Shown here one piece after another: positions 1-64,000 of a DNA stretch of 64,000 nucleotides. Made by a program: the position numbers and the translations under genes. Positions within the stretch are counted from its first letter, which is position 1; each line of letters starts with the position of its first letter. This DNA comes from Paramacrobiotus metropolitanus (lineage: Eukaryota; Tardigrada; Eutardigrada; Parachela; Macrobiotidae). The DNA is taken from the NCBI RefSeq assembly GCF_019649055.1, contig NW_026570450.1, positions 54,044 through 118,043 on the forward strand. The letters run 5' to 3'. Under the pieces are notes generated by a model that saw only the letters and a list, made by a program, of their open reading frames with translations, had not been told where the DNA came from and searched no databases.

Positions 1-186
1 CTCAAGACATCCAATTTGACTCATGGAGGCAGCAGTCGAATAAATTACCATGTTTCGACGCCGAAAGGTATGTAACACCTGTATATTCTATTGCTGTCTG
101 CTGGTATAATATGCATGAACATGTTGTAAAATTGGCCAGATGGAAACATCGTCTCTGCCAGCGTGGTACTCTGTATATCGTTCAAC

Positions 187-1506
187 ATGGCAAGCCGCAG
201 TATATCGATCAACCTACCAAGCCTGGCATTCAACCAGCTGTTAGACAACAACGTAGCTCAGCTGTACAGCGCGGCCACCGCCCTGAAACCTGATGGAAAT
301 CTGGCAGTGTCCCCTCTCTCCATCCTGTACGCCAGTGCGCTGATGTACATCGGCTCATCCGGATCCACTAAATCCAATCTGGAAAAAAGCTTCCATTTCG
401 ACCAGTATTTCAGCAGCAATACCGACTCCGTACTCTCCGCCTTCTCCACGTCCATGGCCAACTTAACCTCGGTTAAAACCGATGGGGGTCCCTTCGTTAT
501 CAACTTGGCTAATGGAATATTTTTGCAAAAAGGTTCGCCGTTCGTCAACAAATTTAAAGATGCCGGTGTCTCCAAACTGAAATCCGAGGCACAGTTCAAG
601 GACTTCCGAACCGGCGCCGAGAAAGCCCGGGGAGAAATTAACACGTGGGTGTCTGACAAGACTAACGGGCGCATTAAAGATCTACTGCCTTCTGTCTCAG
701 CGGATGCCATTGCGATACTGGTCAACGCCCTGTACTTTAAAGCCAGCTGGGAATCCTGGGCGAAATTTGATCCCAGTCTTACCGTAAAGATGGATTTCAC
801 ACTGCTTAACGGACAGAAGACCAAGGTGAACATGATGCAGAATTTTCTATACTCGCTGGCGTATGCTGAAGATTCTACTCTGGATGCCAAATACATTGAA
901 TACACCTACACGAATAACCTCGGCGCCATGCTTTTCTTGTTACCCAATAAGAAAAACGGACTGCGCGCACTGGAGAAGAAATTAACGGCCGGTATTTTCA
1001 ATACACTGAAGAAAAAAGCCAAAGAAGAGCGAGTGTCCCTGCAGATCCCCAAGTTCAAAGTGGAAACGAGTTTCAATCTAAAGACGCTTTTGCAGAAGAT
1101 CGGCGTAAAGGAGGCTTTCGATAAAAACAGTGCTGATTTCTCTTACATGACTCCGCAAAAGCCAGTGTGGATTGGCGCTGCCTCGCACAAAACATTTGTC
1201 GGTAAGAGTGCATCTGTTTTAAAGAAACCGGTTACTGACAGCGAGTTATTTAATTTATTCTACAGCGAAGCCGGTTGTCACTTACCGATTTTGGATAATT
1301 AATGTTTTTGTTGCCTGTTTTGTTTGACAGAAATTGATGAGCAAGGCACAGAAGCCGCAGCTGCCAGTGCCTTTGAAATGCCGGAAGGAGCATCAATGCA
1401 AGAAGAGCCGCCGAAAGAATTTGTTGCCGATCATCCGTTCATCTTCGCCATCCGCCACAATCCAACCAATGCCATACTTTTCCTCGGTCGCGTGGAAATT
1501 TTTTAG
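187..1506 (+). CDS. Serpin 1 (intracellular-type), two exons
   Basis: Serine protease inhibitor fold protein of 396 aa. Exons are 187-1201 and 1331-1506, joined at GTCG|gtaaga and gacag|AA, which splits a Glu codon just before the reactive-centre hinge. Family motifs seen: NLAVSPLSI near the N-terminus, [26 protein letters not shown], the hinge [12 protein letters not shown], and the C-terminal [12 protein letters not shown] block. The small-residue hinge (GT-x-AAAA) fits an inhibitory rather than storage serpin. The reactive loop from hinge Gly to the conserved Phe is 26 residues, about five longer than in alpha-1-antitrypsin, and is acidic and Met-rich, so P1 cannot be named. The first in-frame ATG (187) starts [10 protein letters not shown] with no signal peptide, suggesting a cytosolic clade-B-like protein. 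TATAAT lies at 105-110. It is the only intact plus-strand serpin here. Confidence 0.9.
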
Positions 1507-2188
1507 CGTGCGTTTAAATAGCCCGCTAAAGAAAATGTTTTTTTTCCAAACTTACTTTAACGCTGGCTTGGGTAGAAAAAGCTTGACCAAATATTCAGCC
1601 GTTGCAAAGTTCTTAAAATTATTCGTAACTCCCGCAGCTGGATTGCGGCTATCAACAATAAAGAATTTTAGCGTAGACCGACACCATATATTATGATATA
1701 ACAGATACACTGGCAGCAGTGCAGCAGTCACACACACACACACACACACACGGATAATGCAAAGTGTGAGCGGTAAACACTTGTAACAGACAGAAAAGTG
1801 GATGGTGGTTGTGTATCACTACCGAACCTAATCTACCTTTCTCTTTCTGTCGGGCTTCGGCTGAAAGATGGATGCGATTTCATTGATTACCCACCTTCCT
1901 GCCGACTACAGATGTTCATTTCAATTGTACGCATCAGTATGTCACGTCTGCATGATCATAACTTTTTTTAGTCATGCAAGTAACCAGAATGTTTTACCGA
2001 TCCAGGTATACAACTGCTGCTCACAGTGCATGACAATGGCGCACGCACATACTACAGTAATCAGTATCTTCGTTATTTATTAGATACATTTTCTGTGCTG
2101 TACGCTTTTATGTTCATTGTGCGCCCGTATACCACAAGAAACGCCCAAAACATCCTATGACTTTATTGTAATATCATTATTAGTATTT
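1507..2188. other. Intergenic, with (CA)n microsatellite
   Basis: No gene is supported. A (CA)11 run occupies 1729-1750. The rest is AT-rich sequence without long reading frames. Confidence 0.6.
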
Positions 2189-2274
2189 CGACCAGACTTG
2201 AAGTCCCTTCGGGGTGGTCTGCTCTTGTGCCGCAATAATAATAACAATAATTATTATTATTAGTAATATCATTA
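2189..2274 (+). mobile_element. Non-LTR retroposon 3' tail with (AAT)n
   Basis: A 3'-end fragment beginning CGACCAGACTTGAAGTCCC, followed by a short hairpin-forming GC block, CTCTTGTGCCG and an (AAT)n tract. The same sequence ends the better-preserved copy at 7476-7780, where it follows a reverse-transcriptase-like C-terminal tail. This copy therefore looks like a severely 5'-truncated insertion of the same family. Confidence 0.65.
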
Positions 2275-4353
2275 TTACTACTATTCGGAGTCTTGGATCA
2301 AATCCATATCGATACATCACGCTGTTTATAGTTTTCTTTGTAGTGGGACTCACGTTAATCCCTCCTCGGACATCCGAAACGATTTGGCATATTTATAACG
2401 GCACTTCTTTATCTAAAAATACAGTTCCCACAAGTCTGCACACTGAGTGCACTTTCCTGTACTGTGTACTCATGTACAGTACATAGGGTATGCGATTCCC
2501 GTAAACATTAAGACGAGAGGTACCCAACATATGGTTAAATTGGTACACCCCCCGTGCTGCATATTGTTGGAAAGAGCGTTTCGTGATCTACAACCCGACA
2601 CCAGCATAGTTTATTAAAATTTTAAATTGAAAGAGCTATTTGGACGTTAAACAGCAGTACAACAGAAAGTTGCCAAAAGCGCTCCGTTACAGCAGTGGCC
2701 TGTCGGTCAGTTTAGTGGGCAATGGGCAGCGATCGGGCCTGCCGCCTGCTAGCGCTCCTGAACTCGTGCGTCTTCCTGGTTATCTCTCTCTCCCCGCTCA
2801 CAAAGAATAAGTAGGCCATCAAACTGGCAACGATGCGAGTAGTGATGCACCTGACAACAAATATCCTACACGGCAAGAGTTGAACCAAGGTTGAACTTTA
2901 AAATAAGTATTCTAAGTTCATTGGCATTTCAAAACAGGAGTAGAAGTTTTCACAAGAAAGCAATTAAAGGTATGCTTATATTCAAGTGGCTTATTCACAT
3001 TTTAATAACAAAATACGCGCTTTGTGCCGTAGGTCAAAACCTTGCTTAGTTCATTCGAAACTTAGGAATTACTCCTAAGCTAACAAAAATTATTACATCC
3101 GTGCAGTCTTTCCTGTTAAAGCCAGTAGGTAGCGAATTATTTGATACGTTTTGATAGTACTTATTACATTGTTACGTTTTGCTTGGTATTATTGGTAAAA
3201 AGTACTAAGGCACGAAAATGAGATGACAACAGGTTTGCACTTAGCAAGCAGTTTGCTTCGGGTCTATTCGCTATCGTAGTTCGGGAAAGACACTGAAAAG
3301 AGATGAAAAGGTTCGAGCAGGATACACAGTATGCGGGTTTCTATATGACGCGTCTCATTTGCTTTTCGCCACATGGCCCGGTTTGTATGCAATCGGCCAT
3401 TGTGGTCAAACAGTCTTCGTGGTCTGACCGGCTGACCGAATGGCTACCGGCAGGCTGGCAGGCAGAATACTCTGTGCGTGGCTTCAGTGGTCACTTGCCT
3501 GTTGTACTGAACTTTGACGCGATAGTGGCTTCCAATTTATCAAGTCCAAGAAGATATTCCTGTTACAGTGTACATTGTCGGCATCAAAGTGAACAGGAAG
3601 ACAACTACTCGCTCTATCCGTTGCACTAATTTTCATCTCGATGTGACGTCGGGTTCGCCCGGAATTTCGGTTTAAAATTTTGTTTTTGATATTTCAATGG
3701 CGTTTTTTTCGAATTTTTCAAAACCCTACCAGCAACGGATAGTCGACATCAAGATCTATCATAAGACGACATATCGTCCTAACCGGATGTATAGTGAATA
3801 TTTTCACCGGGGTCGAAGCTAAAAATTAATTTCCCCATTATTTTGTTAATGACCCTACAAAACTTCCCAAAAATATTAGTAGATGATAGCACAACATCTT
3901 GGTGGCGTACGGCAGTAGTTAAATTGACCGTACATTTACCACCGCGTGCACACAAAAAATTAGCGCAAGGGGACCATATGCTGGGTACCCCTCGTCTTAA
4001 CCGCTTTACTGTCGCTGGTTTTATCAAGCAGTAGCAATCAGTTTCTTCAGCGAGCCAGAACTCTATCTGTTAAATCAACTTCACCATGCTACAATATACT
4101 CGATATACAACTAGTATTTTGCTTAAATGGTTTACTCATTTATTTGCTCAGGCTGATGTTCCTGTAAAATAGTGTGTCAGATTTAAGCACCGGGCACTGG
4201 TTAAAGTCGCGAGTGTCGAAAAAATACTAAGAGTACGGTTTAAGCCACCAAAGTTCCATTGTTTTTTAAGTTTTCTTTCGGTCTAACTTTTTGCTGATAT
4301 TGCATTAACGGTTTAATAAGCAACCGAAAACGCAGAACAACTTTTACATTAAG
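2275..4353. other. Intergenic, no supported gene
   Basis: An ATG-initiated 108-codon frame at 3303-3629 and a short hydrophobic frame at 2722 lack family features or a continuation. About 4030-4130 is a copy of the LRR-gene upstream module also found near 6885-6975 and 10885-10975. Nothing else is recognised. Confidence 0.5.
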
Positions 4354-6509
4354 ATGGTGAAAATCACGGTGTCGTTGCGATTGTTAATTTTGCTAGTCGG
4401 ACTGCAGTTATTAAGGAATTGCGCTGCAGGTCAGTCATGAACACGTATCGATGTTAAATTTACTCGCACTACATATTGAATACTGGCACCGCGACATTTC
4501 GCCGCCGACAACTCGTCGCAGGACTTTTGGTCGCTGAGATTTCGCCGCAAGGTCATCACGCCCTGCGACGTTTCGTCGCCGGACATTTAACCGGCAGGAC
4601 ATTACGCCGCGAGACATTTCGTCGTCCGGCCGTTTCGATGCCGAGACATTTCGCCGCAGGGCTGTTTTGACGAAAAGTCCATTTTAGCAGGAAAACATTT
4701 AAAATACGAAGGTTAAGAACCATAAGAAAACCTTAAGAAAACTAAGAATAACCTAAGAATATGTAACCTCAGAATAACCTAAGAATACCCTAAGAATGAC
4801 CTAAGAAACCTAAGAATAACCTAAGAAACCTGAGAATAGCCTAAGAATAACCTAAGACTAACCTAAGAATATCCTTAGAAGAACTTAAGAAGCCCAAAAG
4901 ACTTAAGAAAACCTCCCAAGAAACCCGGAAAACCTGCAAAATTAAGCGTGTCGAATGCTTTTGCGGCGAAGTGTCCGCGACCAGAGTACGTCTTGCGTCA
5001 GAATGTCGCAAAGTCAAAATGTTTCAATGCTAATTGTCCCTAACCGAAGTGTCCCAGCGTCAAAATGTCCCGCGGCGAAATTTCTTCGCGGCGAAAAGTC
5101 GTGCGTCGAATTTAATTGCGGCGAAATGTCACACTCCCAAATGTCCGGGTGCGTGAATACTACTGATGCAGTCGCAACGAAAGGTTGAATTTTGTCAGCG
5201 TACGACTGATATTCGCGTTTTGTCGTAGCTGAAGGAGACTTCCCTGTATTTGAGGGGCGGCCTATTAGTGAAGCAGAATGCAACAACTTACCGAAAAACA
5301 ACTGCTGGAAAGGGATGGTGAACTGTCGTGTATCGTATGCAAAACTGAAGAGGGTGATAGGAAGTGTCATGACATTGGAGTGCTACGGAAATGCAACTGA
5401 TCGGGTAAGGCGTACGTTACAAAGCGTGATGGAATTTTCAAAATGCAAAATCGTCTGCCAGCTCTGCCTGGTCTTTAAGCTATCTATGCAAGCTATGTAT
5501 ACGTATTGTACACGACGCTACGCATATTTCAAAATATACTGTATTATTTTGAATTGTAGTATGAAATACGATGAATATATCAAAACATTAAGGAGTCTAT
5601 CAAAATTTATTGTATGATGATCCTTATTACAATCTATGACTAGAAACTTTCTCTTGAGAACTTTTTGTTATCCACATGGGCGTAGCCAAAGAACGTGCCT
5701 TGTGTACAGGTAGCAAATGCAAATCTGCTACCAAGTTTCCTTGACCGCTTGTATTGTAAAAATATTACTGATAGCGCCTGTTATTCATTTAAATTGTTAG
5801 ACCGCAGACATTGTATTAAAAGATATACGGCGTGATGACCATTGACCAATGACCTTTTGTATTTGTACAGGAGTATCTGGACACAACCACAAGTATTTCC
5901 CTCTCTAACCGAAACCGCGCAGTTGAAGCGTTCTACAGCGAAAAGTTCGATTCTTACAAACTGTCTTCAGAAGCTGTCGCACCCATCCAGAAGCAAATCA
6001 TTGAGTTGCATTTTCTGAATTGCAAAGACCAGTCAAGTACATCCCGCATTGGCGCACTACCCTTGTCGAATCTTTTGGCTCTACAAATTTTCAGCTGCAA
6101 TAACTTGATTGTTAAGAAAAATGACTTTGCGCCTTTTAAACATATTAAATTCCTGGATTTCTTCCTGACATCCTTCGCATCCATCGAGCCGAATACGTTT
6201 ACAGACCTCCCTCAGCTGAAGTCGCTCTTACTGGAGGCAGAGTCGAAGGCAGAGATAGCGGCCATCCGCAAGATCCACTGTGACTGCGATTACGCCTGGC
6301 TGCGCAACTGGCTGGATGCCAATCCGCATCTGCTCAGCGATCGGGACGAGGGCGAGTTGTACATCATCGGCAACCACCTGAGCAAACGCGTTTTCAGGTC
6401 GACAGCATTTTATGCTGTTGACTGCGCCTTGCCGACATTGTTCATCGCGAATGCGGACTATGACTATAACAACGCTCTCAAGTTTTCTATTAACGTTGCA
6501 TGCAAATAA
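4354..6509 (+). CDS. Secreted leucine-rich-repeat protein A, three exons
   Basis: Predicted 296-aa secreted protein. Exons: 4354-4429 (signal peptide), 5229-5404 and 5871-6509, with consistent phases (GCAG|gtcagt, tcgtag|CT, CGG|gtaagg, tacag|GAG). Exon 1 encodes a hydrophobic leader rich in Leu ending RNCAA. Exon 2 encodes a Cys-containing N-terminal cap (ECNNLPKNNCWKGM). Exon 3 carries a few degenerate LRRs, clearest in ASIEPNTFTDLPQLKSLLLE, then an LRR C-terminal cap with CDCDYAWLRNWL and later single Cys residues. It is a close paralogue of the gene at 12059 but lacks about 13 residues between the last LRR and the cap. Intron 1 holds a 670-bp fold-back element absent from the paralogue. 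The ligand is unknown; extracellular recognition is a family-level inference. Confidence 0.8.
4485..5154. mobile_element. Fold-back element in LRR-A intron 1
   Basis: A 670-bp insertion flanked by GAATACT direct repeats (4478-4484 and 5155-5161). The left arm is a degenerate tandem array of a roughly 13-nt GACATTTCGCCGC-type unit. The core (about 4690-4920) is a degenerate array of AACCTAAGAAT-type units. The right arm carries the first motif in reverse complement (GCGGCGAAATGTC). The ends are imperfect inverted repeats (GGCACCGCGACATTT versus ACGCACCCGGACATTT read inwards). The paralogous intron (12135-12291, 157 bp) lacks it. No coding capacity is seen. Confidence 0.8.
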
Positions 6510-6986
6510 CCTTTTCTTGAGCCTGCCTTTAGCGGTATTTTAGATGTGATTCTTCCTCATACTGGTTAGAAAAATGCAATACGTACTGTGTGATTTTTCT
6601 ATGCCAAGAATTTATTGCGACGGAGAACACCAGAATTTAATCTCAGTTCGCTTATCTTCTTCTGCGTATGACACCACACCGTTTCCCGGTTGGCTTGTAT
6701 CAACCTCCGTCACAGCCTTATCAGTATGCATTGTAATTTCGTTGCTGTAACTTCAAACTCAGAGACCGCATCTTGTGGCGGAAATTAGTAGCATATGGGT
6801 CTCTGCGGGTCACGCTGCAAATTGTGTATATATAGAGTGTAAAGATTCAATCGATTTAACTGGATTTGTCATGAAGTGGTGATCGGTTTCGGCAGCTAGC
6901 CAGAACTGTATCTTTCAAATCAGTTTATACACAGTGCTATAATACGTACATAACTACGGTAGCTTCCTTTTGAAGTTTAAAATTTA
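6510..6986. repeat. Segmentally duplicated LRR 3' flank, copy 1
   Basis: About 6600-6990 matches about 10560-10980 through blocks such as TTCTGCGTATGACACC, GATTCAATCGA and CAGAACTNTATCTTTCAAAT. It is noncoding and derives from tandem duplication of the LRR locus. Confidence 0.7.
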
Positions 6987-7322
6987 GGGTGAGACTGCAG
7001 GCACCCCTTTCACCCCGGTTTGCTATAAGCACCCCCTTTTGCACCCTGTTTTACTATAGGCACCCCTTTTCTATTAGATAATTCTCGCACCCCCTCTTTT
7101 TCCGCGGACTATAGGCACCCATTTTTAGTTTTTTTCCCGAGCAGTGACTAAAATTTTTTGAAAGTTTTTTTTTTGTTGACAAAGATTTTTTGACGATCTG
7201 ATATGACTTGGTCAGGTATCACATAAAAAGGTGTACTAGCCTACTAGGCACTCCATCCGACAATGAGCCGCCTTCAGATCGTCTGATAACGGGGGTGAAA
7301 GGGCGTGCCTATAGCCATTTTC
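6987..7322. mobile_element. 336-bp inverted-repeat insertion, TSD TAAAATTTA
   Basis: Flanked by TAAAATTTA at 6978-6986 and 7323-7331. The left end contains several direct copies of a CTATAGGCACCCCTTTT-like unit. The right end carries the motif inverted (GGGTGAAAGGGCGTGCCTATAG). The paralogous site near 10970-11000 runs straight across without the insertion. There is no open frame of note, so it is a non-autonomous element of unknown superfamily. Confidence 0.65.
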
Positions 7323-7475
7323 TAAAATTTAACGTGGTACTCGTACATACGTTCTCGGTGACTGCCAAAACAACGTATCAGAATGAGATAAGTTCTGGAC
7401 ATTGCAACTGTTTAAAATCATAAAAAAGTACCTCTTTTTGGCTAACAAGGTTCCGTTGCATTTTTAGAAGTTATT

Positions 7476-7780
7476 ATATGGTCCAAGTAAAAGATAACAC
7501 CATGAGCTATAACCTGCGGAAGCCGGCACGGATCGAGGTTGCACGGGCAAAGAGAGTAATCGGAGAGAAGACTTTGGAAATGCGTATAAGGCGTCTTTTT
7601 GATAAAATTCTTGCTGTTAACTCTAAAATTCTCGATGCCAGTTCTGTACCTGCCTTTAAATTTCTACTCAAATCTGTGGATCTGTCTTAGTTCTTCACTT
7701 GCATTTAAAACTGTTTTTTGTTCGACCAGACTTGAAGTCCCCTTGGGGTTGTCTGCTCTTGTGCCGTAATAATAATAATA
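7476..7780 (+). mobile_element. 5'-truncated non-LTR retroposon 3' end
   Basis: The frame 7499-7690 encodes SYNLRKPARIEVARAKR...G...R...LF.KI, resembling the extreme C-terminal tail after reverse transcriptase in CR1/Jockey-type elements (YNLR, then R..G...R, then a SxxxFKxxL end). It is followed by the 3' block CGACCAGACTTGAAGTCCC and an (AAT)n tail. In the paralogous module near 11960 the flanks (AAGTTATT / CTTAGGTGCGACC) are adjacent, so this is an insertion of about 305 bp. No catalytic domain remains. Confidence 0.65.
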
Positions 7781-7886
7781 ATTCTTTAAGTGCGACCTTT
7801 TTCTGACATTGTATAAATAACTTTCTATACATTCAGTTTATTACTGACCGTAACATACCCTATACCTGACCACCCCATACCGTAAC

Positions 7887-7990
7887 ATGATGGAAAGCAG
7901 GGTGTCGTTGCGATTGTTGATTTTGGTTGTTGGCCTGCAACTATTACGGAATTGCGATTGCGGTTGCTTTCACAATGAACTTGTTACATA
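7887..7990 (+). pseudogene. Orphan signal-peptide exon of LRR family
   Basis: Starts ATGATGGAAAGC and encodes MMESRVSLRLLILVVGLQLL, nearly identical to exon 1 of the LRR gene at 12059. The splice donor found in both intact genes (GCNG|gtcagt) is mutated, so the frame runs on to TAA. No exon 2 or 3 follows within 4 kb. A TATA-like TATAAATA lies about 75 bp upstream and is shared with the 12-kb copy. This is a promoter-plus-exon-1 duplicate, probably non-functional. Confidence 0.75.
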
Positions 7991-8954
7991 ATATTATAAT
8001 ATTGCAAATATTAATCCATACACAGAACTAATTTCAAAGCTCGTACCACATGACTTCCTTGTGTCTACTTGTACTACGTACATCTGCAGAAATGTTCGCG
8101 CTAATACAGAATAGTTTGTAGCAATAAATCATGCAGGCCTTTTTACGAAACAACTTTACGATCTCATTGTCAGCTTTGTAGTATTGCAAGACGTCAGCAA
8201 AGGTAGCAGTGTATAAAACGACCTTTAAAATTCGGCACATCTACATCACACGTTATCTGTATACTGAACGGTAAAGGCGTGTTGTCTAGTGGCATTAATT
8301 TGTTTCTGTAGTTTCTGTAATAATAATTAAAATCGAAAATATTTTTACAAATGATACGAACACTTGTCCGTTAATTAATAGTACTGCAACCTTGCGAGAG
8401 ATTGGACAAAGTACCGACCTAAAAACAGCGGGAATATAATGGTAGTGATGTGATTAGCCTGGAACTGTTTTTTACACAATCGGTAATGCACGAAAAAAAA
8501 TTGAATAAACTTCGGAGACTTTTAAATATTTGAAAAGCCGGGAGGCATATGGGCATTGCTGCCAGTTAGCTGGGCTGATCACAAGAGTCCAAGAGTCTGA
8601 TAATCCTCTTCGAATATACCGTTTAATCCAGTGGGGGAGCACACTTACAATCTTGCATACATATTATTTATGCTAATACGGTGCTGCTAAGAATTTAAAA
8701 TATTCATCCAGTTTCGCGAATCCCTGTATTGTATACTAGTGACACTACCCTTTCCAGTACAGTACATACACTGAAATTCTGTCATATACTGAAATTCCAT
8801 TCATCAGTTATTTAACCTTGGTGACCCTTTTCGGCACCGCGATTTATGGACTGAACTCGTTTCTGCGCAGACTTTTCCTTAAAACTGTACAGAAATCACA
8901 AGGTAGACGTAACAAACAAAACAGCCGTCTTAATGCTCCGCTCCTTTTTAGTAA
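7991..8954. other. Intergenic, no supported gene
   Basis: AT-rich sequence. I see no coding frame with recognisable content and no clear repeat beyond short runs. Confidence 0.5.
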
Positions 8955-8958
8955 TTAA

Positions 8959-9637
8959 GGGAAGTGGCCCGGTACATGGTACCAAATTCGTGTACGTGCA
9001 CGAAAACTTTCGCTTTCGCGCACTCCCAAACACATTTTTGTTTCGGTTTATGACGTTTTGTAGCCAGAAGATTTGTATACACTGGCGTAAAAACCGTTTG
9101 TGCGCGCAACATCCGGTTCGGGAGTTATGGCTGTTAAAAAATTCCAAAAAGTGTAAATGCATTCAGGTGTACCAAAAGTCTCATTATGGACCGATCTCCC
9201 TCAAATTTTGCACGTAAATGCGCATGTCTATGAAGATCGTTTTTACACCGATCCAGACTTCCATGATTTTTTTCAAATTTTAAAATGAATTTTAAAATTT
9301 TTGAAATTCATTTTAAAATTTGTAAAACATGCTAGAACAGTGGATCGGTGTAAAAACGTTCTTCGTGGTTACGTGCATTTACGTGCAAAATTTGAAGGAG
9401 ATCGGTCCATAATGAGACTTTTGGTACACCTGAACGCATTTAAACTTTTTGGAATTTTCTAACAGCCATAGCTTCCGAACCGGATGTTGCGCGCACAAAC
9501 GGTTTTCACGCCAGTGTATGCAAATCTTCTGGCTACAAAACGTCAGAAACCGAAACAAAAATGTGTTTGGGAGTGCGCGAAAGCGAAAGTTTGTGTGCAT
9601 GTACACGAATTCGGTACTATGTACCGGCCCACTTCCC
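8959..9637. mobile_element. 679-bp palindromic MITE at TTAA
   Basis: The two halves (8959-9298 and 9299-9637) are reverse complements with only scattered mismatches, centred on an AT-rich TTTTAAAAT tract. The ends read GGGAAGTGG...CCACTTCCC between two TTAA tetranucleotides (8955-8958 and 9638-9641), the target preference of piggyBac-type transposases. All open frames are mirror images of one another and encode nothing recognisable. A transcript would fold into a hairpin of about 340 bp. Confidence 0.85.
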
Positions 9638-9641
9638 TTAA

Positions 9642-11018
9642 GTGTACCGTTGATGGTTCCGGTTCCTGGGCAGTTATGCTAATCGGATATCCCAGCGATA
9701 GGAAGAACAGTTATAACGTTATAATCCGCATGTCCATTCTCAGTTTTCATCAACAGTGTCAGAGTGTTGTGCGTAGTGCACAGGATATTGGCGTGTTCGC
9801 CTCACCATTACTGGATCGGCTCACCATTTGCCATTCTGCGCACATGCTAAAGCATGTTTTGCCATTCGAGTGCCAGCCTAGGAACCGTTAACATCGTTTC
9901 CTAGCTTTCTATGGTTTCATGCCCTTTTCTCGCCTTAGATTTGTTTCTGATGTCCTTTTCTAGACTTTATTTCTGTGAAATAAAGTGATCTTTTCGAGGA
10001 GTCGTGTTTTCGTTGTGTTTTCTCTATGCAGCGCGAGCGCTTCTCCGAGAACAGTCTTCGCTGTAATCCTCATAACACAATATTGTCGCCCCAAACGCAA
10101 CACTAATCCCTGAATTACGGATCGGCTTCAGTTAATTTTTCCCTAATCCCATTTGACAACCGTTTTCCACTCCACTGAAAGACTGTTTACGCCACAGCAG
10201 TTAGGAAAAACAAACCAATGCTTGCGGTTTGCGATCATTAGGCGGGACAAACTGTTTAGAAATAGAAGAGCACTTTCCAAAAAAGCCGACTAGATGAATC
10301 CCGTTGCGGAAAACATCATGTCCTCGGGTTCTTGGACTGCACGTGCACCGTCATACAAACGGAGAAGCTCCAGCATCTGCGCGTGTTGGGCGCGTTGCCG
10401 TCCGACTTCCAGCGCCGGCGCACTTGTTGCACGTATCCATGCACCGTATTTTCACGTCTGGAGGAAGCTGTATGTAAAGCTGTTCTTACCGAGTAGCATC
10501 ATTGGAATTTAGTATAATGGAAAATTAGATTAAAATTAGAATTTATTGGGATGGAAAAGAGCAGAATTGCTTACTCAGTTCTCTTTTCCAAGTTTTCTTC
10601 TGCGTATGACACCGCGCCGTTTTCTGGTTGGATTGTATGATCAACCCGATTCATCCGTCAGTTTTTTTTCTTTGTTTCTGATTGTTATGGCTTCGGGATG
10701 CTCGGCATAGTTACCCAAAGGAATTAAAGTTCCGAGCCTACCTTCGGTTACTCGCGTGGCGTGTAGGAGTAATTAGTAAGCCTGCATATGGTACAGACCT
10801 CTGCATGGCACGCTGTAAATTGTATATAAAGTGTACAGATTCAATCGACTTAACTGTAATTATCATGTAATAGTGATCAATTTCGGCAGCAATTCAGAAC
10901 TTTATCTTTCAAATCAATGTATACACCATGCTAGAATACGAGTACATGACTACCTACTAGCATTCTTTTCGAAGCCTAAAGGTATTGATCATACATGCGT
11001 TCTCTGTGACTGCCAAAA
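9642..11018. other. Intergenic; LRR 3' flank copy 2
   Basis: About 10560-10990 is the second copy of the duplicated LRR flank (see 6510-6986). An ATG frame at 10294-10512 (72 codons) has no recognisable features. Nothing else is supported. Confidence 0.5.
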
Positions 11019-11338
11019 CAACAATAACAAGCGTCAAATATAAGCAGGCCGTTAGTATCTGCTGCATGACTGCCGCGTACGTATCCCTTATCTATGCACA
11101 AGCAATGACTAACAGCAAAAAATTGAAAACAACACCAGCCATTAATAATCGATACATATGATGGGAAAACGTGATAACTGAGAGAGGGATGAATCGCGTC
11201 TTGTATGTTTATCTGAATTTCATTTGCAAATGCATACAAAATATCATCCTGCAGGCCGTTCTAATTAAGTACACGGAGCTAGCAAGCAATCATGAACGCC
11301 AGACAAGCTGCAATTAAGGCTGCCGAAGATGCAATGGT

Positions 11339-11364
11339 CAAAGTGATTAATATTAATCACTTTG
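11339..11364. repeat. 26-bp perfect palindrome
   Basis: CAAAGTGATTAAT followed immediately by its reverse complement, inside the hAT-like element and its 63-codon frame. Confidence 0.8.
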
Positions 11365-11662
11365 CAATGGTTGTGGCAGCCGTGGAAGAATTATTGAATT
11401 CTTCTTCTGACAGCAGCGCATTTCTATCATCCGAACAAGAAGTGGACGATGAAGACAAAGAGTATTCTTGGAGGGTTGTTTAAAAGTTCATTAATTGGTA
11501 CAAATTTAGAATTATTTCTGATGGTTACTACGACTAAATCGTACAACGACAGGATGCTGTGAGATGACTTAACGAGACCGTGGCAGTTGAAGAAATAAGC
11601 GCCAAAAATGTCCGCTAGAATGCAAGTCGATGCCTGATATTGGCCATGAATGTGTGTATGAT

Positions 11663-11696
11663 TTATAAAACCGAGCTCTTTAGCTCGGTTTTATAA
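11663..11696. repeat. 15-bp-arm hairpin
   Basis: TTATAAAACCGAGCT, a CTTT loop, then the exact reverse complement. It is inside the hAT-like element; a subterminal or transcript stem-loop is possible. Confidence 0.75.
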
Positions 11697-12058
11697 TTCA
11701 GCTGTGTATCTGCTATTTGGCCAATGGTGGCGTTGTTATGATTCAGTTTTTTGTGACTCAGAATCAGTGCATGATAGCCCGCGCACCGGAGCGTTTTTGG
11801 CCTAGATATTGCCGGCAGACGTGTCTTCATACGTGCATATTTGACACTCAACAATATCAGATATATTCTCCGGACACTGCAACCGTTTGAAATCACAATG
11901 GTGTAGAAACAAACATCTTTTTTAGGCTAACACCGTTCCGTTAGTTTTTTAAAAGTTATTCTTAGGTGCGACCTTTTTCTGACATTGTATGAATAACTAC
12001 TATTATATTCAATTTACCACCGAAAGCGCAGATCAGCCCCAATACACTATACAGTAAA

Positions 12059-13648
12059 ATGATGGAAAGCAGGGTGTCGTTGCGACTGTTGGTTTTGCTA
12101 GTCAGCCTGCAACTATCAAGGAACTGCGCTGTAGGTCAGTGATGAACACATGTACCTATACAGTATTTTGAATTTACTGTATATACGTTACCTATATATA
12201 TGTTACATATATGCTACTGGTAATAATATACTACTCGTAATATGCGACGAAATTTGAATGTTGTCAGCATGTTATACACATTTTTCCGCAGCTGAAGGGG
12301 ACTTCCCCGTATTTGAGGGGCGGCCCATAAGCGAAGCAGAATGCAATAATCTACCCAAAAACAACTGCTGGAAAGGAATGGAGAATTGTCGTGAATCGTT
12401 TGCAAAAATGAAGAGAGTGAATGGGAGTGTTATGGCGTTAGAGTGCTACGGGAATGCAACTGATCGGGTAAGGCATATCCATCAAAACTTAATGGAATTC
12501 CAAAGATGGAAATGTCCTACCATGGCTTTCAAAGTGCCTAGTGAATAGGTTACTAGGTATTACTAGGCATAAAGATAGCTGAAAGTAATTCGTATTACAA
12601 AGTACACTGCGTTTCGATTTGAAGTACGAAATACAATAGATACCATTGCATTAATGCGGTGTCTATCTAAAAGTATAGCACATTCTGGATGTATGACTGC
12701 AAAAATGGTTAAATAATGCCTTTCCCAGTAGGACTGAGACTTTTTGGAAGTACAATTTGCTATCTACGTAAGTACAATTATGTATGTTGCAATGTTGGTA
12801 GCCAAAGAACTTGTCATGTGCAGCAGTTGCTTCGTTAGCGGATTTACTAGTCTTGACATCTGCAGTAGTTTAAAAATTAATGCCAGTATGTACTCCTTAT
12901 TTACAATATTTAAATTATTACTCTAGACCATAGACACTACAAAGACTTACGACCTTTGGTAATTTTACAGGAGCTTCTGGAGACAACCACAAGCATTTCC
13001 CGAACCAGCCCAACTCGTGCAGTTAAAGTGTTCTACAGCGAAAAATCCGCTTCTTACAAACTGTCTCCAGAAGCTGTTACACCCATTAAGAAGCAAATCA
13101 TTGAGTTGCATGTTATGAATTGCAAAGACCAGTCCAGCACATCGCGCATTGGGACGCTACCTTTATCGAACCTGCTGCATTTATACTTTTTAACCTGCAA
13201 GAACTTGATTGTTAAAAAGACCGACTTTGCACCTTTTAAACAGATTCGAATCCTAGATTTCTTCCTGACATCCATCGCATCCATCGAGCCAAATACGTTT
13301 ACAGACCTCCCTCAGCTGAAGTCGCTCTTATTGGAGGATCGACTTGCTTGGTTTCCGCCGAGTGTAGAAGATACGCCAGAATCACAAACAGAGATAGTGG
13401 CAATCCGCAAGATCCACTGTGACTGCGACTATGCCTGGCTGCGCAACTGGTTGGATGCCAATCCGCACCTGCTCGGCGATCGGGACGAAGGCGAGTTGTA
13501 CATCATCGGCAATCATCTGAGTAAACGCGTGTTCAGATCGACAGCTTTCTATCCCGTTGATTGCGCCTTGCCGACATTGTTCATCGAGAGAGAGGACTAC
13601 CAAGACAACACCGACCTCAAGTTTGCTATTAACGCTGCATGCAAATAA
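12059..13648 (+). CDS. Secreted leucine-rich-repeat protein B, three exons
   Basis: Predicted 309-aa secreted protein. Exons: 12059-12134, 12292-12467 and 12971-13648, with the same phases and splice sites as LRR-A. The leader (MMESRVSLRLLVLLVSLQL) is a clear signal peptide. Exon 2 is the Cys-bearing N-cap. Exon 3 has LRR-like strands, clearest at ASIEPNTFTDLPQLKSLLLE, then a Pro/Glu linker (FPPSVEDTPESQ) missing from copy A, then the CDCDYAWLRNWL cap and a C-terminus ending NAACK. A TATA-like TATGAATA lies about 75 bp upstream. It is probably the less altered member of the pair: compact intron 1 and full linker. The two ATGs at the start are in tandem, and either may be used. Confidence 0.82.
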
Positions 13649-15154
13649 CCTCTTTCTGTGCTGGCGTCTGGGGTACGTTAGATTTGACTCTTCCCTATGT
13701 TACAGTAATATAAAAAACCCTAATAATGTGATTTTTCCATACCATAATTCGTTACCAAAAGAAAGGGTTGCTAGCCAGCCATATAAAGCGAATTTGCAGT
13801 ACACTGTTAGAGAAGCCAGGGTATTTGGCGGCGATATTTCTGACGAGTGCAAAAATGACTACGGAGTACAGAATCTACAGATGCGCCCGGTGTGTATTTG
13901 CTTAGTGTAATCATACATGGATCTGGGTGCAAGATCACAATGTCACATCAGCAAAATATTTTCAACTTCTGACAATCACGGAAAACAGTTACTGAAAAAG
14001 CAGGTTAATAATTATACTGTATCCAAATTCCAGCTAAATTCAAGCTCCAGGAATGCACATAGAGAAGGTGCTAAGCGGGAGCTCCGATGAGCTTACCAAG
14101 TACGAGTAGACTTTGCGCAAACAGTTATTAGGCTTCTTCGAAGAAGTTATCGGTAACTTAGGACGCTCTACGGTTAGAAGGAACACAGGTTAGTAGAACA
14201 GTACTGTGTCTCTCCATAAAGTGCTAACAATCGGTAGTTCACAATTATCGAAGGAAGACATAAGCAAAAGCGTGGTGAAGATGATTCTGTTGTCGGATAG
14301 CAAAGGTGATAAACAAACTGTTGTTGTCAATACTCAAACAGAAAAAGGGCAGGTGCCGCTCCTGTAAGAAGATTTAGTTATGTTCGGATGGTGCTGTAAC
14401 TATAGTCTATAGCATCTCAGTTGACCGACTTAGTGAAAACACTTTATTCAGGATGTATGTATTAACTTAAGCAATCTCTCCAACGAATGGCAGTCTTATG
14501 GTTAGTTAGATTTTACTGAGATTTCTGCATTCAATGCTCTAAAAGATAACATCTCCCGAAACCGTAAAACTACGCTTTTTTACAGGAATGATTTTGATAT
14601 CGGGATGGCCAACCAAAACCTACAGAATCTGTAAGTACATCCTTGCTGATCTTCCCTTTAAAGAATAAGCAAATTCTACGCATAAAAGGTTAACGTCACA
14701 GAAGACAGTTTGGCTCACTTTTTATCATTACAAGAGAACACGTTGCGCAGCACTTACGCCTTTTGCAAAGGACAATAATGTTATTATTTCTACGAGTTAT
14801 ATTGTTATCTTTCACCCCTGGGCTAAGCTACAAATGTTTAGAAATGACGAATATGCGGATCGCTAGAGGATGTGAATCGGATATGCTTGTGATACGAAGG
14901 CTACGTGATGCTACCCAGTAAGATGATATTATCGGAATTAACTATGTAGCTGCGCGAATAACTGGTTTAACTGGTTCGCACCGCATTGGACTACAAAATT
15001 ATCAAGACTGTTGTTTTGCTGATTATATCACAGTGGTACTGAGTTTATTAGGAAGAAAAACAATCGCCGAATCAAAATAAAATTCTCGACGCCGAAACGT
15101 TTGCTGGGTCTACCGCGGTGTGCTCGTTGATTATAACGTGGTATATCGTTCGGC
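13649..15154. other. Intergenic, no supported gene
   Basis: Sequence with frequent stops in all frames and no recognisable domain. The last 50 bp before 15155 resemble the 5' flank of serpin 1 (GTATATCGTTC just before the ATG). Confidence 0.5.
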
Positions 15155-17828
15155 ATGGCAAGTCCGGCGTTCAGCCAGCTTTTAGACACCAACATCGCCC
15201 AGCTCTACAACGCGGCTACCGCAGCGAAACCTGATGGAAACCTGGCAGTGTCCCCGTTGTCCATATTATACGCCAGCGTGCTGATGTACATTGGCTCCTC
15301 TGGATCCACCAAATCTAATTTGGACAAGAGCTTCCATTTTGACCAGTATTTCAACAGCCGACTCCGTTCTCTCCGTCTTCTCGACGTCCATGGTCAATTT
15401 TACCTCCGTTAAAACCGGTGGTGATCCCTTTGTTATCAACCTGGCGAATGGAGTGTTCGTGCAAAAAGGCGTACCCTTCGTTAACAAATTCAAAGACGCC
15501 GTTGTTTCGAAACTGAAATCGGAGGCGCAGACAGAGGACTTCAGAACCGACGCCGAGAAGGCCCGGGGAGATATTAACACGTGGGTGTCAGACAAGACTA
15601 TAACGGGCGCATTCAAGATCTGTTGCCGGAAAATAGTGTCTCAATAAATACCACTGCGGTGCTGGCCAACGCCCTGTACTAGTACGTGTTTTTATTCGGC
15701 TTCGGCCAGCATACATAATAAATCGCCTGCGCAGGTTTACACTAATTAAAAGCATCAAATTTTTAAACATTAAAAAAACATCCAAAATCGTTAGTGTCAC
15801 GCATGATCTTGGGACGTGCGTTAAGTGAACCCAAAACAGCTGCTGCATTTCCACGGACTACCGCTAGACTGAAACGTTGTCTTAAAAAGGCGGTAGACCG
15901 AGGTTCTCCGGTAACTTCACGAATCTTTCTGCCGACGAAACGGATCAGCTCGGCGAAAGGCGTTCCGAAAGTCCCGAACGTCTCGACTGCCAGCGGGTAA
16001 AACAGAAAACCCATATCTTCGATAAAATCGTACGTCCGACGCTTGCTTGCTTCCGCCATTTGTGCTACACTTCCCGCTTTCTTCGAGCTAGCATGCACAT
16101 GAGATACAGCCACCGTGTCCCAGCATGTCGCGTCCCATACAAGCGCCTTACCATCGCGCACCGGAATCAACGTCATGCCGTCCGGCCGCTTGTTGTTGCG
16201 TGCAGACAATCCCAACGGTTCGTTTTGACAAGGATAACCCGCAATTTCTAGTCCTCGCTTGACCTCATTGTTTAACTCGACATGCCGCGACCATCTGCCT
16301 TTGCTGCTTGAACAGGACAAACCATGGTGACCGTTCGTTTCCACTCGGCTTCCGCAGTTTACGCAATCGTGTTCCTCGACTACGGGTAGACCAAATCGAA
16401 GGGCGACGCCGATTCTCACTTCTTCGTCCCGCAGGAAAGTATGCAGATTTGGTTGCTGGGAGAGCATTCAACCAAGCGCCGGAGTCGCGCTGAAAAGCGG
16501 CCAACAGTACTGCTTTATCCGTTTCGCTCGTAGCGGCTGTCGTCAGCGAGGACACGATGCCGTCTATCGTCGGTCGATCCCATGTCCACTGAAACTTCCT
16601 GCTCTCTTCAGCTGGAGGTTCGCATTTTGTCTGTTCAGACCACTGCTGTATAACAGGATCCAGAAGATCTGCCGTGGCGGGTTGGTAAATTTCTGAAACC
16701 AACGAAACCACTGAATGCGCCGATGCCAAAAAGGCAGGAAAAACTAGCGATTTAGTGGTCCGCAGTCCCAGTCCTCCATCCCTGACAGGCAGAGTCATTT
16801 GGCTCCACTGAAGATCGTTGGCACGTACGTTCAAGATGGACTGCATGCCCTGTACTTCAAAGCCGCCCTGTACTTCAAAGCCAGCTGGGCAGACTATGCC
16901 AAATTTGATTCCGGAGACACACACACGGACACCTTCACGTTTCTTAACGGGCAGACAACCTGGGTGAGCATGATGCAAAAGACTGTTTCTCATCTGGCGT
17001 ATGGCGAAGACTCTACTCTGGATGCGAAATACATCGAGTACCCTTATACCAATAACCTCGGCGCACTGTTGATTCTCTTGCCCAACAAGAAGGACGGACT
17101 ACGCGCGCTGGAAAGAAACCGACGGCCGGAATTTTCGGCACTCTGCAGAAGAAAACCACAGAAGAGATAGTGGCGGTCAAGATTCCCCGGTTTAGAATGG
17201 AAGCCACTTTAAATCTCAAGGCTATGTTGCAGACCATTGGCGTCAAGGATGCTTTTGATCAGAACACTGCCGATTTCTCTAAAATGACTGCACAGAAGCC
17301 GGTGTGGTTTAGCGATGCATTCCATCAAACATTTGTCGGTACGAGAGCAGTTATGCTTTTGAGAAACCGATTAAGGACAGAGGATTACGTAACGTAATGG
17401 AATTTGATGATTAATCCAGTTACTAATTTCGCCTTTGTCGTGTATTACTAGTACGCTTCGCCTATTTATGACGGTTTGCTTTACGCTACTTTGCTAATAA
17501 ACTTACTGCTAAGCAGGTGACCTTTGGTCCATACTTATTTAGCTCTACCTAATATTTAGGTAGCAAGTAATAAATTTTACTTGACTGGAATCCGATTTTT
17601 ACTTTCGTAATTGTTGCTTATTAACGTTTGCTTGGTTTTTGTTTGGCAGAAGTTGATGAGGAAGGAACGGAAGCCGTGGCAGCCAGTGCTCTCTCTGAAA
17701 TGCTAGTGACGGCATCTGAGCCCCAAGACCCAACGAAAGAGTTCATCGTCGATCATCCGTTCATCTTTGCCATCCGCCACAATCCAACCAGTGCCATACT
17801 TTTCCTTGGTCGCGTGGAAACCTTTTAG
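15155..17828 (+). pseudogene. Serpin pseudogene 2, interrupted by a retrotransposon
   Basis: Serpin sequence begins MASPAFSQLLDTN and ends with an RCL exon at 17650-17828 (hinge [12 protein letters not shown], then [12 protein letters not shown]). Lesions seen: a frameshift near 15355 (after FHFDQYFNS); a 2-nt insertion near 15600 in the [11 protein letters not shown] block; the 1,166-bp retroelement at 15681-16846 inside NALY|FKASW; an 18-bp tandem duplication (GCCCTGTACTTCAAAGCC twice at 16847-16882); and a 1-nt loss near 17115 after RALE. The exon-1 donor (GTCG|gtacga) and exon-2 acceptor are still present. It is the plus-strand relative of serpin 1 and cannot encode a full serpin. Confidence 0.9.
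15681..16846 (-). mobile_element. 5'-truncated non-LTR retrotransposon, nuclease end
   Basis: The minus strand encodes the C-terminal part of a non-LTR polyprotein. A post-RT segment (DLQWSQMTLPVRDGGLGLR...) comes first. Then a zinc-knuckle-like C-x2-C...H...C stretch (CVNCGSRVETNGHHGLSC) leads to a block with RPDG and VWDATCWDT, the arrangement of the CCHC plus restriction-like endonuclease of R2/CRE-type elements. One frameshift lies near 16445 (NALP / PNLHTFL). The element has no poly(A) and ends ...ATAAAAACACGTACT. A 10-bp target-site duplication GCCCTGTACT flanks it (15671-15680 and 16847-16856), showing insertion into serpin exon 1. The RT catalytic domain is missing. Confidence 0.85.
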
Positions 17829-18571
17829 CTTGCGTATGCACAGTCCGCTCGACAGTGTTTTTTCCCAAGCTTACTTTAACGCTGACCTAGTATACAATAA
17901 TGCTTGATTAAATATTCAACCGCTGCAGAGCTCTCGAAATTAACTTCACAGCTCAATTGCGGCGATTGTTACGCTCTCTCAACAGTAAACAATCCCAGCG
18001 TAGACAAGCACCGTATAACAGATAACAGCTCGGCAGCAGTGCGGCATCCATGATCAGCACACCGATGATGTGAACAGTAAACGTCCATAACGCACGCGGC
18101 TGCCGGTATCGGCGATATTGTTAACAATATGTATATTGTCCAAATATTACGCATGCCACACATTCATTGACCAGTTAGTTAACACTCGCTCAATTGTCAT
18201 GTCGCCAGCCGGCCGCCCCAAACAATGCCGGTGAACGCGAGCGCCTGCACCGATTAGCACCGCCGTGACCACATGATGTCGACGGTCAAGCGCATAATGG
18301 CCGATTTGTCTTGTTAATAAGATGGACTAGCCTATTGTTCTGGCGGCGGTATTAGTGCTGCGTATGCGTCAAGTGTACATATTGGGCCATAAAATCAGCG
18401 GTAGGTAAAACACCACCGGCCACTTGGTTGATTAGTGACGGACATAATGACCACGACGGATAGTGTGTTGTTGTTGCTGTTCGTCTGCTAGCGTGTTCGC
18501 CTGCATTTTCGTTGATTAGACGCTTTTGTTAATTGTGTCTGTTTTGAGGAAATTGTTCAGATTCAGCAACA
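17829..18571. other. Intergenic, no supported gene
   Basis: Separates the serpin pseudogene from the chitin-binding gene and should include that gene's promoter. No TATA box close to 18572 is convincing. Confidence 0.5.
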
Positions 18572-20036
18572 ATGTTTAAAGTTGTGCTGGGATTTTTGCC
18601 CTTGATATCCCCATTATGGGCCGATGTGCGTAGCAATAGCAATGCTACCAACGCACAGCAACCAGCTGTAATAGCCGGGAATTCAGCGGAAGTGGAGCCG
18701 ATTGTCGCGGCTGCTTCTGGATACGGATACCAAAGGTCGGTGAATATTTTTAGGTACTTAAAAACATAACGTTATTTGCTTTACTTAATAACTGGTGAAA
18801 TACAAATTTAGATCTATATCAAGCAATATTATTTTCTGCTTAATTTTTGAAAAATTTTAACTGCATACTGTAAGTATACAAATTCAGTTCCATCTTCCGG
18901 TTCTGGAAGTTTAGCATAGAGGCGTATTAGTTGCCATCGTGCGATATTTAAATTTTCATCTGCCATATCTTACGTTGTATGTAATGCAAAATCATTACTG
19001 TGATTTCTTTATTGCTACGATTGTTTTTAGTAAGCCATACAGCAGTTATTATGGCTCATCGTATTCTGGCGGACTGTATTCGGATAGCCAGTATGGTGGT
19101 GGATGTTACGGAAAACCCGTGGGTTATCGCGGTGATCCATCGTACGACTGTAAAGTGTTCGATGTCTGCCAATCAGACGGACGGTTTGATCGATTTTATT
19201 GTCCGGATTACACCAGATTTAATAACTACTTATCAATCTGCGATTGGGCAGACAAGGTAAGCGGATAATAAACAATACAGTGTGCCAATATGCCATAAGC
19301 ACGATGTATCACAGAAGTACTAGCACGTACATCATGATTATTAATTAATTGTAATCATGGTTTTAATATTATTCAAATTTAATACATACTGTACGTTTGT
19401 AGACTACAGACGTGCATAGCAGTATCGTAGACCATGAGCGTTATAACGTGTAACCCAATGTGGCAGCTTAATACTTGCGTCCGCTAACAATATCTGTAAG
19501 CATGCGGTATCAGCAAGAGTAGAATGAAATTAATAATAAAACAATTACGCATTATATTATATTATTGCAGTAAAACAATACAGATGTTCTGAAAACGATT
19601 CGTAACAGCTGCAAAGCGTGCTTTGCGTTTTATCCAGGTTGACAGTTATTGCAATCCGATTTACCCGTATAACAACGATGACTACTCGTACGGATATGAA
19701 ACCCGCTACAACGGTTACGAGAAGCCCAAATACGGAAGTTCCTACAAACCGTCGTATGAGCCACCCCAGTATTATCTGCCCAAATTCGAATATCCAAAGT
19801 ACGAGCCGGTTTACGCTTACAAGGAACCCCGCCAAAGTTCCTACGGAGAATACAACAGCCCGCCCAAATATGAGCACCGTTATGCGGACTATCACAAAGA
19901 ATCCTACGCGCCGGTGGACTATGGGAAGTACACTGATAACACGTACAGCGCCGAGTACAAGGTTGGATATGACAAAGTGTACGAGCCTACGTACGATTCA
20001 CCGTACGTACCAAACTTCTTGACGAAGAAGTATTAA
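18572..20036 (+). CDS. Secreted CBM14 (peritrophin-A) Tyr-rich protein, three exons
   Basis: Predicted 262-aa extracellular chitin-binding protein. Exons: 18572-18735, 19031-19256 and 19638-20036 (AAAG|gtcggt, ttttag|T, AAG|gtaagc, atccag|GTT). Residues 1-19 form a signal peptide (FKVVLGFLPLISPLWA). One six-Cys CBM14 domain spans exons 2-3: GGGC, YDC, DVC, FYC, SIC and SYC, with aromatic FDRFYCPDYTRF. The exon-3 tail is dominated by Tyr, Pro, Lys and Glu (repeats such as YEPPQYY, KYEPVY, YEPTYDSPY), typical of cuticular or peritrophic structural proteins that may be crosslinked through Tyr. A single domain with a low-complexity tail resembles CPAP1-type cuticle proteins. AATAAA lies at 20267-20272. 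Part of exon 3 is duplicated at 25090-25372. Confidence 0.85.
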
Positions 20037-20518
20037 AATAATGACTTCTTTTACGTGTGGGTATACATGTTGTGGAATTGAAAGAAAGATTGGGTATCGG
20101 ATGTTCAGTATTTCCAAATTGCACCGGAATTGGTGTTTGTTTTCAAGTGCAGATAATTTATTTTAATTTAAATGATGGTTTTTAGACTTTAAGGGGATGT
20201 TGCTCATTTGATCGTGTTGTAAGCGGAAGCAGAAATGTCCAACATTAAATTTTCCTTATTCAACGAAATAAAAATGCGAGTTTCCAATAAAAATCCTGCG
20301 ATGTATTATTTAGTTGAATAAGTATGTAAAGAGTGACGTCGAGAATCGAGATGTCTTTATTTACTTTCACGCATTTGGTGATCCGATCCCATTCTGTCAG
20401 GAAATGTAAAGTAGCGTTTAAAGTAATCACTACTTAGCATTATCATGAAGTACTGTTAAACAAAGTCAAGGTAGTCACTAGTTGTACTTCCGGTTGTACA
20501 CTGGGCCCAGCAACCAGT
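20037..20518. other. 3' flank of CBM14 gene, duplicated
   Basis: Contains the CBM14 3' UTR and polyadenylation signal, then the serpin 3 downstream flank. About 20040-20518 matches about 25373-25867 nearly throughout. Confidence 0.6.
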
Positions 20519-22210
20519 TTACAATTTCTCAACTCGGCCAATGAAAAGTATGGCGTTGGTTGGATTGTGGCGAATGGCAAAGATGAAGGGATGGTCTGCG
20601 ATGAAATCTTTGGGTGGCGCTTGTTTGGGAGCAAACGGAGATGCCCCAGCCATCATCACGAAGGCGCTGGCAGCGGCAGCTTCTGTGCCTTTTTCGTCGA
20701 TTTCTGCAAATGCACAATTGTATTATAAGCAGAACAACAGGATGAATTAGATGTACATGTGCGGTTTGCTAGTAGACATATAAAGAATCAGATGGAACTG
20801 ACAACTTGCATCACACATAATTGATAATAATTACACCATCATTACTATGTAGTATTTGTACGTGCATAATAAGTATAGATATTAGCATAGAACTACACTT
20901 GCTCCTATAGGAGTAGAATAATTACGTGTAAGTACTGGATCATAAACCGGCAGTTACCGGCTTCCGTTTTTTACGTGCACTCGAATCAACCATACGCACT
21001 CGTACATCATGATTGCATGATTATACAGAAATTAAGTACTAGTACCTACTAGCTACAGGCTACACATAAATGTACGCGTATAGGTTGTATTAAACATGTA
21101 CCTACCAACAAAGGTTTTATGGAAAGCGTCGCCGATCCACACCTTCTGTGGTGTCATGTTGGAGAAATCGGCACTGCTCTTCTCGAAAGCCTCCTTCACG
21201 CCAATCTTCTGCAGCATGGATTTCAGATTCAAGTCCGCTTCGACTTTGAACTTGGGAATCTGCAGGTTCACTCGTTCGCTCTTGACTTTTTTCTTTAGAT
21301 TACCGAAAACATTCGCCGTTAATTTTTTTTCCAAGGCGCGCAGTCCATCTTTCTTGTTGGGGAGAATAAAGAGCATCGCGCCCTGGTTATTAGTGTAGGT
21401 ATATTCGATATATTTGGCGTCCAGATCAGCATCCTCCGCGTAGTTCAGACCGTGAAGGAAATTCGACATGGTGTCCACTTGGACTGTTTGGCCATTCAGC
21501 AGGGTGAAGTCTCGTTTCTTGGTGTCATGAGGATTGAATTTCAGCGACGATTCCCAGCTTGCTTTGAAATACAGGGCGTTGGCCAACACCGCAACGGTAT
21601 CCGGTGAAACAGCGCCACTTGGCAGCAGGTCTTTGATCCGCCCATTGGTCGTATCGGACACCCACGTGTTGATTTCACCGCGGGCTTTTTCGGGATTGCT
21701 TTGGAAGTCTTTCGTCATCACTTCCGATTGCAGTTGATTTACCGCACCGTTTCTATACTTTTCCGTTAATGGTGCGTTCTGCTTCACGAAAATGGCGTTG
21801 GCTAAGTTGAGGACAAATGGCTCATCGCGGCCGGTGGATAGAAAAAATACGGGTGGTTCCAGTTCAATTTCCATCGCGCCATTCTGCGAATTCGGTTTCC
21901 TGGGTTTCGGTTTCGGAGTTTTGGACATTGTGAGGTTTGGCATGGCCGTGGAGAAGGCGGAGAGCACGGAGTCGGCATTGCTGTTAAAGAACTGGTCGAA
22001 ATGGAAGCTCTTGTCTAAATTGGATTTGGTGGATCCGGATGAGCCGATGTACATCAGCGCGCTGGCGTAGAGGATAGACAACGGTGACACTGCCAGATTT
22101 CCATCAGGTTTCAGGGCGGTGGCTGCGCTGTACAGCTGGGCGACATTGGTGTCCAACAGCTGGTTAAACGCCAGACCTGGCAGGTTAACGTTGATCGAAC
22201 GACTTGCCAT
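20519..22210 (-). CDS. Serpin 3 (insertion type), two exons
   Basis: 429-aa serpin. Exon 1 is 22210-21106 and exon 2 is 20703-20519 (GTTG|gtaggt, ttgcag|AA). Conserved blocks include [35 protein letters not shown] and the hinge [12 protein letters not shown]. The loop then reads VMMAGASPFAPKQAPPKDF, three residues longer than in serpins 1 and 6. Residues about 98-129 are an extra segment (PKPKPRKP followed by a hydrophobic and acidic stretch) absent from serpins 1 and 6, in the region before the PFVLNLANAIF strand. There is no signal peptide. TATAAAG lies at 22283-22289, about 75 bp upstream. An in-frame upstream ATG at 22426 exists, but the MASRS start is conserved in serpins 1 and 5 and lies just below the TATA box. 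Confidence 0.9.
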
Positions 22211-22282
22211 GTTGGTGGTGCCACGTTGGCAGAAAAGATGTTCGGATGTGAACAAAGTCCCTTTACTGTATGTTGCAGCCGG

Positions 22283-22289
22283 CTTTATA
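22283..22289 (-). promoter_or_regulatory. TATA box of serpin 3
   Basis: TATAAAG on the minus strand 73 bp before the start codon. The flank CCGGCTGCAACATACAGT is shared with serpin 5, whose TATAAAG sits at the equivalent place. Confidence 0.55.
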
Positions 22290-22299
22290 AGGTGACGCG

Positions 22300-23272
22300 G
22301 CCCTGGTTGTTTTAAGAATTTTATTACAATCCGGCTTTTGTGCCCGCTAGACATTAAAGTGAATGTCGACGCGCCGTTATTAGCAGGAAAATCGCCACAT
22401 TCGGTAGCCCTATTGTACATAGGCATTTGTTGTTGTATTAATTTTGTACATTAATGCCTGAGTATGAGTCACTAATAACTGGTTTGAGTACGAACCATGC
22501 GCACTGAGATTGATAGCTGTATGGGGAAATGATGATAATGTCATTGGAACTCCAATATCATTGTCATTGAATGCATACAACGTGTCTATCGTCTGATGCC
22601 GTAATGTACTCGTAACAACATCTTTAGACGATAGGCTTACACCCTCCGAGCAATGGGCACTGGGCGCTGCACTGAGTAAAATATGGCATACGTGGACGAT
22701 GGAAATGTTTTCTTAACTCAGGAAGCTGGGAAAATTGAATGAAAGGAAATCTAAATCCAGGAAAATAAAAGGAAATGCAGATCCAAATTTTAACTGCGCA
22801 GTCAAAGTATAGTTGTATTCGCACAGCTGCTCAATACTTTTAAAGACATCCGTTTCAGCAGATGGATTGCTTAACTTTTGTGAATTCAGTGATGTATTGT
22901 AAGCCATCCTTCAGCACGACTGCTTTTACTGTTCAGAAAGAGTACGCGGCTTTTGTGGTCTTGCAGATTTATTAATTTATATTCGCTAGCTACACCGAAG
23001 TGTAAAGTACGGCCGATCTCGTGCACGCTAATATGAAAAACGTCCATAACATCACACTTAGTCAGTTACAATATGTATGCAATGTCACGGCAAGTGTTAT
23101 TTGGAGCGCTTGCATCGAGTAAGTAGGCAACTTCAGCACAGTATCAAGTATGTACAGTAGGTACTTGTACGGCACATACATTTCTTCAAAGCAGTAAAAG
23201 GTAAAGTGTTATTATTACTAACAACCTGACACTCAGAAAGGAACAATGGGAGACCCTTTTCTAGGCACCATT
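22300..23272. other. Intergenic between serpin 3 and serpin pseudogene 4
   Basis: No gene seen. Much of it (about 22430-23270) matches about 29790-30630 between serpins 5 and 6, as expected from the block duplication. Confidence 0.55.
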
Positions 23273-24631
23273 TTAAAAACTCTCAACACGGCCAATGAAA
23301 AGGATCGCATTGGTTGGATTGTGGCGGATGGCAAAGATGAAAGGATGGTCAGCTGTGAACTCCTTGGGTGGCGCTTGATTGAACGCTGATCCGGCTAACA
23401 TAACAAAAGCGCTCGCAGCGGCTGCTTCCGTGCCTTTCTCATCGATCTCTGCCAGCCCATAATTTTTTTATCCCTTAAACCAATATGCATTCCTGTGACA
23501 CTATCTATAGTTCTATACTAGGTAGCACTTAAAATGACTGAAATTTATGTCCATAATTGAATGAAACAATGCATACTATGGTCTTAAAAGCAGAAAAAGT
23601 TAAAATACTGGTTCCGGTTACACCGGTGCAGTGCAATTACCGACACATTAATGTTTTATGGAAGGCATCACCAATCCACACCGGCCTGAGCTTCTGCGAG
23701 GTCATACCGGAGAAATCCACACTGCGCTGCTCAAAACCTCGTTCACACCAATCTGTTTTAACATATCCTTCAAATTCAGATCCGCTTCTACTTTGAACTT
23801 GGGAATTTGCAGTATAACTCGCTCGCCTGTTGCTTTCTTCTGCAGATTACCGAAGACATTCACTGTCAGCTTTTTCTCCAGAGCGCGTAGTCCATTCTTC
23901 TATTGGGCAGCAGAAAAAGCATGGCGTCCTGACTGTTAGTGTAACTGTATTCGATATATTTAGCATCCAGGTCGGAATCTTCAGCGTACGGTAATCTGTA
24001 CGCGGAATTCGACATTGTGTCCACTTGGATGTTCTGTCCATTCAGCAGCGCTAAGTCTCGCTTCTTGGTGTTACTGGGACTAAATTTCAGTGCAGTTTCC
24101 CAGCTTGCCTTGAAGTATAAAACGCTGGCCAACACTGCAAAGGAGGACGGTGATACAGCATCTGTTGGCAGCAGGTCTTTGATCCGCCCGTTGGTCTTGT
24201 CAGACACCCAGGTGTTGATTTCCCCGCGGGCTTTTTCGGCGTTGACTCTAAAGTCTTTAAACTCGGCTTCCGATTTCAGCTGGTTAACCGCGCTTGACGA
24301 AGGATGCGCCTTTTTGTAAATACACGCCGTTAATCAGGTTAATGACAAACGGATCATCCCTCCTGGGCGTTTTAACCGACGTAAAATTGGCCATGGAGGT
24401 GGAGAATGCGGAGAGTACGGAGGCATTATTCATAAAATACTGGTCGAAATGGACGCTTTTGTCCGAATTGGACTTGGTTGATCCGGATGAACCAATGTAG
24501 ATCAGCGCGCTTGCGTACAGGATGGACAAAGGGGAGACTGCCAGATTCCCATCGGGTTTCAGGGCGGTGGTCGCGCTGTACAGCTTGGCGACTTTGGTGT
24601 CCAAGAGCTGCTTAAAAGCTGGATTTGCCGT
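23273..24631 (-). pseudogene. Serpin pseudogene 4
   Basis: A paralogue of serpin 6. Exon-1 sequence runs from ANPAFKQLLDTK (24631) down to about 23650; the RCL exon is 23448-23273 (hinge [12 protein letters not shown], loop [16 protein letters not shown]). Lesions: no ATG at the position of serpin 6's start codon; a 14-nt deletion near 24293 compared with serpin 6; a 1-nt loss near 23898; further indels near 23690 and 23740; and a disrupted exon-1 end where KTFVG should precede the donor. The RCL exon itself is intact and nearly identical to that of serpin 6, pointing to recent duplication or gene conversion. Confidence 0.85.
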
Positions 24632-25089
24632 TTTATACACGCTTGAAGCATTGTTATCTGTAGAAAATTTATCGGCCCGCGACGTCTTTGCCACACTTTA
24701 CAGACGATTATATGGCAAATTTTTGCGGTTCAGCGATAATAATCGCATAGCCGGCTTCATTATGCAGTTATCGATTTCTATGCTAGTGAGTTTGTGTAGA
24801 ATAGCATGAATGCAGTGTACGGCGTAATGCACTTGTACTCTGGGCGGAAGTGTCGGAAAGGTCATCAAAACAAGGGTCGTCTAAAGGGTTTTTGCTGATA
24901 GACTAACCGGTTGTTAACGGGCGTAAAGCCTTCTAGAATACAGCAGTTTACTCTGTATGAGAAATTACACGAAGATAGCTATCATGCTGCACAATCTCCA
25001 CTTTTTATCATAACCGTTTTGAGTTCGCTACATGTACTACGAGTAACAGCGTATAGCAACTACCCTAGTTGAAAAACAGCAGCCCTGGA
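24632..25089. other. End of duplicated block 1
   Basis: About 24700-25020 matches about 32150-32465 (for example CGGAAGTGTCGGAAAGGT and GAAATTACACGAAGAT). The homology stops near 25020, marking the end of the first block copy. Confidence 0.65.
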
Positions 25090-25372
25090 TTTTGTCGCCT
25101 CAGTATTACAGTATCTGCCCAAACTCGAATATCCCAGGTACGAGCCGGTTCACGCTTATTAAGAGCCCCGACGAAACTCTTACGGAGAATACAACAGCCC
25201 GCCCAAAATATGGGCACCGTTATGCGGACTATTTCAGGGAATCCTACGCTCCAGTGGACTACGGAAAATACACGGATGACACGTACAGCGCCGAATACAA
25301 AGTTGGATATGACAAGGTCCACGAGCCGACGTACGATTCGCTTTACGTACCACATTTCTTAACGAAAAGTAT
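25090..25372 (+). pseudogene. Truncated duplicate of CBM14 gene exon 3
   Basis: Matches the Tyr-rich tail of the gene at 18572 from about YYLPKFEYP to its end (HRYADY, YAPVDYGKYTD, YSAEYKVGYDKV are readable). Small indels break the frame near 25160 and 25200, and the TAT codon before the stop has lost a base. There is no signal peptide, CBM14 domain or 5' exon. It marks the left edge of duplicated block 2. Confidence 0.85.
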
Positions 25373-25867
25373 TAAGTTAATTACTAAGATACTTCTTCGA
25401 CGTACGGGTTCACATGTCTCCGGAGTGGAACGATAGATTTGGTATGGGTGTGCAGTATTTGCCAATTGCACAGGAGTGCTGATTGTTTTCACGCGCAGAT
25501 AATTTATTTTAATTTAAACGATGGGTTTAGACATTTAGCTTATGTTGTTCATTTGATCGTGTTGTTAACGGAAAAAAAATGTCCAACATTAAATATTCCT
25601 TATTCAGAGAAATAACGGATGTGAGTTTCCAGTAAAAATCCTTTGATATTATGACGTCGTATAGTTTAAGTAATCAAAGGCTGACGTCGAGACTTCCTTA
25701 TTTACTTTCACGTATTTGGCGCTCCGCTCCCATTATACCAGGGTACTTATGTAAAGTAGCGAGTTGTTATGTACTTACTACTCACAATCAGCATTATCTT
25801 GATGTAATACGTTAAGCAAAGTCAAGGTAGTAATACTTTCGGTTATACATCGGGCCCCACAACCAGT

Positions 25868-27673
25868 TTACAATTTCTCAACACGGCCAATGAAAAGTAT
25901 GGCGTTGGTTGGATTGTGGCGAATGGCAAAGATGAAGGGGTGGTCAGCGATGAATTCTTTGGGCGACGCTTGTTTGGGAGCAAATCGAGATGCTCCAACC
26001 CACATTACGAAGGCGCTGGCAGCGGCAGCTTCTGTGCCTTTCTCGTCGATTTCTGCAAGTCCACAATCGTATTAAAGTAATAAGCAAAACCAAATGAACT
26101 GTTACTGGCTGGTTCATTTTCAGTTTGTTAGTCGATAATAAACAGAATCGCAGTTATAACAGGAACACATCATACGTCATTACAACACCATTAATTTTGT
26201 TAATGTAGTACGTACCAGTACATACTGTACTATGCCATGCTAGCAACAGAAATACTAAGTATACGAATAGAATAATTAGTACAGACAATGTATTGAATGT
26301 CAATTCGGCTTCCGTGTATTACGTGCACTCAAATCATACAGAATTGTTATTATGTATCTTATTATGTTACGTGCTGTGAGTGCAGATTTTTGCGCAGTCC
26401 AATCTCATGTTAATTGGGACAAATTCTTCATTTGAGTATTCCCGTTGAGCGAAGCTCGCCAATGTTCATTATGTATATTATGTTACATAATTATTATGTA
26501 TCTATTGCGTGTCTTATGGTTATATCATTAGGTACTACAAATTACAGTATATAGACTGTGCCTACCAACAAATGTTTTATGGAAAGCATCGCCAATCCAA
26601 ACCGGCTTCTGTGGTGTCATGTTGGAGAAATCAGCACTACTCTTGTCGAAAGCGTCCTTCACGCCAATCTTTTGCAGCATAGACTTCAGATTCAAATCCG
26701 CTTCTACTTTAAACTTGGGAATTTGCACGCTAACTCGTTCTCCCTTGACTTTTTTCTTCAGATTACCGAAAACATTCGCCGTTAATTTTTTTTCCAAGGT
26801 GCGCAGTCCATCTTTCTTGTTGGGGAGAATAAAGAGCATCGCGCCTTGGTTGTCAGTGTAGGTATATTCGATATATTTGGAGTCCAGGTCACCATCCTCC
26901 GCATACGCCAGATTGTGAAGAAAATTCGACATGGTATCCACTTGGATGGTCTGTCCGTTTAGCGGGGTAAAGTCTCGCTTCTCCGTATTTCGAGGGTTGA
27001 ATTTCAGCGATGATTCCCAGCTTGCCTTGAAATACAGGGCGTTGGCCAGCACCGCAACGGTAGCCGCTGAGACAGCACTTTGCGGCAGCAGGTCTTTGAT
27101 CCGCCCATTGGTCATATCTGACACCCAGGTGTTGATTTCGCCGCGGGCTTTTTCGGGATTGCTTTGGAAGTCTTTCGTCGTCACTTCCGATTGTAGTTGA
27201 TTAACTGCACTGTTCCTAAACTTCTCCATCAGTGGTGCGTCCTGCTTGACGAAAATGACATTGGCTAGATTGAGGATAAATGGTTCGTCGCGGTCGGTGG
27301 ACAGGAACATTACGGGTGGTTCTAATTCGATTTCCATCGCGCCATTCTGCACCTTCGGTTTGCTGGGTTTCGGTTTTGGAGGGTTGGACATTGTCAGGTT
27401 TGGCATGGCCTTGGAGAATGCGGAGAGTACGGAGTCGGCACTGCTGTTGAAGTACTGGTCGAAATGGAAACTCTTGTCTAAATTGGATTTGGTGGATCCG
27501 GATGAACCGATGTATATCAGTGCACTGGCGTACAGGATTGACAAAGGAGACACTACCAGGTTTCCGTCAGGTTTCTGGGCGGTGGCCGCGCTGTACAGCT
27601 GGGCAACGTTAGTGTCCAGGAGCTGGTTAAACGCCAGACTTGGCATGTTAACGCTGATCGAACGACTTGCCAT
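25868..27673 (-). CDS. Serpin 5 (insertion type), two exons
   Basis: 430-aa serpin, sister of serpin 3. Exon 1 is 27673-26566 and exon 2 is 26052-25868. The core is well conserved: [40 protein letters not shown] at the exon end, hinge [12 protein letters not shown]. It has the same extra segment as serpin 3 ([20 protein letters not shown]). The loop is [19 protein letters not shown]; the Arg is a plausible P1 for a trypsin-like protease, but only by inspection. MASRS start, no signal peptide. TATAAAG lies at 27745-27751, 72 bp upstream. Confidence 0.9.
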
Positions 27674-27759
27674 GTTGATTGTACCACGTTGGAAGAAAAT
27701 ATGTTCGAACAAAATTTCTTTCCTGCACTGTATGTTGCAGCCGGCTTTATATGATGGAG

Positions 27760-30633
27760 CGGCCCTGGTAGTTTTAATAATGTTTTTATTACATTCAGGC
27801 TTTTGTGCCCGCTGGACATTAAAGTGAATGCTGATGCACCGTTACCAGCAGGAAAATCGCCACATTCGGTCGCCCAATATTATACTGTACAAGAAACAGC
27901 TGCGGCTTCGCCTCCGCGTTTCCCGTGATCCACGGCCCGAATCAACGAATAGCTCGGTTATACATTCACGTAGCGATCTTAATCACTGGATAGTGGTGGT
28001 AGCTCGGTCACTTACTGAGTCAATTAGCGATTTTGCTCATTGGACAATAGTGGTATCTCGGTAACTCAATCGCTCAGCTAATGATTTTGCTCACTGGACA
28101 GTAGTGGTAGTTCGGTAACTCGCTCACTCAACTAACGATTTTGCTGACTAGACAGTAGTGGTATAGCTCGGTAACTCGCTCACTCAGTTAGCGATTTTGC
28201 CCATTGGAGAGTAGTGGTAGCTTGCCCATTGGACAGTATAAACTTACAGTACTTACTTATAACGCATTATCCGTATGGCTAAAAACCTACCATTTTTTTT
28301 ACAAATGGGCCGGCAACGAAGATCAATAAGTTACCTTGTGACTGCTTAATTTTTTGGTTGGTGTTGCAAGAAATAAGTTCAATTTATTCCGCTCGATCTG
28401 CGTATTTAATAATGTGTGCTACGAATTGTTTACAGTCAAAATTTTTTTGAGTTTCAAGGTCACCTTGAAACTGGGTTGGATCGTTTGCGGCATTAGCAGA
28501 CCTCAAGCATATCCAGCTTTACCATTCACAGCCTGGTATTGCTTTAACAATTTTTTTGGTTCGAAGTCCAAAGAGATAAGCAGTAACCAATAACAACACA
28601 TACCGATGGACTTATGCGAGCGATGTTTGAATGCTACGCTTACTAGTCACGCATCATCGGTAAAATGCATTATAAAAATATAGTTGACTGAAAACTTGTA
28701 CATTTAGCTTATACACAACAGTTAACATCACAACGCAGTACACTCAATCAGCAGAAAGCAGCCTCGGGAGGTCTAAGAACAGAGAACAACTGATCTAAAT
28801 TTGCTCCCGGCATTTATCGTAAGACGATTTGCATAAGCGGCACCGGAGACTCGGGGAGCACCGAAGGGATAAGGAATGAGAAATAACAGGAAAATTAATG
28901 ATACTTAAAGAATTTTGACTAAAAGAACCTCATATTTTTCTTACAAAATAATTGTCGCTTTAAATTTTCTACAGAGAAGCTACGTGGTGCATTGTTCATT
29001 GCAAGTATAAGAGGGAAACATTTAGCGTGATGGGTCAAAATGTTTTGGACCGCTCTTCTAAAGAATGTGCTAGGATATTTTTCGAAAAGAAGGTTTCGCC
29101 TTTGTCAAAAATTGATTAATCAAGCAGATCAATTAACTAATTAAGCAGATCAGTTGCTAATTAAGTCTCAGTTCATTTTGTGGCGCTGAATTAAACTGGA
29201 AACGTTTACCGTTGTTAGCCGATATGGACAGTATTTTTGAATTAATTAGCGTTAATTAGCGCAGTGTAAACTGTAATTGTAATTAACGCAAGCAGAAAAA
29301 TTACCTAGTAGTCTGATAATACAAATGATGTCTGTAGATTAATTTTTAATTGCTCATTTAGACGCCTAAATATGTACTATTAAAGTGTATGTGCGTAGTA
29401 GACTGTTGTTTTCATGGCCTGCGTGCCTGATGGCGTGATGCGTATTTGCAAAACGGAGCTGTTCACGCGGGTATCTGTAAAACGTGCCGTATCTTTCCTT
29501 CGACCAGTTAAAAAGCAGATCGGTTCGGAACGTTATGAATCATAATCCTGGCCAAAACAAAACCAGACCAGAGATAAGAAAGCCAGAGGTGACTGAGGAC
29601 GCGTATTGTGCCGGCACGATTCTGATCGGACGTATTCAAAAGCAAAAGCCATGTGACGCAGTTCTGGACCAGGCCGATCTAACTGTGGTGTCAGATTTTT
29701 TTAAAAGTTCTTGGTTAGAGAGATCTCCAGACTATGGGGAGACCGCGCGTAGTATTGATCTTTTTCTTAATATATCTGTATTTGTGTACTATTACTCACA
29801 AATAACTGGTATAATAACTGCTTCGAGCACAAACCATGCGTACTGCGCTTGATAGATGTATCATGGTGCTGATAATGTCACTTGTTCGGGTTGTTCCCCA
29901 AAATCACTGGCGCTGCAACGTAACATCTCATGCTGCATTATTGCGAAAAAAAGGGGTTTCCCGACGTCACATTTTTACACAGTACCTTATTCCAACAAAA
30001 TTAATGCAATAAACAACCTTAAACCATGGAAGTGTGGTTTTCGTTTCACCGGTGCTGTGACCTGCACCCTTTGGACATTGGTCACTGCGTTGAGTAAAAT
30101 ATGGCGTAAGCAGACGATGGGAATGTTTTCTGGATTCAGGAAGCTCCGGAATACAAGGAAATATTTCGGAACAAAAGTCTAACGGCGCATACAAAATATA
30201 GTTGTACTCGCACAGTTGCTCAGTATTTTTAAAACATCCGTTCAGCAAACGGATTGTTTTACGATTTAGAACTCTGTAACGTATTGTAAGCCATCCTTCA
30301 GCAGGACTGCCTTTACTTTTTAGAAAGAGTACACTGCTTTTGTGATCTTGCAAATTTATTTATACTAGCTAACTACGAAATGTTTCGTATGGTCGATCTC
30401 GTGCTCATAATTATTTGAAAAGCATCAATAACATCACAGTTACCATACCTATGTACGCATGTCACGGCATGTGTTATTTGGATCACTTGTATTGGACAAA
30501 TAGGCAACAGTCAGCATAAACAGTACAGTGCTTGGACATGTTCTTCAGTTATGTAATCAAAGGTGACCTGTCATATTACTATTAACCTGAAACTTAGAAA
30601 GCAACAATGGGAAACCCTTTTCTAGGCACCATT
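27760..30633. other. Long intergenic gap between serpins 5 and 6
   Basis: About 29790-30633 matches 22430-23272 of block 1. The stretch between about 27890 and 29780 has no counterpart there, so it is an insertion or was lost from block 1. It contains a minisatellite (27955-28245). An ATG frame at 29535-29852 encodes about 105 aa without recognisable features. No gene is supported. Confidence 0.5.
27955..28245. repeat. Minisatellite, unit about 55-60 bp, about five copies
   Basis: The unit contains GGTAGCTCGGTAACTC followed by CGCTCACTCA, then GATTTTGCTCACTGGACAGT. Successive units drift by substitutions and small indels, and the last one is truncated. Confidence 0.75.
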
Positions 30634-32077
30634 TTAAAAACTCTCAACACGGCCAATGAAAAGGATCGCATTGGTTGGATTGTGGCGGATGGCAAAGATG
30701 AAAGGATGGTCAGCTGTGAACTCCTTGGGTGGCGCTTGATTGAACGCTGACCCGGCTAACATAACAAAAGCGCTCGCAGCGGCTGCTTCCGTGCCTTTCT
30801 CATCGATCTCTGCAAGCCCATAATTGTTTATCCTTCAAACCAATACAGGGTGAAATCGCGTGACACTACTCAAAATGATTGAAATTTGAAGTCCACAATT
30901 GAATTGCGATTAATTACGATTTGAATTAATCCATTAATTAATCCACAATTTGAATTACGTTTAATTACGATTAAGTCCACAATCGTATTAAATGCATACG
31001 CGGCTTAAAAGCAGACACAATTAAAAGACCGGTTCCGGCAAACATCCTGGGTGTCGTGATCGACCAGGTGTACTTACCGACGAATGTTTTATGGAAGGCA
31101 TCGCCAATCCACACCGGCTTCTGTGAGGTCATACCGGAAAAATCCGCACTGCTCTGCTCAAAAGCCTCCTTCACTCCGATCTTTTTTAACATGTCCTTCA
31201 GATTCAGATCCGCTTCTACTTTGAACTTGGGAATTTGTAGTGTGACTCGCTCGCCTGTTGCTTTTTTCTGCAGATTACCGAAGACATTCGCGGTCAGCTT
31301 CTTCTCTAAGGCGCGCAGTCCATCCTTCTTATTAGGCAGCAGGAAGAGCATGGCTCCCTGATTGTTAGTGTAACCATATTCGATATATTTTGCATCCAAG
31401 TCGGCATCTTCAGCATACGGTAGACGGTAGGCGAAATTTGACATAGTGTCCACTTGGGTGTTCTGTCCATTCAGCAGTCTAAAGTCTCGCTTCTTGGTGT
31501 TCATGGGGTTAAATTTCAGTGCAGTTTCCCAACTTGCCTTGAAATACAGGGCGTTGGCCAGTACTGCAATGGAGGATGGTGACACAGCATCTTTTGGCAG
31601 GAGGTCTTTGATCCGCCCGTTGGTCTTGTCAGACACCCAGGTGTTGATTTCCCCGCGGGCTTTTTCGGCGTTGACTCTAAAGTCTTTAAACTCGGCTTCC
31701 GATTTCAGCTGGTTAACCGCGCCGTCTTTGAACTTGTTAACGAAGGGTGCGCCTTTTTGTAAAAAGACACCACTAACCAGGTTAATGACAAACGGATCGT
31801 CCCCCCTGGGCGTTTTAACCGAGGTAAAATTGGCCATGGACGTGGAGAATGCGGAAAGTACGGAGTCGGCATTACTGTTGAAAAACTGATTGAAATGGAA
31901 GCTCTTGTCTAAATTGGATTTGGTGGATCCGGATGAGCCAATGTACATCAGCGCGCTGGCGTACAGGATGGACAAGGGGGACACTGCCAGATTTCCATCA
32001 GGTTTCAGGGCGGTGGCCGCGCTGTACAGCTGGGCAACGTTGGTGTCCAAAAGCTGGTTAAAAGCTGGGCTTACCAT
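30634..32077 (-). CDS. Serpin 6, two exons
   Basis: 391-aa serpin. Exon 1 is 32077-31078 and exon 2 is 30809-30634 (GTCG|gtaagt, ctgcag|AG). It starts [13 protein letters not shown], the same start type as pseudogene 2. The frame is open further upstream but has no other ATG. Core blocks: [49 protein letters not shown], hinge [12 protein letters not shown]. The loop [16 protein letters not shown] is 26 residues from hinge Gly to the conserved Phe and has no basic residue before the Pro-Pro. It lacks the serpin 3/5 extra segment. No signal peptide. A TATA-like CATATAATC lies about 75 bp upstream (near 32155). Confidence 0.88.
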
Positions 32078-32159
32078 TTTATACAAACTCGGAGAGCTGC
32101 TATCAGTAGAAAATTTACCGGTCTTCACTGCCTTGCCACACTTTACAGGCGATTATATG

Positions 32160-33140
32160 GCAAATTTCAGCGGTTCAGCGATAATAATCGCATATCCGGT
32201 TTTATTATGCAGTTAGTCATCGAATTCTATGTTAGCGGGTTTGTGTTTGAAGAGATTGAATGCGGTATACGGCGTAATGTACTCGTACTTTGGGTGGAAG
32301 TGTCGGAAAGGTAATCAAAACAAGGATCGTCTAAAGTGTTTTTGCTTATAGACTTACCGGTTGTTAGCGAGCGCAAAGCCTACAGTAGTCTCAGTAGTCT
32401 GTACGAAATTACACGAAGATCAGCTATCATGCTGCATAAACTCCAGTTTTTATCATAATCATATCGGGTACAGCAACCAGCAAGAAACCGTCACCCTGGA
32501 TTTTGACTTACATTCCTTACCATCAATAACAGAGCCGATGTCTGTCCGACAAGATCAATCACCATATAAAACGCTGAATACCCGACTAGACCGAGGCGAT
32601 TATAATCATCGGAGACTATCAGCAGTTATTAGTTCATCGATAACTCCTTAACAGAAGAATCAGATGCTATTTGCAGAGTTGTTAAGTATGAATTAAATCA
32701 TACAAAATTATGCCACGATCATGTACCTAATTAGGAACTATTGGGTGTTCTAAAGAGCTGGAAGAGTTGTTTTACTTGTTCTGCTTATCGGAGATTTTAG
32801 TTTAAGTGTGAATGGCATTGCTGGTACATAAAAGTTTGAAAGGGTTTGATTAATTAGTCGTACCAAATCACACCGTATACGTATGCTCGTCTAATGTTTA
32901 GTATCTTTTTGTATGACCTGCATTTAGGATAAGGCTGTTTTTGGAAATCTCTTTAGGGCTGTCAGCGACAGACATACATTTTGTGTAGTTACGTTGCGGA
33001 ATTTTTTAATGCAAAACACAGAATTATGAACATAACAACCGAGTTCGAAACTGAATACTACTTCGCTAAACATGTTGAATCTGGCGAATACTTCTATTGG
33101 ACAAATATACACACTACAAGGTCACAAAATAAGCAGTTGA
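32160..33140. other. End of block 2 and intergenic
   Basis: About 32150-32465 is the right edge of block 2, matching 24700-25020. The remainder has no supported gene. Confidence 0.55.
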
Positions 33141-33566
33141 CTATTCAAACGAGATACATGGATGCGAGTGACATTTCTTCCCATCGCCCTTCTTGCAACA
33201 ATCTTTAAACCGTTTGGAACATTCTGCATCTTTTCCATCCTTTTTCCCTTTGTATTTTTCAACCTTTCCACAATTTGTGGCGGTCTTTTTGTCAGCATGG
33301 AATATGTCCTTCGTCCAGCAGTAGAAACATCCATCCATCGCGTCGTCGATTGCAGCGCGCTTGTGCCGCGAAAGCTGTAAATTACAACTTGTTGCACTGA
33401 TCAATATCATAACCATCAACGATAAGATTAGCTCTCACTGCACCAAAGAGAACAGACTTCTTAACAAAAAACAGTGTAAATCAAATGCGCATACCTCCTC
33501 GATAGCCGAAATTTCTTGAACAATTAGGACGAATGCCAAGAGAGCAGCAAATACGCGCTTTGCCAT
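33141..33566 (-). CDS. Small secreted eight-Cys peptide precursor, two exons
   Basis: 101-aa precursor. Exon 1 is 33566-33495 and exon 2 is 33374-33141 (GAGGAG|gtatgc, tttacag|CTTTCG), phase 0. Residues 1-21 are a textbook signal peptide (AKRVFAALLAFVLIVQEISA). A short pro-segment ends in a His-Lys-Arg processing site, after which about 69 residues begin AAIDDAMDG. The mature part is Lys-rich and has eight Cys in the order C-x2-C, C, C, CC, C, C, enough for four disulfides. The architecture fits a host-defence peptide, a disulfide-rich effector or a peptide hormone, and I recognise no specific family. There is no ATG conflict: the neighbouring in-frame extension upstream of exon 2 is intron. 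Confidence 0.75.
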
Positions 33567-33599
33567 GATATCTACAATATCAAAAACGCTCGCTTGCTT

Positions 33600-35651
33600 T
33601 ATTAATGCTGGTGCTGGCCGACGAACTTTTCAAAGGTCAGAGCGAACAAAACTGAAGTTTGCTATCGTGTCAAGTGGAATTATCAACTTAAAGAGTGACA
33701 ACTTCGAAATGAAGTTTGTACTCGTTTATATCGGCCTCGCGCTAACCGCAAGGCGCAAGGGGTAATTACCGGATTTCTTAGAGTTTATTTTCTTGAAAAC
33801 AAAGTATTGTTACGTTGTGGTCGCCTGTAATGAAAAGTAAAAACACACTACGAACACAACTGCCCTAAGTCGCCCGGTAATACCTACTGTACTTAATGCA
33901 CTGAATATATTTCACCGTCAAGCGTGGAATGCCGGTACGTACCAGTCGGTAGGTGTATGAACTTTCTGTTTTCGTTTTGAAAGCGGTTGTACGATTATAC
34001 TCGTGTTATAGACATTGTAAATATTATTGTGTATCCCACACCAGTGTTTACGTAATATAAATTGTTACAACATTTTGTACTACTTCTTTTTGAAAACAAA
34101 GAAGTTTTTAGTGCATTCTGCATATTATTAGTGCATACTGACATGTGGTACAGTGGCAAAGTCACAGTATCACAAACGGATTGCGGCTTGATTTCCTTTC
34201 CTGGAGACAAAAAAATAATATTATCACTGTACTGATTACTTACTTCTAGGCGATACGCGTACTTCGCAGCAGACCATTATGAATTACAGCGTTTTCAGAA
34301 GTTCGGGTAAAAGCGAAACACTTATCATCGTTCAGAAACGGAAATTTCATGCTACGTAAACGTAACAGTGCTTAAAAACTTAAGGGGGTAGTATCACAGA
34401 AATTTTTACAAGAAATCGTTGTAAACTGTGCATACGAAGCAAAGATTTGTTGTTCGTGCAGTGTGAACCGTTTCCTGATACAAATGCTATTATAGTAATA
34501 TGTCAGGTGCGGAAATCAAGAAATTCAAAAAAGCAAACCCAAGTTTTTTACTGTAAATTTACCATTATCGATTGGTCAGATGTTGCTAGCGACTACACAA
34601 CTTGGAAACTCGAAGTAGCCGTCGAATCACTCGGATATTTTCAGGCGCTTCCCGCATGGTCACCGAAATCGGGCAGCTGATACACAAGGAAACGGGCGAG
34701 ATAGGGGCGATCGAGTATTCGCGCTAGCGGTTCAGCATCGAAATCCAACGCGGGAATGCGGACTGTGTCATGGGAACAGCACCAACATCGGCTAATTTAG
34801 GTGAGATGTTCTGTATAATTAATTAGGCCGCCTATTTTTGCTGTCGGCTAGGAATGATTAAGTACTAGTACATCTTTACTATGATAGAAAAATTGTGATA
34901 CCGCCAAATGCCAATTAAAACTTTTGTATACCGCCAGTATAAGTTTACATAAAAACTTTTCATAATAATAAACAACCACCATGCGCTACCATTTAATGCA
35001 CGCTATCATTATAAGTAAGTAAGTAAGCTAAGTACGCTACCATTTAACCCACGGGTGGATAGAGATTTTGGTTGTTTTTTCAGTGTTTAAAATTTTAACA
35101 GTAACGTAGTGTGCCTGCGCTTGCACTTCTTGTTACTTTGACGGCTATTGCCTATTAAAGTGAAAATATAAACAACCATGAAAATCGCATAATAATATTA
35201 TGCGATTTTCATGGTTGTTTATAATCGCTTTGCGCTACGATCGCGACAACCGGTGCGCTACGACAACCACCGATGTACGAGTAGCTTCGTCACGCCACGA
35301 CCGCTCGGCGGCGCCTGATTCTGACAGTCTGACAATGGAAATTTGAGCGGTGAAAAATGATGAATTTTTCACAATTGTTGTGTAGCAGTTCTTATAGTTG
35401 TGAGTTGTGGTTTTTGGTTTTTTTGCGGGAACTCAACGCGACGACGACGACTGGGTCCTTGATCCCAGGTCCTCAGTGCTCCCGTTAATTCCACGCGCAC
35501 TGATTGAATGTTTGCGGGAAACTGATTTATATGGTCATCATCTGAACTTGCTAGAAGCTTGATTATGAACTGCACCTTGAACGAGACACCATCCTCTGCA
35601 AGCGACAATTTCCTTGACTTTTGCGCCATCGCTCGCTATCTGCAGGATACC
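33600..35651. other. Intergenic, no supported gene
   Basis: Contains a near-palindromic hairpin at 35167-35223 and short repeats of GCGCTACCATTTA (near 34984 and 35027). An antisense ATG frame at 35629-35369 (86 codons) opens head-to-head with the bZIP gene but has no recognisable content. Confidence 0.5.
35167..35223. repeat. Perfect 27-bp-arm hairpin
   Basis: Arms of 27 bp (starting TATAAACAACCATGAAAATC) are exact reverse complements around a 3-nt AAT loop. The loop is too short for a normal microRNA precursor; a MITE remnant or palindromic insertion is likelier. Confidence 0.85.
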
Positions 35652-35666
35652 ATGAGTTCCATCTGA
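35652..35666 (+). promoter_or_regulatory. Candidate uORF1 of the bZIP gene (4 codons)
   Basis: ATG AGT TCC ATC TGA, 130 bp before the main ATG. Whether it lies in the mature 5' UTR is unknown. Confidence 0.35.
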
Positions 35667-35726
35667 CGTTTCAAGGTGCCCGTTGCAAGATTTCCGTCAC
35701 TTTCGTTCGTGTGCTCTCTGTAAATT

Positions 35727-35744
35727 ATGACTGCAGCGGTGTGA
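35727..35744 (+). promoter_or_regulatory. Candidate uORF2 of the bZIP gene (5 codons)
   Basis: ATG ACT GCA GCG GTG TGA, ending 52 bp before the main ATG, with no other ATG in between. It does not overlap the main frame. Confidence 0.35.
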
Positions 35745-35796
35745 GCAGAGTTCTGCAGGAGCTGTTTTTTTTATCGCTATCAAGCAAAACGCTACA

Positions 35797-36345
35797 ATGG
35801 TCCTGCAAGCGATTGTGGAGCAGTTATTAAGACCTTTCGCCGCCGTCAGTGTGAAACAACCGTTCCCTGCTCTAAGTACTCCAGCTCCCGATAATCTCGC
35901 TGCTCCCTACTCGAAAGCATCCATTGCGGGGCATCCACCGCCTCATTCTCCTTGTGGCGATAAAACTGATAGTCCACCAACGAAATCCCCGCAAGATGTG
36001 TTGCAGCCTGTTCCTCTACAGTATCCACTGCTCGCGAGCCTGCTGAGGAACACTAAGACGGTGATTCCGCCGGTTCTTCCTGAAACTAAGAAGCCACGAC
36101 CACCTCCCTATCGTCCACGCGTTCGCCGCTCCTCCCGGAAAGTCAGTCAACGAAAGCGTCAGCAGTGCGTGAAAGCGTCCAATCGCTATCGCGAGAAAAA
36201 GCGTCGCGAGGAGGTGGAGAGTGTGGAGGAGCACCAGCTGCTGCTGGATTTGCGCGCTGAACTGCTGGAGCGCCGCAAACGCCTGCGGAATAAAATCAAG
36301 ATGGTCGTGGGGTTGCTGCAGAAGCGTCTGCTGGATGTGCGTTGA
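35797..36345 (+). CDS. ATF4/5-like bZIP transcription factor, single exon
   Basis: 182-aa nuclear protein. Residues 1-110 are Pro-rich and low in structure. Residues about 114-138 are the basic region, with KASNRYREKKRREE matching the RYR.KKR.E signature of ATF4-type CREB2 factors. Residues about 139-180 form a Leu-rich amphipathic helix (EEHQLLLDLRAELLERRKRL). The position normally held by the near-invariant Asn of bZIP basic regions is Cys124 (TGC at 36166-36168); Ala and Ser at +3 and +4 and Arg at +8 are retained. It starts at the first ATG of the frame. Two short upstream ORFs suggest translational control as in ATF4, by inference only. The unusual basic region could change DNA recognition or reflect a divergent lineage. 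Confidence 0.75.
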   Translation: MVLQAIVEQLLRPFAAVSVKQPFPALSTPAPDNLAAPYSKASIAGHPPPHSPCGDKTDSPPTKSPQDVLQPVPLQYPLLASLLRNTKTVIPPVLPETKKPRPPPYRPRVRRSSRKVSQRKRQQCVKASNRYREKKRREEVESVEEHQLLLDLRAELLERRKRLRNKIKMVVGLLQKRLLDVR

Positions 36346-37689
36346 ATTCCTTCGCTCAGTTCTATGTTTCTATATTGTGGGTGCGTTCATCATCTCGTAA
36401 GAACGTTGGACAATAACCGTATTACGTTTTGCTGTTTAAAACTGTCAGTTTATAGGTTTTCATTGCGTAGTTCTTTTATTTACTTCCGTTCGGTGTTACT
36501 TGTATATAGATTATAGAGTAGCTGGTAAACCGTAAAATGTGTCAAGAGTGCATGGAGGTTTTTCAAATTGTGATGCCGGTTTGCCGAGTTATTATCGACT
36601 GAAATTTGTGTGTGCGTAAAACAGTTGCGACTTTCTCTTTCATCCTCAGTCCTCAGCAAGTTGTTTTTGCATGTAGAATGTGTCTACAGCTTCTGTACTA
36701 TTTGTGCCTGATTAGGTAATGCAAACTAAACCTGCAAGGTATCTTCACTTAAGTGAAGTGAACTTAGTGAAGATACCTTGAAACCTGTCTACAGAACCTA
36801 AACCTGGATAACCTCTGTACAGTTATCCATCATAACTGCAAGTGACGTTAAGGCATTATTACAATCAAATTATATATTGTACAAACTTATTAATTTGTAC
36901 ATTCGTATTTCTATTGATGTTGTCACACAACAAAAAGACCGATTTAGCTCACCGGATTTTATGCAGAACACTGAACATGTAAAAACACACATGAACTTTT
37001 AATACACTTATGTAATGACAACAAAAGAACTTTTCGCCAAAAAAACGGACTAGGAAAATGTCAGTTAAATTCGATAACGTCAACCCGAGTGCGTATTTGA
37101 ACAGTATTTAATACTGACTGAAAGTGTGAAACAAGCTCCACCATGTGGCCGTATCGTAACTGTTAACCACTGCTCTACGACATCTCGATATTTGCTATGT
37201 ATGTATTATGTATTTGCTATCTGATTCCGCCGGCAGCAGAAAGTCTTAAGCGTCGATGTAAGCGCCATTTTCGTCCTACCGTTTTCCATGTACCCAGAAT
37301 GGGGCTGAATTCTGTTGTCAATAAAGAAAACGACATAAATTTCATTAGAATCAGTTAAATGACAGGCAACGCCATGAATAATAACACCACATTGTGTTTA
37401 TTCATATGCTCCAAAAATCGCGAATAAATACCATAATATCAATGTGTTTTTTATTTTTCAACTAATACCAGTATTTCGGAAATCTTTCCCCGCACCGAAT
37501 ATGGCGTTTTATTTCGTTACCATCCCTTGAATAACGTTATTCTCGCAAGTTCATAACAGAGATAATACAAATCTGACGTGTTATAATACTTACAAATAGA
37601 ATATTAAATATTGCGTACTTCATACCCGATCCAAAGAATGCGCAACATAAACAGGAGAAAATCTCTAACATGACATAAACTCCGGCGTA
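36346..37689. other. 3' flank of bZIP gene and intergenic
   Basis: No gene seen. A hairpin lies at 36735-36780 (15-bp perfect arms starting CAAGGTATCTTCACT). The distal part lies downstream of CSTF1, which ends at 37690 on the other strand, so the two genes are convergent. Confidence 0.55.
36735..36780. repeat. Hairpin in bZIP 3' flank
   Basis: CAAGGTATCTTCACT and its exact reverse complement separated by a 16-nt loop that itself contains ACTTAAGT-like symmetry. It is possibly within the 3' UTR. Confidence 0.7.
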
Positions 37690-40191
37690 TTACGCCCGTA
37701 TCTTCGCATAGAACCGCATGCGTCCATCCTCGCCCGCGGTCAGATACGCCGGCTCCGTGGTGGAATGACAGAAGCGCTTGACGGCGCCGTTATGCGCCAT
37801 GGGAATACTGGCCAGTTTGGCCGCGTTGCGACTGTTCCACACCATCAACTGGCCGGAGAAGCCACTGGGACAGATCACTTGGTCCTCTTCGTGGTTGAAC
37901 TGCGCCTGCGAGCGGGGTGGGGGCGGGGTGCCCGGCGGCCCGCCCAGGCCGGTGTAGTACATGAGCGGCCGGACGGCGGCCACTTCCCACAGTTTGACGT
38001 TCTCGTCTTTCCCGTAGGAAAGGATGTACTTGCCGTTCTTGGAGATGGAGACCGAGTTGATCTCCTGGTTATCGTGCGCGGCCGGGATCGTCTGCATGCA
38101 GCGGTTACTCACACCGTCCCATAACTTGATGGCGCCGTCTTTCGAACCGGAACAGTATATCGATCCGTCTACAACAAGAAAAATTAGGATGAGAAGTGCA
38201 AAATTAAGCCAGTCATTTAACAACATGCTTAACTCAAGCTTTGCGATATGCTTAGCTAAAGAAACAGCAGACAATTGATGCCAACAATTAGAAAATACAT
38301 GTCTCAAAATAGGCAGTCAGGAAATTTCGAAAACGCTATAAAACGTGGATGAGCTACGCAAAAGCCTAATATTATATTATTGATAAATCCCGTATTTTTG
38401 TTGCGTTCGTTATACATTTTAAAACCGAAGGTCGTGACATGCATGGAAACAATTTTGTACGAGCAAGGATTGCTTCTTCATATTACGATACGAACAAAAT
38501 TTAAATTCACAAAAAAATATCGACAAAAAAGGCTCCAGTACATTACTGTGAAAGCACATAATATTATCAAGGGTAGGTACCAGTCAACCAGGATGAGCTA
38601 AATATTACAGCCGTAACACTACGATAATTCGCAACTTCTGGACGGTCATACCTCGCGCATATGATAAACTGGTGATGGCTTTGGTGTGCTGATCGAGTGG
38701 ATTGGAGGAGACAAAGGATCGTCCCGTCTCGATATCATACAGCCGCAGCGTGGGATGCATCGTCCCGAAGAGGGCATAACTGCCCGAGGGATGGAACAAC
38801 ACCTCCCGAATCTTCTCCGCCTCGTGGAATATCCTCAAGGCCCGCTTGTAGCCGGATTTCTCAAAGGAGAAGAGGCGCGCCGTGAAGTCGTGGCTGCCGG
38901 AGAGCAGCAGCTGCCGGTCGGGATCCGGATGGAAACACACGGAGGCCACGCTGTCCTGGTGGTCTTGGATGATGCGGTATATCACGCTCTACATCCAACA
39001 GTACAACATGAATTAAAGATACGCAAACGAAAAACAAACAATGTCAAGTTCTAGGGCAAATGTTTTTTTTTACAGTTTACAGGATCCGCCGACACCGACA
39101 CGCAAGAGAAAATACGAATATGAGCCCATCATCTACGCTATAACATTAACCATATGCTATTGTCTATCACTACGAGTAAGTACTCAAGCAATTAGGCTGG
39201 TTTTTCGCATTTTCAAACATGTTTTTCCAAATGGGGGCACGAAAAGTATAAAGGCGTCCATCTGCAAAATTATCCAGCATGAAGTGATTAACTGACTTTA
39301 AAAAATGAGAGCTTCTACTTTACAACAGCATTGTAAAACCGCATTAAATGTCAGGTTGAGGTACATGTACATAATAATCGATGCGTATTAAAATCTAGTA
39401 AAATCAAAAATTAGCGCAAACACTGAATTTTAATACCTCAGGGACAATAACGCCCTAAAATAACGCCGAACAAAAATAATATTAACAATTGATAATAGTG
39501 TCAGTTTAATGATGCCATTAAAAGGCATTAATGCTAGTTTAAATATTTAATGCTGCCATAAATCGAATATTAAGGCTAAACCGCTAAAGCATTACTTAAC
39601 TTAGAAGACAATATAAGCAACCCGATGCTTTCAAAGTGAGAAGTCTCGTGGAATGCTTTAATGGTGCACCAGCCCAAAAGATGGTGTACCAGCCCAAAAG
39701 GTTGCAAGTACAGTAATTCCTACCTGTTCGATCTGATCGGGCGGCAAGCGCTGAAAATCCAGTCCCCGCTGGATAATCTTCTCCACATCGTAAATCTTAA
39801 TAAACCCATCTTGACTGCCGGTGGCCACCAGTTTCCCCGTGGAGCTGAAGGCCGCGGCGTGGATGGGACCCCGGTGGCTGGTCGTCACGGCGAACTCGTA
39901 CACCGTCAACGGCGGCGAGCTGATCTCGACCGAGGAGTCCACATTGAGATCCAGCGTCTTGGCGGCCGGGTCAGTGGCCGGCGTTTTGCGGGGGGTCTGG
40001 TGGTAGACGAGGTGGAAGAGCTCGTCGGACGGGGGACAGGGGGGATCCATGAGGTTGAGCGCGTTGGCCACCTGCACCCCCACGGCAGAATAACCGTCCT
40101 GGAACAGCTGGCTGATCATCAGACGGTACATGCGCTCGCGCACCTGGTGCGATTGGAATTCCATGTGGTGGTTAGGCGGCTCCATGTTCAT
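37690..40191 (-). CDS. CSTF1: Cleavage stimulation factor subunit 1 (CstF-50), three exons
   Basis: 427-aa WD40 protein of the nuclear pre-mRNA 3'-end processing complex CstF. Exons: 40191-39724, 38988-38652 and 38168-37690 (CAG|gtagga, tgtag|AGC, CGAG|gtatga, tgtag|AC). The N-terminal homodimerisation segment is readable (RERMYRLMISQLFQDGYSAVG). WD repeats follow: HRGPIHAAAFSSTGKLVATG, HQDSVASVCFHPD, HPTLRLYDIETG, GSKDGAIKLWDGVSNRC, KNGKYILSYGKDENVKLWE and a last blade ending AGEDGRMRFYAKIRA. Length matches the animal family (about 430 aa). ATG codons at 40191 and 40185 are both in frame; the first is used here. Its 5' end faces BCS1 across 900 bp, so promoters may be shared. Introns of 735 and 483 bp carry no other gene. 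Confidence 0.95.
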
Positions 40192-41091
40192 GGCGACGGC
40201 GGCAGCGGGGAATATTGGTTAGTGAGGATGGCAACGATGATGAAGAGATCAACATGCGAATGATGCGATGCCACGCGGTCTCAGCGTTTTCATATCGCTG
40301 CAACACTGCCAACGCGATGTTACTACTTTTATGAACGCACAGTGTAAAAGCAGTGTATGCTTTACAGTTTTCCAGTCGAAAACTTCTTTTCTTTGTACAA
40401 AAGTAAAACACTAAACAGTGATAAAACCAAATAAACAGACTTAGAAAGACACAAATTTACAGGTTTGCATCACACTAACTGCAGTGCATTGTAAACTGAA
40501 TCAGAACCTACTGGTGAGGCGAGCTATTTACCTCTAATTGTTAGCGCCAGCATAATTTCCACCCAGGGAAAACACATTACATTTCCATAGTTCCAGTTTT
40601 TTTTATTTTCTCTTTTAAATAACACTATTCAATTGAGAACATATAAGTTTTGTTTTGTATGATATAATTTCTGCCGCGTGGATTTCTTGAAATGTAAATG
40701 CTTTTTCAGCCGCCCTGGTTTCCCTTCTAGGACAACCGGAAATGCCCCAAGCTACCATCAACTCGTCACGCTACTTCATTTGCAAACTTTTTCACTTGTC
40801 AGCCGTTTCGACAGTCGACACAAAGACTTTTTAAAGTTTTCTTTGGTTTCTCTGTTTCGGGAATTTTGCTGCAAGGAGTGCAAGCCATCGACAAAGACTT
40901 TTATTTTATAAGTGGTAACGTTTTGTGTATTTTTTAAAGAGTCAGACGATAGATTTATGTACTACACTGTTGAATCTGACGTTTGAGAGCCTTGCTGGTG
41001 AGGCGAGCTACTTGCCGTTAACTGATCCCAGTCAGTCTGAGTCAGACTTGGTTCTTCATCATGATGCTCGTTCTCCTGAGCCTGACGCAAT
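40192..41091. promoter_or_regulatory. CSTF1/BCS1 bidirectional intergenic region
   Basis: 900 bp between two divergent start codons. It must hold both promoters and 5' UTRs. I see no TATA box at a convincing distance from either ATG, in line with housekeeping promoters. Confidence 0.5.
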
Positions 41092-44000
41092 ATGGACGCC
41101 GATCTCCCTAAACCCACCATCACCTCCCCCATCATCTACGCATCCGAACCGTGGTTTCTCTCACCCACCTTCCTCCTGACCACCACCGCCGTCGCCGCGG
41201 GGACCGCGGTGTATGTGTTCAACAAATCCGAGCTCTCCGTCAACATGGTCGTCGCGGACCTCCTGGGTTCCCTCAAAGACAACCCCTACTTCGGGGCCGG
41301 CTTCGGACTGGTGGGGGTGGGCGCGGGGCTGGCTGTCCTGCGCAAAGGGATGCAGTTGGGGACGGTGATGTTTAAGCGGCACTACACGGTGACGCTGGAG
41401 GTGCCCAGCCGCGATCGCAGTTATCAGTGGCTGCTGCAGTGGATCACGGCGCGGGCGGCCCGCAACACGCAGCATATCAGTGTGGAGACGACGTACTCGC
41501 AGGAGGAGAGCGGGGGCAAGGTGCTGACCAAGTTTGATTTCCTTCCCGGACCGGGTGTGCATATTTTTCGGTGAGTGTGTTGAAACTTTGTAACACAGTA
41601 ATGAGTAACAACTTAAATTTTACTTAACGATTGGTTTGGTGCTCGTTGAATATTGCTTAATCAGTGAGCGGGGGCAGCTTTTCGTGCATTTGCTAGAATT
41701 ATTAATACAGTAATTTGCTGCGAAATATATTTCATTAATTTTTTTAAACTATGAATTTGTCGTTTGGGCAGTTTTCGGGTACTACGAACTGATCGAAGCT
41801 CTTCCGAATTTAGCATGTCGTTTCCGATCTTATTCCAAAAATGTTCGGTTCTGCGGCTGATCGTTTCGCTGATCTTTATTTGATCTTTGTTTAATTTATA
41901 TAATATTTATTTCTATCGCTTGGACAAATGATTGTCGATGAGGATTCGAGACAGAAGTCATTCGTCGTCGTTTGAGTTTGTAGAACTTTGCTTTGGTATC
42001 TATTCGACACAGTCAGGGTGATGCAATAAGTTTAGAGTTTTCTAATGCGCCTGCGCATATCCATTTATACTTTATGCAAAAGCCCTGCATCGTTGCAGTC
42101 AGTGCGATCGGTCGTTGTACACCTCTTTTGCATTCCGATTTCGCGAACAGAATCTCTTCATCTCCGGGACTATGGTCCAACGCGTGCAAGAGTGAAATTG
42201 TTCTTGTCGTTGCTGCATGCCGTCCCGCCCATCTGCCACCATGTCTGCACATCTCCATAGCTCATCCTTGGATATTCCGAATGCATTAAACTGAAAACAA
42301 TTAGCAGTGATAGTGGGTTTTGATGCAAAATGTCTTGTACAATACATGTGCAAGTATCTTATATATATATACACCGCATTGCCGATATCCGGTGCATCTG
42401 GATCATGGTATAATTATAATGAATCGTCTACTGATGCTTGGCCGGCTAGGTTTTGTGCTGAATTTTTAGAAAGTGACTTAATTTTGCCTAGTACAGAGTA
42501 TAATTGTGTATGGAGAATTATACCAATAGTTTTCAGTGCCTGTTTCTTACGTGCACAATCGGCAGTAGGAATATGTGTTGATCAGCTCTCCCGTGCCAGT
42601 CCACCGGAAGTACTCGTTATATTCAGCGTCGTGTGCGTCCAGATAATGCAGATACTCCGCTAGTTGCTTGGGATGGGCATAATTGTCTACATGAATAAAG
42701 GAGCCGTACGGGGCGACCGCTTCGTAGTCGGAGACGGGAGCTCCCATGACAATTGGCACCACTTCCGCCCTGTTTAGTACACAGAGTATCTCCTGTACTT
42801 GTATAGTAGTGCATACTTTTTGAACTGCTTACAGTTTATTTATTGTAACTTGTAAGTTGTAAGCGATAATCATTTTTGAAAGTATCGCTATCGCGTGAAT
42901 ACTTCTATACTTCTTTGTATAGCGTTATGCACAGATACCTACGAAAAAACGAATCAAAATTTATAACATTCAATCAGTCCAAAGATAAAATTGCGTAAAT
43001 AAAAATTAAAGTTATAAAATATGTCCGTAAAATAGCATTTCTGTGTGACTTTATTGGATTTAAGATAGTAATATATCCGCCTGACACAAATTACTCTTCA
43101 TTGCAAACCGAATTTTCTTTGCTGTATGGAAACCCAGTACGAATTTGAAAATAATTGTAAACGCGCATAAATTTCTCGTACGGGATCTCGTACATATCAA
43201 ATAACAATAACGAGCTTACCGTAATGCTATCCAGAATTTTTCTGTGATATACCATCGGCAGTTGCTGTTCTATAAATAGCAAATTGACCGGTAATGCAAT
43301 CGTTTTTGATTGATTTTGTTGTCTTTCTAACCTCGAAGGCTAAATAATACTTGTAGTCTTTTTGGAGAATACTGAGGCATTTCTCTTGTCGGCTCAAATC
43401 ACATTTGTGTGGTCCACAGCGGCCGAAGATGTCCACGGGATAATACTTGGCCAATTCCTTAGCATAGGCCAAGCGGTTGTTGGGCGCCTCGCAGTTGGAC
43501 ACGAACCAGGCGATGCGACCGGGCTGATGCTTGAATCCGCGCTTTTTAGCGGCGATGTTTTCCGTCTGGTTTTTCGATTTGATGTTGCGGTCGTAGAGCA
43601 CGAATTTCTCATACGGCGTCACTAATTCGCTATCGTGCCGGTATCTAGATGAAAAATAACAAAAAACTAGTTTTCGAAATCGCGCAGTGTTGATGTTTTT
43701 TTTATCCTGTGTATTTTTTTAAAAATTATTGAACAGAAGATTTATTTACATCTGTTTACAACGCGCGATGCGGCTTTGGCTTATAAGTGCGAGCAGTTTA
43801 CTTCTCAATAAATGAGTAAATGTTATGGTTTTCTGAGGCATCGCTTAAATACGTTGCCTTCCAAAACTTACGTTGCCGTCCAGTTGATTCTGTCCTTGTA
43901 TGGATTGAAATCCTTGGAATAGTTTGGTGGCTCCAAAAGGGACAACATCCAGATTTGGTTCAGTGGACGCTTGTATCCCTGTTCAAGTGGCATGATATTA

Positions 44001-47000
44001 ATGTTGGGTTCCGGTGTTTAAATTTCTGTGCTATTCATTACTGGAAAACTGTATATGCGCCGACTCCTTATTTGCCTTTATGCAAAATGATTAACTAAAA
44101 TTATTAATGTAATAGCTAAAAACCTATTTTTGAGAAAAACTGTGGATAAAAACATGATTCCTTTCTCATTATATAGATATGACGGACAATTTTATTTTAT
44201 TGTGGACACTTTACAGGTTGTCAAGTTCTCGCGTTCCCTCCCCCAGTTGGCCAGTGTACTACGAAGTTATTCCCACACTGTACTTGCTAACCCTCGCAGG
44301 CAATACGCAGTAATATTATTTTTACATACTGTTGCTGTTTTGTACAGTTATACGCTATCACCGCTTATGGCTGATGGTGAACGCGCTACTTACTCAGAAC
44401 TTTCGAATTAATTTTCAGAAATAAGGTTTGCAATAAGCTTTAGGAAAAATCGCCTCAGATAAAGGTTCTGCATGATCAGATTCCTATGTTTCAGGAGTAT
44501 GCAGATATAATATGTGCAGCTGATATAGTGCCCGTAGTCTGCGCTGAGCAAACTTTTTGTTAATCAAACACTGTATGTTTTATTGGAATTTTGCTTTGTA
44601 AAATGTTTCTTACTTCGATAAATTCCCCGTTAACATAATCTTTAAAAACAATGGCATCGGCCTCCTTAGCCTTGTCCAGGTCGTACGTCAGCCGGCAGTT
44701 CTTTACCGGGCATCCCGTTTTATAAAAGTATGCCTTCCCAACCGGCAGCCGCTTGCTGCTCTTCACTTTTTGCCCCGCGAACAAGATCGTTTTGGTGCTG
44801 TGAAAGCGGTAATGCCCGCTGAGCATATCATCGGAATATTTAGAATATAAGAGCTGATTCTCCACGCGATCGTTCACGCCGTGGTTTTCCGGCCAGATCT
44901 TGGCGATCTCCTTTTTGCCCTCACCGAGGGATAAAGTGAAGGAAGACGTGCGCAGAGTGGCGTTGCTCATGTACCAGCGTTCATAGGGAATATCGGGGAA
45001 TTTTTCCCGAACGGGAATGACGTTTTCATTCACGACGGAGAATTTGGGAATGGGTGGCGTCTCCGCTTCCGGTGGGCTGGGTGGGGCTTCCGGTTCATTG
45101 TTGGGCGCGAGATTGCGCAGTTTACCGTTGAAGAAGATGAGGAAAAGTAGGGCGTATAAGGAGATTATGCGGCCAGCACGGTTGACGGCGAGTTTTCGCC
45201 AGAGGATTTTGAGTGTGTAATTAATGGTGGTAGCGACATTTCGCATGGTCGCAAATAACGGATAAGACGGCGAAATGGATATATCCTAAATATCCGGTGC
45301 GAATGCAACGAGATTATTTTGAAGATGCGAATTCCCGAATTGAGAAAATCCGATAATAAACGGATAATATTTTTACAGTAGTTAAATAAACAGAAAAAAT
45401 GTTAGGAAGTTGTTCCCATAAAGTGTCCCCTAACCTGAATTGTGAGTTTGATTTGTACCCGGACTTCGATGGTGAACTTTACAATTATCAGTACTGAAAG
45501 CTGAAGCAGTTTTTAATAAATTAATTGAATCATTAATTCCTGAGTAAGAAGATGAGCTTCCTATACAGGAAGTTTATACAGGCTTTTAGCGAGAAAAAAC
45601 ATACGTGAAACCACAGTCGAAAGACTCTTCGCAGTGCATTCTGTACATTGATGACAACCGGTTTCAACGGTGCAGAATCCGAAGATATTGATGTATCAAG
45701 TACAATGAACTTCGGAAATCGTGATGCACCTGCAGTTATTGTACGGCACAATTTGGAAGGCCTGATAGACTAATTTTTGCCAGCCGCAGGCTTGAAATTG
45801 GATGTACGTTATAACTTATAACATTATGTGGCATTTTGCAAACGCCGTAAATGTGATTACATAGGTAGTTTACATGGATCTGTTTTGATTTGGTGGTATA
45901 TGTTTCTGAAATTTGTTATTTGGGTTTTCAGTGTAATTTCTGAGCCATATTCAGATTAGAATTAATTATTTGCATCAGTTGTATTAATTCAGATACTTTT
46001 CGAAATCAGAAAATGAAGTGCAGTGTAGGTTGTTTACTAAACGTACAGTTGCAGCATGCTGTGTGTGATCTAGATACAAAAACAACTGGATCCGCGTGGA
46101 GCGCAACCGGGAACAGCAGGCGATGGATTTCTCCATCGGCGCCCCGATGGAGACGGTGACGTTGACGTCACTGGGACGGGATCGGCAGATCTACCTGGAT
46201 ATGCTGGAAGAAGGTGAGCGATTGTTCAGGAAACACGAAGAACAGCTATAAATCCGTTATCTAGTCGCTCGGTTTAATAATTTGTTATTCTCGAATCGTG
46301 ATGACTTGTATTAGTGAACGAGCCTTTTTAACCGATAAAAACATACATGACCGGAAAACTTTTTATGTATTTTTTCTTGTATAAAAGCAAGCCGTATCGT
46401 TTATTTCGAAATTCTTCGACGCTCTGTATGCTCCTGATATTGCACTTACACATACGTTTTACCGAATGTAAGAATTATATAAGTTTATATAAATTTCATG
46501 AATTTTTATAATTTCTGCTGTATAAATTTTCGATAGATAATTCGATCATCTGTACGAATATCCGTAATTCGGGATACAATTGTAGTATGTGGGCTAAATA
46601 TCCTTGCGCCGTGGGTCCATGCCATCATAAGTCCTGAAGAATGGCGCTTGAAAAAAACGCTGATTAAATTTGTCTTCTCGATTTAGAATTTGTAACTGTG
46701 CATTTTTTGCTCCGTTGGATTTTTTCGTTCGTTTCCTTTGTTAGTTTTGGATTTCCTTGTACCAGAACAGATAAATTTACTATTGCATATAATATATTGC
46801 AAATATGGTATCTACTACTTTGTATTACTGTATTATATGCCTTGCATACGCCATTCTCTTTTGCACTGTTTTGTATTTGTTCGTCGCACTCTTTTCAGAC
46901 TCTGTGCTCTACGTATTATACAAAGTTTTTGTTATGAATACGTAAACCAATAAGAATAATATTTCTTTGTTCATCAGCCCGGAAATTGGCTCTGGAAAAA

Positions 47001-49825
47001 ACCGAAGGGAAAACTGTGATCTATACGGCGATGGGATCGGAGTGGCGGCCATTCGGTTATCCCCGGCGTCGACGCCCCCTGGATTCGGTTATTCTGGACA
47101 AGGGGGTGGGAGAACGCATTCTGAAGGATGTTACCGAGTTCATCAATTATCCCGCGTGGTACATTGATCGGGGAATACCTTACCGCAGAGGGTGAGCATA
47201 AGCAGCTGGTTACTTTCTTTTCATTGTGTTTATCGTTCGCATTCACAGATGCCCGCCAGTTTCACTCGACGAGGCAAACGGATTTCACTATTCTATTTAA
47301 ATATTTAAAAGCTAGAGAGATCTGATAAAAAAATTTTTGCGCTAGAATAATAGTGAATTCAATTTTTCGACAATAATTTTAAGACTTCGCATCGTCTGGC
47401 GGACACATGAAAATGTTCGTGCCATTCCACTACGATGTGCCGTTGTTTTAGTGTACGTGCATGTGCACTACTGCTTTCGATGGGGTACATGGTTCTCGCT
47501 TTGAGGCATCGCAAATATCCAGTACTTGTTTGCCTTTTAAGACACTTTTATCAGGTACATATTGATGCGATGGATTAATCGTTTTCCGGTGGGATGTGAC
47601 GTTCGTTTAGTAAAATACAAATTCTTTGTTCTTTGCAGGTATCTGTTGTATGGACCCCCCGGTTGCGGCAAGAGCAGCTTCATAACGGCCCTGGCCGGCC
47701 AGCTGGAGTACAGTATCTGCATTCTCAACCTGAGTGAACGCGGACTAACCGACGACCGGCTCAATCATCTGCTCAATGTGGCCCCGCAGAACAGCATCAT
47801 TCTTCTCGAGGATGTCGATGCGGCCTTTGTTAACCGCGAAGAAAGCCATCAAGGTACGTCATCCGGTCACATTTATCCATTTGAACAACTCCAATGCTTC
47901 ACTATTGACAAAGTCCTAAATACTAAATATAGTGTACTAAAAACTGGAATACAATAATTGAAGATTGTTGTTTTTTTGCGGGAATATCATGGTTATAGAG
48001 TAATTTTGCTTTTAAAGCAGCATGTTCCGTGTGCGATTCTCAGAGCTTACGCCCGTTCTCTCGCCGTACTTTAAAGTTTAAGCAAATGAACGAATATGAT
48101 ATTATATATTCAAAAATATGTGGATATACGAAATATAGATATTGAATAGGTATGTGTATTAAAATAGTATTTTGTTTGTTTATCTCCCAAAATGTTGACG
48201 CTATTTGAATGGAGCTTCTTTGATTGGATATGAAAATTGAGTGAATTTGATTGGAGAGAGTTAATTTTGATTTTTGATTTCTTTATTATTGTTTGATTTA
48301 TGCCGTAAACAGAATAAAGGGTTTTTGATTATGCTTGTGCAGTTGGCGTGGCCTACGACGGATTGAATCGGGTGACATTCAGTGGACTGCTGAACACCAT
48401 CGACGGAGTGGCCTCGGCGGAAGCGCGCATCCTCTTCATGACCACGAACCACATCAACAGGTGAGATTCCCTCGCCGATGAGACGGGTCGTTGATGTGTG
48501 CTTGCTTGATTAATAATCTAATATTATTTTGTCATTTCGAAATAGTTTCGCTACTCTTAACGAATCACCCAATCAGTCGTAATCACCGTCCGCCGGTTCA
48601 CATTCAGATAATAGCAGTACGTGTACAGTTTACAGTGAAATCGTAGTACAAGCCATGTACTACGATTTCACTGTAAACTTTTCTTTGAAGCTTCATGATA
48701 GTGCCGCGTTCGTCTACAGAGAATGCGTATTGCTCGGTGTAACTCTTGTGGAGAGGTTTCTTCGGAGCATATGAACAATCCGAGTAAATTTTTTATGGGA
48801 TTACGGCGTTTCCGGCTACCTGTTGCCTGCTTTTGAATTCCCGTATATCGCACAATTTATACTTTTAGGCTTCTTGTTTTTCGTAAATTTATTTGCGCTT
48901 CTGTCTAAAGTCCTAAAACTTCACCGGTGCAGAATTTTTAAATAGCTTTTTGCACAAAAGCTGCAGTTGCATCCAAATATCAGCACTAACATTATCCTGT
49001 AAAATTTGTCAAATACATCCATGTTTTTACTAGTACATCGTTTTTACTAATTTGTCAACGAGTTCTTAACTTTTGAATTTTGTGCTTTCGAAGTAAGTTC
49101 AGTAGATTAACATTATCGCATACTTGCCACTTGAATAAGAATTGTTCTAAACAATAAAATTTTGAAATGTTACTCTTTCCGAGTTTGTGGTAACGTTAAC
49201 GATGTTGAGATCGCTGCTCTCGGATTAGGTAAACGCTATATTAGGCGCGCCCCATGGCTCTTATACTTCGGTGATCTATCAATAATCGTAACGATCCAAA
49301 TACTTGTACTCGTACAGATTGCTGTATATTATTGCTACTTTTTTCTTTTTCCCAAAATATTGAGTAGTATTCCTTAATATTTTTGCGAATGTTTCGTTAC
49401 ATAGGCAGAGCTTTATTAAAAGAAATTAGACAGCGGGACGCCAGATGATCTTGGTGTTTTGTTAGTGTGCTACTTGGAATGTGGATATGTATTGCAGGTT
49501 GGATCCGGCGCTGATCCGCCCGGGCCGCGTGGACATGAAGGAGTACATTGGGCATGTGTCGGAGTATCAGCTGCGCCGGTTATTCCACCGTTTCTACCCA
49601 CAGGAATCCGCCAAACGCGCGGAAGCCTTTGCGCAGTTGGTCCTCAGTCTGGGCGTGCCCATCAGTGCGGCGCAGATCCAGGGCTTCTTCCTCATGTTCA
49701 AGAACAACGCCGAGGAGCTCTTCCGTAACGTACAGTTTCTCCTGCCCACGGCGCCGCTGCACGCGCAGCCGGCGGTGGGGCAGGCGCCCTTCCACGGGAA
49801 GATGGAAGAGCGAAACGCCGTGTAA
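41092..49825 (+). CDS. BCS1: Mitochondrial AAA chaperone BCS1, six exons
   Basis: 497-aa mitochondrial inner-membrane AAA ATPase that moves the folded Rieske iron-sulfur protein across the membrane in complex III assembly. Exons: 41092-41570, 46074-46213, 46978-47191, 47639-47853, 48343-48460 and 49498-49825; all junctions are GT-AG and in phase. There is an N-terminal transmembrane segment at about residues 21-43 ([17 protein letters not shown]). The BCS1_N domain follows with [13 protein letters not shown] and [22 protein letters not shown] motifs: Walker [10 protein letters not shown], Walker [12 protein letters not shown], sensor MTTNHIN and arginine finger [12 protein letters not shown]. 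The protein is longer than vertebrate BCS1L (about 420 aa), partly through an N-terminal extension and a C-terminal tail ending GKMEERNAV. Intron 1 (4,503 bp) contains a complete antisense fucosyltransferase gene. Confidence 0.95.
42170..45246 (-). CDS. Alpha-1,3-fucosyltransferase (GT10), six exons, nested in BCS1
   Basis: 480-aa type II Golgi glycosyltransferase moving fucose from GDP-fucose to N-glycans. Exons: 45246-44614, 43978-43872, 43644-43332, 43269-43220 (50-nt micro-exon), 42769-42551 and 42290-42170; phases agree throughout. A short cytosolic N-terminus precedes one membrane anchor ([13 protein letters not shown], about residues 28-40) and a Pro-rich stem. Catalytic landmarks cross exon joins: [27 protein letters not shown]; the GT10 block [20 protein letters not shown] with [51 protein letters not shown] with C-terminal [10 protein letters not shown]. 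These match the GDP-fucose site and the FEN..C..YITEK motif. The acceptor (core versus LacdiNAc-type fucosylation) cannot be told from sequence. All of it lies within BCS1 intron 1 on the opposite strand. Confidence 0.92.
48627..48679. repeat. Perfect 24-bp-arm hairpin in BCS1 intron 5
   Basis: AGTTTACAGTGAAATCGTAGTACA, given as its first 20 bases AGTTTACAGTGAAATCGTAG, and its exact reverse complement flank a 5-nt AGCCA loop. Confidence 0.85.
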
Positions 49826-50652
49826 TGTGTGCGAATGAGTGAAATCGTAGTATCCAGTTGTGATATAATTGTTTGCTGTTTTTCGTATCCAATTTTTTGC
49901 GGGCGATTTCTGTGTCGGTTTGTTTTGTATGTATGAAAGCACAAGAAAAGGATGAAGAAAACCCTATTCTCGTTGCATTATCAATTATTTTATTGTAAGT
50001 ATAATAGGAAAAGAAAATATGTTTCCGTGGTATCGATAGCCACCGCAACAGATATCAAATGATTGTAAATTTCGAAAAATTTTCTGATCATGGTTCAACC
50101 GCGGATTTGTGTTTACTAAACGTAGTACTATAGATTCGTTCGAGATAATAATTTATATACCAACAGGTGTAAAATAATGCAGATTTTACAGTGCACAATT
50201 TGTGATTCATTGCACTTTGAGTTTAATAGAATGAAAATTTTATTGGCCGATAAATGATAAGCAAGTCAAGCATGACACGATAATCACGTGGATGCGGCGG
50301 CACATAATGCGGCATGGTACGTGTAGATGTAAAACAGCCTTATCGCGATTACTCTACTTTTAGCTCATTTGGCATTTTGTCACAAAATTATTGATAGTGT
50401 CATTGCTGCGGGAGATAAAATTATTAATTATGTTTATTACTTACTACAGTGCTACTCCAAGATTGCAATAAATTAGTGTCTGCTTGTACCGCGGGGGTTG
50501 CATTTACTGTACTCCCGATAAGAACAGTGCCAGTCAGTGGCAGTCACAATGACACTAACAAAAGCGTCCGCATCGCATATAAAAACAACGTAACCACCAG
50601 TGCTAACAGTCGACAGCTCCAAATTTCCGTACTCGACTACACCACAGCCACA
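49826..50652. other. Intergenic; promoter of secreted glycoprotein
   Basis: BCS1 3' UTR and flank, then the upstream region of the gene at 50653 with TATAAAA at 50578-50584. Confidence 0.5.
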
Positions 50653-51219
50653 ATGCATTCCCTGGCCGTTATTTTCACCGTTCTTGTCAGCGTGACCTTT
50701 GCCACCGGTGCCTTTCCACCGGCGCAGCGCTCGTCCCTGGACTACGCCATCCCGTCGACCCCAATAAACCACTACTGCAACTTCAGCGTCTACCAGTTCT
50801 GGGATGACTTCAACAGCGTGGAGCTGTCCTGCGGCAACACGTGGGACAGCCCGCTGGATGACCTGAGCTTCGACTGGGACACCACCAACTTCTACGAGGC
50901 GATGTATCTGCAGCCGGGCCGCAACCTGTCCAACGCCGTCCAGGACGCCCTGCAGCAGGTGAAACGCCGCTTCCACAACGGGACCCTGTTTGTGGACGTG
51001 GAGGTGGACGGGTACCATCCGCGTTCTCCGCAGATTGTCTACAGTAAGATTCTGGCGGTGCTGGAGATCGGGAGTGGTTGGGTGCGACCGCTGCGGGGCG
51101 AGGATCAAGTACGGATCCGGGTGTCGCGGGTTGGGTTGAAGATCCAGCCGGATGTGGTGTTGGGGAAGCAGTTGAGTGTGATGGCGGTTCATACGGTTAT
51201 TCCCGTTACGCATGCTTGA
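50653..51219 (+). CDS. Small secreted glycoprotein of unknown family
   Basis: 188-aa single-exon protein. The first 18-19 residues are a signal peptide (HSLAVIFTVLVSVTFATG). The mature chain has three N-glycosylation sequons (NFS, NLS, NGT), only two Cys (HYC and LSC), an acidic aromatic middle (SPLDDLSFDWDTTNFYEAMY) and a basic beta-rich C-terminal half. The ATG at 50653 is chosen because it begins the signal peptide and lies 75 bp after TATAAAA; the frame is open further upstream without another sensible start. GC-rich coding sequence contrasts with AT-rich flanks, supporting a real gene. I recognise no family. Confidence 0.75.
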   Translation: MHSLAVIFTVLVSVTFATGAFPPAQRSSLDYAIPSTPINHYCNFSVYQFWDDFNSVELSCGNTWDSPLDDLSFDWDTTNFYEAMYLQPGRNLSNAVQDALQQVKRRFHNGTLFVDVEVDGYHPRSPQIVYSKILAVLEIGSGWVRPLRGEDQVRIRVSRVGLKIQPDVVLGKQLSVMAVHTVIPVTHA

Positions 51220-51526
51220 TATAACTGATTTTTACATGCTTGCGCGAGGTAATTGTGCCAATACATGCAAAGAATGCCAGCAACACCATCCAGCTAATTA
51301 ATTTTATTCTGTCAACACATGCAGAGATTGCGAAATGTTCAAACTATTAAAAACCGCTTTGATAGAAACTTAAAAAGCGCATGCTTTCCTATGAAAAAAA
51401 TTGTAAAAAAAAACAGAAGACCAACTATGGAATTGAAAACCGCATGCACCCCTCATGCAGATGCAAAGGCACAATCTAAACTCTGCTCTATTTCACCAGT
51501 GGAAGTGTCGTTCATTCACAAGGCGT

Positions 51527-54371
51527 CTAGACAAAGTTGGCGCATTCCGCACCGTGCGCCCGGTAGGCGGGGATAGTCGTTTTCGATGCGAAGGAGACCA
51601 TCGGCGTTTTCACCGAAACCGGCGTGTCGGTCAAGAGGCAGGTAGCGGACGACACCGACGGCCGGCGTGGCATCGGGGTGTACACGTTCTCCACCGCTTG
51701 ACGCCGGGTCGGATTAACTATGGGCGACGATGACGGTGTTCCTGTCGACAGTAAAATGCACAGTCAGTACAGCAGGCACACAGCAAATTATCCAGAAGCA
51801 AAAGCATAGTATTATAAATGCTTAATGCATTCGAGCACTGCCACGAAGTATACTTAGTAATCATAACCGAAAGCGTAAAATTTTTAATGCTTGATATAGT
51901 CGAACACTGCATCCATGAATCCATAATCAAAAGCGTAAAATTTTAAGTGCCTAATGCATTCAAATACTGCATCTCTAATAATGCGAAGTACATCTGAAGA
52001 CGAAATGGTGACTAGTTGGTCACTGGTTAGGGCTATAATACAGGCCAACTAATAAACCAGCCAAACCGATTTCTGCAGGGCAAGCTGTACAGGATGTACA
52101 GTGCGCTGCAGGATGTACAGTTAGAAGTACAGTACATACAATAAGTGCAGTTATGAGACGGATCAAACCAAGATATTATGTAACCGAGGCAATTTTTAGC
52201 CGTAAACTGTAGGTAATACTCAGATCCGCAGGCTTTACCTTGCATCCTGCGCCGTCGTCTGTCTGGATTATGGCGTCTTTTCTCCCAGACAAACATGATC
52301 ACAAAACACACGGAGAGCAGCGCAATACCCACGCACACCGTCGCGATAGCCACCAGCAGCCAATCCGGGATGTAAGGAGAAGGCCGTGGTAGGGGACTTC
52401 TTCACATCGTCCAACGCCGTACGCGGACCGGTAACTTTCGGAACGATGGCGGCGTCCGCTTGAACCGGTGACAGCGTAACAGCACCCTCTGCGTCGATGG
52501 TTTTCCACTGTGGAACTGGCCTCTGTGGACTCCACCAGCCGGCCAACGTGGAATCCACCGGAACCGCACTGGGCGCTGTTGTTGACGTGGCAGTTGAGAC
52601 GGGACGGTCAGGATCTGCAGTAAACTCCGACGCAGGTTTATCTGTCGCTAATGCGGTTGCGGGTGACGGTTGGCTGAATGGGGTTGTTGCTGTGGTAGTT
52701 AATGCAACAGGATCAGGATCTTCCGCCACTGGAGATGCAGGAACCACAGTCGCTTGTGCGGCTGCGGATGACGGTGTGTTAATTAATGGATGTTGCTGTG
52801 TTTTTTTCCGTTTGGCAGCAATTTTAGTTCTAGGCCGAGCTGCAAAATTAGTTACCAACGTCAAGCGATGATAGCAAAAGCTTTCTGCATCACGGTCAAT
52901 TTACGCTTAAGTGGCTTGTCGATTCAAACACATCTTTAGTAACATGATGTAGTAGACGGCAAATTATCGCACAATCTTTTTTGATCCAGATCGCTCGTTA
53001 CAGTATGAGAACAAAAATGAAAAGGGGACAGGCCACCTTTCCGCCGTAAATTGCTTCTCGTATTCAAAATCCGTAGGCGTATCTTAAAGTAACATATAGG
53101 TATTATCTTTGATTACCTTTAATATTCAGCTGGAAATATGGCAGCGTAACGACAGGGCCAGCAGTGTTCCCCAGTCCTTCCGTGTCATCTTGAGCCTTGC
53201 AGGTGAGGTAATCCTCAAACAGATTCTCCGTAGCCTTAAAGCGCCACGTAACGCGACCGGTCTTGTTATCCTTCGTCAACTGACAACCTTCAGGAAATCT
53301 GACTACTGCCAGAAGATAACTGTTGATTAAGCTGTACGAGACTGCAAGGGTAATGCGAAGGAGCTGAGCAGTACGTACTCGATGGCTCACAATCGATGTC
53401 TCTCATTTCGATGCGGTTGCGGTACCATGCCAGGGACGGTAAAGGCTTCCGGCCTCGGACGGAACACGCCAAACTGACACGGTCTCCGGCGGTAACTCGC
53501 ACGTTCTCGGATGTAACTGGTTTTCCGTTAATCGTATAACCTGCAGCATTCGTCCACAGCTAGAATTTTGATCGCGGTACACTAACCCTTTTTCAAATTT
53601 TCATTTGCTTGACACTGAGACCCAAAGCATGCAACAAACTCGACTGGCAGACGGTTTATTTGATTAACTCCGCAACAGTATCGTAGAAATGTTTTTTTTT
53701 AAACACAGCACTTACTGACAACTCGTAGTAGTGCCCAGACTGTAGCGTTTCTCTGGTCCGGCTTCACAGGATCGGCCACACAGGTAATTCTGCCGGCATC
53801 CTCCGGCTGCACATTGCTAATGGTCAGCGTGTGCATTCCGGTGTGCTTGTGCGGATAATTCGGAGAGGTGACAGTCCAGCGCGGCCTCTCCGTGAAATCA
53901 ATCGGCTTATCCTTGTGCCGCCAGTGTGTGCCGTTGCTTTTCATTACATCGCAGATGAAAGTAACAGTGTCGCCCTGGGCGACGGTGCGGTCGGGGAGTA
54001 GTGATGCGATCATGTCGCGGGCGTGTCCGCCACCACATTCTGCCAAAAATAAGGCAAATAAAGTATGAGACAAATGGCATGCTGTGAATAAAACGCGAAA
54101 ACTGCACACTGCAAACAAGGAGAAGTCTGAGAAGACAAACATCTATCAGGAATGACCCATAATTCATGCTAACAGCTAACTCTTATGGAAACTGCAAGAA
54201 ATTATTAAACAAAGAAATTATAGCTGTAATGCTCAAGAAATTGCAGTACGGCAATAACATTACGTCAATCCAATTTCAGCGCATGCACAGGTTCGCCTTA
54301 CCGATAGCTGGAAGTAGCGCAAACAGTAATCCGGAAAACCAGGCAGAATCGAGCCACTTTGATTTGAGCAT
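51527..54371 (-). CDS. Two-Ig-domain single-pass membrane protein, six exons, frame break
   Basis: Type I membrane protein of about 515 aa. Exons: 54371-54302 (signal peptide LDSAWFSGLLFALLPAI), 54039-53716 (Ig1: TVTFICDV ... DAGRITCVAD), 53540-53391 and 53305-53117 (Ig2: RVSLACSV, LAWYRNRIEM, YLTCKAQDD), 52839-52239 (Ser/Thr/Pro/Ala-rich stalk, then the transmembrane helix VAIATVCVGIALLSVCFVIMF and a basic stop-transfer RRHNPDRRRRR) and 51741-51527 (cytosolic tail with PRRPSVSS and VKTPMVSF, ending ECANFV). Introns are phase 1, as usual for Ig genes. Problem: stalk and transmembrane frames differ by one base near 52390-52400, with a TGA between them in the transmembrane frame. A missed small intron, a sequence error or a mutation could explain it. 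Adhesion or receptor role is inferred from architecture. Confidence 0.75.
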
Positions 54372-56557
54372 GGCAATGTGATAGTGAACCCTACTAACGG
54401 AATAAAAATATTCGATCATCAGCAGGTTAAACGAAATCACATTCTTGACAACAGTTAACGACAGCTTTGTCAATGCTTCCACAGATTCATTGAAACTGAC
54501 ATGTGTTGCCACCGCTAGGCTGGAGTTGCGCAGTTTACACATTTGTCAGATGCGTCCATACATCTTTTCACGCTTTACCGGTTACCCAAGACACATATTC
54601 CAAAAAGCCTGTAAAAGTTCAAGAGCCACGAGCATGCCCAAAAGCGCGCGGCGCAAGTGAAGTATCGGTAGCAAATTCAGGGGGAAAAAGGGTTTGTCTC
54701 GCTTTGAATTAGGGATAAGTTTGGGAATTGCTACCGTGTCCAGCTCCGTGATTCGAGGTTTGACTTGGATGAGTCAAGCCTCCCGTAAATCATTCTTAAA
54801 TTTGGGATTGCTCTGCTGCGAGTATTTGCAGAATTGCAGGTAAATGCAATTTTAGACTTTGCACTGTACAGTACAAAAAAGCGGAATGAGGGTAGGAAAC
54901 AGGAATTAATAAAAGTCGGTGGTCCACACCTGATCGCGACGCGATAGCAGGCACTAGCATCAGCAGCACTACCATCACAAGAATTTCATCGTTCTTGGAT
55001 CGTGCTCAAGGTATCTCGCCTTGGAATTTATGACAGAAAGAAGTCTTGCAAATAGTATTACCGAAGTCGACAAAGGAGTCACCTGGATGGTGCCAACGTC
55101 ATAGATGCCGCTCGCGGCACGATCAAATATCCTTCGTCAACGGCGGGTTTGCCACGGGCAGATTGGCAGAAATGCACTCTGACTAGAAGTCCTGACGTTG
55201 CTGATAAGTTGATAACAGAAGGCAGAAAATGTTATAAATACCGAATTACCAATTAACAATAAAGCGAAAACGAGAGCCAGAAAATTGGCTTCGATCCAAC
55301 GAACCGTAATTGCTTATTAGCAGGTTAAAGTAGGTTCGCAATGCAAATTTGCGTTTGCTCATAATGGGTATATACAGTGACAGCATTAAAACCAATTTAC
55401 AGATCATCACGCGTAACGGGCAGCTCGCGCAGCGGTCGGGGAAAACGAAAATTGTTAATATACACTCTGCTCCCTGCCAGAAGGTGTACCTGCTCTGGTG
55501 TTTGACGCAGTGCCTCATGACGTTTTTCCCAAATCGATTGCGTTTTTCCGATCGGTAGATCTTATGATTCTTATCTTTTAAAACGATCTTCTGATGTCTG
55601 GTTGAATTAATGGAATTGACGTTGTAAAGAACGCCACAGTTCAGAAACTCTATTGTAATAAACTTGTTTAAAAAGAGATCGTGATTTTGTGCACCAAGTC
55701 TTGTTTCGTCACTGACATCTCATGTTCGTCATTCTGCAGTAAACACGCAACAGGTACTCTAGTGGTTCTTTAACTTGTAGTCATTCTCTTCTACCTTTTT
55801 TACCATGTGCATGCACACTAAACCACACTGTTTACCAGTGTCAATATTTATAAACACAAAATGCATGCATTTTGATGTTTATATACTTGAATGCACTGAG
55901 AGAAAGAGGGCATCAACAATTTTTTTTAAAAAACACGTGACCAAAAATCACGAGGCAAAAATTACGTCATCCATACCGTACACCGATGCCTGCAAGGGGA
56001 AATCGCTTGCATAATATGGCCTTCCCTGTACTGTTCAAGTCATCCGTATGGATTTCCACGTCATAGCTGAACAGGGATTTTTATAAGCGCTACATTTATA
56101 GTAACTGCACATGTTGCTAGTTAAAAGTCGAGTTAGCAAACGTATCTCGAAATGCGTATAAGTGATTACACTCACGCTGCTCTATATTCCTGGTAAATTT
56201 TTTACTGTTTTTTTACATGAAGAATTCACAAAGCCATCAGAGCCAGACGTTATAAAAAACGAATTTCAAAGACTTGGCGCGGGACGCAGGTGGCACCGCC
56301 CAGGGTGGCACCGTGATTTGGCTTGTGTGGCACCATTTTAACAGATTTCAAAATTTTTCATCCTTTTAATTTTCAATTTTCGGGCGCAACTATGGTTGCA
56401 AAAATCCATACGGTTGACTGGACAGCACAGCGAAGGTGTGTAGTATGCAATCGATTTTCCTCCATATTAAACAATCAGGTTCAGGTGCAAATTTACTACT
56501 GGCCAGCATTTTTCCTGATTAACCACCATCCGCACCATTAACCACCTAGTTGTGACC
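54372..56557. other. Intergenic, no supported gene
   Basis: About 55090-55340 is a dispersed repeat also present at 63449-63700. Near 56280-56335 a GGTGGCACC motif recurs three times, close to the transposase relic. No gene is supported. Confidence 0.5.
55094..55340. repeat. Dispersed repeat, copy 1
   Basis: Shares GCCAACGTCATAGATGCCGC, CGTCAACGGCGG, TGCACTCTGAC and TTGGCTTNGATCCAA with 63449-63700 in the same order and orientation. Element type unknown. Confidence 0.65.
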
Positions 56558-57505
56558 CTGGATAGCATAAAGAGACTTTCAACCGAACTCCTCGCCGAAG
56601 GGCTGCTTTGCGTACAAACGAAGAATCTTAACAACGATATGCAGGAGGTAATACTTAACCGTGCAAGTTGAACGTTTTCAAGCTTTTACACGATGCTTGG
56701 TTTTTAGAGATACTTCGCACAGTGTCGACAACTCGGTGGATCTTGTAATAATCCAACTGTTGAGAACATGCTGGCAATTTTTCGAATTCTGTCGTGCCAC
56801 AATATGCAGAAAGTGTGCGAGCGATCAAAGACGAACATCGAACCAAGTGACGATGAAGTTGTTATTGGTTCAATGAATATTCTGGATTTGTCCGAAGAGT
56901 TTTCAAAAAAACTCGAAGCTGCTAAAACCTTGGCCCTGATTTCCCAATCTGATCCAGTCACTCCAGAACTTGAGCCTTTACCGGAAGGTGCTCAACTGGA
57001 TAGCATTGTGAAAAATGTGGTTTACTATCTGAGCGGATTCACAAATAAAAGAAAAGAGCTGGAGGCTGAAGTTTGTGACTCTTGTCGTTCGGAGTTATTT
57101 TGGTTAGATTCCTCGAATCAAACTCCTGATTTTGCCCAACTGACCGAAATGAAAGACGATGGAGGTTTGAACTTCGTTGGAGTTGTTTTTTATGAAATGA
57201 TATGCAGTCTGGAGCAGATAATTCAAAAACACATTGACGAAGTCCTCTACTTTTCTCCGCGTCAGTCACTTCTCGCATTCGCTGAAAGATATGTCATGGA
57301 GGATTTCGTTGCCAGAAAAAGTAATCTGCGGTCTCCATGCCTTGCAGATTGTTCGTGGAGTGAAATTTTTCGTAAAAGTGCATTTTATTATTTCCAAATA
57401 AGGATCCATTTCTATGTTAAGTTGATGAACGATAAGGTTGGCAAAAAATGGTCGAAAAGTGCCGAATCTAAGAAGCGAAAATTGAAAATTCACACGGGTT
57501 CATAA
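56558..57505 (+). pseudogene. P-element/THAP9-like transposase C-terminal relic
   Basis: A first segment (56558-56671) reads LDSIKRLSTELLAEGLLCVQ then TKNLNNDMQE, like the T.NLNQD..E motif of P-element/THAP9 transposases. After a frame break, an open frame from ATG 56768 (245 codons) continues with VVYYLSGFTNKRKELEAEVC, a C-x2-C knuckle (CDSCRSELF), then LTEMKDDGGLNFVGVVFYEM, the L...KD.GGL.. block that follows the knuckle in this superfamily. It ends in a basic KKRKLKIHTGS tail. No N-terminal THAP domain or complete catalytic core is visible, so it is a dead 5'-truncated copy or a domesticated fragment. Confidence 0.65.
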
Positions 57506-58754
57506 TTAGTTGCAATGAATGTTGCGGGTTAATGTTAGTTGCAATGAATGTTTTGGGATTTGTTTTCATTCCTTGTAAATAGTTATTAAAATCGGCAGAC
57601 GCGATACGTAAAGTTGCGTGCGTGAAATAAACTCCGTAGGGTTTACGTAGCGTAGCGTATCGATCAGCGTATCGATTCCCCGACCGCTGCACGAAGTGCC
57701 CGTTACGCTTGATAACACGTAAATTCTATTCAGAGCTGTCACTGGATATACCCACCTTGGTTTGCTGCTGTCCCCAATCGCTCGCGAGCATTTCATCAGA
57801 ACTGCCAGTGCCAGGATAGACTGATCACTGATGAAGTCACCGGACCACCGAAGCCACTGAACTCGTGTTGCACCACAGAAACTGTGGCTGGCACTGGCTG
57901 CCACCCGGGAAGAGAGCGGCCCAAACCGTTACGGCTTACAAAAATTGTTATACTGTATCGTCATAATTTTGCTAAATTATAGTAATTATTGTTATGCAGT
58001 TTGTCCATTATACGAGCATAGAGTCTATTGTTTTTCTAGTACTACCGTAATACTTCAAGCAGAAAAAATCTACAAAATACTTTTTAATTTTTCGTAATAG
58101 CCAAATCTTCTTCTGTATTCGGCTCATCGGCTGTAACATAAATAAGACTCATGCTTTCGCATACTATATACAAAACTAATTAGGTAATTATGCAGCACAG
58201 CAGTACTAACCAATTACAATTGTTCGTTACGCACGCACGAGCCAAACACAGAAAGAACTAAACCAAAAAGGTACTGCCGGTTTTCGGGTATACGAGTCTC
58301 CAAGAGGTCTCGAATCGCTACTCGTACTGTAGCAGACCGCATTTTGCTTTTGCCATGGATGCAGGAACGCTTGTTATAATACACCGTGCGCTTCCGCGTA
58401 AAAATTGTGCTTGATTGGTTTAGTAGGACAAGATAAAACTGAAAAGAACGCCTCAAATGCTTTCTCCTTTTGTGGACAACACAATTATCTATTTATTTGT
58501 AAAAAGGTAGAAATGTATCGCTATATTCGCCGGCCCAATCATCCGTGCACCACTGCCGCACGACTGAGCACAAGTAATCAATCGGAAGAAGACTCGGAAC
58601 CAAAAATCGTACAGCAGAATAGTAACGATCTAGTCACTTGACAGTAACTTGATCATGACATACATAATCCGAGCGCGCAATGGTTGTATTTTGCAGTTGC
58701 AAATAACCACAGATAGCGACGCAAGGCGGTTTGAAGTTTGACAAAAATCAGAGA
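57506..58754. other. Intergenic, no supported gene
   Basis: A direct repeat of AGTTGCAATGAATGTT lies at about 57509-57560 just after the transposase frame. GCTGTCCCCAATCGCTCGCG near 57767 resembles GCTGTCCTCAATCGATCGCG near 63719. No gene is supported. Confidence 0.5.
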
Positions 58755-59786
58755 ATGTATACATTGACCGCTTCTTTCAATCTGTCTCCGAGTAATAACT
58801 CTTCGGTGTCGGAGCGTTTAAAAAACGCGACCTATACACAAGCGCCTTGGCCAGATGAACTGATCGGGATGACGGCTACTGCTATCCTTCTGAACATCGC
58901 TGTTCTATGGATTCTGCTAAAGGAGAAATCTCCACGAACACCATTCAATGTGTACATTCTTGTGATGACATTCAGCCACTTGCTATACCTTGCCCTCACC
59001 CAGCTGATGACCATTCTCACCATTCGCTACACCAACTGGCTATTACATCCTCCTGTGTGTACGCTGCATCTGTATTGTCGCTACGTCATCGTGGTCATCA
59101 CGGTGCACAATCATGGGATTATTACGCTGAATCGTCTGTGGGCGCTCTTCTGGCCGCATTCATACCGTCAACATCACACTTACACAGTAGCGTGGTTAAT
59201 CTGCTTCACTATGGTAGTGTACGTCCACGTTATCTCCTTGCCGGGAATCATTCTGGATGCGGTCTATTATCGTCCGCCCGGTAGTGTGTGCCGGATCAAC
59301 GCCGCCGCGCAGCATGGTTGGACCATCTTCACGGAGATTGTCGCGTTTGATGTACCAAAACTATTCGTTCCGCTGTGCTATCCGCTGCTGTTATGGAAGT
59401 TTGTACAGCGAGCGCGGCAATTTCACCAGGGGCCACGAATGAACAGTAATCCATCAGCGTCCAGACCCGACCGGCGATACGATCACTTTACACGTCCGTT
59501 TGCCATTCTGACCTTCTACACGAGCACGGCTACGGTGTGCTGGATACCGGGCATTGTGTGTTACACCCTACTGGATTTCATGCCTAACGCAAAATCCCGA
59601 TTTCCAACCTTCTTCACAGCCGAAGCGTTCATTTACCGGCTGCAGTCGGTTCTTGATCCGATATTATTTTGCTTAAGCTTGGGGGCAGTACGGACGTATA
59701 TAACTCGCCGTTTGTGTTGGCAAAAGCAGGCTTCCACAAGCGTTGTCCGTCCATTGAAAGCAAGTATCCCGGCAGCGTCACAATAA
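58755..59786 (+). CDS. Orphan class-A-like GPCR 1, single exon
   Basis: 343-aa seven-helix plasma-membrane receptor. The N-terminus has N-glycosylation sites (NNSS, NATY). TM1 is about residues 37-55 and TM2 about 65-85. TM3 follows Cys102 and ends in TLNRLWALFWP, so the DRY position reads Asn-Arg-Leu. Cys179 (GSVCRIN) is the likely partner of Cys102. TM6 contains VCWIPGIV (CWxP-type), and TM7 ends SVLDPILFCLSL (DPxxF in place of NPxxY). The short tail is basic. The ATG at 58755 is the first in frame. It is a tandem paralogue of the receptor at 61580. Ligand unknown. Confidence 0.85.
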   Translation: MYTLTASFNLSPSNNSSVSERLKNATYTQAPWPDELIGMTATAILLNIAVLWILLKEKSPRTPFNVYILVMTFSHLLYLALTQLMTILTIRYTNWLLHPPVCTLHLYCRYVIVVITVHNHGIITLNRLWALFWPHSYRQHHTYTVAWLICFTMVVYVHVISLPGIILDAVYYRPPGSVCRINAAAQHGWTIFTEIVAFDVPKLFVPLCYPLLLWKFVQRARQFHQGPRMNSNPSASRPDRRYDHFTRPFAILTFYTSTATVCWIPGIVCYTLLDFMPNAKSRFPTFFTAEAFIYRLQSVLDPILFCLSLGAVRTYITRRLCWQKQASTSVVRPLKASIPAASQ

Positions 59787-61579
59787 CGTTCAGCCTGGCT
59801 TTCTTGCTAGTGTGTTTTCTTTGCTTCAAAGTGCGGTAAAATGGCATTGCGACCTTCGAGTGTTCGGCCACTGGTTTTGTCTGGACCAGTCATACGTGTT
59901 AGTAGTTTCCGATTTGCGGCAAAGTAATTAGAGGAAAGCTGAGGCGAAACCTAAGCGCAAACGCTATAAATACTGTATCGACCCGAATTCTGTCTGAATC
60001 CAGTAATTAGTTTCCTGTTTCCGGAAACGAGAAGGTTATTAGTTCGGAATCGTTGCTTGCCGGTGGATGATTAAAGTGTATAACGAATTAGTTCACTGGC
60101 GTTTAAAGACACGCAACACCGTTCTTTGATTTGTAAGCACAACCCAAAGTACGAGTAACATGTCAACGTCTCAATGACACTGCAGTTTGGCATAGTACCG
60201 AACCGATATCTCGTGTGCCGCGGCAAAATCAAAAACTCGTGTTATCTACCGTATAAAAGTGGACGTTGTACGCTTGCTTTGCGGGACAGTTTAATTACAG
60301 GTTCTGATTAGTCTATCTGTGTCTTGCAAATACTACAATACTTCTACCGTCTACACATTAAGTCAAGCACTTAATTGGAAAGTGCAACAAAAAGAGCGTT
60401 TTTGGATCAGACATGACATTTTCTTCTCATTGTACCACACTATAGCGTGCTGGCGGTGCTGCAGATTGTTAACTTGCGAAAATTATTACTACTAGTTACT
60501 ACTTGGCGCAGTGAGTGGAAAATAATTGGGTACTTTGCTTTCAATTTGCATTGTAGGGTAATACTATTCACGATCAAAGCTATAACCGCATTTACGAGCA
60601 AAAGCTTGACTACCATGCTATTCCGCTGTATAAGTACCCGTCTTTCAAGAGGAATGTTCTTATTCTTAAAGAAAACGGCGCCGTAGCGTACTGCAGCACT
60701 CATTCGGAATCTACTTCGAGCTAATATTACCCACGACCTTTAACTGTGTCGTGGTCAGATCTGACATTAATTAGCTCAGAATTTCCGTCATGATTGCATT
60801 TGGTCCCAGTTATGCATACCTCAGGTACAGTTCTAAAGTATTTATATTTCTTTTCCTTATCCGCCGTATAAGACCGCAATCAGGCAAACCGAGACATTCT
60901 TCAGGCAAACCGAGGCACTACAGGTAATTTCGAATTCGTTGGTAGCCTTACCAGTGAATCGAATCTTACCAGTGTTGTTAAATCTTAGTCTTACTGAATT
61001 TTAAAGCGTTCAGTCGCAAGGTCGAAGTGTTTGGAATTCGGGTTTAATTGACTGTACACCAAAAGCGTACAAAACCTGTTTTCTCTAGAAAAGCTCGTTC
61101 AAAGAATAACCTCACACCGTTAATGTCTCCATGCAATGCTGGTGCCTACTACAGGCGTTCGCATTAGATATAAAAACGGTTACATGTAAAAATGCACCGG
61201 TCTTCATGTTTTCATTTCAAGAAATTATTGTGAATCACGCTACATTATCCGCCGTCACTGCGCTGCAAGGAATTTCACATTTCATGCAGTTTTATATTTC
61301 ATTTAATTTCATCCCTTCTTCGCATTTTGCGCAAGGGATCACAGGGTTATGAAATTAATTAAACTCAAATGAAGACTGAAATATGAGATCACACAAGCAT
61401 GGTTTTAACCTTAATTTAATTTCCGTGGAACGGCAAATTTGGAAAGACTTTTCGTCATGCGCGTCCGCGGTAGCCAACAATATCTGTAATCTTAGAAGCG
61501 TGTTTAGCTTGTTCAATCATCCGGTACGATTGCTATCCGAAGTTCGGTCCAGCATGGAAATCGGTTTCAGAAACTGACC
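59787..61579. other. Intergenic between GPCRs
   Basis: No gene seen. A TATAAAA at 60252-60258 is followed by sequence that could be a transcription start, but no good coding frame follows; it might serve GPCR 2 through a spliced 5' UTR. Confidence 0.45.
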
Positions 61580-62593
61580 ATGGCCGCTTCCTCCAATATG
61601 TCCTCTAATTCTGCAGAACAATTACACAACACCACAGTGAATGCACCAACGCCTTGGCCAGACGAAATGATTGGGATGACGATCACCACTAATGCCATCA
61701 TTCTGAACGCCATCGTCGTCGGGATTTTACTGAAGGAGAAATCCCCGCGAACACCGTTCAACGTGTACATTCTGGTCATGACATGCAGTCATCACCTGTA
61801 CCTCGTTACCCAGGTGCTAACGCTGCTCACCCTGCGCTACACAGCCTGGCTGTCATATCATCCCGTGTGCACATTGCGCCTATACTGTCTATACGTCATC
61901 GTGGTCATCACGGTGCACAGTCACGGGATCATCACGCTGAACCGTTTGTGGGCGCTCTTCTGGCCACACTCATTCCGGCACCATCATACCTACACTGTGG
62001 CATGGGTGATTAGTTCCGCGATGGTAGTGTATGTGCATATTATCCAAATGCCGGGAATCATCTTGGATGCGGTGTATTATCGTCCGTCCGGCAGTGTGTG
62101 CCGCATCAATACCGCCGCCCAGCACTGTTGGATCATCTTCTCGGAGATTGTGGCGTTCGATATACCTAAATTATTCGTACCGCTGTGCTATCCGCTTCTG
62201 TTATGGAAATTTCTCCAGCGAACGCGAGAGGTTCGCCAAGGGTCAAGAATAAACAGCAATCAAACCGCGCCCCGAGCCGACGTCCGTCGATACGACCACT
62301 TGTCGCGTCCGGTTGTTATTCTGACTCTGTACACGGTCACCGCGGCGGTGTGCTGGATACCCGGGATCGTCTACTTCACTTTACTAGATTTCATGCCGAA
62401 CGCATGGTCACGATTTCCATCTCTCTTTTCCGCGGTAATGTTCCTTTACGGGCTACAGCCAGTGCTAGATCCGGTATTCTTTTGCTTGAGCTTGAAGACA
62501 CTGCGTAGATACGCAACCCGTCGTTTGTGTTGTGAACAACCGGCTCCGCGGAGTGCTTTCCGCCCATCCGCAGTTACCTCAGCAGTGCATTAA
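61580..62593 (+). CDS. Orphan class-A-like GPCR 2, single exon
   Basis: 337-aa seven-helix receptor closely related to GPCR 1. Shared blocks: WPDEMIGM, LLKEKSPRTPFNVYILVMT, GIITLNRLWALFWPHS, PGIILDAVYYRP, AFDIPKLFVPLCYPLLLWKF, VCWIPGIV and VLDPVFFCLSL. The Asn-Arg-Leu at the DRY site and the DP in TM7 are conserved between the two copies, so they are family features rather than damage. Divergence is concentrated in the N-terminus (sequons NMSS and NTTV), the third intracellular loop and the C-terminus. The start is the first ATG of the frame (context ACCATGG). Confidence 0.87.
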   Translation: MAASSNMSSNSAEQLHNTTVNAPTPWPDEMIGMTITTNAIILNAIVVGILLKEKSPRTPFNVYILVMTCSHHLYLVTQVLTLLTLRYTAWLSYHPVCTLRLYCLYVIVVITVHSHGIITLNRLWALFWPHSFRHHHTYTVAWVISSAMVVYVHIIQMPGIILDAVYYRPSGSVCRINTAAQHCWIIFSEIVAFDIPKLFVPLCYPLLLWKFLQRTREVRQGSRINSNQTAPRADVRRYDHLSRPVVILTLYTVTAAVCWIPGIVYFTLLDFMPNAWSRFPSLFSAVMFLYGLQPVLDPVFFCLSLKTLRRYATRRLCCEQPAPRSAFRPSAVTSAVH

Positions 62594-64000
62594 ATCCGGT
62601 CTGCCTTGCGGACTGATTATGTTGTGGCCTTCCATTATTGTTAAGTGCAATGACACTGCCACGTATTAAGGTACGTGCTCTTCTTTTGTTGAGATCTAAC
62701 CACGCCTAACGCAGCCGGTGGATTACGCGTGTGGAGTCGGGGATTTTCAATTTGCACCATATGGTACAGGACAGTACTTAATTAGGAATATGAGTAGGCT
62801 CGATGTGCATGTGCAACGATTCTATGACCCTGTGATAATTCTTCGTAAATATGATAGCTACCATTCTGTTTTTCTGAAACTGAACATTGGCTGTGCTCAA
62901 AATGAATCACCAGGGGAGAGTAACCTATTTCACCGATTCGTTAACTGCTCGGTGAATCTCGGAAAGATATTCTCAGTTTTATCGGACGTCACATCCGTGT
63001 TGATCTGAGAAAAGACAAGCTTTTCATCCTTCGCCATTATAGTATATGCGATAGCGCGGCCACTGTTTTCCCTAGTTCTGGAACCTTCCGTTAATAATTA
63101 TTATCTGTGCGACAACAGCGCATGTGGTAACGTAAATAATATCCCTTTTGATAAGAGCTGACGCCGGTCGGTGGTTTACTTTTATAGCGCCCGCCAGTTC
63201 GCTACTGCCGGCTGCAGAATTGTGCAAGCGCAATGCAACCAATACTGAAGTTAAATTATTGCAGCAGTGAATCCGTTTAGTTTCATATCCATATTCCATA
63301 AAAGGTTTTCTATGCTAGGAAAACATGCTTGACCTCTGCAATGGCATCTTCGATAGGACGGGCCAGTGTTCGATTATCTGCCTGCATGTAAATAGTAATG
63401 GGAAATAAATCTTCGTACTCGTGGTTATCATCCGGCGTACTGTTACTGCCAACGTCATAGATGCCGCTCGCGACTCGATCTGATATCGCTCGTCAACGGC
63501 GGATTAGCCGCAATTAGATTGGAAAGGCAAAACTGCACTCTGACACAGGAGTCGTAATGTTGATGAGAAAACCGAGAACAGATGACAGAAAGCGTTTTCC
63601 TTTAACTGTACTTCCAATTAACAGTATACCGAGCCAAAAAGTTGGCTTTGATCCAATGAACCGTATTAGTGCTAAACAGTTCAAACGTAGTTCAGAACTC
63701 GTTAAATCTGGGGTTGCTGCTGTCCTCAATCGATCGCGAAAATCTCATTCGGACGAACTCCTTGGTATGTAGTACTAAAGTTAACGAACCACTGAAGCGG
63801 TTAACTTGTGTTTTTTCGCAGAGGCTGCAGCTGCCATCGGAAGAATGCGGCTCAAACTTCACAGAATTGATAGTCCTAAATTAGGACTTGCTGAGCATAT
63901 ACTCTAAATTAGGACTCCTAATTAAGGGTATATGTTCAGCAATCGTTTATCAGATTTGTCTGCAGTCGTACTTCTACAACAATAGCGTGTGAGACCGGGA
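62594..64000. other. Intergenic, no supported gene, to window end
   Basis: Holds the second copy of the dispersed repeat at 63449-63700. Frames near 62718-63008 and 63557-63772 have no recognisable content. TAAATTAGGACT occurs twice near 63878-63915 as a short direct repeat. Confidence 0.5.
63449..63700. repeat. Dispersed repeat, copy 2
   Basis: Collinear with 55094-55340 in the same orientation, with roughly 75-80% identity by eye over its best stretches. Confidence 0.65.

Follow-up and report, generated by a model that had tools for sequence, protein, structure and literature searches.

A seven-locus tardigrade serpin cluster with an inherited pre-hinge loop exon, constrained reactive loops and apparent exon-sized gene conversion

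We report a cluster of seven serpin loci in a tardigrade genome, for which the following account is probably correct: the loop exon, which begins before the hinge, is inherited, the reactive loop changes under constraint, gene conversion has acted between loci, and the same exon has been multiplied in another serpin clade. The gene layout, intron phases, rates of change and sequence identities on which the account is built are read directly from the DNA. As to mechanism, the array would have grown through tandem duplication and one block duplication, one loop exon would have been overwritten through gene conversion between array loci, and a separate serpin clade appears to have multiplied the same exon inside single genes (six intact copies and a decayed one on C89, and two copies on C30).

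Methods

The window, i.e. the whole stretch of DNA analysed (G000:C230:54044-118043), is the final 64 kb of a contig of 118,043 bases, and positions without a contig prefix refer to it. The genome-wide sample comprised 34 serpin places, one of them the upstream member of the array, and in addition C89 in two pieces. The P1 residue was predicted by counting 17 residues from P17. Close serpin pairs were compared for loop and core rates (25 pairs listed), and pairs with a core dN >0.35, a core dS >=1.6 or too little shared core were dropped. The phylogenetic tree (38 rows) was computed with FastTree from the core plus the first loop, the second C89 gene being represented by the loop that belongs to it, and rooted at the midpoint; the broken or incomplete loci 2, 4, L028 and L037 were left out.

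Results

Array inventory

Six serpin loci lie between positions 187 and 32077 of the window (Table 1); loci 1, 3, 5 and 6 are intact and loci 2 and 4 are dead. A seventh, intact member is located upstream of the window, from C230:43079 onward, and the whole array thus comprises seven loci over ~43 kb, five intact and two dead. The first-pass annotation of the window had described six serpin loci, each with a single intron in the Glu codon before the hinge; this layout stands, but six working genes do not, given the two dead loci and the intact member further upstream. Gene models obtained by comparison give loci 1, 3, 5 and 6 two exons each, separated by one phase-1 GT-AG coding intron (129, 402, 513 and 268 bases, respectively) that falls within the Glu codon preceding the hinge. 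The joined protein of locus 6 matches the Pfam Serpin profile with 329 bits over positions 9-368 of 370, i.e. a full serpin domain. Each locus has one loop exon, as the annotation had stated for the array, and the loop strings it quoted are present in the sequence. Loci 3 and 5 have in common a Lys/Pro-rich insert of ~27 residues in the helix C-D region, which we take to lie between helices C and D, and the other intact members are without it.

Table 1. Coordinates of the array features (positions in the window) and of the loop exons of the multi-loop gene on C89 (positions on C89)
Feature	Coordinates	Strand	Basis or remark
Serpin locus 1, core exon, intact	187..1201	+	Gene model, core match
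Serpin locus 1, loop exon (hinge, reactive loop, C-terminus), predicted P1 Gly	1331..1506	+
Serpin locus 2, dead core broken by foreign ORF block	15155..17338	+
Mobile-element-like ORFs within locus 2	15763..17098	-	Without Pfam match
Serpin locus 2, loop exon, frame open	17650..17828	+
Serpin locus 3, loop exon, predicted P1 Gly	20519..20703	-
Serpin locus 3, core exon, intact, lysine/proline-rich insert	21106..22210	-
Loop exon of serpin locus 4, 57 codons with a single synonymous change relative to locus 6	23273..23448	-
Exon-sized high-identity tract in common with 30584-30845 (253/263 bases)	23223..23485	-
Serpin locus 4, dead core	23641..24631	-
Serpin locus 5, loop exon, predicted P1 Gly	25868..26052	-
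Serpin locus 5, core exon, intact, lysine/proline-rich insert	26566..27673	-
Serpin locus 6, loop exon, predicted P1 Gly	30634..30809	-
Serpin locus 6, core exon, intact	31078..32077	-	Gene model, Pfam
C89, intact loop exons	216486, 215308, 214548, 213748, 212716, 211988	-
C89, decayed loop exon	~215.88 kb	-

The core of locus 2 is split by a block of opposite-strand ORFs (15763-17098); the two ORFs presumably recall a mobile element, and a Pfam scan of them returned no match. In locus 4 the start codon is gone, and comparison with locus 6 shows deletions of 3, 14, 1 and 1 bases and insertions of 6 and 4 bases, the last directly before the donor; the 14-base and the two 1-base deletions and the 4-base insertion break the frame. 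Self-comparison of the window shows that 25.1-32.5 kb repeats 19.8-25.0 kb, and loci 3+4 and 5+6 are therefore products of one block duplication, which bears out the earlier view that the array expanded by gene duplication. A chitin-binding protein ORF (18915-20036, + strand; Pfam CBM_14) adjoins locus 3, and a partial copy of it (25047-25436, + strand), carried along by the block duplication, lies beside locus 5.

Other features of the window and the genome

Two similar single-ORF genes for 7TM receptors are arranged in tandem on the + strand (58707-59786 and 61508-62593); the former matches Pfam 7tm_1 and the latter was assigned by eye from its similarity. An inverted repeat at 8955-9641 is 91% identical to its own reverse complement over 687 bases. 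A CAHS fragment used as probe gave 18 matches in the genome (best 80% identity, E 5e-40); CAHS proteins are not known outside tardigrades, and the genome is accordingly taken to be that of a tardigrade. An arthropod source was considered and rejected: a genome search with PF00379 (R&R cuticle protein) gave no match, a type of search that cannot establish absence, and no TTAGG repeat run was found. A tardigrade telomere repeat was not found either, COX1 had no match in the assembly, and a search for the lipocalin family gave no pointer to the organism.

A loop exon common to the serpins of the genome

All 48 loop exons in the sample, two fragments of one decayed C89 exon being left out of the count, begin with the second base of one and the same pre-hinge codon. 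A matching phase-1 donor is present in 36 of the 41 loci and was not found for L028 (core start only), L037 (without core match), L035, L039 and the dead locus 4. The Pfam serpin matches in the genome (141) end and start accordingly: of the 88 core matches extending to profile position 295 or further, 81 break off at 309-321, directly ahead of the loop, and the separate last-exon matches start at 309-317 in 17 cases out of 17, these counts being lower bounds since the genome searches score candidates only. Two matches, both on C31, run unbroken to profile position 370 and have no intron. The split residue is located three residues before the P17 Glu. In alpha1-antitrypsin numbering, with Glu342 as P17, the split residue is 339 and the intron 339a; a phase-1 intron at this point, before the hinge, means that the last exon carries the hinge, the bait loop and the C-terminus.

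The array layout is thus beyond chance, yet genome-wide rather than specific to the array, and the dedicated loop exon is ancestral in the serpins of this genome and not an innovation of the array. An orphan loop exon with a stop (L037, C101:334870-335031), for which the fetched stretch gave no core match, closely resembles the loop of the gene at C101:343533. Among the titles and abstract openings consulted, no description of tardigrade serpin gene structure or loop exons was found.

A constrained loop that outpaces the core

Core dS is low in two pairs of array members, at 0.31 between the upstream member and locus 1 and 0.43 between loci 3 and 5. Pooled over both, non-synonymous changes amount to 9.5 in 77.7 loop sites vs 77.7 in 1642.5 core sites, i.e. 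the loop codons change at ~2.6 times the core rate (Fisher p 0.005, with few changes behind the test and no correction for the choice of region), and none of 351 core windows of equal size exceeds the loop rate. A faster loop is what the first-pass annotation had expected of this comparison. The C-D region insert is nearly as fast as the loop (0.121 vs 0.122). In the same two pairs the hinge is almost constant and the C-terminus is slower than the core at the protein level. Loop dN/dS is 0.06-0.57, below 1 throughout, in the seven of ten array pairs where it can be computed, synonymous sites being nearly saturated in some of these and saturated in the other three. The intact genes show a core dN/dS of 0.10-0.14 at a core dS of 0.31-1.5 and have therefore been under selection. 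We conclude that the array loop is constrained even though it outpaces the core.

The other close serpin pairs of the genome span a range from an unchanged loop (C46/C471) to one changing at ~10 times the core rate (C3 pair), which makes the array ordinary for this genome.

Relaxed constraint on redundant duplicates, whose loops drift while the copies share one job and some copies die, is a possible reading that we nevertheless do not favour: two dead loci out of seven, intermediate loop dN/dS values and a retained predicted P1 would all be expected from it, but the near-constant hinge and the slow C-terminus would not, nor would the persistence of intact genes over the core divergence given above with such low core dN/dS. 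Positive selection, with array loops tracking new protease targets, is in our judgement unlikely. It would agree with the excess of loop changes over every core window, with the C3 pair, and with the variation that P1 would show (Ala, Glu, Ala, Val and Ala in the upstream member and loci 1, 3, 5 and 6) if counted one residue earlier; against it, a dN/dS above 1 was not found for the loop in any of the seven computable array pairs (three being saturated), the insert matches the loop in rate, loci 4 and 6 have one and the same loop, and by the usual count every one of the five intact genes has Gly as its predicted P1. On the dN/dS values and the predicted P1, the changing protease targets that had been suggested for the array lack support as well. 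Constraint on a loop that is nevertheless faster than its core is the reading we retain.

Predicted P1 and likely target

Gly is the predicted P1 in six of the seven array loops, i.e. also in locus 4, and Val in that of the dead locus 2. In favour of the 17-residue count, six other serpins (L022, L023, L024, L026, L028 and L030) have an Arg-Ser pair as P1-P1', and in the alignment the predicted-P1 Gly of locus 6 stands opposite Ser354 of SERPINB3/B4. P1 of SERPINB3/B4 is given as residue 354, with the bond at 354/355 (PMC4136820). An Arg at P2 in seven loops (L007 first loop, L012, L013, L018, L029, L032 and L033) and at P1' in two (L007 second loop and C89 at 212716) suggests that some genes may have their true P1 one residue away from the counted one. 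The loop differences flagged earlier correspond, by the usual count, to P5, P3, P2 and the primed side.

The bait would offer a bond between small residues (P1 Gly, with Ala or Ser at P1'). A P1 Gly is unusual among serpins aimed at serine proteases, and this could point to non-inhibitory proteins; such a role is improbable for the array, as all five intact members have the hinge GTEAAAA, with Thr at P14 and Ala at P12-P9, i.e. a canonical inhibitory hinge. The solved structures nearest to locus 6 are SERPINB3/B4, PAI-2, leukocyte elastase inhibitor and the designed conserpin, and the corresponding search with locus 3 at a strict cut-off of 1e-60 listed no match. The N-termini of the array proteins have no strongly hydrophobic stretch and no visible signal peptide, which agrees with the earlier suggestion of intracellular inhibitors, but an upstream 5' exon carrying a signal peptide may exist and would undo it. 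Taken together, the canonical hinge and the N-termini suggest that the array proteins act as cytosolic suicide inhibitors, and it is reasonable to view them as directed at an elastase-like or papain-like protease. Inhibition of cysteine proteases in the manner of SERPINB3 is a possibility.

Apparent loop-exon exchange between loci 4 and 6

The loop proteins of loci 4 and 6 are identical. At synonymous sites the loop exons differ at 1 of 38.7 vs 63.5 of 220.2 for the cores (p 0.0003 over 134 core codons, for one of the 25 pairs listed), and for loops 3 and 5, likewise products of the block duplication, the count is 8 of 41.3. The shared tract (23485-23223 vs 30845-30584) is flanked by adjoining intron of 38-70% identity and drops to 49-66% past the stop. 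This looks like an exon-sized gene conversion, in either direction. Other patches of high identity pair 24292-24172 with 31721-31601, and 21937-22171 with 31830-32065 (91.5% identity). The open loop frame of locus 4 was considered as a sign of selection and rejected as such; with the synonymous sites nearly identical as well, conversion and not selection would account for it. That a live core splices to the loop of a neighbour, e.g. core 5 to the loop of the dead locus 4, we regard as very improbable: the two are on the same strand 3.1 kb apart, locus 4 retains its loop frame and acceptor though its core is dead, and the same junction serves several loops behind one C89 core, but recent conversion explains the intact locus 4 loop and every loop exon has its own stop.

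Multi-loop genes in a separate clade

On the minus strand of C89 (L005/L006, 211812-216486) one core is followed by six intact tandem loop exons and a decayed one. The core gives three exon matches, the last core exon ending at 216805, and the next C89 core is at ~208.9 kb, past the row of loop exons. All six acceptors are in the right phase and the bait regions differ (AFGCSM, VDCSLY, KKKSAL, VMLCSM, VMLRSM and IMKCSF). Between the exons at 213748 and 212716, non-synonymous differences are found at 7.5 of 45.7 loop sites vs 0 of 85.7 in the remainder of the exon (p 0.00014); the loop dN is 0.19 and dS 0.20, and dN/dS is therefore ~1 even there. A neighbouring C89 gene has a single loop similar to the last one in this row (support 0.96), which makes this one-loop copy appear to be derived from a multi-loop gene. 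A second case, L007 on C30 (409717-411869, - strand), has two loop exons, one with the furin-site-like bait RQKR-S; they end in GRVAQL and GRVAQF, neither being an ER retrieval signal. The C30, C124 and C89 genes form one clade apart from the array (FastTree support 0.97-0.99).

Judging from their layout, the loop exons of C89 and C30 most likely serve as alternative last exons. Poly-A-like hexamers occur 99-360 bases behind all six intact C89 loop exons and were given no weight; none was found within 700 bases of the second C30 loop exon or of loci 3-6. Both layouts are present in one genome, and the contrast drawn earlier, duplication instead of alternative loop exons, is hence valid for the array but not for the genome.

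Discussion

With more reserve we suggest that tardigrades might have evolved their own pre-hinge switching of loop exons, in which one junction would be used in two modes: cassette arrays (C89 and C30), and gene arrays that swap loops by conversion, where loci with dead cores would be stored loops. In insects, serpin gene copy number is inversely related between species to the share of alternative-loop genes (PMC10513286). Here both modes are found at one intron position in one genome outside insects, which poses directly the question why one clade multiplied exons and another genes. The pre-hinge cassette is, moreover, a module unlike the usual insect one and offers a natural test of which splice positions permit loop swapping. 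That loop cassettes are exchanged between serpins has been mentioned before (PMC2556349). Intracellular serpins restrain lysosomal proteases in worm and human cells (PMC8755728); if cytosolic array members were to do the same, they would be candidates for a part in tardigrade stress tolerance, which is speculation.

The array resembles SERPINB3/B4 in being of a putatively intracellular type with recent duplicates that differ chiefly in the loop (PMC4136820, PMC8755728); SERPINB3 also has a small P1 residue, as predicted for the array, and among solved structures SERPINB3/B4 match locus 6 best. For SERPINB3/B4 the loop has been reported to be under positive selection, of which no sign was seen in the array. 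Ixodes scapularis has many tandem serpin genes, 20 of 74 being two-exon genes with a common junction (PMC13116602) and carrying the loop on the second exon in all but two, as here; in contrast to the tardigrade array, most of the tick genes are intronless, the junction is well upstream of the loop and the proteins are mostly secreted. Lancelet L2/L3 serpins and vertebrate antithrombin also have a pre-hinge intron at codon 339, which lies after the third base (339c; PMC2746811) and not after the first (339a) as here, i.e. the two introns are two bases apart and differ in phase.

The alternative-loop serpins of insects (Manduca serpin-1, Drosophila Spn42Da, Anopheles SRPN10 and Pteromalus PpSerpin-1) have the loop on the last coding exon, and share with the C89 and C30 genes, not with the array, a loop exon that can be multiplied behind one core. 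Loop cassettes have reportedly been described in nematodes too (Kruger et al. 2002). Insect alternative-loop genes are spliced mainly directly behind the hinge, with 161 of 192 at +1 and 19 at +4 (PMC10513286). The tardigrade junction lies before the hinge, 39 bases upstream of this main insect position, which implies that exon multiplication on C89 and C30 probably arose separately.
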